From Janibacter sp. HTCC2649 (GTDB lineage Bacteria; Actinomycetota; Actinomycetes; Actinomycetales; Dermatophilaceae): a DNA stretch of 64,000 nucleotides. The stretch is from the NCBI RefSeq assembly GCF_000152705.1, contig NZ_CH672413.1:4027254-4091253 (forward strand). Reading direction: 5' to 3'. Each line of letters opens with the position of its first letter. Position 1 is the stretch's first letter. Position numbers and translations under genes: made by a program. Positions 1 through 64,000 of the stretch are shown piece after piece. The notes under the pieces are model-generated. The model saw only the letters and a list, made by a program, of their open reading frames with translations. It made no database searches and was not told where the DNA came from.

Positions 1-1416
1 GCCGAGCAGCTCGGCGGCCTGCAGTCCACGATCCGCACGAGTCGCGCCGAGGTCGAGCGCACCGAGCGGACCGTCGCCGACGCCGAGGCGGCCCTCGAGA
101 CCGACCGCTTGGAACTCGCAGCCCTGACCGCCCGTCTCGAAGAGGCGAGCGCCGAGCCGACCGAGTCGCAGGAGCCCTCCACCGACGAGCGCGACGACCT
201 CGAGCTCGCCGCGAGCCGGGCCCGCACCGCCGAGACCGAGCTCCGCCTCACCCTGCGCACCCGCGAAGAGCGCGCCCGCTCCCTCAAGGGTCGGGCCGAC
301 TCGCTCGAAGGCGCCGCCCGCAACGAGATCCAGGCCCGCGAGAAGCTGCGCCAGCGCCAGGAACGACGTCGTCGGGAGGTGACGATCGCCGACGCAGTCA
401 GCCGCGCGGCGGCATACGCCACCGATCGCATGGCGAGCGCGCTGGAACGCGCCGCTCGACTGCGTGAGGACGCCGAGCGCCAGCGCACCGAGCGCGACGC
501 CGCGGTCCACGCGCTGCGCACCGAGATGGGCACCCACCAGGACGAGCTGCGTGAGCTCACCGACTCGGCCCACCGCGACGAGGTCGCCCGGGCCCGTCAG
601 CTGGCCCGCATCGAGCAGCTGCAGGCCAAGGCCGTCGAGGAGCTCGGGGTCGACCCCGACGTCCTCATGGAGGACTTCGGGCCGCACCAGCTCATCCCGT
701 TCATCGCCGGCCCCGACCACGAGGGCGACCTGCCCATGCCGTCGGCGTTCGTGCGCGACGAGCAGGAGAAGCGTCTGCGGCGGGCCGAGCGGGGACTGTC
801 GGCCCTCGGTCGGGTCAACCCGCTCGCGCTCGAGGAGTTCGCGGCGCTCGAGGAGCGGCACAAGTTCCTCACCGAGCAGCTCGAGGACCTCAAGAACTCC
901 AAGCGCGACCTCCTCGACATCGTCAAGTCCGTCGACGAGCGCGTCGAGCAGGTCTTCACCGAGGCCTTCCACGACACGGCCGCGCAGTTCGAGCAGGTCT
1001 TCCAGCGACTGTTCCCCGGCGGTGCGGGCCAGCTCATCCTCACCGACCCGAGCAACATGCTCACGACCGGCATCGAGGTCGAGGCGCGCCCACCGGGCAA
1101 GAAGGTCAAGCGCCTCTCACTGCTCTCCGGTGGCGAGCGCTCCCTCGTTGCCGTGGCCATCCTGGTCTCGATCTTCAAGGCGCGGCCCAGCCCGTTCTAC
1201 ATCATGGACGAGGTCGAGGCGGCGCTCGACGACACCAACCTCGGCCGACTCATCACGCTCTTCGAGGAGCTGCGTGACAGCAGCCAGCTCATCGTCATCA
1301 CCCACCAGAAGAAGACGATGGAGATCGCCGACGCGCTCTACGGCGTGAGCATGCGCGGGGACGGCATCACGACGGTGGTGTCGCAGCGCATCCGCGACGT
1401 GGCCGCCAGCGCCTGA
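1..1416 (+). CDS. smc: Chromosome segregation protein SMC, C-terminal part (5' end outside window)
   Basis: The frame is open from base 1 to the TGA at 1414-1416, so this is the last 471 residues of a protein of usually about 1,150-1,200. Residues 1 to about 190 are a charged Glu/Arg/Ala-rich coiled coil. Residues about 215-320 are the second coiled-coil section next to the head. The ATPase head half carries the ABC signature LSGGERS (about residue 375) and Walker B FYIMDEVEAALDD (about 399-411). SMC dimers act with ScpA and ScpB to compact and segregate chromosomes in the cytoplasm. The Walker A half and the hinge lie upstream of the window. It ends 18 bp from a convergent signal peptidase gene. 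Identity is firm from the head motifs and from the position upstream of ftsY. Confidence 0.95.
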   Translation, partial: AEQLGGLQSTIRTSRAEVERTERTVADAEAALETDRLELAALTARLEEASAEPTESQEPSTDERDDLELAASRARTAETELRLTLRTREERARSLKGRADSLEGAARNEIQAREKLRQRQERRRREVTIADAVSRAAAYATDRMASALERAARLREDAERQRTERDAAVHALRTEMGTHQDELRELTDSAHRDEVARARQLARIEQLQAKAVEELGVDPDVLMEDFGPHQLIPFIAGPDHEGDLPMPSAFVRDEQEKRLRRAERGLSALGRVNPLALEEFAALEERHKFLTEQLEDLKNSKRDLLDIVKSVDERVEQVFTEAFHDTAAQFEQVFQRLFPGGAGQLILTDPSNMLTTGIEVEARPPGKKVKRLSLLSGGERSLVAVAILVSIFKARPSPFYIMDEVEAALDDTNLGRLITLFEELRDSSQLIVITHQKKTMEIADALYGVSMRGDGITTVVSQRIRDVAASA

Positions 1417-1434
1417 CGCTCCGGGGCGAGAGCC

Positions 1435-2184
1435 TCAGTGGTTGTTGACGCGTCCAAACGACTCGAGCGGCCAGATCCGGAACACGACCGGGCCCACGAC
1501 GCGGTTGAGCGGCACGAAGCGCGCGCACCCTTCGGCCACCGTGCCGCCCCGGCAGTTGACGACGGAGTCGGCGGACTGCGAACGGTGGTCGCCGAGGACG
1601 AGCAGCCGATCGGTGGGCACCCGGATCTCAGGGAAGCACCGTGAGGACCGTGGTGTCGTGTCGCACGTGAGCTCGGGGGTGCGGAACGCGTGGTCCTGGT
1701 AGATGTAGGGCTCCACGAGCGGCTTGTCGTTGACGAGAACCCGCCCGTCCTCGTCGCAGCACTTCACGAGGTCGCCGGGGAGACCGATGACCCGTTTGAC
1801 CGTGTATGCCGTGTTCGACGGCCCGATCCCGGTGAGGTCACCGACCTTGCGCGCCGCCTTGACGAGCGGGTTGGGCGACTCAGGAAGCTGGGCTTCCTGC
1901 CAGGTCGCACCGTGGGAGAAGACGACGATGTCGCCGCGCTCCACCGTGGAGTTCGTGCGGTTGACGATGATGCGGTCACCGATGCGCAGGGTCTGCTCCA
2001 TCGACTGCGACGGCACCCCGAACGGCTTGACGACGAACGTCTGGATGAGCGCAACCGCCAGGACGGCAAGCAGGATCTCGAACCCCACCGGAAGCCTTCG
2101 GCGGGTCCGTCGAGGGGCCCCTGCCGAAGTCGTCGCCGTCACGCGTGAGAGCCTACGCGGCGCCCGGCCGTGCACGCGCGCCAT
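1435..2184 (-). CDS. lepB: Signal peptidase I (first of three in the window)
   Basis: A 249-residue membrane-bound S26 peptidase that removes signal peptides from exported proteins outside the membrane. A basic N-terminus (RRTRRR near residues 25-30) precedes one membrane segment at about 33-52. The catalytic serine is Ser61 in PSQSMEQTL and the general-base lysine is Lys130 in YTVKRVIGLPGD. The later LVLGDHRSQSAD box is also present, so all usual S26 motifs are intact. It converges on smc and is separate from the two lepB-type genes near 35 kb, which are the ones in the usual rplS-rnhB position. Why this strain keeps a separate copy here cannot be told from sequence. Confidence 0.92.
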   Translation of the reverse strand: MARVHGRAPRRLSRVTATTSAGAPRRTRRRLPVGFEILLAVLAVALIQTFVVKPFGVPSQSMEQTLRIGDRIIVNRTNSTVERGDIVVFSHGATWQEAQLPESPNPLVKAARKVGDLTGIGPSNTAYTVKRVIGLPGDLVKCCDEDGRVLVNDKPLVEPYIYQDHAFRTPELTCDTTPRSSRCFPEIRVPTDRLLVLGDHRSQSADSVVNCRGGTVAEGCARFVPLNRVVGPVVFRIWPLESFGRVNNH

Positions 2185-2238
2185 CTCACTGCGGGGTGTC
2201 GTTTTGCAGGGAGGGCCACCCTGGGAGACTCTTGACTC

Positions 2239-2490
2239 ATGGTTGCGCTCATCATTGGCATGCTCGTCTGCGTCGGACTCGCTCTGGCAGTTGTTGCGCT
2301 CGTCGCGGTGCCTGCGCGACGTGATGGTCGTGACCTCCTCACGTCCAAGGGTGAAGAGGTCGTGAGTGCCCTCAAGGAGCGTCAGCAGTCGGCCCGTCAG
2401 CGCCTGGAGCGCGACGACACCGAGGACGGTGAGGCGGCGACGGACACGGACGTGTCCCCGACCGTTCCCGTCGACCCCGCTCGCTCCTGA
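2239..2490 (+). CDS. Small single-pass membrane protein, unknown function
   Basis: An 83-residue protein with a strongly hydrophobic N-terminus (about residues 2-26) followed by a charged Arg/Glu/Asp-rich cytoplasmic tail. I recognise no domain. The ATG follows a -10-like GAGACT by 7 bp, which suggests a leaderless start. Its TGA shares one base with the ATG of the M13 peptidase gene, so the two are probably translationally coupled. High-GC third positions and the tight coupling support a real gene. Function is unknown. Confidence 0.65.
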   Translation: MVALIIGMLVCVGLALAVVALVAVPARRDGRDLLTSKGEEVVSALKERQQSARQRLERDDTEDGEAATDTDVSPTVPVDPARS

Positions 2491-4451
2491 TGCGCTCCGG
2501 GATCGACCACTCCGCCAGCGACCCCGAAATCCGTCCCCAGGACGATCTCTTCGGCCACGTCAACGGCGGCTGGGTGGCACGCACCGAGATCCCCGCTGAC
2601 CGCGGTCGCTACGGCTCGTTCGACATGCTGCGTGAGAGCGCAGAGCAGCAGGTGCACGACATCATCGCCGCCGTCGCTTCAGGCAACCCGGAGTCCGGCA
2701 CGGTCGCGCGCAAGGTCGGCGACCTCTACCGCTCGTTCATGGACGAGGCGCGCATCGAGCAGCTCGGCGTCGAGCCACTCGCGCCGTTCCTGAGCGCCAT
2801 CGACGAGGTCGCCAGCACGCGTGATGTCCTCGCCCTCCTCGGTCGCTTCCTGCGCGCCGGGGTGGACGGCCTCGTCCACCCCATCGTCAACACGGACGAC
2901 CGGGACTCGACTCGCTATGTCGTCTACCTCGAGCAGGCCGGCATCGGTCTGCCCGACGAGGCTTACTACCGCGAGCCGCAGCACGAGGCGATCCGTTCGG
3001 CCTACCCGGCTCACGTTGCGCGACTGCTCACCCTCTCCGGCGCGTATGCCGGTGACGCGGCGACCGCTGCCGCCGACCGGGTCGTGGCCCTCGAGACCCG
3101 CCTTGCGGCCTCGCACTGGGACACCGTCGCCAACCGTGACGCGGTCAAGACCTACACCCTCGTCGACCGGGCAGAGCTCGACGAGCTGACGCCCGGCGTC
3201 GACTGGGACGCCTTCCTCGAGGGCGCTCAGGCGCCCGACGGCGCGTTCGACCAGGTCATCGCCCGCCAGCCCGACTTCCTGCAGGCCATCAGTGCAGCCC
3301 TGTCCGAGGTCGAGCTCGCGCACTGGCAGGACTGGCTGCGCTGGCGCGTCGTCCACGCCCTCGCGCCCTATCTCACCGATGCGATCGTCGCCGAGAACTT
3401 CGACTTCTTCGGCCGCACCCTCTCCGGCGTCCCGGAGATCCGGGAGCGCTGGAAGCGCGGCGTGGGTCTGGTCGAGGAGGCGCTCGGCGAGGCCGTCGGG
3501 CAGCTCTACGTCGAGCAGCACTTCCCGCCGCGGGCCAAGGACCGGATGGTCGAGCTCGTCGCCAACCTCGTCGAGGCGTTCCGCCGCAACTTCGAGACCC
3601 TCGAGTGGATGGGCGCCGACACGCGACGCGAGGCCGTCGCCAAGCTCGAGGCGTTCACTCCCAAGATCGGCTATCCCGACGAGTGGCGCGACTACTCCGC
3701 GCTCGCCGTCGACGGCGACGACCTGGTCGGCAATGTCGCGAGGGCCTCGGCCTTCGAGATCGACCGCAACCTCGCCAAGCTCGGTGGACCCGTCGACCGC
3801 GACGAGTGGTTCATGACGCCGCAGACGGTCAACGCCTACTACAACCCCGGGCTCAACGAGATCGTCTTCCCGGCCGCGATCCTGCAGCCGCCCTTCTTCG
3901 ACGTCGACGCCGACGATGCCGTCAACTACGGCGGCATCGGTGCGGTCATCGGACACGAGCTCGGCCACGGCTTCGATGACCAGGGCTCGCAGTTCGACGG
4001 CTCGGGCAACCTGCGCAACTGGTGGACCGAGGCCGACCGCGAGAACTTCGACGGTCGCGCCCAGCGGCTCATCGCCCAGTTCAACGACCTGGAGTCGCGC
4101 GACGCCCCGGGGCACAAGGTCAACGGCGCGCTCACGGTCGGCGAGAACATCGGTGACCTCGGCGGGCTCACGATCGGGCACGCGGCATACCGGATCTCCA
4201 CCGAAGGTGGCGACGCGCCGGTCCTCGACGACCTCACGGGTGACCAGCGGTTCTTCGTCGGTTGGGCCCGCGTGTGGTGCGGTCTGGCCCGCGAGGCCGA
4301 GGCCGTGCGCCTCATCGCCATCGACCCGCACGCGCCGATGGACCTGCGCGCCAACGCCGTGCGCAACCTCAGCGAGTTCCACGAAGCCTTCGACGTCACC
4401 GAGGGTGACGCGATGTGGGTGCCCGAGAAGGACCGCGTCCGGATCTTCTGA
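2490..4451 (+). CDS. M13 family zinc metallopeptidase (neprilysin/PepO-like)
   Basis: A 653-residue protein, the normal size for bacterial M13 oligopeptidases. The zinc site is HELGH at residues 489-493. The third ligand region is GENIGDLGG with Glu552 as ligand and Asp556 as the conserved aspartate. NAYYNP upstream is the M13 substrate-binding motif. The C-terminal stretch with a conserved Arg-Asn motif (LRANAVRNL) also fits. I see no signal peptide, so cytosolic peptide degradation is likely, as for PepO. Start: ATG overlapping the TGA of the preceding small gene by one base. It is followed after 34 bp by ftsY. Substrate is unknown. Confidence 0.93.
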   Translation: MRSGIDHSASDPEIRPQDDLFGHVNGGWVARTEIPADRGRYGSFDMLRESAEQQVHDIIAAVASGNPESGTVARKVGDLYRSFMDEARIEQLGVEPLAPFLSAIDEVASTRDVLALLGRFLRAGVDGLVHPIVNTDDRDSTRYVVYLEQAGIGLPDEAYYREPQHEAIRSAYPAHVARLLTLSGAYAGDAATAAADRVVALETRLAASHWDTVANRDAVKTYTLVDRAELDELTPGVDWDAFLEGAQAPDGAFDQVIARQPDFLQAISAALSEVELAHWQDWLRWRVVHALAPYLTDAIVAENFDFFGRTLSGVPEIRERWKRGVGLVEEALGEAVGQLYVEQHFPPRAKDRMVELVANLVEAFRRNFETLEWMGADTRREAVAKLEAFTPKIGYPDEWRDYSALAVDGDDLVGNVARASAFEIDRNLAKLGGPVDRDEWFMTPQTVNAYYNPGLNEIVFPAAILQPPFFDVDADDAVNYGGIGAVIGHELGHGFDDQGSQFDGSGNLRNWWTEADRENFDGRAQRLIAQFNDLESRDAPGHKVNGALTVGENIGDLGGLTIGHAAYRISTEGGDAPVLDDLTGDQRFFVGWARVWCGLAREAEAVRLIAIDPHAPMDLRANAVRNLSEFHEAFDVTEGDAMWVPEKDRVRIF

Positions 4452-4485
4452 CGGAGCCGTCCCAGCGTGATGCGAGGATGACTGC

Positions 4486-5703
4486 GTGAGCGCCATCGAC
4501 ACCCTCTGGGAATTCCTTGCCATCGGCTTCGGCCTGCTCGTCGTCCTCGGCGGACTTGCAGCAGCACTCCTGCGAGGGCGAGGTGGAGCCACCAAGGAGC
4601 TGCCCGGCGACCGGCCAGCTGACGCGTCGCCAACGCGGCCGGGATCTGCTGGCGGAGCCGACGATCATGACGATCTGCCGACTGGTGGGTCGTCCGTCGA
4701 CACCCTTCCGGCGCCGGTTGATGACGCGGCGGTCGTCGAAGACCTCCCCACGACCACGGTCCCGGACGTCGAGCGTCCGGAGTCCCCGCAGACCCGACTG
4801 CAGCGACTGCGCGCCCGCCTCGCCCGCTCCAACACGGCGCTGGGCAAGGGTCTGCTCGCGCTGCTCTCGCGCGGCGACCTCGACGAGCAGGCCTGGGAGG
4901 ACGTCGAGGACACCCTCCTCACGGCCGACCTCGGTGTCGAGGCCACCACCGAGCTCGTCGACGCCCTGCGCACCAAGGTCAGGGTCCACGGGACCGCCGA
5001 CGAGGCCACCGTGCGCGGCTGGCTGCGTGAGGAGCTCATCGCCCTCGTCGACCCCTCGATGGACCGCTCGATCGCGTCGTCCCGCGTGGACGGCCGCCCG
5101 GCGGTGATCGTCGTCGTCGGCGTCAACGGCACCGGCAAGACCACCACGGTCGGCAAGCTCGCCCGCGTCCTCGTCGCCGAGGACAAGGACGTCGTCCTCG
5201 GAGCGGCCGACACGTTCCGTGCCGCCGCCGCCGACCAGCTCCAGACCTGGGGTGAGCGCGTGGGCGTGCCCACGATCCGCTCCGACCGCGACGGTGCCGA
5301 CCCGGCTGCCGTCGCCTTCGACGCCGTCAAGGGCGCCGCGGAACTCGAGTCCGACGTCGTCATCATCGACACCGCCGGCCGGCTCCACAACAAGGTCGGC
5401 CTCATGGACGAGCTCGGCAAGGTCAAGCGCGTCATCGAGAAGCAGAGCCCCATCGACGAGGTCCTCCTCGTCCTCGACGCCACGACGGGCCAGAACGGCC
5501 TGCGTCAGGCCGAGGTCTTCAGCGAGGTCGTCGGCATCACCGGCATCGTCCTCACCAAGCTCGACGGCACCGCCAAGGGCGGCATCGTCGTCGCCGTCCA
5601 GCGCAAGCTCGGCGTCCCCGTGAAGCTCATCGGGCTGGGCGAGGGACCCGACGACCTCGCGCCGTTCGACCCCGAGGGCTTCGTCGACGCCATCATCGAC
5701 TGA
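4486..5703 (+). CDS. ftsY: Signal recognition particle receptor FtsY
   Basis: A 405-residue SRP GTPase that docks SRP-ribosome complexes at the membrane. The N-terminus has a membrane segment (about residues 8-30) as in other actinobacterial FtsY proteins, then an acidic linker to about 100 and the NG domain. GTPase motifs: G1 GVNGTGKTT (about 211-219), DTAGR (295-299) and TKLDGTAKGG (from 357). The C-terminal IGLGEGPDDLAPFDPEGF is diagnostic. The start is GTG with a -10-like GAGGAT ending 6 bp upstream, so the transcript may be leaderless. Its partner ffh lies 7 kb downstream on the same strand. Confidence 0.97.
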   Translation: MSAIDTLWEFLAIGFGLLVVLGGLAAALLRGRGGATKELPGDRPADASPTRPGSAGGADDHDDLPTGGSSVDTLPAPVDDAAVVEDLPTTTVPDVERPESPQTRLQRLRARLARSNTALGKGLLALLSRGDLDEQAWEDVEDTLLTADLGVEATTELVDALRTKVRVHGTADEATVRGWLREELIALVDPSMDRSIASSRVDGRPAVIVVVGVNGTGKTTTVGKLARVLVAEDKDVVLGAADTFRAAAADQLQTWGERVGVPTIRSDRDGADPAAVAFDAVKGAAELESDVVIIDTAGRLHNKVGLMDELGKVKRVIEKQSPIDEVLLVLDATTGQNGLRQAEVFSEVVGITGIVLTKLDGTAKGGIVVAVQRKLGVPVKLIGLGEGPDDLAPFDPEGFVDAIID

Positions 5704-6389
5704 TGAGCACTCCCGTCCATCCTGTCCGGCTGGGCCCGGTCCTGGATCGCGACGTCGCGGGGGCCGCCTTCCTCTCGTGCGCCTCGGTCTCTCTGGAGCT
5801 CGCGTCCCGTGACGAGGTGCGGGACGCGTGGGCACACGAGAGCTCCTGCGACGGGATGACGGTGGGCGGGCTGACCCACCACCTGCTCCAGCAGCTCGTG
5901 AACTGCGGCAAGGGGCTGGCTGCACCGGCGCCGACAGACGCGCCCGTCATCGGCCTGCTCGACCACTACGCGCAGGCGCCGTGGGTCGCGGCCTCGCGTG
6001 AGGGAGACCTGGACCCGGACCAGAACGCCAAGGACAACGCCGCAGCCGAGGCCGGGCCTGACGCAGTGCTCGACCTCGGGCGTGGCGCACTCGCCGACCT
6101 TCCGGCGCTCTTCGCGCAGCCGCGGGAGCCCGACGTCATCCACATCCCGTGGCAGGGCTGGTCCCTCGCCACGCCGGACTACCTCACGACCCGGATGATG
6201 GAGCTCGTCGTCCACGGCGACGACCTGGCGTCGAGTGTCGACCTCCCCACGCCAGAGCACGAGCCCACCGTGGTGTCTGCCGTCCTCGGCCTGCTGGCCG
6301 ACGTCGCGCTGGCGCGGCACGGGCAGGTGGCCATGGTGCGGGCGCTGAGTCGTCCCCAGCGACTGACCGGGAGCATCTCGGCCTTCTGA
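5703..6389 (+). CDS. Maleylpyruvate isomerase / mycothiol-dependent enzyme family protein
   Basis: A 228-residue protein resembling the MDMPI (DinB-like) family: an N-terminal four-helix region with conserved histidines (GGLTHHLLQQL) and a later segment TTRMMELVVHGDDLA typical of maleylpyruvate isomerase N-terminal domain proteins. Many use mycothiol, the main thiol of Actinobacteria, but the substrate cannot be read from sequence. Its ATG shares one base with the ftsY stop, so it is probably co-expressed with ftsY. Family call is fairly sure; the specific reaction is not. Confidence 0.7.
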   Translation: MSTPVHPVRLGPVLDRDVAGAAFLSCASVSLELASRDEVRDAWAHESSCDGMTVGGLTHHLLQQLVNCGKGLAAPAPTDAPVIGLLDHYAQAPWVAASREGDLDPDQNAKDNAAAEAGPDAVLDLGRGALADLPALFAQPREPDVIHIPWQGWSLATPDYLTTRMMELVVHGDDLASSVDLPTPEHEPTVVSAVLGLLADVALARHGQVAMVRALSRPQRLTGSISAF

Positions 6390-6434
6390 GTGTTCGTTTC
6401 TCCGGGTCGCCGCGGGCCGCGTAGCCTCTGGCCC

Positions 6435-6923
6435 ATGAGCGTGGGGGAGAGAACGGAGGTCGCGACCGCCGAGCCGGTGCGGCTGAGCGGGGTCGCGAAG
6501 GCATGGCGGACGGCCGTGACGGTTGCGCTGATCGGGCTCTTCTGCGCCGGCTCGCTCATCGGCAACGACCACTGGTGGCCGTTCAGCCCTTGGCGGATGT
6601 TCTCCACGTCGCAGGCCGCAACGGGATCGGTCTGGTCAACCGGTATCGAGGTCCGCACGGCCGACGCCCCAGCCGTGTGGATCCCGGCGCCCCTCAGCCC
6701 GGCGAACGTCGGGGTCAACCGGGCCGAGATCGAGGGCCGGATCCCTCAGATCAAGGCCGACCCTGCCCGCCTCGGCACCCTGGCAGAGAGCCACTCCAGG
6801 CTACGACCGAACTCCGCCGCCTGGTTGGGCCTGCGGGTCGTCGTGCACAAGATCGTCGTGGTGGACCGCAAGCCCACGGGTGAGGTCCAGACCGAGGTCC
6901 TGGCCGAGTGGTCGGCGTCATGA
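6435..6923 (+). CDS. Single-pass membrane protein upstream of HTTM protein
   Basis: A 162-residue protein with one membrane segment (about residues 25-45) and an extracytoplasmic domain containing WWPFSPWRMF. No catalytic motif is visible. I start it at ATG 6435, because a -10 hexamer TAGCCT lies at 6422-6427, exactly 7 bp upstream, giving a leaderless start. It overlaps the next gene by an ATGA, so it is probably a dedicated partner of the HTTM protein. Function is unknown. Confidence 0.7.
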   Translation: MSVGERTEVATAEPVRLSGVAKAWRTAVTVALIGLFCAGSLIGNDHWWPFSPWRMFSTSQAATGSVWSTGIEVRTADAPAVWIPAPLSPANVGVNRAEIEGRIPQIKADPARLGTLAESHSRLRPNSAAWLGLRVVVHKIVVVDRKPTGEVQTEVLAEWSAS

Positions 6924-7855
6924 AGCGCCTGTCCGGGTGGTTGTTCGCGCCCATGCCCGTGGCCCGCGTCGCGGTCCTGCGCTGGCTCGTCTTCGCCTTC
7001 GTCATCATCGACGTCCTGCTGCTCCACACGTCGGGCTGGTACCACGGTTATGCCGACCCGGTCTGGTACGAACCGTTGGTCATGGGCAAGGTGCTGCACC
7101 TGCCCGCGGCCTCGGTGCTGCTCGTCCAGGGCCTCAAGTGGGGCTGCGTCCTGGCGGCTCTCGCGGCCATGACCGGCCGGGCGCCACGACTGCTCGGCTG
7201 GGCCGTCGCCGTGGGCTGGATCTGGTACCAGTACGTCGCCTTCAGCTACGGCAAGGTCGACCACGACCGCGCAGACTTCGTCGTCGCGCTCGCCCTGCTG
7301 CCGACCGTGGGCCTCGCGCACCTGTCGGACCGTCGCCGCTCCGAGGCCGCCGGCTTCGCGCTCCGGGCCGTGCAGATGGCTGCTGTCGCGACCTACTTCC
7401 TCTCCGCGTGGGCCAAGCTCCGCTTCGGCGGGGTGGAGTGGGTCAACTCGGCCACCATGGTGCGCGCCGTGGTGCGCCGCGGCACACCGTGGGCCGAGTG
7501 GCTCCTCGAGGTCCCGTGGACCCTGCACGCGGCTCAGTGGGGACTGATGATCGCCGAGATCACGGCTCCGGTGATCTTCCTGCTGTCGGAGAGGTGGCGA
7601 CGACGTGCCGTCGCCGGCTGGTTCGTCTTCCATGCCATGACGTATGCCGCGATCACGATCGCGTTCTGGCCGCACCTCGTGATGATGCTCGCGTTCCTCC
7701 CGCTGGAGGAGTATGCGGACCGCCTGCGGGCGCGCTGGGGGAGGAGCCGCGCCGGCCGATGGTGGGTCGAGAGAAAGGTCGGAGGAGTCAGCTCGGGCGC
7801 TGAGCTGCCGGAAGCGAGCACGCCGGTGTCCCACCGGGCAGCCGGTGCCGGTTGA
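6920..7855 (+). CDS. HTTM-domain integral membrane protein (vitamin K-dependent carboxylase-like fold)
   Basis: A 311-residue protein with about seven membrane segments. The pattern of Trp/Tyr-rich helices, the SYGKVDHDRADF stretch and the YFLSAWAKLRFGGVEWV segment fit the HTTM family, whose eukaryotic relatives include gamma-glutamyl carboxylase. Bacterial members have no firm function. Start ATG 6920 overlaps the preceding stop (ATGA); a GTG at 6908 is possible. Its 3' end runs 68 bp into the convergent DCC-family gene. HTTM and DCC proteins often sit together, which suggests a joint thiol-redox membrane role (inference). Confidence 0.78.
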   Translation: MKRLSGWLFAPMPVARVAVLRWLVFAFVIIDVLLLHTSGWYHGYADPVWYEPLVMGKVLHLPAASVLLVQGLKWGCVLAALAAMTGRAPRLLGWAVAVGWIWYQYVAFSYGKVDHDRADFVVALALLPTVGLAHLSDRRRSEAAGFALRAVQMAAVATYFLSAWAKLRFGGVEWVNSATMVRAVVRRGTPWAEWLLEVPWTLHAAQWGLMIAEITAPVIFLLSERWRRRAVAGWFVFHAMTYAAITIAFWPHLVMMLAFLPLEEYADRLRARWGRSRAGRWWVERKVGGVSSGAELPEASTPVSHRAAGAG

Positions 7856-8180
7856 GCGCGACCCAGCGGTAGACCAGTCCGGCGAGGGCGTTGATGCCGG
7901 GGACGAGGATGACGGCGCCGAGCGGCTTGAACGGCGCACGGCCGGCCAGGAGGACTCGTGCGACGGCGTCCTGGGCCGAACTGACCCGCCCGGTGGACGA
8001 CACCCACTGGAGTGCTTCGTCGCACTGCTCCGCCGTGAGGCCGAGCGCGTCGAGGTCTGCGTCCTGGTAGGCGCTCACGGCGAAATCGCCAGCCGTCCTG
8101 CGCACCCCCGTGGTGACGAACCGGGACAGCTTCGTGCAGACGCCGCAGTCACCGTCATAGATGAGTACCGAAGTGGCCAT
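7788..8180 (-). CDS. Thiol-disulfide oxidoreductase DCC family protein (DUF393)
   Basis: A 130-residue protein beginning MATSVLIYDGDCGVC. The DGDCGVC box near residues 9-15 is the defining Asp-x-x-Cys-x-x-Cys active-site motif of the DCC family, predicted to have a thioredoxin-like fold. The C-terminal part (GAVILVPGINALAGLVYRWVALNRHR) is typical too. Start chosen at ATG 8180, just before the motif and with a -10-like GACACT 6 bp upstream; a longer reading to 8255 would add a non-homologous leader. It overlaps the HTTM gene tail to tail by 68 bp. Partner substrate unknown. Confidence 0.85.
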   Translation of the reverse strand: MATSVLIYDGDCGVCTKLSRFVTTGVRRTAGDFAVSAYQDADLDALGLTAEQCDEALQWVSSTGRVSSAQDAVARVLLAGRAPFKPLGAVILVPGINALAGLVYRWVALNRHRLPGGTPACSLPAAQRPS

Positions 8181-8226
8181 GACTCCAGTGTCGCACCGGT
8201 GAGCTGACCCTCGAACGCGGGCAGGC

Positions 8227-8339
8227 GGCATACCCTCCGCGCTTGCGAAACACACTTCTTACGCGCACGGGGAACGTGCAACATGGCTGTAACACAAGGC
8301 GGTGCGACGTGAAACGGGCCGATCGCAGACTCCTTCCCC
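8227..8339 (+). promoter_or_regulatory. amtB upstream region with possible GlnR-type half sites
   Basis: Between the DCC gene and amtB lies a relatively AT-rich stretch. GTAAC at 8289-8293 and GAAAC at 8311-8315 are 17 bp apart, and further GAAAC (8247-8251) and GGAAC (8271-8275) elements precede them. GlnR of Actinobacteria binds GTNAC-n6-GNAAC type boxes upstream of amtB; the spacing here is not the standard 6 bp, so this is only a candidate nitrogen-control region. A GTATGCCG-family octamer (as CGGCATAC) sits at 8226-8233. Confidence 0.3.
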
Positions 8340-10111
<1,772 letters not shown>

Positions 10112-10116
10112 GGCTC

Positions 10117-10167
10117 GCCTTGTGTGCCTGAGCGGGCCCGTACCGGGACCGCTCAGGCACACAAGGC
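10117..10167 (+). terminator. Long perfect hairpin after glnK
   Basis: Arms 10117-10135 and 10149-10167 are perfect 19-bp inverted complements (left arm GCCTTGTGTGCCTGAGCGG). The 13-nt loop can form a small inner CCCG/CGGG stem. There is no U-tract, as usual for actinobacterial terminators. It separates amtB-glnK from glnD and probably lowers read-through into glnD. Confidence 0.8.
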
Positions 10168-10210
10168 AGGTTCGGTCAGGCAGGCACGACAGATCTAGGG
10201 GAGTGAACGC

Positions 10211-12580
10211 ATGACGGACGTCACGGACGTTGCGGCTCGACGGCTCGACCTCGCGGGAACGCGGGCCTTCGAGACTGCCGGTTCGGGCGTGCAGCGCCGA
10301 CTCCGGCTGGCGGAGTTCAACCGCGAGTGGTTGGACGGCGTCTGGCAGGAGGCGACGAAGGGACAGCGGGTCGAGGGTGTCGCCCTCGCCGCGGTGGGCA
10401 GCGTGGGCAGGGGAGACGCTGGACCGCTCTCGGACTACGACCTGGTCCTCCTGCACTACGGACGGACGCTCTCGACCGACGAGATCACCCGGCTCGCCGA
10501 CCGCATCTGGTACCCGATCTGGGACGCCGGAGTGCGACTCGACCACAGCGTGCGGACCGTGAGCCAGTGCCGCACGGTCGCCGCCGAGGACCTCACCGCG
10601 GCCGTGGGGCTGCTCGACATCTCGGCTGTCGCGGGGGACGCCGAGGTCGTCGCAGCAGCTCGGGCCACGGTCAGTCACGACTGGCGCGCCAATGCCCGCA
10701 AGCGTCTGCCGCAGCTCACCGAGGCCATGGCCGTGCGCCACCACCGCCACGGGGACCTCGCCCAGTCCATCGAGCCCGAGCTCAAGGAGGCGCACGGCGG
10801 CCTGCGTGACATGACCGTCCTCGCCGCCCTCGCCGAGGCCTGGCTCGCCGACCGACCGCGAGGTGAGGTCGACACGGCATACGGGCTCCTTCTCGATGTG
10901 CGCGACGCCGTGCACGTCACCACCGGTCGCGGACGCGACCGCCTCGGACGTGAGGACCACGACGCCGTCGCCGCGCTCTTGGGCTACGACGACCCCGACG
11001 ACCTGCTCGCCGACGTGTCCGACGCTGGCCGGGCCATCGCCTATGCCCTCGACGGAACCGTTCGGCGGGCCAGCCAGTCTCAGCGCGCTCGCGTCCTGCG
11101 CGTCGGTCCGCGGCGTCCGCAGATGACGCCCCTGGGCTACGGACTGTTCGAGAGCGACGGCGAGGTCGTCCTCGGGACCGGCCGGCTCATCGACAGCGAC
11201 CCCCACCTGCCCCTGCGGGCGGCGGTGCTCGCGGCTCGGGCCAACCTCCCCATTGCACCGACGACCCTCGAGAACCTCGCGACGAAGTGCGCCGACCTGC
11301 CGACCCCGTGGTCGCCTTTGGCACGCGGCCTCTTCAGTGACCTGCTCGCCGCCGGCCCGGGTCTCGTCACCGTCTGGGAAGGGCTCGATCAGCAGGGCAT
11401 CATCGAGCGCTGGCTGCCCGAGTGGGTTTCCGTGCGTTCGCGGCCGCAGCGCAATGCCGTGCACCGCCACACGGTCGACCGCCACCTCATCGAGACCGTC
11501 GTCCACGCGACGGGCCTGCTGCGCGGCGTTGGACGTGCGGACCTCCTGCTGCTCGCCGCCCTGCTCCACGACATCGGCAAGATCCCGGGCGCTCGCGACC
11601 ACTCCGTGACGGGCGCGCCCATCGCCGAGACGGTCATGCGTCGCCTCGGCCACCCCGAGGCCGATGTCGAGGTCGTCGCGTCGCTCGTGCGCGAGCACCT
11701 CACGCTCATCGAGCTCGCGACCCGCCGCGACCACTCGGACCCGCGCACGATCGACGCCGCCCTGGCCGCAGTCGACGGCGAGGCCGACCAGTTCGAGCTG
11801 CTGCTGGCTCTCACCGAGGCCGATGCGGTGGCTGCTGGACCCAAGGCCTGGACCGACTGGCGGGCCGCGCTCCTGGGCCAGTTCGCCACAGCGGTGCGGG
11901 CGCGCCTGAGCCCTCCGACGCCGGCCGTCGGCCACTCGGAGCCGTCGCTCGTGCCGGATGACCTCATCAACACCCTCGCCACGGGGGAGCCCTACGTCGA
12001 CGTCGTCTCCAACGGCGGCTCCTACCGGATCGACATCGCCGACCGCGACCGCCTGGGCCTCTTCGCCGACACGGCCGGGCTGCTCGCCGCCGAAGGGCTC
12101 GTGGTCCGCACGGCCGTGCTGCGCACTGTCGATGGGATCGCGGTCAACGAGTGGCACGTCGAGAGCCCGAGTGACACCGAGCCGGAGAAGGCCCGTCTCG
12201 TGCGCGGTCTCATGCGTCTGGCGACCGGTGACCGGGCGCCGTTGAGCCTGCTCGACCGGCGCCGTCAGTTCGCCACCCGTCCCAGTGGTTCGTCGACGAT
12301 CGGGACGCCCGGTCAACCGCGGGCCCTCGTGGTGCCCGGTGCGAGCACGGACGCCACGGTCATCGAGGTGCGCGCCCACGATCGCCCCGGGCTGCTCCAC
12401 GAGCTGGGAATGTGCTTCGCGAAGGCGGGAGTGTCGGTCCGGTCGGCGCACATTGCGACGTATGCCGGTCAGACCCTCGACACGTTCTACGTCTCGGACT
12501 TCTCGGGTCGCCCGCTCGACCCGGGCAAGGTCGCGCAGGTCGTCGCCGCCGTCATCGACACCTGCGACGGCACCGTTTGA
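10211..12580 (+). CDS. glnD: [Protein-PII] nucleotidyltransferase GlnD
   Basis: A 789-residue multidomain enzyme that modifies and demodifies PII in response to glutamine. The nucleotidyltransferase site is GSVGRGDAGPLSDYD (residues 63-77) with the Asp pair. The HD hydrolase domain has LLHDIGK with His453-Asp454. Two C-terminal ACT domains follow at about 605-680 and 717-785, the second with the HDRPGLLHELG signature. All activities look intact. The start is ATG 10211 with the ribosome site AGGGGAG. In Corynebacterium and Streptomyces the homologue adenylylates rather than uridylylates GlnK, and the same is likely here. Confidence 0.95.
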   Translation: MTDVTDVAARRLDLAGTRAFETAGSGVQRRLRLAEFNREWLDGVWQEATKGQRVEGVALAAVGSVGRGDAGPLSDYDLVLLHYGRTLSTDEITRLADRIWYPIWDAGVRLDHSVRTVSQCRTVAAEDLTAAVGLLDISAVAGDAEVVAAARATVSHDWRANARKRLPQLTEAMAVRHHRHGDLAQSIEPELKEAHGGLRDMTVLAALAEAWLADRPRGEVDTAYGLLLDVRDAVHVTTGRGRDRLGREDHDAVAALLGYDDPDDLLADVSDAGRAIAYALDGTVRRASQSQRARVLRVGPRRPQMTPLGYGLFESDGEVVLGTGRLIDSDPHLPLRAAVLAARANLPIAPTTLENLATKCADLPTPWSPLARGLFSDLLAAGPGLVTVWEGLDQQGIIERWLPEWVSVRSRPQRNAVHRHTVDRHLIETVVHATGLLRGVGRADLLLLAALLHDIGKIPGARDHSVTGAPIAETVMRRLGHPEADVEVVASLVREHLTLIELATRRDHSDPRTIDAALAAVDGEADQFELLLALTEADAVAAGPKAWTDWRAALLGQFATAVRARLSPPTPAVGHSEPSLVPDDLINTLATGEPYVDVVSNGGSYRIDIADRDRLGLFADTAGLLAAEGLVVRTAVLRTVDGIAVNEWHVESPSDTEPEKARLVRGLMRLATGDRAPLSLLDRRRQFATRPSGSSTIGTPGQPRALVVPGASTDATVIEVRAHDRPGLLHELGMCFAKAGVSVRSAHIATYAGQTLDTFYVSDFSGRPLDPGKVAQVVAAVIDTCDGTV

Positions 12581-12623
12581 CCACGAAGTCAGTGGTGGTC
12601 CTGACTCCGGTTAACCTTGGGCG

Positions 12624-14234
12624 GTGTTCACGAGCCTCTCCGACCGCCTGACAGCGACCTTCAAGAACCTCCGTACCAAGGGGCGCTTGTCCGAGTCCGA
12701 CGTCAACAAGACCGTCCGCGACATCCGCATGGCGCTTCTCGATGCCGACGTGGCCCTGCCCGTCGTCAAGGAGTTCACGTCGGCGGTCCGTGAGCGTGCG
12801 CTCGGCGCCGAGGTCTCCCAGTCGCTCAACCCGGCCCAGCAGATCGTCAAGATCGTCAACGAGGAGCTCGTCGACATCCTCGGCGGGCAGACCCGCACGA
12901 TCCGCTTCGCCAAGACCGGCCCGACCGTCATCATGCTCGCGGGCCTCCAGGGCGCAGGCAAGACGACCCTCGCCGGCAAGCTCGCCCGCTGGCTCAAGGA
13001 CCAGGGCCACACCCCGATCCTCGTCGCCGCCGACCTCCAGCGACCCAACGCCGTGACCCAGCTCCAGGTCGTCGGTGAGCGTGCCGGCGTCCCGGTCTTC
13101 GCTCCCGAGCAGGGCAACGTCGGCGGCCACGACGCCGTCGGCGGCACCGGCGAAGGCACCCGAAGCTTTGGTGACCCGGTCACGGTCTCGCGTGACGGCA
13201 TACGCGAAGCAGTCAACAAGCACCACGACGTCGTCATCGTCGACACCGCCGGACGCCTCGCGGTCGACGCCGACCTGATGAAGCAGGCCGGAGACATCCG
13301 CGCCGCCATCAACCCCAACGAAGTCCTCTTCGTCATCGACGCGATGATCGGTCAGGCTGCTGTCGAGACCGCCGAGGCGTTCCTCGAGGGCGTCGACTTC
13401 ACCGGTGTCGTCCTGTCCAAGCTCGACGGTGACGCCCGCGGTGGTGCGGCCCTGTCGGTCGCCAAGGTCACCGGCCGCCCGATCATGTTCGCCTCGACCG
13501 GCGAGGGCGTGAAGGACTTCGAGGTCTTCCACCCCGACCGCATGGCCTCGCGCATCCTCGACATGGGTGACGTCCTCACCCTCATCGAGCAGGCGGAGAA
13601 GGCGTTCGACCGTGGCCAGGCCGCCGAGATGGAGCGCAAGTTCCTCGCGGCCGAGGACTTCACGTTCGACGACTTCCTCCAGCAGATGTCGGCCATCAAG
13701 AAGATGGGCTCGCTCAAGTCGATGCTCAAGATGATGCCGGGCATGGGGCAGATGTCGGCACAGCTCGACAACCTCGACGAGCGTGAGTTCGACCGCGTCG
13801 AGGCGATGGTCCGCTCGATGACGCCGTTCGAGCGCAACCACCCCAAGCAGATCAACGGCTCCCGCCGCGCCCGCATCGCCGGCGGTTCAGGTGTCACCGT
13901 CTCCGAGGTCAACCAGCTGCTCGAGCGCTTCGGTGAGGCGCAGAAGATGATGAAGCAGCTCGCCCGCGGCGGCGGCATCCCCGGTATGCCGGGCATGGGC
14001 GGTGGCGGCGGCAAGAAGGCCCGTCAGCAGCAGCAACAGATCCGCGGCAAGAAGTCGAAGTCGGGCAACCCTGCCAAGCGGGCGGCCGACGCGCAGGCGG
14101 ACGCCCAGCGCGCCGCGGCCAAGCCGGCTGGTGGTTCGTTCGGTGGCGGAGCCGGGGCAGATGCCGGCATCGATCCCGCGAACCTCGACCCGTCGCAGCT
14201 GCCCAAGGGCTTCGAGAAGTTCCTGGGCAAGTGA
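12624..14234 (+). CDS. ffh: Signal recognition particle GTPase Ffh/SRP54
   Basis: 536 residues. The N and G domains carry GLQGAGKTT (from about residue 107), DTAGRL (about 206) and SKLDGDARGG (about 264). The Met-rich M domain (about 350-460) binds 4.5S RNA and signal peptides. A Gly/Ala/Gln-rich tail follows to the C-terminus. An unusual insert of about 17 residues rich in Gly (around residues 162-180, between GN and GDPV) sits in the G domain where related proteins read directly through. The GTG start has -10 TAACCT ending 6 bp upstream (leaderless). It works with FtsY encoded at 4.5 kb. Confidence 0.96.
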   Translation: MFTSLSDRLTATFKNLRTKGRLSESDVNKTVRDIRMALLDADVALPVVKEFTSAVRERALGAEVSQSLNPAQQIVKIVNEELVDILGGQTRTIRFAKTGPTVIMLAGLQGAGKTTLAGKLARWLKDQGHTPILVAADLQRPNAVTQLQVVGERAGVPVFAPEQGNVGGHDAVGGTGEGTRSFGDPVTVSRDGIREAVNKHHDVVIVDTAGRLAVDADLMKQAGDIRAAINPNEVLFVIDAMIGQAAVETAEAFLEGVDFTGVVLSKLDGDARGGAALSVAKVTGRPIMFASTGEGVKDFEVFHPDRMASRILDMGDVLTLIEQAEKAFDRGQAAEMERKFLAAEDFTFDDFLQQMSAIKKMGSLKSMLKMMPGMGQMSAQLDNLDEREFDRVEAMVRSMTPFERNHPKQINGSRRARIAGGSGVTVSEVNQLLERFGEAQKMMKQLARGGGIPGMPGMGGGGGKKARQQQQQIRGKKSKSGNPAKRAADAQADAQRAAAKPAGGSFGGGAGADAGIDPANLDPSQLPKGFEKFLGK

Positions 14235-15061
14235 GCGCCGCGGCCGCGGACACCGGGCCGCTGCACACGCTGTCGGTCGGCACTGCCGGGCCGCGCGTCG
14301 CGTTCCTCCATGGCCTGTTCGGTCAGGGGCGCAACTGGTCGACGATCGCCAAGGCGCTGGCCGGTCCCGAGGGTGACCTCGCGCGATGCACGCTCGTCGA
14401 CCTTCCCGACCACGGTCGCAGTCCGTGGACGGAAGAGTTCTCCTTCGCGGCGTATGCCGCGTCGGTCGCCTCCACGTTGCGCGCCATCGACCCGGGGCCG
14501 TGGATCGTCGTCGGCCACTCACTCGGTGGCAAGACCGCGATGGTGCTCGCCCTGACCGAGCCGGACCTCGTGTCACGGCTCGTCATCGTCGACATCGCGC
14601 CCAAGGGGTATGGCGACCTCGAACGCTTCAGTGGCTACATCGCCGAGATGCAGGCGCTGCCGCTGGGGGAGCTGTCGGACCGGGCGGATGCCGAGGCCCG
14701 CTTCGAGGAGTCGAATGCTGGGGTCAAGGCCTTCCTCCTGCAGAACCTCCGTCGCGAAGGCACGTCCTGGCGCTGGCAGGCCAACGTCGAGCTGTTTGCC
14801 GCTGATGCTGCGCGCGGGAGTGGGTCGGTCATCGCCGACTGGCCGCTGGCCGTGGGCTCGGTGGAGCCGTTCGCCGGTCCCGTCCTGTGGATCGCTGGCT
14901 CCGAGTCGAGCTACATCAAGGACGAGGACGGCGAGACGATGCGCGCCTTCTTCCCGCGGGTGCGCCAGGTGACCGTCAAGGGTGCGTCGCACTGGGTCCA
15001 CACCGACGCCCCCGAGGTCGTCATCGAGGCCCTGCGCCGAGTCGTCGCTGCCTCTTCCTGA
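14231..15061 (+). CDS. Alpha/beta hydrolase
   Basis: 276 residues with a clear alpha/beta-hydrolase fold. The oxyanion region is VAFLHGLFGQGRNW, the nucleophile elbow VGHSLGG has Ser97, and the C-terminal His254 lies in GASHWVH. DLPDHGRSP after strand 4 is typical of the YbfF/esterase branch. The GTG start overlaps the ffh stop (GTGA), so it is expressed with ffh, but a functional link is not evident. Substrate unknown; an esterase is the safest guess. Confidence 0.82.
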   Translation: MSAAAADTGPLHTLSVGTAGPRVAFLHGLFGQGRNWSTIAKALAGPEGDLARCTLVDLPDHGRSPWTEEFSFAAYAASVASTLRAIDPGPWIVVGHSLGGKTAMVLALTEPDLVSRLVIVDIAPKGYGDLERFSGYIAEMQALPLGELSDRADAEARFEESNAGVKAFLLQNLRREGTSWRWQANVELFAADAARGSGSVIADWPLAVGSVEPFAGPVLWIAGSESSYIKDEDGETMRAFFPRVRQVTVKGASHWVHTDAPEVVIEALRRVVAASS

Positions 15062-15129
15062 GTTCGCACCGCTCCTGCGCGTTGGGCAAACCCGGTCCAT
15101 GCGGGGCCGAACGGGCGGACACTGGTGGC

Positions 15130-15969
15130 ATGGCGGACAGCGATTCGGGGGCAAGGCCCGGGGTGGGCGCACTGTTCAACGCGGTCGCCGACGACTACGA
15201 CCAGAGCGGAGTGGACTTCTTCGCGCCCATTGCTCAGGGGCTGGTCGACGAGCTCGCCCCGACCTCGGGCGAACGTGCTGTCGATTTGGGCTGTGGCCGT
15301 GGAGCGGCAACGGTGCTGCTCACCAGAGGCGTGGGTGCGACCGGATCCGTCGTGGGGCTGGACCTGAGCGAAGGAATGCTCGCCCACGCCCGGGCCGACC
15401 TTGACCGCCAGGGCCTGGTCGTCGATCTTCGGGTCGGCGATGCGTCGGAACCGGATCTGCCCACGGGCGAGTTCGACATCGTGGCCTCCTCGCTGGTCCT
15501 CTTCTTCCTCCCCGAACCACGTGTGGCGCTCGAGCGTTGGGTGCACCTGCTTGCCCCGGGAGGCCGGATCGGTCTGGCGACCTTCGGCGACCAGGACCCG
15601 GTGTGGGGCTCGGTTGATCGCGAGTTCAGGCCGTGGCTTCCGCCTGCGATGCGCGACCCGAGGGTGATGGGACCGCAGAGCCATTTCGGATCCGACGAGG
15701 GGATGGAGCAGCTCCTGTCGGATGCAGGCGCCACCGACGTGCGCACGAGGTCGGTGCGCCTCCCCGTTCGGTTCGGCACGGTGGAGCGGTGGGAGGCCTT
15801 CTCGCGTGGCACCGGCCAGCGGGCCATGTGGGCCAGCGTGCCGCCCGACGAGGTGGCGGGAGTGCGGGACCGTGCCGCCGCCCACCTCGAGGGGGCCCGG
15901 AACGGTCACGGTGAGATCGAGGTGTGGCAGGACATCCGCTACACCCTCGGCGGTCGACCTCATCCCTGA
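15130..15969 (+). CDS. Class I SAM-dependent methyltransferase
   Basis: A 279-residue protein. Motif I is AVDLGCGRGAA (about residues 49-59), followed by VVGLDLSEGML and a post-III motif LAPGGRIGLATFG. This is the UbiE/Methyltransf_11 type, acting on a small molecule. The frame is open further upstream, but I choose ATG 15130 because homology-like sequence begins just after it (VGALFNAVADDYD, the usual opening of these enzymes). The substrate cannot be read from sequence. Confidence 0.8.
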   Translation: MADSDSGARPGVGALFNAVADDYDQSGVDFFAPIAQGLVDELAPTSGERAVDLGCGRGAATVLLTRGVGATGSVVGLDLSEGMLAHARADLDRQGLVVDLRVGDASEPDLPTGEFDIVASSLVLFFLPEPRVALERWVHLLAPGGRIGLATFGDQDPVWGSVDREFRPWLPPAMRDPRVMGPQSHFGSDEGMEQLLSDAGATDVRTRSVRLPVRFGTVERWEAFSRGTGQRAMWASVPPDEVAGVRDRAAAHLEGARNGHGEIEVWQDIRYTLGGRPHP

Positions 15970-15983
15970 CCCGAGACGGGGGC

Positions 15984-16460
15984 TCAGGCTCCCGGCATGA
16001 TCGATGCGGCGAGCACGGCGCCGAGTTCGCGGCACGAGTCCAGCGCCGCCCGGTCAGGGGCTCCCATGACCTCAAGCGGTGGCGCGACGGCCTCCCAACC
16101 CAGGGCGGACGCGATGCTCGTGATGCCGCGCACCGCTCCTTCGAGCCCCTCGTTGCCGTGCACGTACGCGGCATACGGACGCTTGGTCGTGGCCGTGAGG
16201 CAGGGGTAGTAGATCTGGTCGAAGAAGTGCTTGAGCGCCCCCGACATGTAGCCGATGTTGGCGGGTGTGCCGAGCAAGCAGGCGTCGGCCTCGAGGACGT
16301 CCACGACAGCGGCCGTGAGCGCGGGACGGACGACGACGTCGACGCCCTCGATGTCCTCGTGCCGCGCGCCCTCGAGGACTGCCTCGAGCATGGCCTGCAT
16401 GCCGGGAGACGGCGTGTGGTGGACGACGAGGAGCCGACGACGACCGGTGGAGGGGTCCAT
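15984..16460 (-). CDS. Flavodoxin-like NAD(P)H-dependent oxidoreductase
   Basis: 158 residues. The opening RRLLVVHHTPSPGMQAML is a flavodoxin-type phosphate loop, GTPANIGYMSGALKHFFDQIYY is the FMN-binding and aromatic region of NADPH-dependent FMN reductases, and the centre holds KRPYAAYVHGN. Start ATG 16460 has -10 TACTCT ending 6 bp upstream, a leaderless start; the frame extends further but without similarity. It is divergent from the amidohydrolase with 73 bp between the starts. Electron acceptor unknown. Confidence 0.78.
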   Translation of the reverse strand: MDPSTGRRRLLVVHHTPSPGMQAMLEAVLEGARHEDIEGVDVVVRPALTAAVVDVLEADACLLGTPANIGYMSGALKHFFDQIYYPCLTATTKRPYAAYVHGNEGLEGAVRGITSIASALGWEAVAPPLEVMGAPDRAALDSCRELGAVLAASIMPGA

Positions 16461-16533
16461 GGCCACAGAGTACGGATCGGCCGTGCTGGCCGTGGCTGCG
16501 AGTGGATCGGGGCGGGTGGATAGTGTCGGAGCC

Positions 16534-17622
16534 ATGACGGCACCGGTGCTGCACCTGTTGGGCGAAGTCCTCGTCGGACTCGAGGACGTGAGACCCGAGG
16601 CCTGGGTCGTCGGGGGACGGCTGACCTTCGAACGGCCCACGGGGGCAGGCAACGACATCGAGACCCTGCGCGGCTGGTTCGTGCCCGGCATGGTCGACGC
16701 CCACTGCCATGTGGGACTTGACCGTCACGGCGCCGTGGACGACGAGACCGCGCTGGAGCAGGCCACGACCGACCGCGACAACGGGACGCTGCTCATCCGG
16801 GACGCCGGCTCGCCCGCGGACACGCGCTGGATCGACGCACGCGACGACCTCCCCAAGATCATCCGTGCCGGTCGCCACATCGCCCGCCCGAAGCGCTACA
16901 TCCGCAACTTCGCCCACGAGGTCGAGCCCGAGCAGCTCGTCGAGCGGGTCCGTATCGAGGCGCGTGCCGGTGATGGCTGGGTCAAGCTCGTCGGCGACTG
17001 GATCGATCGCGACACCGGTGACCTCGAGCCCTGCTGGCCCCGCGACGTGCTCATCGAGGCGATCGCCGCCGCCCACGAGGAGGGCGCGCGCACCACGGCG
17101 CACTGCTTCGGTCCTGACTCCCTGCGCGACTTCGCGGCGGCCGGCACCGACTGCATCGAGCACGCCACCGGTCTCGAGCCCGACACCATCGATTCCTTTG
17201 CGGCACAGGGGATTGCGATCGTTCCCACCCTCGTCAACATCGCGACGTTCCCGGCCATCGCCGAGCCCGCCAAGGAGAAGTTCCCCGACTACCACCGGCG
17301 CATGCTTGACCTGCACGCACGACGTTACGAGACGTTCGGCGCGGCGCGAGAGGCCGGCATACCCATCTATCTCGGGACCGACGCGGGAGGTTCGATCGCC
17401 CACGGACTCGCGGCGCAGGAAGCCGTGGAACTGAGCAGGATCGGCTTCACCAACACCCAGGTCCTGGCTGCCGCTACCTGGGGCGCGCGCGAGTGGCTGG
17501 GACGTCCCGGCCTCGAGGAAGGCGCGGACGCTGACTTCCTCGTCCTCGACCGTGACCCGCGACACGACATCACCGCCCTGGGGGAGCCGAGCGCGATCGT
17601 CCTGCGAGGCGTGACGTACTGA
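16534..17622 (+). CDS. Amidohydrolase family protein
   Basis: 362 residues of the metal-dependent amidohydrolase superfamily. The metal motif HxH is His57 and His59 in GMVDAHCHVG. Later pieces include TTAHCFGPDSLRDF (metal-binding His), GTDCIEHATG and the Asp in YLGTDAGGS. ADADFLVLDRDP near the C-terminus is the usual return to the beta-sandwich domain. Start ATG 16534 has -10 TAGTGT at 16521-16526, 7 bp upstream, so a leaderless start is likely. It resembles imidazolonepropionase/prolidase-like members; the substrate is unknown. Confidence 0.85.
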   Translation: MTAPVLHLLGEVLVGLEDVRPEAWVVGGRLTFERPTGAGNDIETLRGWFVPGMVDAHCHVGLDRHGAVDDETALEQATTDRDNGTLLIRDAGSPADTRWIDARDDLPKIIRAGRHIARPKRYIRNFAHEVEPEQLVERVRIEARAGDGWVKLVGDWIDRDTGDLEPCWPRDVLIEAIAAAHEEGARTTAHCFGPDSLRDFAAAGTDCIEHATGLEPDTIDSFAAQGIAIVPTLVNIATFPAIAEPAKEKFPDYHRRMLDLHARRYETFGAAREAGIPIYLGTDAGGSIAHGLAAQEAVELSRIGFTNTQVLAAATWGAREWLGRPGLEEGADADFLVLDRDPRHDITALGEPSAIVLRGVTY

Positions 17623-17758
17623 GCCGCATCCACGATGCGAGATATAATGCGATGTTATTTGACGGATAACGTCTGACTATCAAAACTCCTAGGTGTCCGG
17701 TAGGAATTGCGGCCACCCTGGGTCCGCTCTACCGGGCCGTGAATGAAGGAGTTCTGTC
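17623..17758 (+). promoter_or_regulatory. Sulfate operon promoter and structured leader
   Basis: An AT-rich patch in a GC-rich genome. A perfect TATAAT is at 17643-17648 and a TTGACG at 17659-17664. GATA (17665-17668) and TATC (17678-17681) form a short inverted repeat that could bind a regulator. Further down, CCGGTAG (17697-17703) pairs with CTACCGG (17729-17735), enclosing GCGG/CCGC and ACC/GGT pairs, so the leader can fold into a nested hairpin about 20 nt before the start codon. The ribosome site GAAGGAG (17744-17750) follows. Sulfur-dependent control, perhaps by the Rrf2 protein encoded downstream, is inference. Confidence 0.5.
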
Positions 17759-18800
17759 ATGAGTCGTCATCCCCGTCTCGCCCTGGCCGCCGTCGCGACC
17801 GCTGGTGCGCTGGTGATGTCGGCCTGTGCCGGCGGAGGCGCGAGCGACACGGCCGGTGCGGCCAAGGCCGAGGGCGCAGCGCCCGCCTCGACGAGCACGC
17901 TCAACCTCTTTGCGTATGCCGTGCCCAAGGTCGGTTTCGACAAGCTCATCCCGGCGTTCAACGCCACCGACGACGGCAAGGGCGTGACGTTCCAGCAGTC
18001 CTACGGCGCGTCGGGTGACCAGTCGCGCAAGGTCGCGGCCGGAGCCGAGGCCGACTTCGTCAACTTCTCGGTCGAGCCCGACATCACCCGCCTCGTGGAC
18101 GCCGGCCTGGTGGCCGCGGACTGGAACGCGGGCGAGCACAAGGGCATCCCGTTCGGCTCCGTGGTGACGATCGTGACCCGCAAGGGCAACCCCAAGGGCA
18201 TCAAGGACTGGGACGACCTGCTCAAGCCGGGTGTCGAGGTCGTCACGCCCAACCCGTTCAGCTCGGGTTCGGCCAAGTGGAACCTGCTCGCTCCCTACGC
18301 CGCCAAGAGCGACGGTGGCAAGAACGCCGCGGCCGGGCTCGCCTACATCGAGCAGCTGGTCACCGGGCACGTCAAGGTCCAGCCGAAGTCTGGTCGCGAG
18401 GCGACTGAGACGTTCCTCCAGGGAACGGGCGACGTGCTCCTGTCCTATGAGAACGAGGCGCTCTTCGCCGAGCGCAAGGGCGACCCGGTCGAGCACGTCA
18501 CGCCACCCACGACGTTCAAGATCGAGAACCCCGTCGCGGTCCTGACCAAGGGCAAGAACGTCGAGAAGGCCACGAAGTTCCGTGACTTCCTGTACACCCC
18601 CGCGGCGCACGAAGCTGTGGGCGCAGGCAGGGTTCCGCCCGGTCGACCCGACGGTCGCGGCGGAGTTCGCCAAGGACTTCCCGGCCCCGACCAAGCTGTG
18701 GACGATCGACGACCTCGGTGGGTGGAAGACCGTCGACGGCACGCTCTTCCAGAAGGACACCGGCTCCATCGCGGTCATCTACGACAAGGCGACGTCCTGA
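17759..18800 (+). pseudogene. Sulfate ABC transporter substrate-binding lipoprotein, frameshifted
   Basis: The frame from ATG 17759 reads a lipoprotein signal (lipobox MSAC, Cys23) and a clear sulfate-binding protein (LNLFAYAVPKVGFDKL, SYGASGDQSRKV, NPFSSGSAKWN, VLLSYENEA) up to DFLYTP near 18600. It then runs into nonsense to 18805. The rest of the protein, KLWAQAGFRPVDPTVAAEF to IYDKATS, continues in another frame, ending at 18800 one base before the cysT start. A single extra base around 18597-18611 (a run of five C, or the base after GCGGCG) explains this and would restore the usual spacing FLYTP-xxx-KLW. It could be a true mutation or a sequence error; the intact operon around it favours an error or a recent event. 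Confidence 0.8.
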
Positions 18801-18801
18801 C

Positions 18802-19725
18802 ATGACGGCAACCGTGACCGGCGGCAGGGACGACACCGACGTGTCGGCCCTGCCGCCGAGCGCGCAGCCACCGGAGTCAGACCCGGGTGCTGCCGAGAGT
18901 GAACCGTCACGCCCCGTTGGGCGCTCGCGGTTCGGTGTGGTCGGGCGACCGCTCGGGGTCGGCGTCGTGGGCCTGTGGCTCAGCGTCATGGTGCTGCTGC
19001 CGCTGGCCGCGCTCACGGTCACGTCCTTCGAGGAGGGCTGGGGCGGCTTCTGGGAGGCCGTCACCGCACCGGTTGCCCTCGCGTCGTTGCGCGTCACGAT
19101 CGTGGCCGCCCTGGTCGTGGCCCTGATCAACGCGGTCATGGGCACGCTCATCGCGTGGGTGCTCGTGCGCGACGACTTCCCGGGCAAACGCATCGTCAAC
19201 GCGCTCATCGACCTGCCGTTCGCGCTGCCGACGATTGTCGCGAGCATCGTGCTCCTGTCGCTCTACGGACCCAACAGCCCGGTGGGGATCCACCTCAACG
19301 CGACCCAACCCGGGCTCGTGGTGGCCCTGGCGTTCGTCACCCTGCCGTTCGTCGTCCGGTCGGTGCAGCCGGTGCTCATCGAGGCCGACCGAGAGGTCGA
19401 GGAGGCCTCCGCCTCGCTCGGCGCCTCGAGCTGGGTCACCTTCCGCCGCGTCGTCCTGCCGACCCTGCTGCCCGCGATCATCTCCGGCACGGGACTGGCG
19501 TTCGCGCGCGCCATCGGTGAGTACGGCTCCGTCGTCCTCATCGGCGGCAACATCCCGCGCGAGACCCAGGTGGCGTCCCAATACATCCAGCAGCAGATCG
19601 AGATCGACCGCCCGGTCAACGCGGCTGCGGTCTCGGTGGCCCTGTTGGCGATCGCCTTCCTCACGCTGGCGGTGCTGCGCTGGTTCGCCGGGCGTTCGCT
19701 GCGCCGTGAGGAGACCGCGTCATGA
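18802..19725 (+). CDS. cysT: Sulfate ABC transporter permease CysT
   Basis: A 307-residue inner-membrane permease. After a Pro/Ser-rich cytosolic N-terminus of about 45 residues come six membrane helices. The EAA loop is EEASASLGASSWVTFRRVVLPTLLPAI, the contact site for the ATPase. RAIGEYGSVVLIGGN near the C-terminus is typical of CysT. Start ATG 18802 is one base after the real end of the binding-protein gene; upstream in-frame starts lie inside that gene. It overlaps cysW (ATGA). Confidence 0.93.
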   Translation: MTATVTGGRDDTDVSALPPSAQPPESDPGAAESEPSRPVGRSRFGVVGRPLGVGVVGLWLSVMVLLPLAALTVTSFEEGWGGFWEAVTAPVALASLRVTIVAALVVALINAVMGTLIAWVLVRDDFPGKRIVNALIDLPFALPTIVASIVLLSLYGPNSPVGIHLNATQPGLVVALAFVTLPFVVRSVQPVLIEADREVEEASASLGASSWVTFRRVVLPTLLPAIISGTGLAFARAIGEYGSVVLIGGNIPRETQVASQYIQQQIEIDRPVNAAAVSVALLAIAFLTLAVLRWFAGRSLRREETAS

Positions 19726-20552
19726 GCACCGCCACGCGCACCGGACCCTCGACCCGGACACCGGCCAAACTCGCCCTGCGCACCATCGCGCTGGCCTACC
19801 TCACGCTCCTCGTGGCGGTCCCGATCGTCCTCATCCTGTGGCGCACGTTCCAGCCCGGCATCGGCGAGTTCATCGACTCGATCAGGACACCCGCGGCCAT
19901 CTCGGCGCTCAACCTCTCGGTCCTCATCGTCGCGATCGTCGTGCCGCTCAACGTGATCTTCGGTGTGAGCACGGCACTGGCCCTCGTGCGCGGACGGTTC
20001 CCCGGCAAGGGTCTGCTGCAAGCCGTCGTCGACCTGCCGTTCGCGGTCTCACCGATCGTCGTCGGAGTCGCCCTGATCCTGCTGTGGGGTTCCGGCGGCT
20101 GGTTCGGTGGCGTGGAGAGCCTCGGCTTCCAGGTGATCTTCGGCCTGCCGGGCATGGTCATCGCGACCCTGTTCGTGACCCTGCCCTTCGTCGTGCGTGA
20201 AGTCGAACCCGTCCTCCACGAGATCGGCACCGAGCAGGAGCAGGCGGCCTCGACCCTGGGCGCGAGCTCGTGGCAGACGTTCTGGCGCATCACCCTCCCG
20301 GCGATCCGGTGGGGCCTCACCTACGGCGTGGTGCTGACGATTGCCCGCGCCCTCGGTGAGTTCGGCGCCGTGATCATGGTCAGCTCCGGCTTCCCCGGCG
20401 TGTCACAGACCCTCACCCTGCTCGTGCACTCGCGCTACATCGACGACCACAACACCTACGGCGCGTATGCCGCCGCCACCCTTCTCATGGGCCTTGCCGT
20501 TGCGACGTTGCTCGGCATGACCCTGCTCGACCGCAAGAGGAGCACACGATGA
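19722..20552 (+). CDS. cysW: Sulfate ABC transporter permease CysW
   Basis: A 276-residue permease with six membrane helices and the EAA loop [46 protein letters not shown] and the following [12 protein letters not shown] are typical of CysW. It pairs with CysT to form the sulfate/thiosulfate channel. ATGA overlaps on both sides (19722-19725 and 20549-20552) show one operon with cysT and cysA. Confidence 0.93.
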
Positions 20553-21559
20553 TCAGCGTCACCGGCGCCCGCAAGAACTACGGCGACTTCACCGCCCTCG
20601 ACGACGTCTCGCTCGAGATCCCGGCCGGCAGCCTCACCGCCCTGCTGGGTCCGAGTGGCTCCGGCAAGTCGACCCTGCTGCGCGCCATCGCGGGTCTGGA
20701 GAGTCTCGACGGCGGACGGATCGTCATCAACGGAACGGACGTCACCGGCATACCCCCTCAGAAGCGGGGGATCGGCTTCGTCTTCCAGCACTACGCCGCG
20801 TTCAAGCACATGACGGTGCGCGACAACGTCGCCTTCGGGCTCACGATCCGCAAGCGCCCCAAGGCCGAGATCAAGCGCAAGGTCGACGACCTGCTCGAGA
20901 TCGTCGGGCTCGACGGGTTCCAGCACCGCTACCCGGCCCAGCTCTCGGGTGGGCAGCGCCAGCGCATGGCCCTGGCCCGCGCCCTGGCCGTCGACCCCGA
21001 GGTGCTGCTCCTCGACGAGCCGTTCGGCGCCCTCGACGCCAAGGTGCGTGCGGACCTGCGGCAGTGGCTGCGCCGCCTGCACGACGAGGTCCACGTGACG
21101 ACGGTGCTCGTCACCCACGACCAGGAGGAGGCGCTCGACGTCGCCGACCGCATCGCCGTCCTCAACAAGGGACAGATCGAGCAGATTGGTGACCCGATCT
21201 CCCTCTATGACCGTCCGGCGAACGACTTCGTCATGTCCTTCCTCGGATCGGTCGCGCGTCTCGGCGGACAGCTCGTGCGCCCTCACGACATCGCGCTGCA
21301 CCGCACCCTCGAACGGGCGGTGCAGCTCGACGCCCGGGTCGGCGGATCGCCCGGCGTCATCGAGGCAGTCGTCGAGCGCGTCGTCCGGCTCGGCTTCGAG
21401 GTGCGGGTCGACCTGCGCGCCACCAGCGGCGAGCGGTTCGCGGCCCAGCTGACCCGGGCCGAGGCCGACGCTCTCGCACTCGCGGCCGGGGACACCGTCT
21501 TCGCGCACACCGTGAACGTCGTCAACCCCGCCGAGACCGAGCCCGCCCTCGCCATCTGA
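20549..21559 (+). CDS. cysA: Sulfate ABC transporter ATP-binding protein CysA
   Basis: A 336-residue ATPase. Walker A is GPSGSGKST (residues 34-42), the Q-loop [13 protein letters not shown], the signature [15 protein letters not shown] (about 137) and Walker [16 protein letters not shown], then the H-loop VTHDQEEA. The QHYA(A/L)F motif is typical of CysA. A C-terminal regulatory TOBE-like domain follows from about residue 245. It powers uptake by CysT and CysW. It is the last gene of the operon and is followed by two tandem palindromes. Confidence 0.95.
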
Positions 21560-21574
21560 CCCTGCCAAACACAA

Positions 21575-21682
21575 GTCCGCGCGAATGGTCGGCTTCTCGA
21601 CCACCCGCGCGGACGTTGGCGTATGCCGCACCCTTGCGTCCGCGCGGACGGCTGGGTTTGCGACCATCCGGGCGGACGCAAG
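21575..21682. repeat. Two tandem related imperfect palindromes between cysA and the Rrf2 gene
   Basis: Hairpin 1 has arms 21575-21591 and 21598-21614; hairpin 2 has arms 21633-21651 and 21664-21682. Both share a right arm of the type CGACCAyCCGsGCGGACG, so they look like two copies of one element about 40-50 bp long. One GTATGCCG octamer lies between them (21621-21628). They probably terminate cysTWA transcription, but the duplication suggests a small mobile or expanding repeat. Confidence 0.7.
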
Positions 21683-21748
21683 CCTGGGCGAGTCGCGCAA
21701 GACGTGACCTATTGGTCGAATGTAGCTCGGGTAGGTGAGAATGCGGGC

Positions 21749-22216
21749 GTGGACATCTCGGCGCGCACGGACTATGCAGTGCGGGCCATGCTCATCCTCG
21801 GCGAGGCCCAGCAGGCCGAGTCGGGCCCGGTGAGCGTCGAGACGTTGGCCCAGCGGCAGAGCCTGCCGCGCAAGTTCCTCGAGGAGATCGTGGCCGACCT
21901 GCGCACCGCCGGGCTCGTCACGAGCACTCGCGGAGCCCGCGGCGGCTACTCGCTGGCCCGACCTGCGACCGAGACGGTCCTCGGTGACGTCTTCCGTGCC
22001 GTCGACGGACCCCTCGCGGAGGTGAGGGGACTGCGTCCGCACGAGACGGCATACGAAGGTGTTGCCCTGCACCTGCCCCAGGTCTGGGTCGCCGTTCGCG
22101 CCGCCCTGCGGGCCGTCCTCGACACGACCTCGCTCGCCGACGTCCTCAGCGGCGAACTGCCCGACACCGTTCGCGAGCTCACCGCGAACCCCGACGCCTG
22201 GATCAACCGCGCATGA
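21749..22216 (+). CDS. Rrf2 family transcriptional regulator
   Basis: A 155-residue winged-helix regulator. It opens MDISARTDYAVRAMLILGEA, the standard Rrf2 start, and has the recognition region SLPRKFLEEIVADLRTAGLVTSTRGARGGYSLAR. I see none of the three cysteines that bind an iron-sulfur cluster in IscR/NsrR, so it is more like CymR, the cysteine-metabolism repressor. I start it at GTG 21749, which matches the family opening; longer readings add unrelated sequence. Next to a sulfate importer, a sulfur-control role is likely (inference). ATGA overlap with the SDR gene. Confidence 0.88.
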   Translation: MDISARTDYAVRAMLILGEAQQAESGPVSVETLAQRQSLPRKFLEEIVADLRTAGLVTSTRGARGGYSLARPATETVLGDVFRAVDGPLAEVRGLRPHETAYEGVALHLPQVWVAVRAALRAVLDTTSLADVLSGELPDTVRELTANPDAWINRA

Positions 22217-23766
22217 CCGAACGCCCCGCCAAGAACGACCCAACCGACCCCAGCCTTCGGGTCCACGACCTCGGGCCGGGAGTCGACCCCGACGACCTCG
22301 CGACCCTGCTCCGGGTCCTCGACGAGCTGCCGACCCTCGACGGCGACCACCCCGACATCCAGGTCGTCAAGCGCGCGGTCGGGCGCATGTACAAGCAGGT
22401 CCGCAAGGCCCGCCGCCGCGAGGCCAAGCAGCCGCAGATCGACCACGACGAGGCGATCATCGCCCAGACGGCCACGGGCTCGCCCATGCGCATCGACGAC
22501 GAGACCAAGGGGATTCTCCTCGAGGTCCCGCCCGTCGGGACCACTGTGGGGGAGTTGATCGAGCCGCGGGGCTGCTACATCTGCAAGGACGACTTCACGC
22601 TCGTTGACGCGTTCTACCACTGGCTCTGCCCGCCCTGCGCCGCCAAGAGCCACCTCAAGCGGGTCCAGCGCGCCGACCTCACCGGCAAGCGCGCCCTGCT
22701 CACCGGTGGCCGCGCCAAGATCGGCATGTACATCGCGCTCATGCTCCTGCGCGACGGAGCCCACCTGACGATCACCACGCGTTTCCCTCACGACGCCGCG
22801 AGAAGGTTTGCGGCACAGGAGGATTCGCACGAATGGATTGACCGGCTCAAGGTCGTCGGCATCGACCTGCGCGACCCGACCCAGGTCGTCGCGCTCGCCG
22901 ACGAGGTCGCGTCAGCTGGCCCGCTCGACATCCTCATCAACAACGCAGCGCAGACGGTGCGCCGCTCGCCCGGGTCCTACTCGCACCTCGTCGATGGTGA
23001 GCAGGTGCCTCTCGAGAGCAACGTGCGCTACCCGGAGCTCGTGACGTTCGACCGGATCAGCGAGGCCCATCCCGCCAACCTGCTCGGCACACTCACCGGA
23101 CACAAGGTCGCCCACCACGAGGGCGAGTCCGAGGAAGATGCTGCTCGCTCCCTGGCCCAGCGCACCGCCGCCTCGATGACCGAGATGGCCCTGACCGCAG
23201 GGCATGCGAGCCTCGAGGCCCACCTCGCCGGGACGGCCGTCGACGCCGGTGGCCTCCTGCCCGACACCCAGCGCAACAACAGCTGGACGCAGGTCGTGGA
23301 CGAGGTCGACCCGCTCGAGCTCCTTGAGGTGCAGCTCTGCAACTCGACGGCTCCGTTCATCCTCATCTCGCGCCTTCGCCCGTCGATGCGCGCGGCGGTG
23401 CAGGCTGGCGCCCGCCGCGCCTACGTCGTCAACGTGTCGGCGATGGAGGGTCAGTTCTCCCGCAAGTACAAGGGCCCCGGCCACCCGCACACCAACATGG
23501 CCAAGGCCGCGCTCAACATGCTCACCCGCACGAGCTCGGGGGAGATGTTCGAGACCGACCGCATCCTCATGACCGCCGTCGACACCGGATGGATCACCGA
23601 CGAGCGGCCGCACCACGAGAAGCTGCGGATGGCCGCCGAGGGCTGGCACGCGCCGCTCGACCTCGTTGACGGCGCGGCCCGCGTCTACGACCCGATCGTG
23701 CGCGGCGAGGCCGGCGAAGACCTCTACGGTGCCTTCGTCAAGGACTTCGAACCCAGTCCCTGGTGA
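22213..23766 (+). CDS. SDR family protein with N-terminal CxxC/CxxC finger and no catalytic tyrosine
   Basis: 517 residues, about twice a normal SDR. Residues 1-115 are a charged helical region. CYIC (Cys121, Cys124) and CPPC (Cys139, Cys142) form a likely zinc site. A Rossmann fold begins at ALLTGGRAKIG (about 162-172), with DILINNAAQTVRR as the NNAG-equivalent. The serine region is VVNVSAMEGQFSRKY, but the YxxxK position reads TNMAK (Thr427 to Lys431), so the catalytic Tyr is missing. It overlaps the Rrf2 gene (ATGA) and is likely co-regulated. A family with the same TNMAK motif is known in plants and bacteria; function unknown. Confidence 0.8.
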   Translation: MTERPAKNDPTDPSLRVHDLGPGVDPDDLATLLRVLDELPTLDGDHPDIQVVKRAVGRMYKQVRKARRREAKQPQIDHDEAIIAQTATGSPMRIDDETKGILLEVPPVGTTVGELIEPRGCYICKDDFTLVDAFYHWLCPPCAAKSHLKRVQRADLTGKRALLTGGRAKIGMYIALMLLRDGAHLTITTRFPHDAARRFAAQEDSHEWIDRLKVVGIDLRDPTQVVALADEVASAGPLDILINNAAQTVRRSPGSYSHLVDGEQVPLESNVRYPELVTFDRISEAHPANLLGTLTGHKVAHHEGESEEDAARSLAQRTAASMTEMALTAGHASLEAHLAGTAVDAGGLLPDTQRNNSWTQVVDEVDPLELLEVQLCNSTAPFILISRLRPSMRAAVQAGARRAYVVNVSAMEGQFSRKYKGPGHPHTNMAKAALNMLTRTSSGEMFETDRILMTAVDTGWITDERPHHEKLRMAAEGWHAPLDLVDGAARVYDPIVRGEAGEDLYGAFVKDFEPSPW

Positions 23767-23784
23767 CAGAACGGGGTATGCCGC

Positions 23785-24768
23785 GTGGACGACTTCGCTG
23801 AGTGGGTCCGGGTCGCCTTCGGGCTGGGTGAGGGCCCGCTCGTCCGCACCGTCGGCGGCAGGGGCGCGGACGGCGACGTCTGGCACCTCCGGGTTCGGGA
23901 TCGGGAGTATGCGGTCAAGCGCCCCTTTCGCGCCTTCGACCCGGCTGCAGTCCGGCACGAGGCTGCACTCCTCGAGCACCTCACCTCGGGCGGGGTCGAG
24001 GTGCCAACGCACGTCGCGTCGCCAGAGGGCCAGCTGGTCGTCGAGGTCCCGGACCACCTGGGCGGCGGCAACGCCCGCGTGAGCCATTGGGTGACCGGAA
24101 CGTCCGTCACGGATCGCACGTCCGAGGTGGCCGAGCAGCTGGGAACCCTTCTGGCACAGCTGCATCGGGCCGCCCCGGCCACGTGGGACCGGCCCCGGAG
24201 CTGGCACACCGCGATGGTGCCGCCCGACGAGTGGGCCGAGCTGGTCAGGCGCTCATCCGGACAGCCATGGCACCAAGCCCTCGTCGCACGACACGACGAC
24301 CTCACGGCATACGCCGAAGTCGTGGACCGGGCCGGTCCGGGGACGGGACCGTTCGTCCTCGGCCACTGCGACCTCCATCCCGACAACGCGCTGGCGGCGC
24401 CGGACGGCAGCCTGCGAGCCCTCGACTGGGAGGACTGCGGGCCGGTGGACCCGACCCGCGAACTCGCCAAGACCCTCGTCCAGTGGCACGTGCTCGGCGA
24501 GAGCGTCGACGACGACGCGATCACGAAAACCGTTGCGGCCTACCGAGACGCGGGTGGGCCCGGCTTGCTCGCAGACACACCGGACTTCGCCATGGTGCTG
24601 TGCAGCGAGACGAACTTCCTGGCCAACCAGGTCCGGCTCGCCCTCGATGTCAGTGCACCGGGGGAGCGGCGCGATCAGGCCCGCGGCGAGATCACCGAGG
24701 CGCTCGCCGACTACCTACCCAGCATCGCCGCACTCGAGCGCGTCCTGTCGGTCACGCGACCTGGTTGA
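23785..24768 (+). CDS. Aminoglycoside phosphotransferase-like (APH family) kinase
   Basis: A 327-residue protein-kinase-like enzyme. REYAVKRPF carries the ATP-binding lysine, the catalytic loop is HCDLHPDN (about residues 194-201) and ALDWEDCGPVDP supplies the metal-binding aspartate. The full APH motif set suggests an active small-molecule kinase; a resistance role is not implied. The start is GTG 23785, close after the SDR gene. The 3' end overlaps the convergent membrane protein gene by 17 bp. Substrate unknown. Confidence 0.8.
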   Translation: MDDFAEWVRVAFGLGEGPLVRTVGGRGADGDVWHLRVRDREYAVKRPFRAFDPAAVRHEAALLEHLTSGGVEVPTHVASPEGQLVVEVPDHLGGGNARVSHWVTGTSVTDRTSEVAEQLGTLLAQLHRAAPATWDRPRSWHTAMVPPDEWAELVRRSSGQPWHQALVARHDDLTAYAEVVDRAGPGTGPFVLGHCDLHPDNALAAPDGSLRALDWEDCGPVDPTRELAKTLVQWHVLGESVDDDAITKTVAAYRDAGGPGLLADTPDFAMVLCSETNFLANQVRLALDVSAPGERRDQARGEITEALADYLPSIAALERVLSVTRPG

Positions 24769-25189
24769 CGCGTTTGCGCAACGCGACGTAGCCAAGGCAG
24801 CTCAGCAGGACCACAGCCGCCGCGGCCGCGAACCAGGGGATCGCCTTGGCCCATGCGATGGCGTTCTCGTCGATCGGGACACCGTTCGACGTGCAGGTCG
24901 TGGGCACGTCAGAGCCACCGGAGCACGAGATGTCGTTGGGGCCAGCCGTGGCCAGGACCCAGCCGAGCCAGATCAGCCCTGCGGCCAGCGAGAGACCGAG
25001 GCCGGCGACGGCGGGCCAACCGTTGGGGCGACGCTCCGTCAGGATGATCGACAGGACGAGCAGCGCGATGGCGATCGGGAGCACGAAGATCCCGATCGTG
25101 AGCATCCCCATGAGGGCCAGGACCCCCGCCAAACCCGTGAGCATCCACAGGACGAACAGCCCCGTGGGTGCTGAGGTCGGACGCGCCAT
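24752..25189 (-). CDS. Four-helix membrane protein of unknown function
   Basis: A 145-residue protein with about four hydrophobic segments (residues 10-27, 30-48, 58-80 and 117-135) and a short loop with two cysteines ([17 protein letters not shown]) between the last two, probably disulfide-linked outside the cell. No known motif. Start ATG 25189 chosen because the hydrophobic part begins just after; in-frame sequence upstream shows no similarity. Function unknown. Confidence 0.65.
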
Positions 25190-25445
25190 GACGGTCACAC
25201 CAACCACGATAGGACCGGAACCCGCCCACGGACAGGAGCTCACGGCATACCCGGAAAAATGGGGGTATGCCGCACGCTCACCTTGCGCGGTTCGGACCAC
25301 CTCGCGTGGTCTGGCAGAATGGTCGGCTGTACACCTTCTGGTTGGCGCTGATGTCGACCGGATGCCTACCCCGGGCCGTTCGGTACCCCGCGTGTTTGCT
25401 CCCGCGGTCTGGCCGTGCCCACAACCTGAAAGCGAGACCACACAC
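25190..25445 (+). promoter_or_regulatory. rpsP operon promoter/leader with octamer inverted repeat
   Basis: CGGCATACCC (25243-25252) and GGGTATGCCG (25263-25272) form a 10-bp inverted repeat with a 10-nt loop, built from two copies of the window-wide octamer. A second hairpin GACCAC/GTGGTC (25295-25311) directly precedes the -10-like CAGAAT (25315-25320). The remaining 125 bp to the GTG start would be a leader. The region drives the ribosomal/tRNA-modification operon; promoter assignment is tentative. Confidence 0.45.
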
Positions 25446-26129
25446 GTGGCCGTCAAGATTCGTCTCAAGCGTATGGGCAAGATCCGTACCGCCATCTACC
25501 GCGTCGTCGTCATGGACTCGCGCACCAAGCGCGACGGTCGTGCGATCGAGGAGATCGGCAAGTACGACCCCAACCAGGAGCCGTCGCTCATCGAGATCGA
25601 CATGGAGCGCGCGAACCACTGGCGTTCGCTCGGCGCCCAGCCGACCGAGGCAGTTGCTGCCCTCCTGAAGATCATGGACGAGGGCACCCTCAAGGTGGCC
25701 GAGCCCAAGCCCAAGAAGAAGGACCTCTACGAGGCCGCTCTCGCCGCTGCTGGCAAGACCGAGGGCGACGACGCCTCGGGCGCCACCACCGCCAAGAAGA
25801 AGGCTGCAGCCAAGAAGGCCGACGAGGCCAAGGCTGACGAGGCCCCCAAGGCCGAGGAGAAGGTCGAGGAGGCCCCCAAGGCTGACGAGGCTCCCAAGGC
25901 TGAGGAGACCACCGAGGCTGCTGCTCCCGCCGCCGCCGACCTCCCCAAGGGTGCGGCTGCCGCACTCGAGGGTGGCGCCGCTCCCGAGGGCTACACCATC
26001 AAGGGCAACGCCGACTCGATGAAGTTCCACGAGCCCGACGGCCAGTGGTTCGAGCAGACCGTCGCCGAGGTCTGGTTCAAGAACGCCGCTGACGCCGAGG
26101 CCGCTGGCTTCGTCAAGGCTGGGTCCTGA
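25446..26129 (+). CDS. rpsP: 30S ribosomal protein S16 with long C-terminal extension
   Basis: 227 residues where bacterial S16 is typically 80-150. Residues 1-85 are normal S16 ([29 protein letters not shown]). Residues about 85-180 are a low-complexity Lys/Ala/Glu/Asp/Pro segment. Residues 182-227 form a compact piece with [28 protein letters not shown] and AEAAGFVKA, which resembles the small module found at the ends of some actinobacterial proteins (sunset type). The start is GTG 25446, matching the family N-terminus. It heads rpsP-khpA-rimM-trmD. Confidence 0.93.
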
Positions 26130-26131
26130 CA

Positions 26132-26374
26132 ATGCTCGAGGAGGCGCTGGAGCACCTCGTCACCGGGATCGTCGACCACAAGGACGACGTCGCGGTGCAG
26201 CGCAAGGAGCTCCGTCGCGGCGAGATCATCGAGGTCCGGGTTCACCCGGATGACCTTGGTCGCGTCATCGGCCGCTCCGGCCGCACCGCCAGCGCACTGC
26301 GCACGGTGTTGACCGCGCTCGCCGGTGGTCGCCCCGTCCGGATCGACATCGTCGACACCGACCGAGTGCGCTGA
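26132..26374 (+). CDS. khpA: KH-domain RNA-binding protein KhpA
   Basis: An 80-residue single KH domain. The RNA-binding GxxG loop is GRSG in DDLGRVIGRSGRTASALR. It is encoded directly after rpsP (2 bp gap), the conserved position of KhpA in Gram-positives, where it partners KhpB/Jag in RNA binding. The start ATG 26132 gives the standard opening LEEALEHLVTGIVDH. Confidence 0.93.
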   Translation: MLEEALEHLVTGIVDHKDDVAVQRKELRRGEIIEVRVHPDDLGRVIGRSGRTASALRTVLTALAGGRPVRIDIVDTDRVR

Positions 26375-26388
26375 GCACGTTTCATCTC

Positions 26389-26424
26389 GAACGCGCCGTG
26401 TCCCGACAGGGGCGCGGCGCGTTC
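26389..26424 (+). terminator. Hairpin between khpA and rimM
   Basis: GAACGCGCCG (26389-26398) pairs with CGGCGCGTTC (26415-26424), 10 bp perfect with a 16-nt loop. A short T-containing stretch (GTGCTTTCC) follows. It probably attenuates transcription from the rpsP promoter before rimM, which has its own -10-like GAGGAT 7 bp before its ATG. Confidence 0.6.
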
Positions 26425-26455
26425 GTGCTTTCCCCGGCCTGAGAGGATCTGACCC

Positions 26456-27007
26456 ATGCCCCGCAGCTCCAACGCCCTCCTCGTCGCCCGCATCGGCAAG
26501 CCCCACGGGCTTCGTGGTGAGGTGACGGTCCAGACCCACACCGATGACCCCGAGGCCCGCTACGTCCCCGGCACGGTGTTCGACACCGAGGCCCAGCCCG
26601 GGACCGGCGTGCCGCGCACCCTCACCGTGAGCACGGCACGCCTGCACCGGCAGATCTGGCTGCTCGGTTTCGCCGAGATCCCGGACCGCACCGGAGCCGA
26701 GTCGCTGCGGGGGACCCAGCTGTTCCTCGACCCCGACGAGGCCGACGAGGTCGAGAGCGACGAGGACGACGGCTTCTACGAACACGACCTCGTGGGCCTC
26801 GCCGTCCAGGACCCCTCGGGAGCCGTTCTTGGCGAGGTGACCGGCCTCGTCCTCGGCGCCGTGCAGGACCTGCTCGAGGTGCGACTCACCAACCGTCGCG
26901 ACGTCCTGGTGCCGTTCGTCGAAGCGATCGTGACCGAGATCGACATCGAGGCAGGGCACGTCGTCGTCGACGCACCCGCGGGCCTCTTCGACCTCGACGA
27001 AGCCTGA
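26456..27007 (+). CDS. rimM: Ribosome maturation factor RimM
   Basis: A 183-residue protein. LLVARIGKPHGLRGEVTVQTHTDDPEARY is the conserved RimM N-terminal domain and FYEHDLVGLAVQDPSGAVLGEVTG with VLVPFVEAIVTEID the PRC-barrel. It binds S19 and helps 30S head maturation. The ATG has GAGGAT ending 7 bp upstream, suggesting a separate leaderless start inside the operon. It precedes trmD, the universal order. Confidence 0.95.
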   Translation: MPRSSNALLVARIGKPHGLRGEVTVQTHTDDPEARYVPGTVFDTEAQPGTGVPRTLTVSTARLHRQIWLLGFAEIPDRTGAESLRGTQLFLDPDEADEVESDEDDGFYEHDLVGLAVQDPSGAVLGEVTGLVLGAVQDLLEVRLTNRRDVLVPFVEAIVTEIDIEAGHVVVDAPAGLFDLDEA

Positions 27008-27022
27008 GTCGTGGGCATCGCC

Positions 27023-28234
27023 ATGCGCCTGGACGTCGTTTCGATCTTCCCCGAGTACCTCGCGCCCCTCGACCTGTCGCTCATCGGCAAGGCCCGGCGT
27101 GAGGGCCTGATCGACCTGAAGGTGCACGACCTCCGCGACTTCGCCCACGACAAGCACCGCACGGTTGACGACTCGCCCTATGGCGGGGGAGCGGGCATGG
27201 TCATGAAGCCCGGCCCGTGGAGTGAGGCGCTCGAACACGTTCTGGCACAGGAGGATTCGCCCTCTGGTGACGAGCCGCGCAAGGTCCCCACGCTCATCAT
27301 CCCCGGCCCGGGTGGCGAGCCCTTCACCCAGCAGATCGCCCGCGAGCTCGCCGACGAGCCGTGGCTCGCGTTCGCCTGTGGTCGCTACGAGGGCATCGAC
27401 GAGCGGGTCTACGAGTGGGCCGGCGAGCGCATGCCCGTCCGCGTCCTCTCGCTCGGTGACTACGTCCTCAACGGCGGTGAGGTCGCGGTCCTCGCCATGG
27501 TCGAAGCCGTTGCCCGCCTCCTGCCCGGTGTCATCGGCAACGCCGAGTCGCTGGTCGAGGAGTCCCACGAGGACGGCCTGCTCGAGTACCCCGTCTACAC
27601 CAAGCCCGCCGAGTGGGACGGGCGCGCCGTGCCCGACGTGCTCCTCGGAGGCAACCACCGGGCCATCGCAGACTGGCGCCACGAGCAGCGGGTCCAGCGC
27701 ACCGCCGAACGCCGCCCCGACCTCCTCCCTCCGACCGCGGCCGCATCTGCCCTGAGCGACCTCGAGGAGCGCGTCGCCACCCCCGCTGATGCCCCCGACC
27801 TCCAAGTCCTCACCCGGGCCTGCTGGGCGCCGGAGTTCGCCCGCTACGGCATGTTCGGTGCAGGCGAGGAAGACCTCGAAACGGTGCGGGACGGCATACA
27901 GGAATGGGACACGCGGGTCTGGCGCAAGGACGGACAGCTCCTCGCGTCCGTGCGGGTGCGGTCGCACCCGACCCAGGAGGCGACGTGGCAGATCGGTCGG
28001 CTCATGGTCGCGCCGTACCTCCAGGGCCGCGGTCTCGGTCGAGAACTTCTCGGGTATGCCGAGTCGCTGGCTTCCGAGGGCGTCCGCACCTTTTGGCTCA
28101 ACACCGGTGCCAAGAGCACCGAGAACCTACGGATGTACAAGAAGGCGGGCTACAAGGTGCGCCCCGGCGAGGGCGAGTTCCCCGGCACGGTCGACCTCAC
28201 CAAGCGTCAGGTGACGACTAGCCTGCCTGAGTGA
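27023..28234 (+). CDS. trmD: tRNA (guanine37-N1)-methyltransferase TrmD fused to a GNAT acetyltransferase domain
   Basis: 403 residues where TrmD alone is about 230-270. Residues 1-235 are a full Trm[41 protein letters not shown] and [11 protein letters not shown] form the SPOUT knot that methylates G37 of tRNA to prevent frameshifting. After a short linker, residues about 246-403 are a GNAT domain with [20 protein letters not shown] (acetyl-CoA loop) and [11 protein letters not shown]. There is no stop or start between them in frame. I start at ATG 27023, which gives the standard [13 protein letters not shown]; a GTG at 27011 is possible. The role of the acetyltransferase part is unknown. 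Confidence 0.93.
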
Positions 28235-28833
28235 CTTCTCAGCCGCCGCCCGCGACCCAGCCCACTCTCGTTGATCTCCGACTCGAGCACGAACGGGTCC
28301 AGAAGCAGTTCCGCGTCGCCAAGATCGCAGCACTCTCTGTGCTGTTCGTCGTCGCGCTGATTCTCGGCGCGGTGTCCACCGCCATCACGCCGGGCCCGAC
28401 CGGGCTCCTGATCGGCCTGCTCGTCTTCCTCGCTTTCGTCGGGCTCTTCCTGGGCCTCATCGCCCTGTCCGCCGCCAAGGAGCGTCGTCAGGCAGGTCCG
28501 GCCGGCAATGGTCCGTCGAGCTTTGGCCAGGTCGTGACGAGTGCTCCCGGTCCGCAGGTCTGGGAGGCGGTGAACGCGGCCCTGCAGTCGCAGAAGTTCG
28601 TCGCACCCGGTCGGCCCATCGACCCGCAGACCGTCGTCTCCACCCGGTCGCTCTCGATGGCGAGCTGGGGCGAGACGGTGACCATCCGGATCGTGGGAAC
28701 CACGGATGGTCGCGGCCTCGTCACCGTCTGGTCGCGGCCGGCCTACCCGCTGCAGTGGCTCGACTACGGACGCAACCGCGGGTTCGCGAACGCCGTCCTC
28801 AACGCGATCCCCGGCGGCACCGCGGTCAGCTGA
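28231..28833 (+). CDS. Two-helix membrane protein, unknown function
   Basis: A 200-residue protein. Two adjacent membrane segments span about residues 29-50 and 56-80, followed by a soluble C-terminal domain (about 95-200) with a Trp-rich end. No known motif. The GTG start overlaps the trmD stop (GTGA), so it belongs to the same operon. Function unknown. Confidence 0.7.
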
Positions 28834-29144
28834 TCACCGAGCGTATTTTCGCGATTCCCGGGACCTCGGGCGGGCTGCGGTTCTAAGATGTGCGACGCCA
28901 CATGACGCCTTTGTGGTGGTCGAAGGTCGGATGAAGGCGCGCCTTCGCGAGGACTCAGGTCCCGACGCGAGGCGCCTGCATGGCCCCGTCAGCGCGGCCC
29001 CGTGCCCGCTCTTCCCACCCTCGCACTTCCCGCCCACTCGTCGGCCTTCGGTCAGGCCCGGGTGATTCCACTGCCGTGGGTGCTGCCACCCACGGGCAGT
29101 GTCCCCGTGCCCTCCACCGTTCCCATCGGAATCAGGGGATCTTC
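28834..29144 (+). promoter_or_regulatory. Upstream region of the large secreted protein; palindrome and leader hairpin
   Basis: A 311-bp stretch with no convincing gene. It holds a perfect 14-bp palindrome GAAGGCGCGCCTTC (28933-28946), a possible -10 TAAGAT (28886-28891), and a hairpin with arms 29070-29082 and 29087-29100 (one bulged C) about 45 bp before the start codon. The ribosome site AGGGGA is at 29134-29139. The long leader suggests post-transcriptional control of a costly exported protein; no known riboswitch is recognised. Confidence 0.35.
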
Positions 29145-32100
29145 ATGTCCATAGCTCGCACACCACTTCGGCAGGTGGCGCTCGCTGCCAGTGTCATCGC
29201 CCTCGCCACGACAGGTGCCGCGCCCACGTTCGCGGCATCGGTGGCCCAATCGAAGGCTGCGGTGCCATCGGCCGCCGCAACCAAGGCGGCGTCGAAGGTG
29301 CCGTCCCTGGTCAGCCAGCGCATCGCCAAGGTCACGGCGGCGGCTGGGAGCCGGCACTCGCTCGACGCCAAGGCGCAACGCTCCCTCAGCGACTCCACGC
29401 TCAGGGTCGATGGCCAGGGGCGGCTCGACCTCGAACTCCACGCGCTCACGACCCTCAAGGGTCGAGAGCGAGCGGACCTCAACAGACTCGGCGCATCGGT
29501 ACGCAGCGGCTCCGACCAATGGGTGAAACCCGCCAAGGTGAAGTCCCTGCCCAACGCGGGGATCCTGCGCGCGCTCGTCCCCTACGACAAGGTCGACAGC
29601 GTCGCGGCGCTCCCGTGGGTGGCCGCGGTCCGACCGACGGAGATCTCGCCACCGGATGCCGGGTCGTTCCTCAGCGAGGGAGTGCCACTGCACCGGGCCG
29701 ACGACACCCAGGCCATCGGGGTCGACGGCTCAGGCATCGACGTGGGCGTGATCTCCGACGGTGTCACGAGCATCGCCGCCGCACAGGCCCTGGGTGACCT
29801 GCCGGCGGGCGTCAACGTCCTCAACGCCGGAAGTGGTGACGAGGGCACCTCGATGCTCGAGATCGTCCACGACATGGCCCCCGGTGCCGGGCTGCTCTTC
29901 CACGGCACGGGTGGTGGTGTGGGCGCGCACGTGACGGCCCAGAACGCCCTGGCCGCAGCGGGCGTCGACATCATCACGGAGGACATCCCCTTCGACTCGG
30001 AGCCGGCCTTCCAGAAGGGTCTGGCCGCGACGAACGGCGAGACGCTCGCCGCTTCGGGTGTGTGGGTGAGCTCCTCGTCCGGCAACCTCAACAGCAGCCA
30101 CGCACCGCGCGTTGCCGCGAACAGTACGGGGACGTTCCCCGACGGCGCGGCAGCGGCACCGGCCGGCTGCCCCGGCATCAACGCCAACTCGGTGGCCTTC
30201 AATGGTGCCGACACGACCTTCGACGTGAGCGTTGCCGCCGGTGCCTCGATCGGCGCGACCCTTCAGTGGAGCGAGCCGCGGGCGATCTTCCCGACCGCCG
30301 GCGCGGGTGGATTCACCAACCTCGACCTCTACATCCTTGACGCTGCCGGCGCCAACTGCGTCGCGTCCAGCACGGGCGCCCAAGGTGGTGGCAGCGGTGA
30401 CACGATCGAGCAGGCCTCGTGGACCAACGGTGGCGCGGCCGCAGCGACGGTGAAGCTCGTCGTGAACCGCACTGGCGCAACGGGCGCCAAAGCAGTGCCG
30501 ACGATCGACCTGCGGTGGCGCGGCAACGCCAACGCCGTGGACGCCCTCGGCAGCCCAGGGTCACTCAACCCGGACAGCAACTACACCGACTTCGCGACCT
30601 CCGCGGGCGCCGTCAACGCCGGGTCCAGCCAGGACCCGACGACCGTCGGGCTCGAGACCTTCAGCGGGCAGGGGCCGGTGACCCTCCTCGGGACGACGGT
30701 GTGCTCGACGAGCTACCCGTGTCCTGCTTCCGCCCCCGCAGGGCAGAACCAGAGCGTGGCCGGAGCAGCAGGCCGCACCGCCATCGCACCCACCTACACG
30801 GCCGCTGATGGCGTGTCGGTCAGTGGAGCGGGTGGCTTCGGAGCCGGAACCTGTCCGGCCGTCGCTCAGGGTGACTGCAGATTCTTCGGGACGTCGGCGG
30901 CAACCCCGTCGTCAGCCGGAGTTGCTGCTCTCGTGCTCGACGCGTCGGGAGGGCCAGGTTCTCTCACGGCCAGCGGCCTGACCTCGGTCCTCAACGCAAA
31001 CGCCACGGACCGTGGCCCAGCCGGGGCGGACAACGCCTGGGGTTCGGGGGTCCTCGACGCCTACTCGGCGGCGACGAACCGGGCCGACCTGCGGGTGGCC
31101 AAGAACTGCCTCCCGAACGGCGATGCCGCAGCCGGTGCCGCCTACCCGTGCACCATCACGGTGACGAACGACGGTGCGGCAATTGCCCGGGCGGTCACGC
31201 TCAGTGACCAGGTCCTCGGCAGCGGCAGTTTCACCCTGGCGACCACGTCGGCCGGATGCACGGCTCCCGCCGGTGTCCAGACCGGATCCGCCCCGGCAAC
31301 CTGCGCCCTCGGCGACCTCGCCTCGGGTGCCTCCGTCGTGGTGGTCATCAGCGAGCGGTCGGACGAACCGCAGGATCTCGCGGACACGGCCACCGTGAGC
31401 AGCGGGACGATCGACCCGAACCTCGGCAACAACGTCGCCTCCGACACGCTCCACTTCGTCGGGTCCGCCGACGTCAGCATCGTCAAGAGCGCGCCGCCGA
31501 CAGCGACGAGCGGGGGGCAGATCACCTGGACGAGCACGGTGAGCAACACCGGCCCGTCGACGGCGACCAACGTGGTCGTTCGCGACGTCCTCCCGGCGGC
31601 CGTCACCGTCAACTCCGTGGCCGGCTCGGGCGGCGCATCGTGCACCGCCGGCGTTCCGGGTCAGGCGTCCCAGCCGACGACCTGCTCCTTCGGAAATCTC
31701 GCGTCCGGTGCGTCACGGTCGATGACGGTCGTGGCGACCATCGACCCCGGCTTCTCGGGGTTGATGCACAACGACGCCGTCGTCAGCGCGTCCACTCCGG
31801 ACCCGGACATGTCGGGCAACACGGCGACGGTCTCCACGTCGGTGTCCGCCTCGGCGGACCTGTCGGTGACCAAGGTCGACACTCCTGACCCGGTCCTCGC
31901 CGGTCGGACCGTCACGTGGACCGTCGACGTCCGCAACAACGGCCCCTCGACCGCCACCCAGGTCAAGCTCGTCGACGCGCTTCCGGACGAGGTCACCTTC
32001 GTCTCGGCGTCGGCGACGGCTGGCACTGCGTCGTGTTCCTACCTCGCGGTTCCAGTCGACCCACCGGCTCACCGGGTCGACTGCAACCTCGGCACGATTG

Positions 32101-32627
32101 CCCCGACCGCCGGACCCACCACGGTGGTCATCCGCGGCCTGGTCAAGTCGGAGACACCGAGCGGGACCATCTCCAACACGGCGACGGTGTCGTCCGTGAC
32201 GACCGATCCCGTGCCCGGGAACAACTCGGCCACCGCCCAGACGACGGTGAACAGGGCCGCCGACCTGAGCCTGGCGTTCACGGCCGACAAGGACGTCTAC
32301 AAGCCGTCGTCGACCATCATCTACACGGCGACAGTGACCAACATCGGCCCCTCCGATGCCCAGACACCCAAGGTCACTGTGGCCCTGCCGCCGATCAAGG
32401 CCGCGGTCTACGTCTTCGACACGGCGTCGTGCGTCAAGGCAGGTCAGACGTTGACGTGCACGCGCCCGACGTCTCTGGTTTCCGGCGGCACGTGGTCGTT
32501 CAACGTCCACCTGCTCGTCAAGGGCAGCAAGGGAGTCGTGGACACGACGGCCACCGTCACCTCCGCGACGAGCGATCCGGTGGCGGGCAACAACTCCGTC
32601 ACCCGCTCGGTGAAGATCGGCAAGTGA
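29145..32627 (+). CDS. Large secreted subtilase/S53-like protease with four DUF11 repeats
   Basis: 1,160 residues. A signal peptide (MSIARTPLRQVALAASVIA..., cleavage near TFAA) starts at ATG 29145. The protease-like domain has Asp205 in GVISDGV, then SGDEGTSMLEIVHDMAPGA, where Glu233 and a following Asp replace the usual subtilisin His, and the nucleophile Ser584 in FFGTSAATPSSAG. This Glu/Asp/Ser pattern is seen in S53-like subtilases. Residues about 647-1160 carry four DUF11-type beta repeats, each opening with AD(L/V)xx. The C-terminus has no sortase motif or anchor, so the protein is probably released or held non-covalently. Confidence 0.85.
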   Translation: MSIARTPLRQVALAASVIALATTGAAPTFAASVAQSKAAVPSAAATKAASKVPSLVSQRIAKVTAAAGSRHSLDAKAQRSLSDSTLRVDGQGRLDLELHALTTLKGRERADLNRLGASVRSGSDQWVKPAKVKSLPNAGILRALVPYDKVDSVAALPWVAAVRPTEISPPDAGSFLSEGVPLHRADDTQAIGVDGSGIDVGVISDGVTSIAAAQALGDLPAGVNVLNAGSGDEGTSMLEIVHDMAPGAGLLFHGTGGGVGAHVTAQNALAAAGVDIITEDIPFDSEPAFQKGLAATNGETLAASGVWVSSSSGNLNSSHAPRVAANSTGTFPDGAAAAPAGCPGINANSVAFNGADTTFDVSVAAGASIGATLQWSEPRAIFPTAGAGGFTNLDLYILDAAGANCVASSTGAQGGGSGDTIEQASWTNGGAAAATVKLVVNRTGATGAKAVPTIDLRWRGNANAVDALGSPGSLNPDSNYTDFATSAGAVNAGSSQDPTTVGLETFSGQGPVTLLGTTVCSTSYPCPASAPAGQNQSVAGAAGRTAIAPTYTAADGVSVSGAGGFGAGTCPAVAQGDCRFFGTSAATPSSAGVAALVLDASGGPGSLTASGLTSVLNANATDRGPAGADNAWGSGVLDAYSAATNRADLRVAKNCLPNGDAAAGAAYPCTITVTNDGAAIARAVTLSDQVLGSGSFTLATTSAGCTAPAGVQTGSAPATCALGDLASGASVVVVISERSDEPQDLADTATVSSGTIDPNLGNNVASDTLHFVGSADVSIVKSAPPTATSGGQITWTSTVSNTGPSTATNVVVRDVLPAAVTVNSVAGSGGASCTAGVPGQASQPTTCSFGNLASGASRSMTVVATIDPGFSGLMHNDAVVSASTPDPDMSGNTATVSTSVSASADLSVTKVDTPDPVLAGRTVTWTVDVRNNGPSTATQVKLVDALPDEVTFVSASATAGTASCSYLAVPVDPPAHRVDCNLGTIAPTAGPTTVVIRGLVKSETPSGTISNTATVSSVTTDPVPGNNSATAQTTVNRAADLSLAFTADKDVYKPSSTIIYTATVTNIGPSDAQTPKVTVALPPIKAAVYVFDTASCVKAGQTLTCTRPTSLVSGGTWSFNVHLLVKGSKGVVDTTATVTSATSDPVAGNNSVTRSVKIGK

Positions 32628-32664
32628 TCACCTTCTCGGGGCTTGCCTGATCAGGCCACGAGGA

Positions 32665-32702
32665 CAGAGTGGCCCGTACCTGCGGAGGTGCGGGCCACTC
32701 TG
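32665..32702. terminator. Bidirectional hairpin between convergent genes
   Basis: CAGAGTGGCCCGTACCT (32665-32681) pairs with AGGTGCGGGCCACTCTG (32686-32702), 17 bp with one G-T type mismatch and a GCGG loop. It lies between the stop of the large secreted protein and the stop of the convergent permease gene, and can serve both strands. Confidence 0.85.
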
Positions 32703-32708
32703 CGCGAC

Positions 32709-33467
32709 TCAGGGGCGCAGGCGGGCGTGCAGGTCCTCGGGCAGGAGTCGCGCCGACGAGATGAGCCGTCCCGCGACGACGGTCGTTGTCGTCTGGGCCG
32801 CCATGATCCCGAGCAGGACGAGCACCTGCGCGGACGCCGCCTGTGCCGGCGAGCCACCACCGAGCAGCACCCCGATGAAGGCGCCCGGCAACGTCACGAC
32901 GCCCGCCGTCCTCACCTGGTCCAGGCCCGGGATGAGCGCCTCGGGCAGCCGCCGGTGGACAATCTCGTCGATGGACTGGGCCCGGGTCATGCCGATCGAG
33001 AGCGCCGCGTCGTACTGCCCCGTCTCCTCGCGCAGCGCCGCGAACGAGCGCCGTCCCACGAGGGTGTGCCCGTTCATCGTGTTGCCGAGGATGATCCCGA
33101 CGACGGGAATGAGGGCGATGCCCTCGAGCGGCACCGTGCGGGTCAGCAGGATGATCGCGACGACCGGAAGGAGGCCGGCGAGCATCGCCACCGTCGTCCA
33201 CGGCCACGCAGACACCGCCTCCACCCGGCGAGTGGTCGTGAACACCGCCACGGCAAACATCGCGCACAGCAACAGCACCGACAGCAGCAGGTTCTGCGCC
33301 ACCGCCGTGATGACGAGCGCAGCCACACCGAGCTGGACCACCGCACGCCCGGCCGCAACGAGGGTGGAAGCGGGCTGCGGAAGCTGCCCCACGGCATACA
33401 TGACGAGCGTCAGCACGAGAAGGGTGACGCACGCCAGGGCGACCGGCCACCCGGGATCGATGCTCAT
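32709..33467 (-). CDS. ABC transporter permease, FetB/YbbM (UPF0014) family
   Basis: A 252-residue protein with about seven membrane helices. VVGIILGNTMNGHTLVGRR, EEALSIGMTRAQSI-like loop DAALSIGMTRAQSIDEI and VVTLPGAFIGVLLGGGSP are the hallmark segments of the FetB family, linked to iron export in enteric bacteria. The partner ATPase (FetA) is not adjacent. Start ATG 33467 has -10 TACCTT ending 6 bp upstream, a leaderless start. Substrate in this lineage is unknown. Confidence 0.85.
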   Translation of the reverse strand: MSIDPGWPVALACVTLLVLTLVMYAVGQLPQPASTLVAAGRAVVQLGVAALVITAVAQNLLLSVLLLCAMFAVAVFTTTRRVEAVSAWPWTTVAMLAGLLPVVAIILLTRTVPLEGIALIPVVGIILGNTMNGHTLVGRRSFAALREETGQYDAALSIGMTRAQSIDEIVHRRLPEALIPGLDQVRTAGVVTLPGAFIGVLLGGGSPAQAASAQVLVLLGIMAAQTTTTVVAGRLISSARLLPEDLHARLRP

Positions 33468-33528
33468 GTCGCAAAGGTAGCCGCGGCTGCGGCGCGCGGT
33501 TGTCGGCGCGCCTTGGCATGCTGGAGTC

Positions 33529-33957
33529 ATGTCAGGGGAGTGGTGGCCGGCGATCCTCGCCTTCGTCGGCGCAGCGGTCGGCTCGGGTGCGAGCTTCTAT
33601 GCCGCGCGACGCGACACGCAGGCGCAGTCCGCAGCTGCTGCCGATGACCTCGTCCAGCGCGAGCGAGCGAGCGCCCGCGAGGAGTGGGGGCGTCGCTTCA
33701 CCGCGGCGCTCGCGGACATCACCGCCGACGACTCGTTCCGGCGGCGCGAGCTCGGCCGCATCGTCCTCGTCGAGCTGGCATCCAGCGGCCTCGCCGCCCC
33801 CGAGGAGCGCGAGCTCGCCGAGTCCGTGCTCACGGCGGACGCGCGCCTCGACCCCGACGGTGACGAGGTGGACCTCGGCCGTCGCGGAATGCTCGTGGAC
33901 GATGTCCTCGTTGTGGAGGATGATGGTGATGAAGCACCCGAGAGGAGTCGCGCATGA
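33529..33957 (+). CDS. Small protein with N-terminal membrane segment, unknown
   Basis: A 142-residue protein. A hydrophobic stretch (residues about 5-25, WWPAILAFVGAAVGSGASFYAA) precedes a charged, Arg/Glu/Asp-rich helical domain. No recognised motif. Its TGA overlaps the ATG of a 53-residue gene (ATGA), which supports both being real and co-translated. Function unknown. Confidence 0.65.
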   Translation: MSGEWWPAILAFVGAAVGSGASFYAARRDTQAQSAAAADDLVQRERASAREEWGRRFTAALADITADDSFRRRELGRIVLVELASSGLAAPEERELAESVLTADARLDPDGDEVDLGRRGMLVDDVLVVEDDGDEAPERSRA

Positions 33958-34115
33958 GTCAGCGCATCGTCAAGGTCACCCGTGACCAGATCGAGTCCGC
34001 CAAGGCACTCATCCGACTGCGCGGCGGCGAGGACAAGGTCGACCCCGACATCGTCCTCATCGCGAACGCTCGTCGACGGCCGCGGCCGACCAACACCGAA
34101 CCGCTGACCCCGTAG
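33954..34115 (+). CDS. Small 53-residue protein, unknown
   Basis: A short reading frame from ATG 33954 to TAG 34113-34115. It overlaps the preceding gene by ATGA and has a basic composition ending in Arg/Pro (ANARRRPRPTNTEPLTP). The N-terminal part (RIVKVTRDQIESAKALI) looks helical. Codon use matches its neighbours. No family recognised. Probably a real small gene coupled to its neighbour. Confidence 0.55.
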   Translation: MSQRIVKVTRDQIESAKALIRLRGGEDKVDPDIVLIANARRRPRPTNTEPLTP

Positions 34116-34328
34116 GGATCGCGCCGCACACGCTCGATTTCTCGGTATGCCGTGTGCTCTGGCAAACTTGCTCCTTGCGTCCGTCGATCACAGCCCCTGC
34201 CACAGGGGGAGTGTCTGACTCTCGACATGTGAGTCACGAAGCACGAGGCACGACGCCGCACCACCATTCATCGCAGTACCAGCACATGTGGGTGTCCTGT
34301 GGCACCGCACGAGAAAGCGAAACCAGCC
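34116..34328 (+). promoter_or_regulatory. rplS promoter and leader
   Basis: 213 bp upstream of rplS. A GTATGCCG octamer lies at 34145-34152, followed by TCTGGCAAACTTG (34159-34171), which parallels TCTGGCAGAATGG at the same kind of position upstream of rpsP and is a plausible -10 region. The remaining 150 nt leader includes a CCCTGCCACAGGGGG-like stem near 34196-34210. Possible r-protein autoregulation is inference. Confidence 0.4.
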
Positions 34329-34685
34329 ATGCAGCTTTTCGACGAGATCGACAAGGCGTCCAAGCGCGACGACATCCCGGCCTTCCGCGCCGGCGACACC
34401 GTCAACGTCCACGTCAAGGTCATTGAAGGCACGCGCTCGCGCGTCCAGGTCTTCAAGGGCATCGTCATCCGTCGCCACGGTGGCGGCCTGGGCGAGACCT
34501 TCACGGTCCGCAAGGTCTCCTTCGGCGTCGGTGTCGAGCGCACCTTCCCGCTCCACACGCCGGTCATCGACCACATCGAGCTGGTCACCCGCGGTGACGT
34601 CCGTCGCGCGAAGCTCTACTACCTCCGCGACCTGCGCGGCAAGGCTGCCAAGATCAAGGAGAAGCGCGAGACCCCGGTCAGCTGA
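34329..34685 (+). CDS. rplS: 50S ribosomal protein L19
   Basis: A 118-residue protein. [25 protein letters not shown] and [46 protein letters not shown] are the L19 signatures; it sits at the 30S-50S interface. I start at ATG 34329 ([19 protein letters not shown]), which matches the family; a GTG at 34299 would add ten unrelated residues. It is followed by two signal peptidase genes and rnhB, the common order. Confidence 0.95.
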
Positions 34686-34729
34686 ACCGCGGCACGACGC
34701 TTTCAGGCGCGGCGGATAGCATCGACTCG

Positions 34730-35413
34730 ATGACTTCCGCGGCCACCCCAGACACCGACCCGGTTCCCGCCACCACGGCGGGGGCCGGGTCGAGTCATGC
34801 CCACCGGGTGCCGGTCCTGCTGGCTGCCGGTGTCCTCGCCGTCATGCTCGTGCGGGCCTTTCTCCTGCAGCCGTATGCCGTGTCGAGCGACTCGATGTCG
34901 CCCACCCTCGATGCGGGTCAGCGAGTTCTTGTCGCCAAGGTCGGCTCACCGTCGGTCGGTGACGTCGTCGTCGCGGACGTCACCCAGGCGTGGCCCGGGC
35001 CGGACCGCTCGACCCACGTCGATGACGGTCTGCTCGGTCGGGCGCTCGGTTCGGCGTCAGGTGCCCTCGGCATCGACCTCGGCGAGCGCTCCGTTCTCGG
35101 CCGTGTCGTCGCCACGGGCGGTGACGACGTTGTCTGCTGCACCGAGGGACGCGTCACCGTGGACGGTCGTCCGGTCGGCCCACGGCTCGCCGACAACGCC
35201 GCTCCGTTCAAGATCGCGGTCCCGCAGGGTCGATACTTCCTTCTCAGTGACACGGCATCCGATGCCATGGACTCGCGCACGCACGTCGGTGCCGGTTCCG
35301 ACTCCACGGACGGAACGATCGCCGCGGACGCCATCATCGGTACCGTCGTCACGCGCATCTGGCCGCTGAGCCAGCTGGGCGCCCCATCCACACCGACCAC
35401 CACACAGCCCTGA
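34730..35413 (+). CDS. Signal peptidase I paralogue lacking the catalytic lysine
   Basis: A 227-residue S26-family protein with one membrane segment (about residues 27-46). The serine is kept (Ser55 in SSDSMSPTL), but where active enzymes read VKRVIGLPGD this one reads LGRVVATGGDD, so the general-base lysine is Gly124. The final GDHR box is also changed (LLSDTASDAMDSR). Catalysis by the normal Ser/Lys dyad is therefore unlikely. Start ATG 34730 has -10 TAGCAT 7 bp upstream (leaderless). It lies directly before a complete lepB. It may be an inactive partner or regulator (inference). Confidence 0.8.
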   Translation: MTSAATPDTDPVPATTAGAGSSHAHRVPVLLAAGVLAVMLVRAFLLQPYAVSSDSMSPTLDAGQRVLVAKVGSPSVGDVVVADVTQAWPGPDRSTHVDDGLLGRALGSASGALGIDLGERSVLGRVVATGGDDVVCCTEGRVTVDGRPVGPRLADNAAPFKIAVPQGRYFLLSDTASDAMDSRTHVGAGSDSTDGTIAADAIIGTVVTRIWPLSQLGAPSTPTTTQP

Positions 35414-35430
35414 GAGCGCGGACACCAGTG

Positions 35431-36276
35431 ATGACGAGCAACGAGGCCCGGTTCGAGTCGGGCCAGTTCGAACCTGACGCGCCTCAGGAGACCCCGAACG
35501 AACCGGCGGTGCAGCAGGGCGATCCCGGTCGTGACGGGCCAAACCGCGCCCGTTCAGCAGCAGGAGCTGCCGGTGCTGCGATCCGCGAGTTCGTCGTCGT
35601 CGTCGCCATGGCGCTGGCCTTGTCGTTCGTCGTCAAGACCTGGCTCATCCAGGCGTTCTACATCCCCTCCGGGTCGATGGAGGACACGCTGATCCTCAAC
35701 GACCGCGTCGTGGTCAACAAGCTGGTCCCGGGCGTCGTCGACCTGCAGCGCGGCGACATCGTCGTCTTCGAGGACCCGGGCGAGTGGCTGTCGTCGATCC
35801 CGGACGTGAGCCACGGTCCGGTGCGTGACGGCGTCGAGCGCGTGCTGTCCTTCGTGGGACTGCTGCCCAACACCTCCGACAACCACCTCATCAAGCGGGT
35901 CATCGGCCTGCCCGGCGACAAGATCGTCTGTTGCGACGCGCAGGGCCACCTCACGGTCAACGGCGTCCCGATCACCGAGCCCTACATCAAGCCCGGCGAC
36001 GTCCCGAGCTCGATCACCTTCAGCATCACCGTCCCTGCGGGCAAGGTGTGGGTCATGGGCGATCACCGCAGCGACTCCGAGGATTCCCGCTTCCACGACC
36101 CCGACGGCACCGGCGCGCAGGGCTCCGTGCCCATCGACCACATCACTGGTCGTGCCGTCGCCATCGTCTGGCCCTTCGAGCGGGGCGGCTGGCTGGGCCG
36201 GCCCGAGACGACCTTCGCGAAGGTGCCCGCACCAACCGCGGACTCGAAGCAGCCCGCGCCGTCCACCAGTCCCTGA
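35431..36276 (+). CDS. lepB: Signal peptidase I
   Basis: 281 residues. A long Pro/Glu/Gly-rich cytosolic N-terminus precedes the membrane segment (about 52-72). The active serine is Ser82 in IPSGSMEDTL and the lysine is Lys155 in LIKRVIGLPGD; VMGDHRSDSEDSR is complete. This is the main processing peptidase by position (rplS-lepB-rnhB). The start could be GTG 35428 or the adjacent ATG 35431; I prefer ATG. It is separated from the lysine-less paralogue by only 17 bp, so the pair is probably co-transcribed. Confidence 0.95.
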   Translation: MTSNEARFESGQFEPDAPQETPNEPAVQQGDPGRDGPNRARSAAGAAGAAIREFVVVVAMALALSFVVKTWLIQAFYIPSGSMEDTLILNDRVVVNKLVPGVVDLQRGDIVVFEDPGEWLSSIPDVSHGPVRDGVERVLSFVGLLPNTSDNHLIKRVIGLPGDKIVCCDAQGHLTVNGVPITEPYIKPGDVPSSITFSITVPAGKVWVMGDHRSDSEDSRFHDPDGTGAQGSVPIDHITGRAVAIVWPFERGGWLGRPETTFAKVPAPTADSKQPAPSTSP

Positions 36277-36332
36277 CCCTGCACTGCGCGTCACTGAACC
36301 GCCGAGCCCCGAAAGAGACCGCACCACCTGCC

Positions 36333-37118
36333 ATGCCCCCCGCAAGCCGTTCCCGCAAACCGAGTCTGCGCGTCGAGCGCGCCCTCCAGCGCGACGGCTA
36401 CCGCCTGCTCGCAGGGATGGACGAGGTGGGCCGCGGGGCGCTCGCCGGGCCGGTGTCGGTCGGCGTCGTCGTCATCGACGAGACCTGCCGCTCGGCACCA
36501 CAGGGAGTGCGCGACTCGAAGCTGCTCCAGCCGAGCGCACGAGAGCTCATGGTGCCGCGGATCCGACGCTGGGCGTTCGCCCATGCCGTGGGCCACGCGT
36601 CGCCGGCCGAGATCGACGAGGTGGGGATCATCGCCGCACTGCGGCTCGCGGGGCGTCGTGCCCTGGCGTCGCTCGACGTCGTGCCCGACCTCGTCATCCT
36701 CGACGGCAACCACGACTGGCTCACCGCCCCGGACGAGGTGGGGCTGCTCGCCTTCACCTCTGACGACGTCCACACTCCGCCGGTCACGACGATGATCAAG
36801 GCCGACATGAAGTGCTCCTCGGTGGCGTCCGCCAGCGTCCTCGCCAAGGTCGAGCGCGACCGGATGATGGTCGACCTCGCACCGGACCACGCGGCATACC
36901 GGTGGGAACTCAACAAGGGATACGCGGCGCCGGAACACATGGACGCCCTCCGCGAGCACGGGCCGACCGAGTTGCACCGACGCTCGTGGAGACTGCCGGG
37001 GACGATGGACGATGATGGAGTCTTCGCCGAGCCGGAACCCGTCGCGGTGAGCGCACCACCCCTGGTGTCGGCGACCGCCGGCCCACACGAAGACGGAGCT
37101 GGGACGCATGAGCGCTGA
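36333..37118 (+). CDS. rnhB: Ribonuclease HII
   Basis: 261 residues. The active-site DEG-type motif is GMDEVGRGALAGPV (Asp30, Glu31), with ILDGNHDW supplying Asp124 and KADMKCSSVASASVLAKVERDRMM the rest of the site. It removes ribonucleotides and RNA primers from DNA. A non-conserved acidic tail of about 45 residues follows the domain. I start at ATG 36333; longer frames run into the lepB gene. It overlaps the DUF2469 gene by 11 bp. Confidence 0.93.
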   Translation: MPPASRSRKPSLRVERALQRDGYRLLAGMDEVGRGALAGPVSVGVVVIDETCRSAPQGVRDSKLLQPSARELMVPRIRRWAFAHAVGHASPAEIDEVGIIAALRLAGRRALASLDVVPDLVILDGNHDWLTAPDEVGLLAFTSDDVHTPPVTTMIKADMKCSSVASASVLAKVERDRMMVDLAPDHAAYRWELNKGYAAPEHMDALREHGPTELHRRSWRLPGTMDDDGVFAEPEPVAVSAPPLVSATAGPHEDGAGTHER

Positions 37119-37422
37119 GGACCTCGAGAAGTACGAGAGCGAGATGGAGCTGTCGCTCTATCGCGAGTACCGCGACGTCGTCGGCCTCTTCTCCCACGTC
37201 GTCGAGACCGAGCGACGCTTCTACCTGTGCAACTCCGTCGACGTGAAGGTCCGTAGCGACGGCGGCGAGGTCTTCTTCGACGTGACCATGCAGGACGCCT
37301 GGGTCTGGGACATCTACCGGCCCGCGCGCTTCGCCAAGCAGGTGCGCGTCGTGACGTTCAAGGACGTCAACGTCGAGGAGCTCGCGAAGTCCGAGCTCGA
37401 GCTCCCCAAGGGCGATTTCTGA
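37108..37422 (+). CDS. DUF2469 family protein
   Basis: A 104-residue acidic protein (MSAEDLEKYESEMELSLYREYRDV ... DAWVWDIYRPARFAKQVRVVTFKDVNVEEL). This DUF2469 family is restricted to Actinobacteria and almost always lies between rnhB and yraN, as here. Function is unknown. The start overlaps the rnhB stop by 11 bp. Confidence 0.93.
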   Translation: MSAEDLEKYESEMELSLYREYRDVVGLFSHVVETERRFYLCNSVDVKVRSDGGEVFFDVTMQDAWVWDIYRPARFAKQVRVVTFKDVNVEELAKSELELPKGDF

Positions 37423-37440
37423 GCCGCTGAGCACGCTCGC

Positions 37441-37478
37441 TCATCCACAGGTGACCGATCCTCACCGCGTCGTCCACA
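37441..37478. other. Paired DnaA-box-like TCCACAG sites
   Basis: TCATCCACA (37441-37449) and TCGTCCACA (37470-37478) each differ by one base from the TTRTCCACA DnaA box and lie 29 bp apart, in the same orientation, in the gap between DUF2469 and yraN. They could bind DnaA, but this locus is not an origin by gene context. Confidence 0.3.
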
Positions 37479-37531
37479 GATCTCGCTGAGGCCGTGGCGC
37501 CGACCCTGCCGTCACACGGACGCTGCTCCGC

Positions 37532-37891
37532 ATGGACGGACACGTGGACCTGGGCAAGTACGGCGAGGATCTCGCGGCGCGATATCTGCGAGAGCGCGGC
37601 ATGCAGATCATCGAGCGCAACTGGCGATGTGCCGAGGGCGAGATCGATGTGGTGGCGCTCGACGGGGACTGTCTCGTCGTCTGTGAGGTCAAGACGCGGC
37701 GCGGCACCGGAGTGGGGGACCCGCTCGAGGCGGTGACGTGGGAGAAGGCGCGGCGGCTGCGGCGCCTTGCTGCGGCCTACCTGCGGTCGCGGCCCGGTGC
37801 CGTGCCAGAGGTGCGCATAGATGTCATCGGCATCCTCGCGGAGCGCGGCCGTCGACCCGTCGTGCGGCATGTCGTGGCGGTGGGTGCGTGA
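37532..37891 (+). CDS. YraN family nuclease-fold protein (UPF0102)
   Basis: A 119-residue protein of the restriction-endonuclease-like fold. GEIDVVALDGDCLVVCEVKTR shows the Asp...Glu-x-Lys active site. The family is often found next to dprA and comM and is thought to act on DNA, though its substrate is unproven. ATG 37532 gives the usual DLGKYGEDLAARYL opening. Its stop overlaps the comM start (GTGA). Confidence 0.9.
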   Translation: MDGHVDLGKYGEDLAARYLRERGMQIIERNWRCAEGEIDVVALDGDCLVVCEVKTRRGTGVGDPLEAVTWEKARRLRRLAAAYLRSRPGAVPEVRIDVIGILAERGRRPVVRHVVAVGA

Positions 37892-39432
37892 GCGCCAAGC
37901 TGGGCCGCACGCTCTGCGTGGCCCTCACCGGACTCAACGGTCGCCTCGTCGACGTCGAGGCGCACATCTCGTCGCAGCTCCCGAACTTCAGCGTCACCGG
38001 ACTGCCCGACAAGGCGTGCGGGCAAGCACCCGACCGAGTACGTTCGGCGGCCGCCACGAGTGGCTTCCCGCTGCCGCCACAGCGCATCACGGTCAACCTG
38101 TCGCCAGCCTCCATCCCCAAGCAGGGCACCGGCTTTGACATTGCCATCGCCTTGGCGGTGCTGGCGGCAGCGGGGGTGGTGGAGGCGCGGCGCATCTCCC
38201 GCGTGGTCCACCTCGGAGAGCTCGGCCTCGATGGTCGGGTGCGCGGAGTGCGCGGGGTCCTGCCGGCAGTGCTCGCAGCGGTCCGGGCGGGCGTCACGCA
38301 CGTTGTCGTCCCGCCCGAGAACGTCGCTGAGGCGCAGCTCGTCGACGGGGTCACCGTGCACTGCGCGCCCACCCTCGCGACGTTGGTGCATTGGTATGCC
38401 GTCCGCGGCGGTGTCGACCCGCTGCCGGTTGCCGGGCCGGTCGACGAGGAGCTCGAGGAGGCGCACCGTCACGGCGACCTCGCGGACGTGTTGGGACAGC
38501 CCGAGGCTCGGCTGGCGGTCGAGCTCGCCGCCGTCGGCGGCCACCATCTCTTGATGAACGGCCCTCCCGGGGTTGGCAAGACGATGCTCGCGGAGCGGCT
38601 CGTGACGATCCTGCCGCCGCTGTCGCGGGAGCAGGCGCTCCAGACCCACGCCATCCGCTCGCTCACCGGCGACGAGATCCGGGCCAGCGAGCTCGACCTC
38701 ACGCCGCCGTTCGTCGCGCCGCACCACAGCGCGTCGATGGCCTCGATCACCGGTGGCGGTTCGGGCGTCGTGCTTCCGGGCGCGATCTCGCGGGCGCACT
38801 GCGGTGTGCTCTTCCTCGATGAGGCCGGCGAGTTCAAGACCTCGGTCCTGCAGCAGCTGCGGCAGCCGCTCGAGTCCGGTGAGGTGACGATCGCCCGGGC
38901 CAAGCAGCTCGTCCGCTATCCGGCGCGGTTCCAGCTCGTCCTGGCCACGAACCCCTGCCCGTGTGGGCGGGCGTGGGGCAAGGGGATCGACTGCGTGTGC
39001 AGTGCGGTGGAGCTGCGGTCCTACCAGGCCAAGCTCTCGGGGCCCCTCATCGACCGCGTCGACATCCAGGTCGTGGTGCCGCCGGTCTCCCGCGCCGCCT
39101 TCGGCGATGAGGAGGGCGAGACGAGCGCCGTTGTCCTCGAGCGGGTCCTCCAGGCCCGCGGTGCCCAGCAGGAACGGTGGGCTCGGCAGGGATGGGTGAT
39201 CAATGCCCGAGTGCCCGGTCATGCTCTGCGTCGGCCACCGTGGCGACTGTCGGGGCACGCGACGGCGCCCATCGACCGGGCGCTCGACCTGGGGCAACTG
39301 ACCCTGCGCGGCTACGACCGCACTGTGCGGCTGGCATGGTCCGCCGCTGACCTGGCCGGGCGCACCTCGCCCACGGCGGAGGATGTCGGTCTGGCGTTCA
39401 CCCTGCGCAGCCAGGGGAGGGCGGCGGCATGA
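37888..39432 (+). CDS. comM: YifB/ComM Mg-chelatase-like AAA+ ATPase
   Basis: 514 residues. The N-terminal lon-protease-like domain runs from VALTGLNGRLVDVEAHISSQL. The AAA+ domain has Walker A GPPGVGKTM (about 226-234), Walker B GVLFLDEAGEF and NPCPCGRAWGKGIDCVC, a cysteine-rich segment typical of the family. ComM is a branch-migration helicase that helps integrate foreign DNA during natural transformation in Vibrio. GTG 37888 overlaps the yraN stop; it overlaps dprA by ATGA. Together with dprA this forms a DNA-processing operon. Confidence 0.93.
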   Translation: MSAKLGRTLCVALTGLNGRLVDVEAHISSQLPNFSVTGLPDKACGQAPDRVRSAAATSGFPLPPQRITVNLSPASIPKQGTGFDIAIALAVLAAAGVVEARRISRVVHLGELGLDGRVRGVRGVLPAVLAAVRAGVTHVVVPPENVAEAQLVDGVTVHCAPTLATLVHWYAVRGGVDPLPVAGPVDEELEEAHRHGDLADVLGQPEARLAVELAAVGGHHLLMNGPPGVGKTMLAERLVTILPPLSREQALQTHAIRSLTGDEIRASELDLTPPFVAPHHSASMASITGGGSGVVLPGAISRAHCGVLFLDEAGEFKTSVLQQLRQPLESGEVTIARAKQLVRYPARFQLVLATNPCPCGRAWGKGIDCVCSAVELRSYQAKLSGPLIDRVDIQVVVPPVSRAAFGDEEGETSAVVLERVLQARGAQQERWARQGWVINARVPGHALRRPPWRLSGHATAPIDRALDLGQLTLRGYDRTVRLAWSAADLAGRTSPTAEDVGLAFTLRSQGRAAA

Positions 39433-40601
39433 GCGTGTCCAGGATCCGGGAGGTTCGCGGTGGCAGTGCCGGTGACGGTGCCGGTGGCGTTCCAGGTGGT
39501 GCCGCGTTGGTCAGCGAGCGGTGGGCCCGCATGGCCTGGAGTCGCATCGTCGAACCCGAGACGGTCTCGGTGCGCGACTGGATCGCTGAGCACGGCGCGG
39601 TGGAGTCGATGCAGCGACTGCTCGCCGGATCGCTGGTGCGGGACGGCCGTTATGACCAGCGCATCGCAGCTCTGGACCTCGACCAGGCTCGACGAGCCCT
39701 CGACCGTCTGCAGGTCAGGGTCGTCATCCCCGGCGACGACGAGTGGCCCCTCGGGCTCGACGAGCTCAAGGTTCCCCCGCTCTGCATCTACGCCCGCGGG
39801 CTGTGTGAGCTGTCGATCACCGACGGCAGCGTGGCCATTGTGGGATCGAGGGCGGCAACGCACTACGGACTGAATGTCGCGGCCGACCTCGGTGAGGGCC
39901 TGGCCCAGCGGGGCGTGACTGTCGTGTCCGGAGCCGCGTTCGGCATTGACGCGGCCGCCCACCGGGGTGCGCTCGCTGGGGGTGGGCCGACGATCGCCGT
40001 CCTGGCCCGCGGCCTGGACCGTGCCTATCCGCAGGCCCATGAAGGCCTTCTGCGCGAGATCGCGGACATCGGCGTCGTGGTGAGCGAGCTCCCACTGGGC
40101 TGGGCGCCGTACAGGGCGCGGTTCATCGCGCGCAACCGGCTCATCGCCGCGATGAGCGTGGGGACGGTGGTCGTCGAGGCCGGGCTCCGCTCGGGGTCCC
40201 TCAACACGGCGAAGTACGCCCGATCCCTCGTCCGGCACGTTGCCGCCGTCCCGGGACCGGTGACCTCCGTGCAGTCCGCCGGGTGCCACAAACTCCTGCG
40301 AGAGACCGAGGCGACCCTCGTGACCGACGCTGCGGAGGTGCTGGACGTCATGGGCCGACTCAGCCTCGATGCCGTCGGTCTCGCGCGGGCCCCGGTGACG
40401 CCCGAGTCCGAGCTGGATCCCGTGGCGCTCGGAGTGTGGTCTGCGGTGCCGGTGCGGAACCCGGCCGACCTGGCCGAGCTGCAGCGGCTCACCGCTCTCG
40501 ACCCGACAACCCTGCTCAGCGCCCTCGGAAGGCTCACCATGCTCGGGCTGGTCGTGCGGGTGGGGGAGCGATGGCGCAAGGTCCCGGCGGCACGCAGGTA
40601 G
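39429..40601 (+). CDS. dprA: DNA-processing protein DprA
   Basis: 390 residues. The Rossmann domain carries AIVGSRAATHYGLNVAADLG, TVVSGAAFGIDAAAHRGAL, AVLARGLDRAYPQAHEGLL, ARNRLIAAMS and VEAGLRSGSLNTAKYA, all DprA signatures. A C-terminal winged-helix-like part follows. DprA loads RecA on incoming single-stranded DNA during transformation, and is also kept in species with no known competence. The start overlaps the comM stop (ATGA). Confidence 0.95.
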   Translation: MSVSRIREVRGGSAGDGAGGVPGGAALVSERWARMAWSRIVEPETVSVRDWIAEHGAVESMQRLLAGSLVRDGRYDQRIAALDLDQARRALDRLQVRVVIPGDDEWPLGLDELKVPPLCIYARGLCELSITDGSVAIVGSRAATHYGLNVAADLGEGLAQRGVTVVSGAAFGIDAAAHRGALAGGGPTIAVLARGLDRAYPQAHEGLLREIADIGVVVSELPLGWAPYRARFIARNRLIAAMSVGTVVVEAGLRSGSLNTAKYARSLVRHVAAVPGPVTSVQSAGCHKLLRETEATLVTDAAEVLDVMGRLSLDAVGLARAPVTPESELDPVALGVWSAVPVRNPADLAELQRLTALDPTTLLSALGRLTMLGLVVRVGERWRKVPAARR

Positions 40602-40658
40602 GCGGACCCGCCGCCGGGGTGGTTGATCGTTCAGCGTGGTGATGAGACCGTGCAGGGT

Positions 40659-41600
40659 GTGAGTGCCTCCCGGCCTGCCGTGATCGACGCCTTCGAGCGT
40701 CATCTGCGGCTGGAGCGGAGCAGATCGCCGCACACCGTCCGCGCCTATCTCGCGGACCTGCGGGACTTCCTCGCCCACGTGGACGGTGAGGGTGCCAACG
40801 AGGGCGGGACGCCACGGGCCCCACAGACCGCGCTGCAGGACATTCGGCTGGCCGACCTGAGGGCGTGGCTGGGTGTGCTGGCTGCGGCTGGCGCGGCCCG
40901 CTCGAGTGTGGCCCGGCGATCGGCTTCCCTGCGGACGTTCTTCGGTTGGGCGACTCGACAGGGCCACGTCGATGTCGATCCCTCGCTTCGTCTCGTGGCA
41001 CCCAAGCGGCACCGCACCCTCCCGCCCGTTCTCGCCAAGGATGACGCTGCCGGGCTTCTCGACGTCGCGGCCGTGGCGGCTGATGACAACGACCCGGTGC
41101 ACGTGCGCAACCGCGCGGTCCTCGAACTGCTCTACGCGACAGGGGTCCGTGTCGGCGAGCTGACCGGCCTCGACATCGACGACGTGGACTTCCACTCCAA
41201 CGTCGTGCGCGTCATCGGCAAGGGGGACAAGGAGCGGCGCGTGCCCTTCGGCGGCCCGGCCAGAAGTGCCCTCGCGAAGTGGCTGGACGTGGGTCGACCA
41301 CGACTCGTCGTGGACGGAAGTGGCCCAGGTCTCTTCCTTGGACAGCGGGGAAGGCGCATCGACCCCCGACAAGTGCGTACCCTCGTCCACGACATGTTGA
41401 CCCACGTGCCTGATGCGCCAGACCTTGGCCCACACGGACTCCGCCACAGTGCAGCGACGCACCTCCTCGAGGGAGGCGCCGATCTGCGCATGGTCCAGGA
41501 GCTCCTCGGACACGCGTCCCTCGCCACGACCCAGATCTATACGCATGTATCCATCGAACGACTTGCTGCCTCCTACGCCCAGGCCCATCCACGTGCCTAA
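40659..41600 (+). CDS. Tyrosine recombinase XerC-like
   Basis: 313 residues. The catalytic set is complete: Arg164 (ATGVRVGEL), His259 and Arg262 (HGLRHSAATHL), His285 (LGHASLATT) and Tyr294 (QIYTHVS). The N-terminal SAM-like domain (FERHLRLERSRSPHTVRAY) is of the XerC/D type. In this position after dprA it is normally the Xer protein that resolves chromosome dimers at dif. Starts at GTG 40650, GTG 40659 or TTG 40623 are possible; 40659 best matches family length. It overlaps the DUF3152 gene by 8 bp. Confidence 0.9.
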   Translation: MSASRPAVIDAFERHLRLERSRSPHTVRAYLADLRDFLAHVDGEGANEGGTPRAPQTALQDIRLADLRAWLGVLAAAGAARSSVARRSASLRTFFGWATRQGHVDVDPSLRLVAPKRHRTLPPVLAKDDAAGLLDVAAVAADDNDPVHVRNRAVLELLYATGVRVGELTGLDIDDVDFHSNVVRVIGKGDKERRVPFGGPARSALAKWLDVGRPRLVVDGSGPGLFLGQRGRRIDPRQVRTLVHDMLTHVPDAPDLGPHGLRHSAATHLLEGGADLRMVQELLGHASLATTQIYTHVSIERLAASYAQAHPRA

Positions 41601-42813
41601 CGACCTCGGACTCCCCGATTGGGTGAGTGAGCCCCGCTCGTCCCTCGCGGGGGAAGACACCGCTCCGCCCGCGCGCCGGGCCGACCGTCGGCGCACCGAA
41701 CGTGACCAGCACCGCGGTCATGAGCGCGGTCCCCGTCACGAGGCTTCGCAGGAGCGCTGGCGCCGCGACCGGCGAGAGCACCATCGCGCGGAGTCCGCCC
41801 GCGACCGCAGTGAACGACGGCCGGACCCCGAGGTCGAGAGCGCCTCACCGGTCGTCATCGGTGACTCGGCCTGGCTCACCCGCTCCGAACGTCGACGTCG
41901 CCTGGAGCGTGAGAACGCCCGCCGGGCGTCTGCCGCCCGCCCCAGTGTCGCTGCGTTCGAGATGGTTCCTCCGACTCCCGAGAATGAGACCGAGGCTGAG
42001 ACCAGGTCGCGTCGACGCGCGACCAGCCCCCGTCGACGGACGACCCGCGCCACGTTTGCGCGCCGCCGAGCCTTCGCCGCGCTGGCACTCACGACGACGC
42101 TCGTCGTCCTCCTGTGGTCGTTGTGGCCGAGTGCGACCTCGCCGGAGCGCCAGGCCGGGGACCTCACGGCAGCCGCCCTCAGTCAGAAGTCCGATCCGAT
42201 GCCAGCGGCCGAGGAGCTGCCGCCCGCTCCGGTCACCACGCCCGACCGTGGCACGAAGCCCGCGCCCGAGTCAGGCACCGGCAAACTCGACACCGTGGCG
42301 CTGCCCACCATCGCTGCTCCGGAGGTCAACCCCATGCGCACCGTGCGGGTTGGGCTTCAGGTCGAGCGCGGCGCCGGGGTCAACGCAGCCGAGGCCGCGA
42401 CGATCATCTCCACGACGCTCGGCGACGCACGCGGTTGGCAGACCCGGGACAAGGTCCGCTTCCGAGCCGTGTCGCCCGCCGCAGTGGCAGCAGGCAACGT
42501 CGACATCACGATCCTGCTGGCCAGCCCCGACCTCACCGACAAACTCTGCGCGCCCCTGCGAACCCAGGGCGAAGTGTCCTGCTTCAACATGCGCAAGGTC
42601 GTCCTCAACGTTCGGCGCTGGACCGAAGGAGTGCCGGGCTACAGCAAAGACCTCGCGGCCTACCGGCAGTACATGGTCAACCACGAGACCGGGCACGGGC
42701 TCTACCACGGCCACGTCGAGTGCCCCCGCAGGGGCGCCTTGGCCCCCGTCATGCTCCAGCAGAGCAAGGGCCTGGACGGGTGTCTTCAGAACCCGTGGCC
42801 GACCGTGGGCTGA
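41593..42813 (+). CDS. DUF3152 domain membrane protein, metallopeptidase-like
   Basis: 406 residues. A very basic, Arg-rich cytosolic part (to about residue 155) precedes one membrane helix (FAALALTTTLVVLLWSLWP). The exported part has VNHETGHGLYHGHVECP, a metal-binding HExxH-like site, plus VMLQQSKGLDGCL. This is the DUF3152 family, peptidase-like and common in Actinobacteria. The start is GTG 41593; upstream frame belongs to the recombinase gene. The 3' end overlaps the convergent M23 gene by 28 bp. Confidence 0.82.
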   Translation: MPNDLGLPDWVSEPRSSLAGEDTAPPARRADRRRTERDQHRGHERGPRHEASQERWRRDRREHHRAESARDRSERRPDPEVESASPVVIGDSAWLTRSERRRRLERENARRASAARPSVAAFEMVPPTPENETEAETRSRRRATSPRRRTTRATFARRRAFAALALTTTLVVLLWSLWPSATSPERQAGDLTAAALSQKSDPMPAAEELPPAPVTTPDRGTKPAPESGTGKLDTVALPTIAAPEVNPMRTVRVGLQVERGAGVNAAEAATIISTTLGDARGWQTRDKVRFRAVSPAAVAAGNVDITILLASPDLTDKLCAPLRTQGEVSCFNMRKVVLNVRRWTEGVPGYSKDLAAYRQYMVNHETGHGLYHGHVECPRRGALAPVMLQQSKGLDGCLQNPWPTVG

Positions 42814-43400
42814 CCATTCAGGGGCAACAGGATCACCGGACCCCCGCCCAGCAGCGGTCGTGGGTCGAGATAGCCCGAACCCACGAGCGCGCCGAGGTGC
42901 AGGCACGATCCGCCGCAGTGCGATCGGCCCACGACTGAGCCGATGACCTGCCCCTCGGATACCCGTGCGCCCGTGTCGACGGTGCCCCGAACGGGTTCGT
43001 AGGTGCTGCGCAGCCCCGAGTCATGCGTGACGCTGATCGTGCCGCGGCCGGCGATGACGCCGACGTGCGTCACGACTCCGGCCTCGACCGCGTGGACCTC
43101 CTGCCCCTGGCGCGCGGCCACGTCGATCCCTCGGTGCCCAGGTCCGTAGGTCGACGCCGGGGCCACGTAGGGCGCCAGCACCGCCGGTCGAGGGGTCAGC
43201 GGCCACGACCAGGTCCTTCGGAGCGCCTCGGGAGTGATCGTTCCCGCCGCGGCCGTGCGGGCACCCGCCACCCACGTCGCTGCCTTCACTGCAGGGGGAG
43301 GACCCGGTGGTTCCGCTGGCCCGACACCTGCGCCGGGCACGAGACCGCCCGAGGCGGTGAGGGCAAGGAGCAGGCGGCGAAGGGCGGAGGACGTCGACAT
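42786..43400 (-). CDS. M23-family peptidase-like protein with incomplete HxH motif
   Basis: A 204-residue secreted protein with a short N-terminal signal sequence. The zinc site begins with HxxxD (His89, Asp93 in GPGHRGIDVAA), but the distal HxH motif reads CLHLG (Cys166, His168), so one zinc ligand or catalytic His is missing. Such degenerate LytM proteins often regulate amidases rather than cut peptidoglycan. ATG 43400 is the natural start. It overlaps DUF3152 tail to tail. Confidence 0.85.
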   Translation of the reverse strand: MSTSSALRRLLLALTASGGLVPGAGVGPAEPPGPPPAVKAATWVAGARTAAAGTITPEALRRTWSWPLTPRPAVLAPYVAPASTYGPGHRGIDVAARQGQEVHAVEAGVVTHVGVIAGRGTISVTHDSGLRSTYEPVRGTVDTGARVSEGQVIGSVVGRSHCGGSCLHLGALVGSGYLDPRPLLGGGPVILLPLNGQPTVGHGF

Positions 43401-43451
43401 GACTCGACCCTGCGACCCCGGCCGGCGCCGCCGCCATGCCCCAACCCCGTT

Positions 43452-43490
43452 CTGTGGACAGGCGATGCGGGATCCGTCGCCTGTGGACAG
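43452..43490. repeat. Direct repeat CTGTGGACAG, 29 bp apart
   Basis: CTGTGGACAG occurs at 43452-43461 and again at 43481-43490, just upstream of the M23 gene and before the aminotransferase 3' end. The reverse strand reads CTGTCCACAG, close to a DnaA box. The same TCCACAG core with the same 29-bp spacing appears at 37441-37478. Confidence 0.4.
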
Positions 43491-44651
43491 TCAGGAGCGG
43501 AGAGCGGACAACCTCTGCGTGGCCTCGCGCAGCACATCATCGCGTTTGCAGAAGGCGAACCTCACGAGCGTGCGCGCAGCGTCGACGTCGTCGTGGAAGA
43601 CCGACACCGGCACACCTGCCACCCCGGCGCGCACCGGCAGCTCCCGGCAGAACGTCAACGCATCGGTCGCGCCCAACGGCGCCGCGTCGGCGATGACGAA
43701 GTACGTCCCGCCCGGAACGGACACATCGAGGCCGATGCCACGAAGAGCCGAGACCAACAGGTCACGCTTGGCCTCCATGGAACGCGAGAGGCCGGCATAC
43801 ACCTCGTCTCCCAGACCCAGCCCGAGCGCAACCGCAGGTTGGAACGGGCCCGAACCCACGTAGGTCAAGAACTGCTTGACCGTCCGCACGGCAGCGATGG
43901 CCTCCGCCGGTCCGCTCACCCAGCCGACCTTCCAACCGGTGACCGAGAAGGTCTTGCCCGCCGACGAGATGGTCAGAGTCCTCTGCGCCATGCCCGGCAG
44001 GGTCGCGACCGGGACGTGCTCCAACCCGTCGAAGACGAGGTGCTCGTAGACCTCGTCGGTGACGACCCACGCGTCGTACTCCCGGGCCAACGAGCAGATC
44101 AGCTCCAGCTCGGCGCGGGTGAAGACCTTGCCCGTCGGGTTGTGCGGCGTGTTGAGCAGCACGAGCCGGGTCCTCGAGGAGAACGCCGCCCGCAGGGACT
44201 CCTCGTCGACGGCGAAGTCGGGGAAACGCAACACCGACGTCCGCCGCACCGCACCCGCCAAGGCGATGGAGGCGGCATACGAGTCATAGAACGGTTCGAA
44301 GGTGACGACCTCGTCGCCCGGTTCGCACAGCGCGAGGATGGTCGCGGCGATGGCCTCGGTGGCGCCGACGGTCACGAGCACCTGGGAGCGTGCGTCGAGC
44401 TCGAGACCGTAGAAACGCCTCTGGTGGGCGGCAATCGCGTCGAGCAGCTCGGGCACGCCGGGGCCTGGCGGGTACTGGTTGCGCCCGCTGTCGATGGCTG
44501 CCTTCGCCGCGTCGAGGATCTCCTGCGGCCCATCGGTGTCGGGGAAACCCTGGCCGAGGTTGAGGGCGCCGTGCTCGTTGGCCAGCCCTGTCATCTCCGC
44601 GAAGATCGTCGACCCGAAGCCCTGCATCCGTTGCACGAGAGGGGAACCCAT
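43491..44651 (-). CDS. Class I/II pyridoxal-phosphate aminotransferase
   Basis: 386 residues. The PLP lysine is Lys233 in SSAGKTFSVTGWKVGW, with NTPHNPTGKVF and DEVYEHLVFDG forming the cofactor site. The overall pattern matches the DapC/methionine-type aminotransferases of Actinobacteria (N-succinyldiaminopimelate or methionine/kynurenine), and the exact substrate is unclear. The start ATG has -10 TAGCCT ending 6 bp upstream (leaderless). It is divergent from the DNA alkylation gene with only 43 bp between start codons. Confidence 0.88.
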   Translation of the reverse strand: MGSPLVQRMQGFGSTIFAEMTGLANEHGALNLGQGFPDTDGPQEILDAAKAAIDSGRNQYPPGPGVPELLDAIAAHQRRFYGLELDARSQVLVTVGATEAIAATILALCEPGDEVVTFEPFYDSYAASIALAGAVRRTSVLRFPDFAVDEESLRAAFSSRTRLVLLNTPHNPTGKVFTRAELELICSLAREYDAWVVTDEVYEHLVFDGLEHVPVATLPGMAQRTLTISSAGKTFSVTGWKVGWVSGPAEAIAAVRTVKQFLTYVGSGPFQPAVALGLGLGDEVYAGLSRSMEAKRDLLVSALRGIGLDVSVPGGTYFVIADAAPLGATDALTFCRELPVRAGVAGVPVSVFHDDVDAARTLVRFAFCKRDDVLREATQRLSALRS

Positions 44652-44694
44652 GTTCGCAGGCTACGCGTCAGTGCCCGGGCCTAGGCTCGACGAC

Positions 44695-45387
44695 ATGTCC
44701 GACGGTTCCGAGCTCCTCGATGCGATTCGGCTCGGCCTGCGTTCGGGCGCCAACGTCGAGCGTGCGGTGGGGCAGCAGCGCTACATGAAGAGCGAGATGC
44801 CGTTCCTCGGACTCACCTCGCCACAACGCCACGCCCTGCTGCGGCCACTCCTCGCCGATCCCGCGTTGCGGATCGAGACCCGCTCGGGCTGGGAGCGCTC
44901 GATCCGTGAGCTCTGGGACGGGGCCGAATACCGCGAGGACCGGTATGCCGCCCTCGCCCTGATCCGACACCGCACCTACCGCTCGTGGCGGGACCCGGAC
45001 GTCATGCCGCTCGTGCGACACCTCATCGTGACGGGCGCCTGGTGGGACTACGTCGACGAGGTCGGCAACGTCGTCGGTGACGCACTGTTGCTCGATCCCG
45101 AGGGGGAGGGGCTGCGGATGCGCGCCTGGGCGGAGGACGAGGACGTGTGGCTGCGTCGCTCGGCGATCATCAGCCAGCTGCGGCACGGTGACGACACGGA
45201 CGCACGACTCCTGTCGGACGTCATCGAGCCCAACCTCGACGACCGCGAGTTCTTCGTCCGCAAGGCGATCGGGTGGGCGCTGCGGCAGTACGCGCGCACC
45301 GACCCGGCGTGGGTGCTGGCCTTCGTCGAGGCACACGGGCAGCGGCTCTCGGGGCTCAGCCGACGCGAGGCACTCAAGCACCTCTGA
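44695..45387 (+). CDS. DNA alkylation repair protein (AlkD-like)
   Basis: 230 residues built of HEAT-like helical repeats. YMKSEMPFLGLTSPQRHAL and the following repeats (WWDYVDEVGNVVGDALLL, WLRRSAIISQLRH, FFVRKAIGWALRQYAR) match the AlkC/AlkD family, glycosylases that flip out 3- and 7-methylated purines. Start ATG 44695 has -10 TAGGCT 7 bp upstream (leaderless). Its last 14 bp overlap the convergent LysR gene. Confidence 0.88.
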   Translation: MSDGSELLDAIRLGLRSGANVERAVGQQRYMKSEMPFLGLTSPQRHALLRPLLADPALRIETRSGWERSIRELWDGAEYREDRYAALALIRHRTYRSWRDPDVMPLVRHLIVTGAWWDYVDEVGNVVGDALLLDPEGEGLRMRAWAEDEDVWLRRSAIISQLRHGDDTDARLLSDVIEPNLDDREFFVRKAIGWALRQYARTDPAWVLAFVEAHGQRLSGLSRREALKHL

Positions 45388-46324
45388 GTGCGGTGCGGGC
45401 GATCCCGACGAGTTCGCGGGCAGGGCCAGCGGGTGGGTTGCGGCCGCCGACCCACACGGCACGGAAGACCCGATCGAGGCCGAGCCCAGGCGTCGGCACG
45501 ACGGCGAGGTGACCCGAGGCGAGCTCGCGGGCCATGGCTCGGCGACTGAGGAATGCCGGCGAACCACCGGCGAGGACGGCCTCACGCACGGCCGTCGCGG
45601 TCGTGTGCTCCACCACGGAGTCGGCCATGGTCAGGCCGTGCGCAGCGAGGGCGTGCTCGATGACGTCACGCGTGCCCGAGCCGCGCTCGCGACTGGTGAG
45701 CGGGAGCAGCGAGATGTCGGTCGGGGTGAGTGGCGTTCGCCTGCGCGAGAGTGGTGAGCCGGCCGCGGTGACCAGGACGAGCTCGTCGCGAGCGAGGTCG
45801 AGGTGGCGCAGACCCGTGGGTGGCTCGACCCCCTCGACGAAGCCGAGATGAGCAGCCCCGGACCGGACGGCCTCGATGACGTGACCGCTGTTGTCGGCAG
45901 TGAGGCTCACCGTGGTGGCTGGTTCGGCTGCCGCGAGCTGCCGCTCCCGCAGGAGGACGAGCCAGCGGGGGAGGAGGTTCTCGGCGATCGTCATGCTGGA
46001 CCAGACCGTGAGGTCCCGTCCGCGATCGCCGCGCAGGCCGTCGATCGCCCCGTCGATCTCATCGGTGAGATCGAGCAGGCGGGCGGCCCACTGGGCGACG
46101 ACTTCGCCCGCCGGAGTGAGGCGAGAGCCGCGCGAGCCTCGGTGCACCAGGGTCAGCCCCATCTGGGCCTCGATCCCACGCAGTCGCTCGGATGCTGCCT
46201 GCTGACTGATGGCGGCGCCACGGGCCGCGCCGGCGATGCTGCCGTGGCGGGCGATGCCCACGATCAGGCGCAGGCCGGTGACGTCAGGGACTCGAGAAGG
46301 CACAAGCAACACCGTACTCCGCAT
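45374..46324 (-). CDS. LysR family transcriptional regulator
   Basis: 316 residues. The N-terminal HTH reads LIVGIARHGSIAGAARGAAISQQAASERLRGIEAQMGLTLVHRG, a standard LysR wing-helix. The C-terminal substrate-binding domain follows. It is divergent from a TehA/SLAC1-type transporter gene, with the operator in between, so it most likely regulates that transporter. Start ATG 46324 chosen; the frame continues upstream into the transporter's region. Confidence 0.9.
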   Translation of the reverse strand: MRSTVLLVPSRVPDVTGLRLIVGIARHGSIAGAARGAAISQQAASERLRGIEAQMGLTLVHRGSRGSRLTPAGEVVAQWAARLLDLTDEIDGAIDGLRGDRGRDLTVWSSMTIAENLLPRWLVLLRERQLAAAEPATTVSLTADNSGHVIEAVRSGAAHLGFVEGVEPPTGLRHLDLARDELVLVTAAGSPLSRRRTPLTPTDISLLPLTSRERGSGTRDVIEHALAAHGLTMADSVVEHTTATAVREAVLAGGSPAFLSRRAMARELASGHLAVVPTPGLGLDRVFRAVWVGGRNPPAGPARELVGIARTALRGA

Positions 46325-46333
46325 ACAACATCT

Positions 46334-46351
46334 CCTTGTGGATAAACAAGG
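46334..46351. promoter_or_regulatory. Probable LysR operator, overlapping a perfect DnaA box
   Basis: CCTTGTGGATAAACAAGG is an 18-bp palindrome (arms CCTTGT and ACAAGG, 6 bp spacer) with the T-N11-A core expected of LysR operators. It lies 10 bp upstream of the regulator start and about 47 bp from the transporter start, in the 73-bp gap. Positions 46337-46345 also read as a perfect DnaA box (TTATCCACA) on the reverse strand, probably by chance. Confidence 0.7.
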
Positions 46352-46397
46352 GTAAGGCTTCTGGTGGGATTGCCCGCGGCCGCCGAGAGTGGACAGC

Positions 46398-47540
46398 ATG
46401 ACGACCACCCTGACCCGCACCCCCTCCCACAAGGAGGGCTCCACCGGGCCCCGCTTCCTCTCCACCCTCGAGGGCCAATCACCGTTCGCCTTCATCGGCC
46501 CGAACTGGTTCGCCGCCGTCATGGGCACGGGCATCGTGGCCAATGCCGTCGCGACCCTGCCGGTGCAGGTCCCGGGGCTGCTCGCCTTCGCCCGCGTCGT
46601 CTGGGCGCTCGACGTCCTGCTGCTCGCCCTGATCCTCGCGGCCACCGCCGTCCATTGGGTGCAGCACCACGACACCGCGCGCAGCCACCTCGACCACCCG
46701 GTGATGTCGCACTTCTACGGAGCCCCGGCGATGGCGCTCATGACGGTGGGGGCAGGGGCCCTTCTCGTCGGTCAGCCCGTCGTCGGCCGTTCGGTCGCGA
46801 TCGACATGGCTTCGGCCCTGTGGGTCAGCGGGACGCTCCTGGGTCTCTGGACCGCGGTGGCCGTCCCGGTCAAGGCGTTCACGACCCACGAGGTGGCGCC
46901 CGACGCGGCCTTCGGCGGATGGCTCATGCCGGTCGTGCCTCCCATGGTCAGCGCAGCGACCGGACCCCTTCTGTTGCCGCATCTCCCGGCCGGTCAGTGG
47001 CAGCTCGCGATGCAGCTCGCCTGCACGATGATGTTCGGTCTCACCCTGGTCGCGAGCCTCATCGTCATCACGCTCATCTGGGGCCGGCTCGTCCACCACA
47101 AGGTCGGAGCCTCCGCCGCTGTCCCGACGCTCTGGATCGTCCTCGGCCCACTGGGCCAGTCCGTCACCGCCGCCCACACGCTCGGCGTCGCGGCGCCGAC
47201 CGTGCTGCCTGAACCGTTTGGATCCGCCTTCACGGCAATGGGACTCGTCTTCGGACTGCCGATGTGGGGGTTCGCGATGCTGTGGCTCGCCATTGCCGCG
47301 ACAGTGACGCTCCGCACCGCGCGATCGGGACTGCCGTTCACGCTCGGCTGGTGGTCCTTCACCTTCCCCGCCGGGACGGTCGTGACGGGGACGTCGGGAC
47401 TCGCTGCCGCGACCGGCGCAACCTTCCTTCAGTTCACCGCTCTTGCCCTGTATGCCGGTCTCGTCCTTGCGTGGGCCACCGTCGCCTTCCGCACGGCTCG
47501 CGGAGCGTGGGACGGCCGCCTCCTCCGCCGCCCGGCCTGA
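46398..47540 (+). CDS. TDT family (TehA/SLAC1-type) transporter
   Basis: A 380-residue protein with ten membrane helices. NWFAAVMGTGIVANAV and VPPMVSAATGPLLLPHL are the signature segments of the tellurite-resistance/dicarboxylate transporter fold, which includes plant SLAC1 anion channels and bacterial sulfite or malate carriers. Divergent LysR control suggests induction by its substrate, possibly sulfite or an organic acid. Start ATG 46398 preferred over GTG 46389. Confidence 0.85.
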   Translation: MTTTLTRTPSHKEGSTGPRFLSTLEGQSPFAFIGPNWFAAVMGTGIVANAVATLPVQVPGLLAFARVVWALDVLLLALILAATAVHWVQHHDTARSHLDHPVMSHFYGAPAMALMTVGAGALLVGQPVVGRSVAIDMASALWVSGTLLGLWTAVAVPVKAFTTHEVAPDAAFGGWLMPVVPPMVSAATGPLLLPHLPAGQWQLAMQLACTMMFGLTLVASLIVITLIWGRLVHHKVGASAAVPTLWIVLGPLGQSVTAAHTLGVAAPTVLPEPFGSAFTAMGLVFGLPMWGFAMLWLAIAATVTLRTARSGLPFTLGWWSFTFPAGTVVTGTSGLAAATGATFLQFTALALYAGLVLAWATVAFRTARGAWDGRLLRRPA

Positions 47541-47572
47541 CCGTCAGGGGGCTACCTGTGAGGATGGTCGAC

Positions 47573-48475
47573 ATGGCCTTTCGTGCACCCCGATCTCTCG
47601 TCGCCGGCGACCGTGTTGCCGTCATTGCTCCCTCGAGTTCTGTCGCCGGTGAAGTGAATCGACCGCGGGTCGAGGCCGGTATCGCCCGGCTGCGTGGCTG
47701 GGGGCTCGAGGTCGTTGAGGGTGAGCATCTGTGGGCCAGCGCCCCTGCCAGCGAGCTCGCCGGCGGCGATGTCGACCGCGCGGCTGATCTGGCGCGGGCG
47801 TGGTCCGACCCGTCGATCGCGGCCATCATCTGCGCGCGCGGTGGGTACGGGATGCAGCGGTTGCTCCCGGTCCTGCCGCCCGGGACACTCTCCACAGGCC
47901 AGGGCAAGTGGCTCGTCGGCTTCTCCGACGTGACGCCCCTGCTCCACCGCATCGCGGGCGAAGCCGGATTGCAGAGCATCCACGGCCCGATGGTCGCCGG
48001 ACTCTCTGACGGTGAGGAGGTAGGGACCGAGTCACTTCGAGCCCTTCTGTTCGGCGAGCTGACGGATGCGCCGCTGCTCACCGGCCTGACAGCGTGGCGC
48101 GACGGTGAAGCGAGCGGCTCGCTCATCGGCGGCAACGTCGCGCTCCTCGCAGCGTCGGTCGGCACCGGTGACCTGGTCGCAACTCGGGGCGGAATCGCCT
48201 TCTTCGAGGACGTTGGACAGCACGGCTTCGTCCTCGACCGCTCCCTCACCCAGCTGCTGCGTGCTGGATGGTTCGACGGCGTAGTTGGCGTGCTCATCGG
48301 CGACTTCACGATGGATGCAACGCCCGCTGAGATCGAGCTGGTCCTGCGTGACCGGCTGCTGCCGCTGGGGGTTCCGGTCTGGGCTGGTGGAACGTTCGGG
48401 CACGCCATACTCAACCGCGCCCTGCCTCACGGCGCTGACGTCGCGCTCGGTGGTGGAGAGCTCCGACTCAGCTGA
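47573..48475 (+). CDS. LD-carboxypeptidase (peptidase S66 family)
   Basis: 300 residues. LVAGDRVAVIAPSSSV at the start, ARGGYGMQRLL with the turn before the nucleophile, GFSDVTPLL (catalytic Ser region) and FEDVGQHGFVLDRSL are S66 hallmarks. Members trim peptidoglycan stem peptides (LdcA) or cleave microcin C-type nucleotide peptides (MccF); which applies is unclear. ATG 47573 preferred over ATG 47564 on spacing from GAGGAT. It overlaps the DUF1232 gene by 8 bp. Confidence 0.88.
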   Translation: MAFRAPRSLVAGDRVAVIAPSSSVAGEVNRPRVEAGIARLRGWGLEVVEGEHLWASAPASELAGGDVDRAADLARAWSDPSIAAIICARGGYGMQRLLPVLPPGTLSTGQGKWLVGFSDVTPLLHRIAGEAGLQSIHGPMVAGLSDGEEVGTESLRALLFGELTDAPLLTGLTAWRDGEASGSLIGGNVALLAASVGTGDLVATRGGIAFFEDVGQHGFVLDRSLTQLLRAGWFDGVVGVLIGDFTMDATPAEIELVLRDRLLPLGVPVWAGGTFGHAILNRALPHGADVALGGGELRLS

Positions 48476-48785
48476 GTTCGCTGCTGCGCTTGCGGCGGTT
48501 GAAGTCGACGCCGGAGTCGAGCAGGACCCTACGCGCTCGCGCGATCCGCAGGGCGAAGAGCACAGCAACGCCGACGACTCCGGCATCGTCGAGCAGGCCC
48601 AGGGGACCGAGCACGGCCTCGGGGATGACGTCGACGGGGATGACGAGATAGAGGCCGGCCGTCGCCAGGGCCACGAGTCCGCGCGGCGGAATCCTGTAGC
48701 GCCACATCAGCAGTCCGACCACGAGCACGAAGAGGCCGAGAAGCACGGCGATGGCGATCAGTACCACCCGGATGACGTCGTCCAT
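48468..48785 (-). CDS. DUF1232 (YkvA-like) membrane protein
   Basis: 105 residues with an N-terminal membrane helix (about 6-28) and the defining YLVIPVDVIPE...LGPLGLLDD segment of DUF1232, followed by another hydrophobic helix. The family is widespread but of unknown function. The ATG has a -10-like GACACT 6 bp upstream. It lies behind the MFS gene on the same strand. Confidence 0.9.
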   Translation of the reverse strand: MDDVIRVVLIAIAVLLGLFVLVVGLLMWRYRIPPRGLVALATAGLYLVIPVDVIPEAVLGPLGLLDDAGVVGVAVLFALRIARARRVLLDSGVDFNRRKRSSELS

Positions 48786-48810
48786 GATCTGAGTGTCCCG
48801 TGTCCGGCGC

Positions 48811-50055
48811 TCAGATGGCGTCCGGGTCGTCGTCGCCGGCGTGGGCGATGGAGTCGAGCTGGCGCCACACCAGCGCGAGGATCACGGCCGTGCCCACGAA
48901 CGCGAACCAGAACGGGGCCGTGAGCCCCCAGTGCTGCGCGATCGGTCCGCCGATGGCCTGTCCGATGACGAGCCCGAGGAACAGCCCGGTCATGTAGACG
49001 CTTCCCACCCGACCTTGGTATGCCGTGGGGACCGACCGCTGTCGGATCGTGTTGCTCACCGTCCCCCAGGTGAAGGCATAGGCGCCGAAGATCGTCATGA
49101 TGGCGATTGCCACCCAGCCGTTGGTCGTCAGCGCCAGGGCGAGGTGGGTGACGACCTCGGCGAGCAGACAGACCTTCATCAGGGTCGCGAGCGAGAACCG
49201 CCGCGAGAGCCGGTCGAAGTTCGTCGTGGCCAGCACGCCGCCGACGGCGCTCGCGGTCGTGAGGAGGCCGAAGCCGATGGCACCCATGTGCAGGTGGTCG
49301 AGCGAATAGAGCACGAGGATCGACCACGCCGCACCCCACGTGATGTTGAACGTGAGGATGACCAGAGCGAGCGTGCGCATCGCCGCGTTGTGTCGGACCC
49401 AGCGAAGGCCATCGATGATGTCGGCCCGGATGTGGGTGTCGACGGTTCCGCGCACTCCGCCACGGGGGAGCTCCATGCGGCTGACCAGGCCAATGGCGAG
49501 GACGACGAGCAGGACCTGCGTGACGAAGGGCCAGACCATCCCGGCTGCGAACAGGAAGGCACCCACCGGCGGACCGACGAGCTGGTTCGCAGTGAGGAAC
49601 CCTGCCTGCAGCCGCACCTGACCAGTCCGAAGGTCGTCGCGCTCCACGACCATCGGCAGCAACGTGCCCGTCGTCGAGTCGGCGAACACCTCACACACCC
49701 CGTAGACGAACATCGTCGCCAGCACGACGCCGATCGAGATGTGGTCCGTGGCGATGAAGGTGCACAGCGCGATGACGACGAGCACCCGCAGACAGTTCGC
49801 CGTGATGATGATGCGTTTGCGATCGAGGCGGTCGGCAACCGCTCCGGCCCACAGTCCCAGCAGCAGCCATGGGAGGCGCTGGAGCAGTGCAGCCATGGCC
49901 ACGAGCGTCGGGTTGCGCGTCTGCGACGCCACGAGCAGGGGCCCGGCCGCCAGGGCGATGCCGTCCCCGATGTTGCTCGACCAGGACGCCGACATGAGCC
50001 AGCGGAACGGCGTCCCCAGACGCGACGGTGCGAGTGCTTCCCCCAAGCGTGACAC
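48811..50055 (-). CDS. MFS transporter (EntS-like)
   Basis: 414 residues with about twelve membrane helices. WSSNIGDGIALAAGPLLVAS and LWAGAVADRLDRKRIII (the loop 2-3 motif) and a second such motif near TNFDRLSRRFSL mark an MFS exporter of the MFS_3/EntS branch, which exports siderophores or drugs. GTG 50055 with -10 TAGCGT 8 bp upstream is the likely start. Substrate unknown. Confidence 0.88.
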   Translation of the reverse strand: MSRLGEALAPSRLGTPFRWLMSASWSSNIGDGIALAAGPLLVASQTRNPTLVAMAALLQRLPWLLLGLWAGAVADRLDRKRIIITANCLRVLVVIALCTFIATDHISIGVVLATMFVYGVCEVFADSTTGTLLPMVVERDDLRTGQVRLQAGFLTANQLVGPPVGAFLFAAGMVWPFVTQVLLVVLAIGLVSRMELPRGGVRGTVDTHIRADIIDGLRWVRHNAAMRTLALVILTFNITWGAAWSILVLYSLDHLHMGAIGFGLLTTASAVGGVLATTNFDRLSRRFSLATLMKVCLLAEVVTHLALALTTNGWVAIAIMTIFGAYAFTWGTVSNTIRQRSVPTAYQGRVGSVYMTGLFLGLVIGQAIGGPIAQHWGLTAPFWFAFVGTAVILALVWRQLDSIAHAGDDDPDAI

Positions 50056-50377
50056 GAGAGGTGACGCTACGCGGGAGGCGGGCGGGCGGCATACCCGATT
50101 TCGGCAGTGTCCTGCGATTTCTCGGCTGGCCCGTTCACGCGTAGGATTGCCGACGGTCTTCGCGTGCCCGCATGCGTGCGTGCACTCGTTGACCTAATTC
50201 GCGCGTCTCTCGCCGCTGACTGGACCACCACGAAGCGGGGCGCACCACGACAGTCCATGTGCCTGCTCCACTGGAGCACACGGCATACGGCGTGGTTCGT
50301 TTCAGACGCCAGGCAGGCAGTGCACGACCTGTGCGCAGCCGACGCAACTGAAACACCAGCACAAGGAGAACACCGGC
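50056..50377 (+). promoter_or_regulatory. rpsB-tsf promoter and long leader
   Basis: 322 bp with no gene. It holds two CGGCATAC octamers (50087-50094 and 50281-50288), a near-perfect 15-bp palindrome TGCTCCACTGGAGCA (50264-50278), and GTTTCAG (50299-50305) that pairs with CTGAAAC (50348-50354) across a 42-nt loop just before the ribosome site AAGGAG (50365-50370). The last structure could control rpsB translation, as S2 autoregulates in other bacteria (inference). Confidence 0.45.
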
Positions 50378-51337
50378 ATGGCCGTTGTCACCATGCGCCA
50401 GCTCCTCGAGAGCGGCGTCCACTTCGGGCACCAGACCCGTCGTTGGAACCCGAAGATGAAGCGCTTCATCATGACCGAGCGCAACGGGATCTACATCATC
50501 GACCTGCAGCAGTCGGTGACCTACATCAACAACGCGTACGAGTTCGTCCGCGAGACCGTTGCCCACGGCGGAAGCATCCTCTTCGTCGGTACCAAGAAGC
50601 AGGCCCAGGAGCCCATCGCCGAGCAGGCGACGCGCGTCGGCATGCCCTACGTGAACCACCGTTGGCTCGGTGGCATGCTCACCAACTTCCAGACGATCTC
50701 CAAGCGTCTGACCCGCCTCGTCGAGCTCGACGAGATCGACTTCGAGGACGTTGCCGGCTCCGGCCGCACCAAGAAGGAGCTCCTGCTCCTCAAGCGTGAG
50801 CGCGACAAGCTCGACAAGACCCTCGGTGGCATCCGTGGCATGGCCAAGGTCCCGTCCGCCGTGTGGATCGTCGACACCAAGAAGGAGCACCTCGCCGTTG
50901 ACGAGGCTCGCAAGCTCGGGCTCCCCGTCATCGCGATCCTCGACACCAACTGCGACCCCGACGAGGTCGACTACAAGATCCCCGGCAACGACGACGCGAT
51001 CCGCTCCGTCACCCTGCTGACGCGAGTCATCGCCGACGCCGTGGCCGAGGGCCTCATCTCCCGTTCCGGTGGCAACAAGGCTGCTGACGCCGAGGGCGCA
51101 GCCGACGAGCCGCTGCCCGAGTGGGAGCGCGAGCTCCTCGGTGGCGACGCTGACGCTGCTGCCGAGACCGCCGAGGCCGTTGCCCCGGAGGCTGGCGCCA
51201 CTGCTGCAGCCGACGCTGTCGAGGCCGCACCGGCCGAGGCTGCTCCGGTTGAGGCTGCTGCTGAGGTCACCGAGGCTGCCCCGGTCGAGGCCGAGGCTCC
51301 CGTCGAGGCTGAGGCCGCTCCGGCCGAGAAGGCCTGA
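50378..51337 (+). CDS. rpsB: 30S ribosomal protein S2
   Basis: 319 residues. The S2 core is residues 1-about 235: [23 protein letters not shown], the IHIIDLQ-type [29 protein letters not shown] and PGNDDAIRS. An Ala/Glu/Val low-complexity tail of about 80 residues follows, longer than in most bacteria. Strong ribosome site AAGGAGAA precedes the ATG. It pairs with tsf. Confidence 0.97.
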
Positions 51338-51397
51338 CCCACCCCTGTTCCACCTCTTCTCTGTTCGACTTTCAACGCAAAGGAAGCGCACACACAC

Positions 51398-52228
51398 ATG
51401 GCGAACTACACCGCCGCTGACATCAAGGCGCTCCGTGCCTCCACGGGTGCCGGCATGCTCGACGTCAAGAAGGCTCTCGACGAGGCCGACGGCGACCAGG
51501 CCAAGGCCACCGAGATCCTTCGGGTCAAGGGCCAGAAGGGCGTGACCAAGCGCGAGGGTCGTTCCACCTCCAACGGTCTCGTCATCGCCAAGGCCGAGGG
51601 TGGCGTCGGCACGCTGGTCGAGGTCCTCTGCGAGACCGACTTCGTCGCCAAGGGTGAGAACTTCATCGCCCTCGCCGACCAGGTCTTCACGCAGGCCGTC
51701 GACACCAAGTCGGCTTCGGCCGACGAGCTCCTCGCGAGCACCCTGCCCGACGGTCAGTCGGTCAAGGATCTCCTCGACGGCGCCAACGCGACGATCGGCG
51801 AGAAGATCGAGGTCAAGCGTGTTGCCCGCATCGAGGCTCCTGTTGTGGCGGCCTACCTCCACAAGACGAGCCCCGACCTGCCCGCGCAGATCGGCGTCCT
51901 CGTGGCGACCGATGGTGGCGACGAGCAGGTTGCTCGTGACGTCGCGATGCACGTCGCGGCGTTCAGCCCGACCGTCCTCACGCGTGACGAGGTCGACCCG
52001 GAGACCGTCGAGAACGAGCGTCGCGTCGCCGAGGCCACGGCCAAGGAGGAGGGCAAGCCCGAGGCTGCTCTCACCAAGATCGTCGAGGGTCGCGTCAACG
52101 GTTACTTCAAGGAGAACGTCCTGCTCGAGCAGCCGTTCGCCAAGGAGCCCAAGAAGACCGTTGCCAAGGTCCTCGAGGAGGCCGGCGCCAAGGCGACGTC
52201 CTTCGCACGCTTCCGCGTCGGTGGCTGA
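51398..52228 (+). CDS. tsf: Translation elongation factor Ts
   Basis: 276 residues. The N-terminal UBA-like part MANYTAADIKALRASTGAGMLDVKKAL and TDFVAK (VLCETDFVAKGENF), the EF-Tu contact, are present, as are VARDVAMHVAAF and LLEQPFAKEPKKTV. It recharges EF-Tu with GTP. It follows rpsB in the same operon and ends in two hairpins. Confidence 0.97.
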   Translation: MANYTAADIKALRASTGAGMLDVKKALDEADGDQAKATEILRVKGQKGVTKREGRSTSNGLVIAKAEGGVGTLVEVLCETDFVAKGENFIALADQVFTQAVDTKSASADELLASTLPDGQSVKDLLDGANATIGEKIEVKRVARIEAPVVAAYLHKTSPDLPAQIGVLVATDGGDEQVARDVAMHVAAFSPTVLTRDEVDPETVENERRVAEATAKEEGKPEAALTKIVEGRVNGYFKENVLLEQPFAKEPKKTVAKVLEEAGAKATSFARFRVGG

Positions 52229-52254
52229 CCTTTCGGTCTGACACCAACGCATTC

Positions 52255-52290
52255 CGTATGCCGCCCGCTCACCAGAGCGGGCGGCATACG
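52255..52290. terminator. tsf terminator built from an inverted pair of the octamer
   Basis: CGTATGCCGCCCGCTC (52255-52270) and GAGCGGGCGGCATACG (52275-52290) are perfect 16-bp complements with an ACCA loop. The outer arms are the window-wide octamer in inverted orientation, just as inverted DNA uptake sequences form terminators in Neisseria and Haemophilus. It terminates rpsB-tsf. Confidence 0.85.
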
Positions 52291-52315
52291 TGCGTCTTGG
52301 GGCACTTCTGAAACC

Positions 52316-52365
52316 GTTGCGTCTGCGGATGTGGTTGCTAGAACAGCCATATCCGCAGACGCAAC
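52316..52365. terminator. Second hairpin between tsf and the convergent gene
   Basis: GTTGCGTCTGCGGATGTGG (52316-52334) pairs with CCATATCCGCAGACGCAAC (52347-52365), 19 bp with one G-T mismatch and a 12-nt loop. It follows the octamer terminator by about 26 bp and lies 9 bp from the stop of the convergent gene, so it can end transcription from both sides. Confidence 0.75.
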
Positions 52366-52373
52366 GAGAGAGC

Positions 52374-52988
52374 TCAACCCTGACTGGTGCGGGTGAGCCA
52401 GGGGTGGAAGAGCTTGGTGACCCTCGGCAGGATCACGTAGGTCATGAGCGGTGTCGCGACGAGGGTCGTGAGCAGGACGCGGAACACGGGCAGCCAGTCC
52501 CTGGTGAAGCCGGCCGAGGCGTAGGTCAGCGCGAGGCTCGTGGGGAAGAAGGCCAGCCAGATGATGCACATCTGCTTCCAGCGCGGAGGGGCCGGGGGAG
52601 CGGCGGCCGGCTCGGCCTCCAGGAGCATGTCGTCGACGGCGCGCTCCTGCGGGTCATCGAACCAGCCCTCGATGCCGGTGCGGTGCTCGATGCGGGTGTC
52701 CTGGACGAGATTCGTGCCAGCGGCCAGCCAACGCGTGCGCTCGGTCGACTCCTCCCACACTTTGAGGGAGTCACGGCTGTCGAAGCGGTAGAGCATGTGC
52801 CAGTCGTGCGAGCCGGTGGAGGGGCGCACCCATCCGGACCCGAGAAAGCCGGGGAAGTGGTTGGCCATCTGGGTGCCGGCATCGGCCCAGGCGCGCATGA
52901 GCAACTCGTCCTCGGGCGCCACCCGGCGGGTGATCGCCACGGTGACAGGGCCGGAGGTGCTCGGGGCCGGAGCGGGGGTGTCGGTCAC
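52374..52988 (-). CDS. Antibiotic biosynthesis monooxygenase-like protein with C-terminal membrane helices
   Basis: A 204-residue protein. The N-terminal ABM-type domain ([39 protein letters not shown] with [10 protein letters not shown]) is followed by two membrane helices (about 155-175 and 182-202). ABM domains are small ferredoxin-like folds that handle organic substrates; the fused membrane anchor is unusual but seen in other bacteria. Starts at GTG 52988 or 53024; I prefer the shorter one because of domain position. Function uncertain. Confidence 0.7.
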
Positions 52989-53080
52989 GGGTGACAGTGT
53001 GCCAACCCCGGGGGCCTGGGGCACTGCCGCGGTGTGCGAGGATTCGAGGCACCGCCAGAAGACACTGCCGAGGAGGCACG

Positions 53081-53833
53081 GTGACCACTGACGTCCAGAC
53101 TGGGCTCGCTCCCACCACCACTGGTGAGCGCGCTCGACGGGTGCTTCTCAAGCTCAGCGGAGAGGTGTTCGGCGGTGGCAGCATCGGCGTCGACCCCGAG
53201 GTCGTGCGCGGCATCGCCAAGCAGATCGCCGCAGCCATCAACGGTGGCACGCAGGTCGCCATCGTCGTCGGTGGAGGCAACTTCTTCCGCGGAGCCGAGC
53301 TCCAGCAGAAGGGCATGGATCGCTCGCGCGCCGACTACATCGGCATGCTCGGCACCGTGATGAACTGCCTCGCGCTGCAGGACTTCCTCGAGAAGGAAGG
53401 CATCGACACCCGCGTGCAGACCGCCATCACGATGGGTCAGGTCGCCGAGCCCTACATCCCGCGTCGCGCGATCCGCCACCTCGAGAAGGGGCGTGCCGTG
53501 ATCTTCGGAGCAGGAGCCGGTATGCCGTACTTCTCCACCGACACCGTGAGCGCCCAGCGCGCCCTCGAGTGCCACTGCGACATGGTCCTCATGTCCAAGA
53601 GCGGCGTCGATGGTGTCTACGACTCGGACCCGCGGACCAACCCCGACGCACGCAAGCTCGACACCCTGACCTACCGGGAGGCTCTGCAGAAGGGCCTTCA
53701 GGTCGTCGACGCGGCCGCGTTCAGCCTCTGCATGGAGAACGACCTGCCGATGATGGTCTTCGGCATGGAGGGCGAGGGCAACATCACCCGCGCCATCCAG
53801 GGCGAGCGCATCGGGACCCTCGTCACTGCCTGA
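53081..53833 (+). CDS. pyrH: UMP kinase PyrH
   Basis: 250 residues. [48 protein letters not shown] and [13 protein letters not shown] form the nucleotide-binding site of the amino-acid-kinase fold UMP kinase. The start is GTG 53081 with ribosome site GAGGAGG; the frame upstream has no similarity. It precedes frr, the standard order. Confidence 0.96.
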
Positions 53834-53934
53834 GCCCGAGCTGACGAGTCGCTCACGCGCTCACCGGATTGTTTGACAGACTGGACCCTGCCGCCTGACT
53901 TCAGCGGACGGCATACCGAAGGAGATTTGACCGC

Positions 53935-54492
53935 ATGATCGACGACACCCTGCTCGAGGCCGAGGAAAAGATGGACAAGGCCGTCGAGGTGGCCAAGGAC
54001 AACTTCGCCGCCATCCGCACCGGTCGGGCCCACCCCAGCATGTTCAACAAGGTGATCGTCGACTACTACGGTGCGCCGACCCCCCTGCAGCAGCTCGCGT
54101 CGTTCCAGACGCCCGAAGCGCGCACGATCCTCATCTCCCCGTTCGACAAGGGCGCGATGAACAACATCGAGAAGGCACTGCGCGACGCCGACCTCGGAGT
54201 GAACCCGTCCAACGACGGCAACATCATCCGCTGCATCCTTCCTCAGCTCACCGAGGAGCGTCGCAAGGAGTACATCAAGATGGCGCGCGGTCAGGCCGAG
54301 GACGCCAAGGTCGCGATCCGCAACGTCCGTCGCACCGCCAAGGAGTCCATCGAGAGGCTCGTCAAGGACGGCGACGTCGGCGAGGACGAGGGTTCACGCG
54401 CCGAGAAGGACCTCGAGTCCACGACGAAGAAGTACGTCGACACCATCGACGAGGTGCTCAAGGGCAAGGAGACCGAACTGCTCGAGGTCTGA
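53935..54492 (+). CDS. frr: Ribosome recycling factor
   Basis: 185 residues. MIDDTLLEAEEKMDKAVEVAK ... RTGRAHPSMFNKVIVDYYGAPTPLQQLASF is the classic three-helix RRF with the beta domain. It splits post-termination ribosomes with EF-G. Ribosome site AAGGAGA is 8 bp upstream. A CGGCATAC octamer lies in the 101-bp gap before it. Confidence 0.97.
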   Translation: MIDDTLLEAEEKMDKAVEVAKDNFAAIRTGRAHPSMFNKVIVDYYGAPTPLQQLASFQTPEARTILISPFDKGAMNNIEKALRDADLGVNPSNDGNIIRCILPQLTEERRKEYIKMARGQAEDAKVAIRNVRRTAKESIERLVKDGDVGEDEGSRAEKDLESTTKKYVDTIDEVLKGKETELLEV

Positions 54493-54513
54493 CCTCGAGC
54501 GGACGGCTCAGCG

Positions 54514-55389
54514 ATGAGCGACTCACCCACGACTGACGGCCCGCCGGCGCAGGCCACCAGATCGGCACCGAAGGCGCAGAAGACGCCCAAGGCCGGTCGC
54601 AACCTGCCTGCCGCCATTGGTGTCGGCGTCGGTTTGGCCGTCGTCGTGCTCGCGTCGCTGCTCATCCGGCGCGAAGCGTTCCTCGTCGTCCTCGTGCTTG
54701 CCATGGGGGTCGGCGCGTGGGAGATGCGTCGGGCGGTGCGTCAGGCCGGCATCGACGTGCCTTTGGTGCCCGTGGTCATCGGCTCCGCATCGATGGTGCT
54801 CTCGGCGTTCTTCCGGGGACCCGAGGCGCTCTTCCTCACCTTTGGTCTGACCTGCGTCGGGATCCTCGTGTGGCGGGTCGCTGACGGACTCGACGGCGCC
54901 ATCCGGGACATCGGCGGGGCGTTGTTCGTCGCGCTCTACCCGTGCTTCCTCGGCGGGTTCGCGGCGCTGCTCCTCTCGGCCGACGACGGCCATCTCCGCA
55001 TCATCTACTTCGTCCTCGTCGTGGTCGCCTCGGACATCGGCGGTTACGCCTTCGGGGTCTTCCTCGGCAAGCACCCGATGGCGCCGTCGCTCTCGCCCAA
55101 GAAGTCCTGGGAGGGTTTTGCTGGGTCCGCCTTCACCTGCGCCGTTGTCGGCGCCGTGGGCATCGCCACGCTGCTCGACGGACCGTGGTGGAAGGGTGCC
55201 GTCATCGGTGTGCTGGTCGCAGCAGCCGCCACGATCGGCGACCTCATCGAGTCGAGCATCAAGCGCGACCTCGGCGTCAAGGACATGGGCACCCTGCTCC
55301 CGGGCCACGGCGGCCTCATGGACCGGCTCGACTCGCTCGTGGTGTGCATCCCCGTCGTCTGGGCCCTGCTCCTCTGGGCTACTCCCTGA
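54514..55389 (+). CDS. cdsA: Phosphatidate cytidylyltransferase CdsA
   Basis: 291 residues with about eight membrane helices after a basic, Pro/Ala-rich N-terminus. The CDS signature is S-x(4)-K-R-D-x(4)-K type: SSIKRDLGVKDMGTLLPGHGGLMDRLDSL, complete. It makes CDP-diacylglycerol, the precursor of phospholipids. ATG 54514 lies 21 bp after frr. The last 11 bp overlap the convergent DUF3626 gene. Confidence 0.93.
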   Translation: MSDSPTTDGPPAQATRSAPKAQKTPKAGRNLPAAIGVGVGLAVVVLASLLIRREAFLVVLVLAMGVGAWEMRRAVRQAGIDVPLVPVVIGSASMVLSAFFRGPEALFLTFGLTCVGILVWRVADGLDGAIRDIGGALFVALYPCFLGGFAALLLSADDGHLRIIYFVLVVVASDIGGYAFGVFLGKHPMAPSLSPKKSWEGFAGSAFTCAVVGAVGIATLLDGPWWKGAVIGVLVAAAATIGDLIESSIKRDLGVKDMGTLLPGHGGLMDRLDSLVVCIPVVWALLLWATP

Positions 55390-56251
55390 CCGCAGGGTTG
55401 TCCGGCGGCATCTCATCGCTGCCGAATCTCGCGAGGTAGTGCCACACCCTCTTGAGTGACTGCTCGTCGTAGCGGCCGGTGCGTGATGCCTCGCCGATGA
55501 CCGACGGGTCGAGCTGCCCGTCGCGGGCGATCTCCTCGCCGAGGCTGACGAACTCCGGTCCCCGGTAGCCGGGGTGGCGGCGCAGCTCGTCGAGCGACAG
55601 CCGGAAGCCTGCGTGCCACTCGACCGCGCAGCCGAGCCGGTTCGCGGACTCCTCGACGAAGGTGCCTCGATAGCAGGGGTCGAGCACCAACGCCTCCACG
55701 TCGCGGTCGAGGAGGAGCTCGCCGTGCACGTGCGCCTCGACGTAGTCATCGAGCACTTCTTCGCGGCCACGGTCGTCCGCTTCGGCCAACGCGACCAAGG
55801 TCGACACGCGTGAGGCGACGCCGAAGTGCTCTGGCTCCTCGTAGCTGTCCGGGTAGCAGAACGTCGTGCGGCTCAGGGTGCCGGCCGTCAGGCGGAAGTG
55901 GGCCGACCCGAAGCGGGGCGAACCACCGATCGTCCGGTGGCGAAAGTTGAGCGCGCCGTACTTGGGCCGGTGGACCGCATCGGCCTCGTCGTAGGCCCCC
56001 GCGAAGATGCGGCTCTCCCACAGCCAACGGCTTCCACCTGCGTATGCCGTCAGTCCACCGTTGCTCGTACCGGTCTCGAACTGCGACCGGTAGAGGCGGT
56101 CTCGGGTCATGAGCTCCAGGATCGGCGAGCCACCCGGGCCTCCCACGATCCGGTCGGGATGGAAGTTCAGCGTCACCCGGACGGACGGGTCGACGGACCC
56201 GCCCGTCGCCAAGGACCTGACGTGCTCGAGGGCGTGCTCCTGGGGCCGCAC
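55379..56251 (-). CDS. DUF3626 family protein
   Basis: 290 residues. The central part (VTLNFHPDRIV, FETGTSNGG, GGSPRFGSAHFRL and LVLDPCYRGTFVEE) matches DUF3626, a family of unknown role. Histidine-rich motifs suggest an enzyme but no catalytic set is clear. The GTG start shares one base with the stop of the upstream gene (TAGTG). Function unknown. Confidence 0.75.
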   Translation of the reverse strand: MRPQEHALEHVRSLATGGSVDPSVRVTLNFHPDRIVGGPGGSPILELMTRDRLYRSQFETGTSNGGLTAYAGGSRWLWESRIFAGAYDEADAVHRPKYGALNFRHRTIGGSPRFGSAHFRLTAGTLSRTTFCYPDSYEEPEHFGVASRVSTLVALAEADDRGREEVLDDYVEAHVHGELLLDRDVEALVLDPCYRGTFVEESANRLGCAVEWHAGFRLSLDELRRHPGYRGPEFVSLGEEIARDGQLDPSVIGEASRTGRYDEQSLKRVWHYLARFGSDEMPPDNPAVRE

Positions 56252-57204
56252 TACTCCAGAGTCCCGAGGATGCGCTCGAGGTCCGGCCCCGGCGTGAGGT
56301 TGGCGCCCTCGTCGGTGAACTCGGTCAGCTGGGTCACCACTCCGTCGCGCCAGTAGTAGGTGTGCGGGCTGACCCCGCCCGCGCCGTCCGAGTAGCCGAG
56401 GTAGGCGAACTTCGGCATGAGCATGATTCCGCCCAGCGCCGCTTGCGCCGGCTGCGCGGGGGCAAAGTTGAGCTGACCGCGGTGGGGGATCGAGAAGATG
56501 ATCCCTTCCGAGAGGTCGGCGTCGGGCTGCCACCGCGCCACGGCCTCGGGCAGGAAGAGGGCCATCGAGGCGATGAAGACCGACTCGCCGAGGACGCACG
56601 TGAAGGTCAGGTCATCGTGCTCGATCCGCTCCACGTCGACGTCGGTCGAGTCGAGCAGGGCCCGTGTGTTGCGCCATCCCTGGTCGAGAAGGGTGGCCAG
56701 GGGCGCCACCTTGGTCAGGTGTTCCTCGGCCGGGGTCTCGATCGTCGTCGGGGTGTCCAGCACCAGGAGTTGCCGTACGCCGGGCGCGAACTCGGTCCCG
56801 TACGAGAACCGGTCCTCACCGAGCTGGCGCAGTTGCGACGCGTCCACGAGCCGGGTGTGAATGCTGGCCAGCGTGGCTTCGAGCCCTGCCTCGAGTGGTG
56901 ACACCGCGTCCTTGGCCGCGAACAACGACTCGAAGTGGGTCGTGATCGTCTGCTCCCACCCGTCGGGACCCGCCTCGTCGTTGTGGCAGTTGGCCGCGAG
57001 GTTCCACAGGCCCCAGTGGGACCCGTCATCCGTGACGACCTGATCCGGGTGGACCTCGACCTCGTAGCCCATCTCGGCGAGCCGGGTGCGCACCCGTGCC
57101 CGGAACGTGTCCGACTCGTCCTGGCTGAACATCGTCAGCGACTCGTCCATCGCCGCCGGCTGGGCGTCGCGCTCGATGTCCTTGCGCCTGCCAAAGATTC
57201 CCAT
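56251..57204 (-). CDS. Conserved hypothetical protein upstream of the DUF3626 gene
   Basis: A 317-residue soluble protein with no recognised domain. It is rich in Asp, Glu and Trp, with [14 protein letters not shown] and [12 protein letters not shown] as its most distinctive stretches. No membrane helix or signal peptide. Its stop overlaps the start of the DUF3626 gene, so the two form an operon and may act together. Start ATG 57204. Confidence 0.65.
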
Positions 57205-57286
57205 GATTCCCCACTCCCACATCGACGGTCCGGTCACGCTAACCGGAGTGCGGGGTTGGCGGCGCAACAGTGGGACACTTGATCCG

Positions 57287-58501
57287 ATGACTTCTCTCCC
57301 TGAACCCACCGTCGGCCCTCCGGTGCCCGGGCAGCTGACCTTCAACGCGCCCCGGCGAGGCAAGCCGCCGCGCCATCTGGCCGACCTGTCGCCGGCCGAG
57401 CGCAAGGCTGCCGTCGAGGAGCTGGGCCACAAGGGCTTCCGGGCCAAGCAGCTGTCGACGCACTACTTCGAGCGGCTCGTCGAGTCGCCCGAGGACATGA
57501 CCGATCTGCCCAAGGCCGTGCGTGACGATCTCGTCGCCGACCTGCTGCCGACCCTGCTCACGCCGGTGCGCACGCTCGAGGCCGACCGCGGCGCAACGCT
57601 CAAGTCGGTGTGGCGCCTCCACGACGGAGCGCTCGTCGAGTCGGTGCTCATGCGCTACCCGAAGCGCGTCACGATCTGCATCTCCAGCCAGGCGGGGTGC
57701 GGCATGAACTGCCCGTTCTGCGCCACCGGCCAGGCCGGGCTCACCCGCAACATGTCGGCCGCAGAGATCGTCGAACAGGTCGTCGACGCCAACCGCAAGC
57801 TCCGCCACGGCGCCCTTCCTGCGATCGGCGCAACCCACCCGGCAGAGGCCGGTCTGGGCGACGAGGCCGAGGACGAGGACGCCGCCACGAAGGTCGGGCC
57901 CGAGCGCGTCAGCAACGTCGTCTTCATGGGCATGGGCGAGGCTCTGGCCAACTACAAGGCGGCGATCGGCGCGATCCGTCGTCTCACCGACCCCACGCCC
58001 GACGGCCTCGGGATGTCGGCTCGTGGAATCACGATGTCGACGGTCGGCCTGGTGCCGGCGATCGACAAGCTCGCGGCCGAGGGCATCCCGGTCACGCTCG
58101 CGCTGTCCCTCCACGCCCCCGACGACGAGCTGCGCGACGAGCTCGTCCCGATCAACACCCGGTGGAAGGTCGACGAAGCGATCGACGCGGCCTACCGATA
58201 TTTCGAGGCGACGGGACGTCGCGTCAGCATCGAGTACGCCCTCATCAAGGACATCAACGACCAGGCATGGCGCGCCGACCTTCTCGGCAAGAAGCTCACC
58301 GCGCGCGGCAAGGGTTGGGTGCACGTCAACCCGATCCCGCTCAACCCGACGCCCGGTTCGAAGTGGACCGCTTCCCGTCCCGGCGTCGAGCAGCAGTTCG
58401 TCGAGCGCCTGCGCGCCTACGGCATCCCGACGACGGTCCGAGACACCCGCGGCTCCGACATCGACGGCGCCTGCGGCCAACTCGCTGCCGCGACGTCCTG
58501 A
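57287..58501 (+). CDS. rlmN: 23S rRNA (adenine2503-C2)/tRNA (adenine37-C2)-methyltransferase RlmN
   Basis: 404 residues. The radical-SAM cysteines are [11 protein letters not shown] (Cys138, Cys142, Cys145), followed by [13 protein letters not shown], and the C-terminal methyl-carrying Cys396 is in GACGQLA. It methylates A2503 of 23S rRNA and A37 of tRNAs. Start ATG 57287 (leaderless-like, ACACTT 7 bp upstream). A short acidic insert around residues 185-202 ([16 protein letters not shown]) is unusual. Confidence 0.95.
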
Positions 58502-58567
58502 CGCTCGTCACGTTCCGCTGATTGCGGTTCCCTCGGTCATCCGGCCGAGAGAGGCTACCCTGAGGTA

Positions 58568-59755
58568 ATGCGCCTGCGAACTGCTGCGGTCGGCATCGTC
58601 GCCGCCCTGACCCTCTCCGCCTGTGGCAGCACGCTGCCCGACAACCTTCGCGGTGAGGACTCCCACAGCACCACCCACGCGGCGTCCCCCGCAGCGGCCA
58701 AGGCCAAGACCAAGCCGGAGCCTGCGGACGTCGCGTTGCGGCCCGGCGAGTCGTTCCAAGAGCTGTCCATGTCGGCGAAGTACACGCCCAAGGCACCCTT
58801 CGGCACGGGCACCGACGACTACCGCTGCTTCCTCGTTGACCCGAAGTTCGCGCAGGACATGATCGTCAGCGGCGTCAAGATCCAGCCCGACAACCCGGCT
58901 GCCGTTCACCACGTCATCCTCTACAAGGTCGACCCGGCCAACGTCGCCGCGGCCGAGGCCAGGGACGCCAAGGACGCCGAGCAGGGGTGGACCTGCTTCG
59001 GTGGCTCGGGCGTCGACAACGGCCCCGGCGCACAGCTCAACAACGCCGAGTGGGTGGGCGCCTGGGCGCCCGGGGGCGGCGAGCGGGTCATGGCCGAGGA
59101 CATCGGCATCCCCTTGGCCAAGGGCTCGCGCATCATCATCCAGATGCACTACAACCTCCTCGCGGGAGGCGGCGCCGACCAGAGCAAGGCCCGGTTGCGC
59201 CTCACCCCGGCCAGCGCCGGCAAGAAGACCCCGCTCGAGACGATGCTGCTCCCGGCACCGGTCGAGCTCCCGTGCCGCGAGGGCACTCCCGGCGAGCTCT
59301 GTGCCCGCACGCCCGCTGTTGCCGACATCCGCAAGCGCTTCGGCGAGGACGTCGCGACCGCTGACCTTCTGCACCTGCTGTGTGGTGAGCTCAAGCCCGG
59401 GCCGACGCAGTCGTGCACCCGCCCCGTCACCGAACCCGGACTCATCCGCGCCGTCTCGGGACACATGCACCTGCTCGGCAAGTCGATCACCGTCGACGTC
59501 AACAAGGGCACACCCCAGGCCAAGCGCATCCTCGACATTCCTGTCTGGAACTTCGACGACCAGGGAGCCATCCCGCTCAAGAAGGCCGTCGCCGTGAAGA
59601 AGGGTGACACGTACACCGTGACCTGCACCCACGACCAGGCACTGCGCGACGTCCTCCCGGCCTACAAGGGGACCAAGGAGCGCTACGTCGCGTGGGGCGA
59701 GGGCACGACCGACGAGATGTGCCTCGGCATCGTCCTGTTCACCCGCGCGAGCTGA
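58568..59755 (+). CDS. Lipoprotein resembling copper type II ascorbate-dependent monooxygenases (PHM/DBH-like)
   Basis: 395 residues. The lipobox is LSAC with Cys19. The copper ligands match the peptidylglycine/dopamine monooxygenase pattern: His114 and His115 (AVHHVILYK), His194 (IQMHYN), then His299 and His301 (SGHMHLLG) and Met384 (TDEMCLG). So both copper centres appear complete in a surface-anchored bacterial protein. Substrate unknown. The ATG has -10 TACCCT ending 6 bp upstream. The 3' end overlaps the convergent LOG gene by 17 bp. Confidence 0.82.
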   Translation: MRLRTAAVGIVAALTLSACGSTLPDNLRGEDSHSTTHAASPAAAKAKTKPEPADVALRPGESFQELSMSAKYTPKAPFGTGTDDYRCFLVDPKFAQDMIVSGVKIQPDNPAAVHHVILYKVDPANVAAAEARDAKDAEQGWTCFGGSGVDNGPGAQLNNAEWVGAWAPGGGERVMAEDIGIPLAKGSRIIIQMHYNLLAGGGADQSKARLRLTPASAGKKTPLETMLLPAPVELPCREGTPGELCARTPAVADIRKRFGEDVATADLLHLLCGELKPGPTQSCTRPVTEPGLIRAVSGHMHLLGKSITVDVNKGTPQAKRILDIPVWNFDDQGAIPLKKAVAVKKGDTYTVTCTHDQALRDVLPAYKGTKERYVAWGEGTTDEMCLGIVLFTRAS

Positions 59756-60854
59756 GCACCAGCTCGGCGGCCTCGTCGACGGTGTCGACGAGGTGCACGA
59801 CCTGACCCATGCCGCGTTCGCGCCCGAGCGCTTCGATGGCGTTCCACACGGGCACCTCGCGTGACCAGTGGTCGACCCCGACGAGGACCAGTGGCGCCAG
59901 GGTGCGCTCGGCCTCGGCGTAGTACAGCGGCGTGATCGCCTGGAAGATCTCCTGCACCGTGCCGGCCGCACCATGCAGGACGACGAGGCCGGCGGTCGAG
60001 CGCGCGAGTAGCCCGTCCTCACGGATCGCATTGCTGAAGTACTTCGCGATGCCGTTGCAGAAGACGTTGGGCGGCTCGTGCCCGTAGAACCAGGTGGGAA
60101 TGCCGATCGAGCGAACAGCCCTGTCCGGCACGAGGATTCGCACGATCTCGTCGTAGACGTCCAGTGCCAGCCCGGCCCAGTCCGCGATCGACGGACGGAA
60201 CGAGGGTATGCCGGCCAGTCGCCCGAGTGCCTCGCTCACCACCGCGTCCGTTGGACACAGCGCGCCGAGGTTGGCCGCCTCCATGGCCCCGGGCCCACCG
60301 CCGGTGGCGACGACCAGTCCCGCGGCGGCGAGGGTGTGTCCGAGACGGGCGGCACCGGCATACGCCTCGCTGTCGCGCGACAGCGCGTGTCCACCCATGA
60401 CGCCGACGACGGGTGCGTCGCCGACGAACTCGGTGAGGGCGTCGCTGATGGAGTCGTCATGGATGGCACGCAGGAGGGTGACGAAGACGTCGCGATGGTG
60501 GTCGGCTTCACGTGCCCATGAATACGCGCGGGCGTCAGGGGTCTGCTCGTAGCCGTACCTCCCCAACCCGGCATAGAGCTCGTGCGGTTGGTAGAGGCTC
60601 GCCCGGTAGGGGTTCACGGGGGCATGCGGGTCGGTGGGGAAGACGAGCGCGCCGTGGAGGCGCAGGTGCTCGTCGAGCTCGGGGGAGAGGCGGCCACCGA
60701 GGACGATGAGGCCGTCGAGGTCGGTGCGGGCGAGGAGCCGGTCCTCGTGGCGGGTGAGGTCGAGGTCCTGCAACCTCAGCCCCGACAGCGGAGCCCCACT
60801 CGCGACGGCGGCATCGAGGTCGCGCAGGCTCTCGATCTCGTTCATGGATCCCAT
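59739..60854 (-). CDS. LOG family (Rossmann-fold nucleotide-binding) protein
   Basis: 371 residues. VVATGGGPGAMEAANLGA, VVLHGAAGTVQEIFQ (variant of PGGxGTxxE) and VLVGVDHWSRE place it in the LOG/lysine decarboxylase-like superfamily, often phosphoribohydrolases of nucleotide monophosphates. An N-terminal extension of about 150 residues precedes the core. Starts at 60854 (MGSMNEIE) or 60845 are equally plausible. Confidence 0.83.
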   Translation of the reverse strand: MGSMNEIESLRDLDAAVASGAPLSGLRLQDLDLTRHEDRLLARTDLDGLIVLGGRLSPELDEHLRLHGALVFPTDPHAPVNPYRASLYQPHELYAGLGRYGYEQTPDARAYSWAREADHHRDVFVTLLRAIHDDSISDALTEFVGDAPVVGVMGGHALSRDSEAYAGAARLGHTLAAAGLVVATGGGPGAMEAANLGALCPTDAVVSEALGRLAGIPSFRPSIADWAGLALDVYDEIVRILVPDRAVRSIGIPTWFYGHEPPNVFCNGIAKYFSNAIREDGLLARSTAGLVVLHGAAGTVQEIFQAITPLYYAEAERTLAPLVLVGVDHWSREVPVWNAIEALGRERGMGQVVHLVDTVDEAAELVLSSRG

Positions 60855-60890
60855 CCTGCACCTTGGGATCGCCCGCAATCGACGCCTGAC

Positions 60891-60912
60891 GTTTGCGCCG
60901 AGTTCGCTTGGT
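60891..60912 (+). promoter_or_regulatory. Candidate PHO box upstream of alkaline phosphatase
   Basis: GTTTGCGCCGA (60891-60901) and GTTCGCTTGGT (60902-60912) are adjacent 11-bp direct repeats related to the GTTCAC-type PhoP boxes of Streptomyces. They lie about 40-60 bp upstream of the phoA start. Phosphate control of this gene would fit its enzyme activity; the match is imperfect. Confidence 0.4.
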
Positions 60913-60952
60913 GGAGACCCACGGGCTTGGCGAGGACGGTGGAGTGTGCGCC

Positions 60953-62368
60953 ATGCACTCACGAACCTTCTTCACCCGTCGATCCACCGTCGCGCTCGCA
61001 GTGGTCGGCGCCGTCGCACTCACCGGCACCACGGCATACGCCGCCGGTTCGCTGTCCTCCCACGGAGGCGCGGCGCGTCTCGATGGTGACCAGACCAAGA
61101 GCGTGCGCAACGCCATCGAGGGCGGCACGTCCGACAACGTCATCCTGCTCATCGGCGATGGCATGGGCGACTCCGAGATCACGTCGGCGCGCTACTACCA
61201 GGACGGCGCGGCCGGCCGCCTCCCCGGCATCGACGCCCTCCCACTCACCGGTCAGTACACGACGTACTCGCTGACCAAGGACGGCAAGCCGGACTACGTG
61301 CCCGACTCCGCCGCCACCGGCAGCGGCTGGGCGACCGGCACGAAGACCTACGACAACGCCGTGTCTGTCGACATCAAGGGCAAGGCGCAGAAGACGCTGC
61401 TCGAGCTCGCCAAGGCCAAGGGCCTCAAGACCGGCGACGTCACGACCTCCGAGATCCAGGACGCCACCCCGGCCGTCCAGGTCTCGCACATCTCGGCCCG
61501 CTCCTGCTACGGCCCCGTGGCCACGAGTGCGAAGTGCCCCGAGGCGGCCCTCGAGAACGGCGGCCTCGGTTCGATCACCGAGCAGCTCCTCAACACCCGC
61601 CCCGACGTCACCTTCGGTGGCGGTGCGGCGACGTTCGCCGAGACGGCAAAGGCCGGAAAGTATGCCGGTCTCACCCTGGCGCAGCAGGCCCAGGTTCGTG
61701 GGTTCCAGACCGTGACCGACAAGGCCGGCCTGGCCTCGGTGAGCTCGGCCGACCAGAAGAAGCCCGTGCTCGGACTCTTCGGCCAGGGCAACCTGCCCGT
61801 GCGTTGGACCGGCCCCGCCGCCACACCCACCGGTGGCGCCCAGGCACCGGCACCGTGCACCGCCAACCCGGAGCTGCCGACCACGCAGCCCTCGCTCTCC
61901 GACATGACGACGAAGGCGATCTCCCTGCTCGACAGCAAGGAGCGCGGCGCGAAGGGCTTCTTCCTCCAGGTGGAGGGCGCGAGCATCGACAAGCAGGACC
62001 ACGCCGCGAACGCGTGTGGCCAGATCGGTGAGGCGATCGACCTCGACGAGGCCGTGCAGGCCGCTCTGAAGTTCGCCAGGAAGGACGGTCACACCACCGT
62101 CATCGTCACCGCCGACCACGGGCACACGAGCCAGATCGTCGAAGCCGGCTCGACCACCCCGGGTCTCACGGCCAACCTGCTCACGACCGAGGGCAGCCCG
62201 CTGACCCTGAGCTATGGCACTGCGGCCGCTGGTGGTTCGCAGCAGCACACCGGCACCCAGGTGCGCATCGCCGGCTACGGCCCGCAGGCAGCCAACGTCG
62301 TCGGCCTCACCGACCAGACGGACCTCTTCTTCACGATCTCGCGGGCGCTCAAGCTCGACCGTCGCTGA
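60953..62368 (+). CDS. phoA: Alkaline phosphatase (PhoA family), secreted
   Basis: 471 residues with a twin-arginine signal ([16 protein letters not shown], cleaved near AYA-AG). The zinc/phosphate site has IGDGMGDSE (Asp69), the nucleophile Ser119 in [30 protein letters not shown] and QQHTGTQV. Export by the Tat system would allow metal loading in the cytosol. It is followed by a strong terminator. A candidate PHO box is upstream. Confidence 0.93.
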
Positions 62369-62384
62369 ACCTCAAGGTGTGACC

Positions 62385-62418
62385 GACAGCCCGGCCGCTA
62401 CCCTGCGGCCGGGCTGTC
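62385..62418 (+). terminator. Perfect hairpin after phoA
   Basis: GACAGCCCGGCCGC (62385-62398) and GCGGCCGGGCTGTC (62405-62418) are exact 14-bp complements with the loop TACCCT, 17 bp after the phoA stop. No U-tract follows. It separates phoA from the aldehyde dehydrogenase gene. Confidence 0.88.
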
Positions 62419-62447
62419 TGCTGCGCGCCCGGGGATAGGGTCGGGGT

Positions 62448-63911
62448 ATGCCCGTAGTGACCCAGAAGTCCGTGCTCTCCTCCGTCCCGACCCAGCTGTT
62501 CATCGCGGGGGAGTGGCGTGACTCGCTCAGTGCCACGACGTTCCCCGTCCAGGATCCGGCGACCGGCTCGGTGCTGGTGGAGGTCGCCAATGGCACAGTC
62601 GCCGATGGGGCTGCGGCGCTCGACGCAGCCGTTGCGGCACAGGCGGATTGGGCCGCGACAGCGCCTCGGGTGCGTGGTGAGATCCTGCGTCGTGCCTTTG
62701 ACCTGTTGACTGCTCGCGCGGACGAGTTCGCGATGCTCATGACCCTCGAGATGGGCAAGCCGCTCGCCGAGTCGCGGGGAGAGGTCGCCTATGGCGCCGA
62801 GTTCTTCCGCTGGTTCAGCGAGGAGGCCGTGCGGATCCACGGCCGATATTCGGTCAATCCCGCCGGCGGGTCGCGTCTGCTCACGATGCAGAAGCCGGTC
62901 GGGCCGACGTTCATGATCACGCCGTGGAACTTCCCGTTGGCGATGGGCACCCGCAAGATCGGTCCCGCCATCGCGGCGGGCTGCACCATGGTCGTCAAGC
63001 CTGCCCACGAGACGCCGCTGTCGATGCTGGCCCTGGCTGCCCTGCTCGAGGAGGCGGGACTGCCGGCGGGCGTGCTCAACGTCGTGACGACAGCTGACAC
63101 GGCCGTCGTCGCCGAGCCGATCATCCGCGACCCACGGCTGCGCAAGCTGACCTTCACCGGATCAACGGCGGTGGGGCGCCGACTGGTGGAGCAGTCGGCG
63201 GAGCAGCTGTTGCGTGTGTCGATGGAGCTGGGTGGCAACGCGCCCTTCCTCGTGTTCGAGGACGCTGACGTCGATGCCGCCGTGGAGGGCGCGATGCTCG
63301 CCAAGATGCGCAACATCGGGGAGGCGTGCACGTCGGCGAATCGCTTCCTGGTGCACGAGTCCGTGGCCGAGGAGTTCTCCGCGGCACTGGCTCGGCGGAT
63401 GGGTGGGCTCAGGGTCGGCAAGGGCACCAAGAGTGGTGTCGATGTCGGGCCGCTCATCACCGACAAGGCCCGTGAGGGCGTCGACGAGCTCGTGCGTGAC
63501 GCCGTCGACCGTGGTGCCACGGTGCTGACCGGTGGCGAGAAGATCGCCGGTCGCGGTCACTTCTACGCGCCGACCGTGCTCACGGGCGTGCCGGCTGGCG
63601 CGCGAGTCCTCACCGAGGAGATCTTCGGACCGGTGGCGCCGATCACGACCTTCGCCGACGAGGCCGAGGCGATCCGGGCGGCGAACTCCACGGAGTACGG
63701 CCTCGTGGCCTACGCCTACACCCGCGACCATGGCCGGGTGATCCGCATCAGCGAGGCGCTGGAGTTCGGGATGGTCGGCATCAACACCGGCATCGTCTCC
63801 AACGCGGCCGCACCGTTCGGTGGTGTCAAGCACTCGGGCTTCGGCCGTGAGGGTGGCTTCGAGGGCATCCACGAGTACCTCGAAACCACCTACGTCTCCC
63901 TCAACCCCTGA
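62448..63911 (+). CDS. NAD(P)-dependent aldehyde dehydrogenase (succinate-semialdehyde type)
   Basis: 487 residues. The cofactor site is TPWNFPLAMGTRKIGPA and TFTGSTAVGRRL, the general base MELGGNAPFLVF and the nucleophile Cys294 in GEACTSANRF. The tail TEYGLVAYAYTRD and GREGGFEGIHEYLETTYVSL matches GabD (succinate-semialdehyde dehydrogenase). The ATG has -10 TAGGGT ending 6 bp upstream (leaderless). Not part of a visible gab operon. Confidence 0.88.
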   Translation: MPVVTQKSVLSSVPTQLFIAGEWRDSLSATTFPVQDPATGSVLVEVANGTVADGAAALDAAVAAQADWAATAPRVRGEILRRAFDLLTARADEFAMLMTLEMGKPLAESRGEVAYGAEFFRWFSEEAVRIHGRYSVNPAGGSRLLTMQKPVGPTFMITPWNFPLAMGTRKIGPAIAAGCTMVVKPAHETPLSMLALAALLEEAGLPAGVLNVVTTADTAVVAEPIIRDPRLRKLTFTGSTAVGRRLVEQSAEQLLRVSMELGGNAPFLVFEDADVDAAVEGAMLAKMRNIGEACTSANRFLVHESVAEEFSAALARRMGGLRVGKGTKSGVDVGPLITDKAREGVDELVRDAVDRGATVLTGGEKIAGRGHFYAPTVLTGVPAGARVLTEEIFGPVAPITTFADEAEAIRAANSTEYGLVAYAYTRDHGRVIRISEALEFGMVGINTGIVSNAAAPFGGVKHSGFGREGGFEGIHEYLETTYVSLNP

Positions 63912-63921
63912 CCTTCGACTT

Positions 63922-63967
63922 ATTGCGCAATCCGTCGGACCGGCGGACTGATTGCGCAATACGTCGG
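63922..63967. repeat. ATTGCGCAAT repeats after the aldehyde dehydrogenase gene
   Basis: The palindrome ATTGCGCAAT occurs at 63922-63931 and 63951-63960, each followed by NCGTCGG, making a 17-bp direct repeat spaced 29 bp; the pair also forms an imperfect hairpin through the CGTCGG/GGCGGA centre. It probably terminates the dehydrogenase transcript. The window ends 33 bp later with no further gene visible. Confidence 0.5.
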
Positions 63968-64000
63968 GTACGGGTACGAAGGTGCGATAGCGAGGCGTCG

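What the first reader, a model, noticed from the sequence alone, without database searches (positions are those of the whole stretch)
1..64000. Octamer GTATGCCG / CGGCATAC is heavily over-represented
Reading both strands I find about 46 copies of GTATGCC/GGCATAC, 45 of them in the extended form GTATGCCG. With about 70% GC the chance expectation over 64 kb and two strands is 2-3 octamers. Orientation is even (about 24 and 22), so it is not a polar KOPS- or Chi-like signal. Eleven copies fall in the roughly 6% of the window that is non-coding, about five-fold denser than in genes. Near-miss variants (GTATGGC, GTATGCG, TTATGCC) are rare. This pattern fits a DNA uptake sequence, a modification or restriction-linked site, or a nucleoid-protein site. 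I know of no such motif described for this group.
Basis: partly seen in the sequence, partly recalled or inferred. Interest (0 to 1): 0.85.

Follow-up and report, generated by a model that had tools for sequence, protein, structure and literature searches.

The report
Actinobacterial DNA uptake signal with dialects
An eight-letter DNA word, GTATGCCG, is repeated about 3,000 times in this actinobacterial genome and hundreds to thousands of times in most surveyed species of its family, while some other genera carry a one-letter variant; it likely works as a self-recognition tag for taking up DNA of one's own kind, a role known from two families of Gram-negative bacteria.

Summary
GTATGCCG occurs 45 times in the window (about 1 expected) and 2,982 times in the 4.24-Mb genome (reversed control 59). 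Of 186 surveyed species of the family, 108 carry at least 100 copies per Mb, strands balanced (101,176 and 101,512). In 22 sampled genomes of other families counts are 2-167.

Some genera are enriched for one-base variants (GGATGCCG, GAATGCCG, GTATGACG; less certainly GTATGCGG, GTACGCCG), instead of or beside GTATGCCG. In eight sister species 187 of 225 aligned sites are perfect, against about a third of composition-matched octamers. Synonymous-codon shuffles give 13 of 194 genic copies. Fourteen of 68 intergenic copies form convergent hairpin pairs. A conjugative-type island lacks the motif (chosen post hoc).

These features resemble DNA uptake sequences of Neisseriaceae and Pasteurellaceae. 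The genome encodes ComEA, ComEC and Tad-locus proteins; ComEC and tad genes are required for transformation in Micrococcus luteus.

Best reading: an independently evolved uptake-signal system with dialects in Gram-positive Actinobacteria. Uptake, receptor and methylation are untested; ComEC and a Tad marker do not separate motif-rich from motif-poor species. The listings of ten full-text searches showed no report of it.

The parts
410..417 (-). GTATGCCG copy
1804..1811 (+). GTATGCCG copy
3044..3051 (+). GTATGCCG copy
4183..4190 (-). GTATGCCG copy
7642..7649 (+). GTATGCCG copy
8226..8233 (-). GTATGCCG copy, intergenic by the caller
10875..10882 (-). GTATGCCG copy
12460..12467 (+). GTATGCCG copy
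13196..13203 (-). GTATGCCG copy
13984..13991 (+). GTATGCCG copy
14452..14459 (+). GTATGCCG copy
16169..16176 (-). GTATGCCG copy
17355..17362 (-). GTATGCCG copy
17914..17921 (+). GTATGCCG copy
20465..20472 (+). GTATGCCG copy
20746..20753 (-). GTATGCCG copy
21621..21628 (+). GTATGCCG copy, intergenic
22047..22054 (-). GTATGCCG copy
23776..23783 (+). GTATGCCG copy, intergenic
24305..24312 (-). GTATGCCG copy
25243..25272. Inverted (divergent) pair of copies (25243-25250 - and 25265-25272 +) between two diverging genes by the caller; hairpin, -27.2 kcal/mol in a 60-nt fold, z -3.5
27892..27899 (-). GTATGCCG copy
28054..28061 (+). GTATGCCG copy
33392..33399 (-). GTATGCCG copy
34145..34152 (+). GTATGCCG copy, intergenic
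34873..34880 (+). GTATGCCG copy
36892..36899 (-). GTATGCCG copy
38394..38401 (+). GTATGCCG copy
43793..43800 (-). GTATGCCG copy
44273..44280 (-). GTATGCCG copy
44943..44950 (+). GTATGCCG copy
47450..47457 (+). GTATGCCG copy
49018..49025 (+). GTATGCCG copy
50087..50094 (-). GTATGCCG copy, intergenic
50281..50288 (-). GTATGCCG copy, intergenic
52256..52289 (.). Inverted (convergent) pair (52256-52263 + and 52282-52289 -), 28 bp past the stop of the 51398-52228 gene and before a converging gene; 15-bp perfect stem, -41 kcal/mol in a 60-nt fold (z -6.6), terminator-like
53520..53527 (+). GTATGCCG copy
53909..53916 (-). GTATGCCG copy, intergenic
56042..56049 (+). GTATGCCG copy
60206..60213 (+). GTATGCCG copy
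60356..60363 (-). GTATGCCG copy
61032..61039 (-). GTATGCCG copy
61660..61667 (+). GTATGCCG copy

Best explanation
GTATGCCG is a genome-wide repeated, non-palindromic octamer that likely acts as a DNA uptake signal: during natural transformation a surface DNA receptor, predicted to belong to the Tad/Flp pilus or ComEA apparatus, would bind it, so that DNA of the same or a kindred species would be preferentially pulled in through ComEC and recombined. Shown directly: about 3,000 evenly oriented copies in the genome; high density in 108 of 186 surveyed family members; one-base variant words enriched in other genera; strong site conservation within the genus (tested in the window); inverted-pair hairpins between genes; absence from one conjugative-type island; ComEA, ComEC and Tad-locus genes in the genome. 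Inferred: the organism is or recently was transformable; a sequence-specific receptor exists and its changes drive the dialect changes; copies accumulate because motif-bearing fragments are taken up and recombined more often; paired copies double as transcription terminators.
For: Magnitude: 45 against 0.72-1.12 expected in the window; 262 against 7.8 in 424 kb; 2,982 against 59 for the reversed control. Not codon or protein driven: 194 genic copies against 12.8 (largest 20) in 100 synonymous-codon shuffles. Not polar: at most 53% on one strand over 15 sampled places for any replichore placement tried; pooled 101,176 against 101,512 in 108 species. Site conservation in 8 sister species: 187 of 225 against 29-39% for same-composition octamers, identity 0.91-0.97 at the 8 positions, 0.62-0.92 around them except 0.97 at +11. 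Seven convergent inverted pairs 18-26 bp apart with 11-15-bp stems between genes; three of them folded, z -6.6 to -10.5. Dialects: sample ranking, whole-genome counts, placed on a tree. Mobile island: 0 copies in 34.7 kb, 25 expected, with TraG/TraD-type coupling protein and IS21 IstB. Machinery: ComEA and ComEC, Tad loci, no PilT over the cut-off in the genus. Micrococcus luteus precedent: ComEC and the tad genes required for transformation (PMC4322843, passages). DUS precedent: eight dialects, inverted pairs associated with terminators (PMC3630211, passages).
Against: No uptake or transformation data for this organism. ComEC and the TIGR03816 Tad protein are equally present in motif-poor genomes, so machinery presence does not predict the motif. 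No receptor identified. Dialect change is mostly not in place: only 2 of 19, 2 of 33, 2 of 14 and 2 of 23 homologous sites show the simple swap (above the 0.2-0.9% control, but most sites differ), and two GGATGCCG genomes share only 6 of 24 sites, with no matched control computed for that pair; strong site conservation is therefore shown for the window's own genus only. Motif density does not rise with native codon usage (quartiles 0.52, 0.63, 0.59, 0.44 per kb). The island was picked after seeing a gap in the site list. Close pairs as such are not in excess (16 against 12.6). Two of the five dialect words (GTATGCGG, counted only in a sample; GTACGCCG) and the GGATGCCG signal of G009 are weaker.
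Confidence: 0.75

Rival explanations
1. A HIP1-like repeat: a very frequent octamer kept by a DNA modification enzyme, mismatch-repair bias or chromosome-structure protein and not by DNA uptake (HIP1 of cyanobacteria is recalled from memory).
For: High frequency (likeness to HIP1 recalled), strong site conservation in the genus, even orientation.
Against: Not palindromic; inverted-pair hairpins between genes; variants changing by one base at several different positions; absence from a conjugative-type island (post hoc).
Confidence: 0.12
2. A nucleoid- or chromosome-organising protein site spread over the chromosome.
For: Present at 8 to 24 copies per 20 kb in 14 sampled stretches and at 45 in the window; the four other stretches (0 to 5 copies) were fetched because of gaps in the site list.
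Against: KOPS-like signals are polar (recalled), and this is not. Weak sites are not generally enriched: 15 of 24 one-base variants are below expectation, four are 2 to 4 times above it.
Confidence: 0.06
3. A restriction-modification or self-recognition site, the motif being over-represented because methylated copies protect or mark DNA.
For: Non-palindromic sites exist for some restriction systems (recalled); an 8-bp word with sharp ends resembles a recognition site.
Against: Restriction sites are usually avoided (recalled), here the word is enriched 34-fold over Markov and 50-fold over the reversed control; hairpin pairing between genes and one-base variants over a family are not expected. 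Methyltransferases were not searched for.
Confidence: 0.04
4. A Chi-like recombination hotspot recognised by a helicase-nuclease.
For: Octamer, non-palindromic, genome-wide.
Against: Chi is oriented along replichores (recalled); here the share on one strand is at most 53% over 15 sampled places for any origin placement tried.
Confidence: 0.02

Closest known systems
DNA uptake sequence (DUS) of Neisseriaceae and its dialects (Frye et al. 2013, PMC3630211; passages read)
   Same: Short word in very high numbers; variants differing slightly between branches of one family; inverted pairs associated with terminators.
   Different: Different sequence (DUS is GCCGTCTGAA, PMC6370729 passages); high-GC Gram-positive family; no PilT over the cut-off in the genus, so a ComP-like type IV pilin receptor is not expected (ComP not searched); uptake untested; sites mostly not shared across a dialect change.
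Uptake signal sequence (USS) of Pasteurellaceae (PMC12616744, passages)
   Same: Core word with weaker flanking preferences (recalled for USS); here +8 T, +13/+14 T/C and +18 T outside genes.
   Different: Different sequence (USS sequence recalled); PMC12616744 says DUS and USS are considered convergent, and by inference this would be a third origin.
Flp/Tad-pilus natural transformation of Micrococcus luteus (Angelov et al. 2015, PMC4322843; passages)
   Same: ComEA/ComEC and Tad loci are present in this genome.
   Different: The term 'uptake sequence' occurs 0 times in that paper and in the 2021 follow-up PMC8467076 (term search only).
HIP1 repeat of cyanobacteria (recalled)
   Same: Extremely frequent octamer.
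   Different: HIP1 is palindromic (recalled); this word is not.

Membership tests
DNA uptake sequence (functional class) | Short non-palindromic word hugely over-represented genome-wide | tested here: met
   2,982 copies against 59 reversed control; 262 against 7.8 by Markov in 424 kb
DNA uptake sequence (functional class) | No strand polarity | tested here: met
DNA uptake sequence (functional class) | Enriched between genes, inverted pairs forming terminator-like hairpins | tested here: met
   1.9-fold denser between genes; seven convergent hairpin pairs, three folded; termination itself not tested
DNA uptake sequence (functional class) | Variants (dialects) among related genera | tested here: met
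DNA uptake sequence (functional class) | Depleted in recently acquired mobile DNA | tested here: inconclusive
   One island 0 against 25 expected, chosen post hoc; no gradient with codon usage
DNA uptake sequence (functional class) | Competence machinery present | tested here: met
   ComEC over the PF03772 cut-off, ComEA and Tad loci; DprA not searched
DNA uptake sequence (functional class) | Motif raises DNA uptake or transformation | not testable with these tools
   needs the bench
Neisseriaceae DUS/ComP system | Type IV pilus with PilT and ComP minor pilin | tested here: not met
   No TIGR01420 match over the cut-off in any of the 9 genomes of the genus; ComP itself not searched
Chi site | Orientation biased along replichores | tested here: not met
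   At most 53% over 15 sampled places
KOPS | Polar towards the terminus | tested here: not met
HIP1-like repeat | Palindromic octamer | tested here: not met
   Sequence is GTATGCCG / CGGCATAC
Restriction-modification site | Cognate methylation of the word | not testable with these tools
   needs long-read signal data

The most novel reading that the evidence does not exclude
A third, independently evolved DNA-uptake-signal system, the first in Gram-positive bacteria: an ancestral GTATGCCG tag in one actinobacterial family, read by a Tad-pilus- or ComEA-linked receptor, with repeated dialect switches and losses that act as genetic barriers between genera.
Probability: 0.65. Interest if true: 0.93.

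Novelty: new variant of a known kind. Interest (0 to 1): 0.85.

Why it matters
Sequence-specific DNA uptake by such words is described for Neisseriaceae and Pasteurellaceae (PMC12616744 passages). A dialect-bearing tag across an actinobacterial family would show that self-DNA preference evolved again with a different envelope and a different pilus. It would give a simple handle (one octamer in donor DNA) for transforming hard-to-manipulate actinobacteria, and a comparative set (108 GTATGCCG-rich and 69 GTATGCCG-poor species, the latter including dialect carriers) in which a Tad-type DNA receptor could be sought by association.

Tried and rejected
Explanation by codon or protein sequence: rejected by synonymous-codon shuffles. 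Polar Chi/KOPS: rejected. Dispersed long repeat or mobile element: flanks of the copies are diverse. Presence of ComEC (57 of 58 genomes) or of the TIGR03816 Tad protein (36 of 36, 35 over the cut-off) as predictor of the motif: no discrimination. The L032-type Tad ATPase as the competence pilus: it matches TIGR01420 at 1.2e-17, whereas the best matches of motif-rich G002 and G003 are only 1.2e-9 and 4.8e-10 (29 candidates per genome scored), so it is not favoured. In-place dialect conversion: mostly not seen. Codon-score gradient between native and foreign genes: none. G016's top 8-mers look like a CRISPR-type repeat, not a dialect (no CRISPR program run). The G023 sample's copies share about 12 bases of downstream flank, so they look like a repeat family; I do not count G023 as clear. 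The first tree used wrong reading frames and is discarded; one search replaces it. One search stopped on a script error and was repeated. GTATGCGG was not counted genome-wide (80-kb sample of G027 only).
Full report
Observation. GTATGCCG occurs 45 times in the window, against a mean of 0.72 and a largest value of 5 in 100 dinucleotide shuffles. By an order-2 Markov model it is the top 8-mer (45 against 1.12, z 41; the best 8-mer not overlapping it has z about 9). The whole genome (4,235,068 bases, 7 contigs; the window is C1:4027254-4091253) holds 1,486 forward and 1,496 reverse copies; the same word read backwards occurs 59 times. In 424 kb of the genome (18 stretches of 20 kb plus the window) it occurs 262 times against 7.8 expected.

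Specificity. Of the 24 one-base variants in those 424 kb, 15 are below expectation (for example GTATGGCG 2/8, GTATGACG 2/6, GTATGCTG 0/3, GTATGCCA 0/4), 5 are at 1.06-1.59 times it, and four are higher: TTATGCCG 3.84 (3 copies), CTATGCCG 2.60, GTAGGCCG 2.59, GTTTGCCG 1.99. The flanks add weak preferences in copies outside genes: A at -9/-8, G at -2/-1, T at +8, T and C at +13/+14, T at +18, T at +36/+37.

Not a by-product of coding. My codon-model gene caller puts 194 of 262 copies inside genes (0.54/kb) and 68 outside (1.01/kb); in the window it is 34 and 11, with 9.1% of the window non-coding. A cruder caller gave 36 and 9, with 5.4% non-coding. In genes the word is read mainly as Tyr-Ala on the same strand (86) or Ala-Tyr on the opposite strand (68). 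It carries 86 of 377 in-frame TAT codons. Shuffling synonymous codons over the same 363 genes 100 times leaves 12.8 copies on average, largest 20.

Not polar. At 15 sampled places forward and reverse counts are roughly even (extremes 5/10 and 10/6); for the origin and terminus placements tried (replichores of 5 to 10 places), the leading-strand share is at most 133 of 249, 53%.

Kept by something. In 8 other species of the genus (81-86% nucleotide identity, 24-49 kb of the window aligned) 187 of 225 aligned sites are perfect copies (74-94% per species), against 29-39% of same-composition octamers. Per-base identity is 0.91-0.97 at the eight positions and 0.62-0.92 around them, with one outside position (+11) at 0.97.

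Hairpins. Of 16 neighbouring pairs closer than 80 bp in 424 kb (12.6 expected by Poisson, so closeness itself is not unusual), seven are convergent inverted pairs 18-26 bp apart between genes with perfect stems of 11-15 bp. 19 of 68 intergenic copies, 14 of them from these pairs, have a perfect stem of 7 bp or more in the 50 bases from the motif, against 57 of 1,000 random intergenic 50-mers and 6 of 194 genic copies. Four pairs were folded: the window pair at 52256-52289, 28 bp past a stop codon and before a converging gene, gives -41 kcal/mol, z -6.6; L032 -52, z -10.5; L030 -41.6, z -6.8; the divergent window pair at 25243 -27.2, z -3.5.

Islands. Positions C1:150416-185150 (34.7 kb) hold 0 copies, 25 expected from the other 344 kb. 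They encode a TraG/TraD-type coupling protein, IS21 IstB and a T2SSE-type ATPase. I fetched this place because the site list showed a gap, so the Poisson value is post hoc. A split of genes by codon score showed no gradient.

Distribution. Among 57 relatives, the 8 other species of the genus have 1,971-3,277 copies; the 27 other genera of the family are patchy; the 22 genomes of other families hold 2-167. In the family survey, own genome included, 108 of 186 species (53 genera) have at least 100 per Mb (median 447, up to 1,356), 9 have 51-99 and 69 have less (median 10). URHB0013 (1,988 copies, control 248) and Ornithinimicrobium sp. CNJ-824 (841, control 12) are motif-rich; J. indicus (18) and the other 11 of 14 named genomes (14-149) are not. 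By identical counts, g63 is the genus of J. indicus (16 of 16 species poor), g68 that of CNJ-824 (30 of 31 rich; the poor one matches the Ornithinicoccus record) and g74 that of URHB0013 (9 of 9 rich).

Dialects. In samples of 38-100 kb from 27 other genera, a leading 8-mer in several is a one-base variant: GAATGCCG (G020, 31/1.4), GGATGCCG (G033 44/3.6; G024 23/2.8; G009 56/8.3), GTATGACG beside GTATGCCG (G034 20/0.7, G011 17/0.8), GTATGCG (G027, 50/4.3 in 80 kb), GTACGCCG (G030, 32/4.9). G010, G014, G017, G018, G021, G022 and G035 show none; G016 looks CRISPR-like; G025, G026 and G031 are unclear in the sample. Whole-genome counts over 34 genomes: GRATGCCG in G033 3,984 (reversed control 293), G024 3,916 (443), G020 3,647 (258), G009 1,353 (321); the other 30 have 351-1,328, so G009 is weak. 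GTATGDCG in G034 4,011 (617), G011 3,747 (884), G012 2,147 (765), G019 1,641 (638), G025 926 (549), G013 909 (342); the other 28 have 23-314; its reversed control ends in GTATG and may itself be raised by the motif. GTACGCCG over 24 genomes: G030 2,216 (143), G031 1,359 (167), Austwickia 1,125 (171), the other 21 have 162-752, so this dialect is less sure. On a LeuS tree (30 rows, 958 columns, one gene, 8 of 27 inner branches open, the two outgroup rows not together), GTATGCCG or GTATGNCG occurs in both main groups of the family, GGATGCCG in two or three separate places, and G027 (GTATGCGG) is sister to G029 (GTATGCCG) at 100/99. I infer an ancestral GTATGCCG with repeated switches and losses.

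Turnover. At homologous sites of genomes that differ in dialect (G028 against G024 and G033, both directions), the simple swap is found in 2 of 19, 2 of 33, 2 of 14 and 2 of 23 cases, against 0.2-0.9% for control octamers; most sites are not shared. The G029/G027 pair had only 2.9 kb aligned (1 of 5, 1 of 2 and 0 of 1, control 1-9%) and says nothing. Two GGATGCCG genomes (G024, G033) share 6 of 24 sites. New dialects thus seem to build up mostly at new sites.

Machinery. The genome encodes ComEC (PF03772 over its cut-off; TIGR00361 3e-50) directly after ComEA (TIGR01259 2.1e-23, TIGR00426); the TIGR01259, TIGR00426 and TIGR00361 scores are below those families' curated cut-offs. A Tad locus has TIGR03819 (411.6 bits) and TIGR03816 over their cut-offs, a TIGR03815 relative below its cut-off and a TIGR03817 helicase close by. 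No match over the PilT cut-off exists in the 9 genomes of the genus. In Micrococcus luteus, ComEC and the tad genes (two clusters; tadB only partly) are required for transformation (PMC4322843, passages). ComEC occurs in 57 of 58 genomes, own included, and TIGR03816 in 36 of 36 (35 over the cut-off), so these do not explain which species carry the motif.

Interpretation. The combination matches what is described for neisserial DUS in the passages of PMC3630211 that I read: very high counts, dialects following phylogeny, inverted pairs associated with terminators. The most likely mechanism is biased uptake during natural transformation: fragments with the word would be taken up more often, and recombination would enrich the word. 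The receptor is unknown; Tad minor pilins or ComEA are candidates by analogy only.

Literature. The listings of ten full-text searches showed no report of an uptake sequence in Actinobacteria; four listings were cut (20 of 643, 20 of 43, 10 of 66, 15 of 37 papers). GTATGCCG itself gave 643 papers, of which the 20 listed are unrelated by title. Of papers I saw passages of PMC4322843, PMC3630211, PMC6370729 and PMC12616744 and a term count for PMC8467076, none in full. The library lacks most subscription journals and all bioRxiv preprints.

Noticed in passing
L016:404-17304 (G000:C1:31404-48304): A 17-kb stretch without the motif, GC mostly 0.60-0.64, no genes called between 2578 and 12582 by the native codon model: probably a second foreign island.
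   Followed up: partly
L017:10416 to L019:5150 (G000:C1:150416-185150): Conjugative-type island with what looks like its own Tad-like gene set beside a TraG-type coupling protein and IS21 genes, free of the motif.
   Followed up: partly
L041-L042 (genome G016): Top octamers and nonamers (such as GTCATCCCC, TCCCCGCAT, ATGCGCGGG, 22-23 copies each) overlap like a CRISPR-type repeat, not a dialect.
   Followed up: no
L067-L068 (genome G023): The 15 GTATGCCG copies of the sample share much of the 12 bases downstream, so they look like a repeat family inside one gene or element.
   Followed up: no
genus g68 (G147-G177): In 20 of 31 species the reversed control is below 60 per genome; 19 of these are motif-rich, a clean set for experiments. 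The one poor species, G155, has the counts of the Ornithinicoccus halotolerans record.
   Followed up: no
own copies outside genes, -9 to +37: Weak A/T preferences at about -9, +8, +18 and +36/+37, very roughly helical-turn spaced, which could mean a bend or an extended receptor contact.
   Followed up: partly
L025:15888-20000: Very long repetitive protein (cut by the end of the stretch) with glycine/aspartate-rich repeats, resembling calcium-binding surface repeats (by eye).
   Followed up: no
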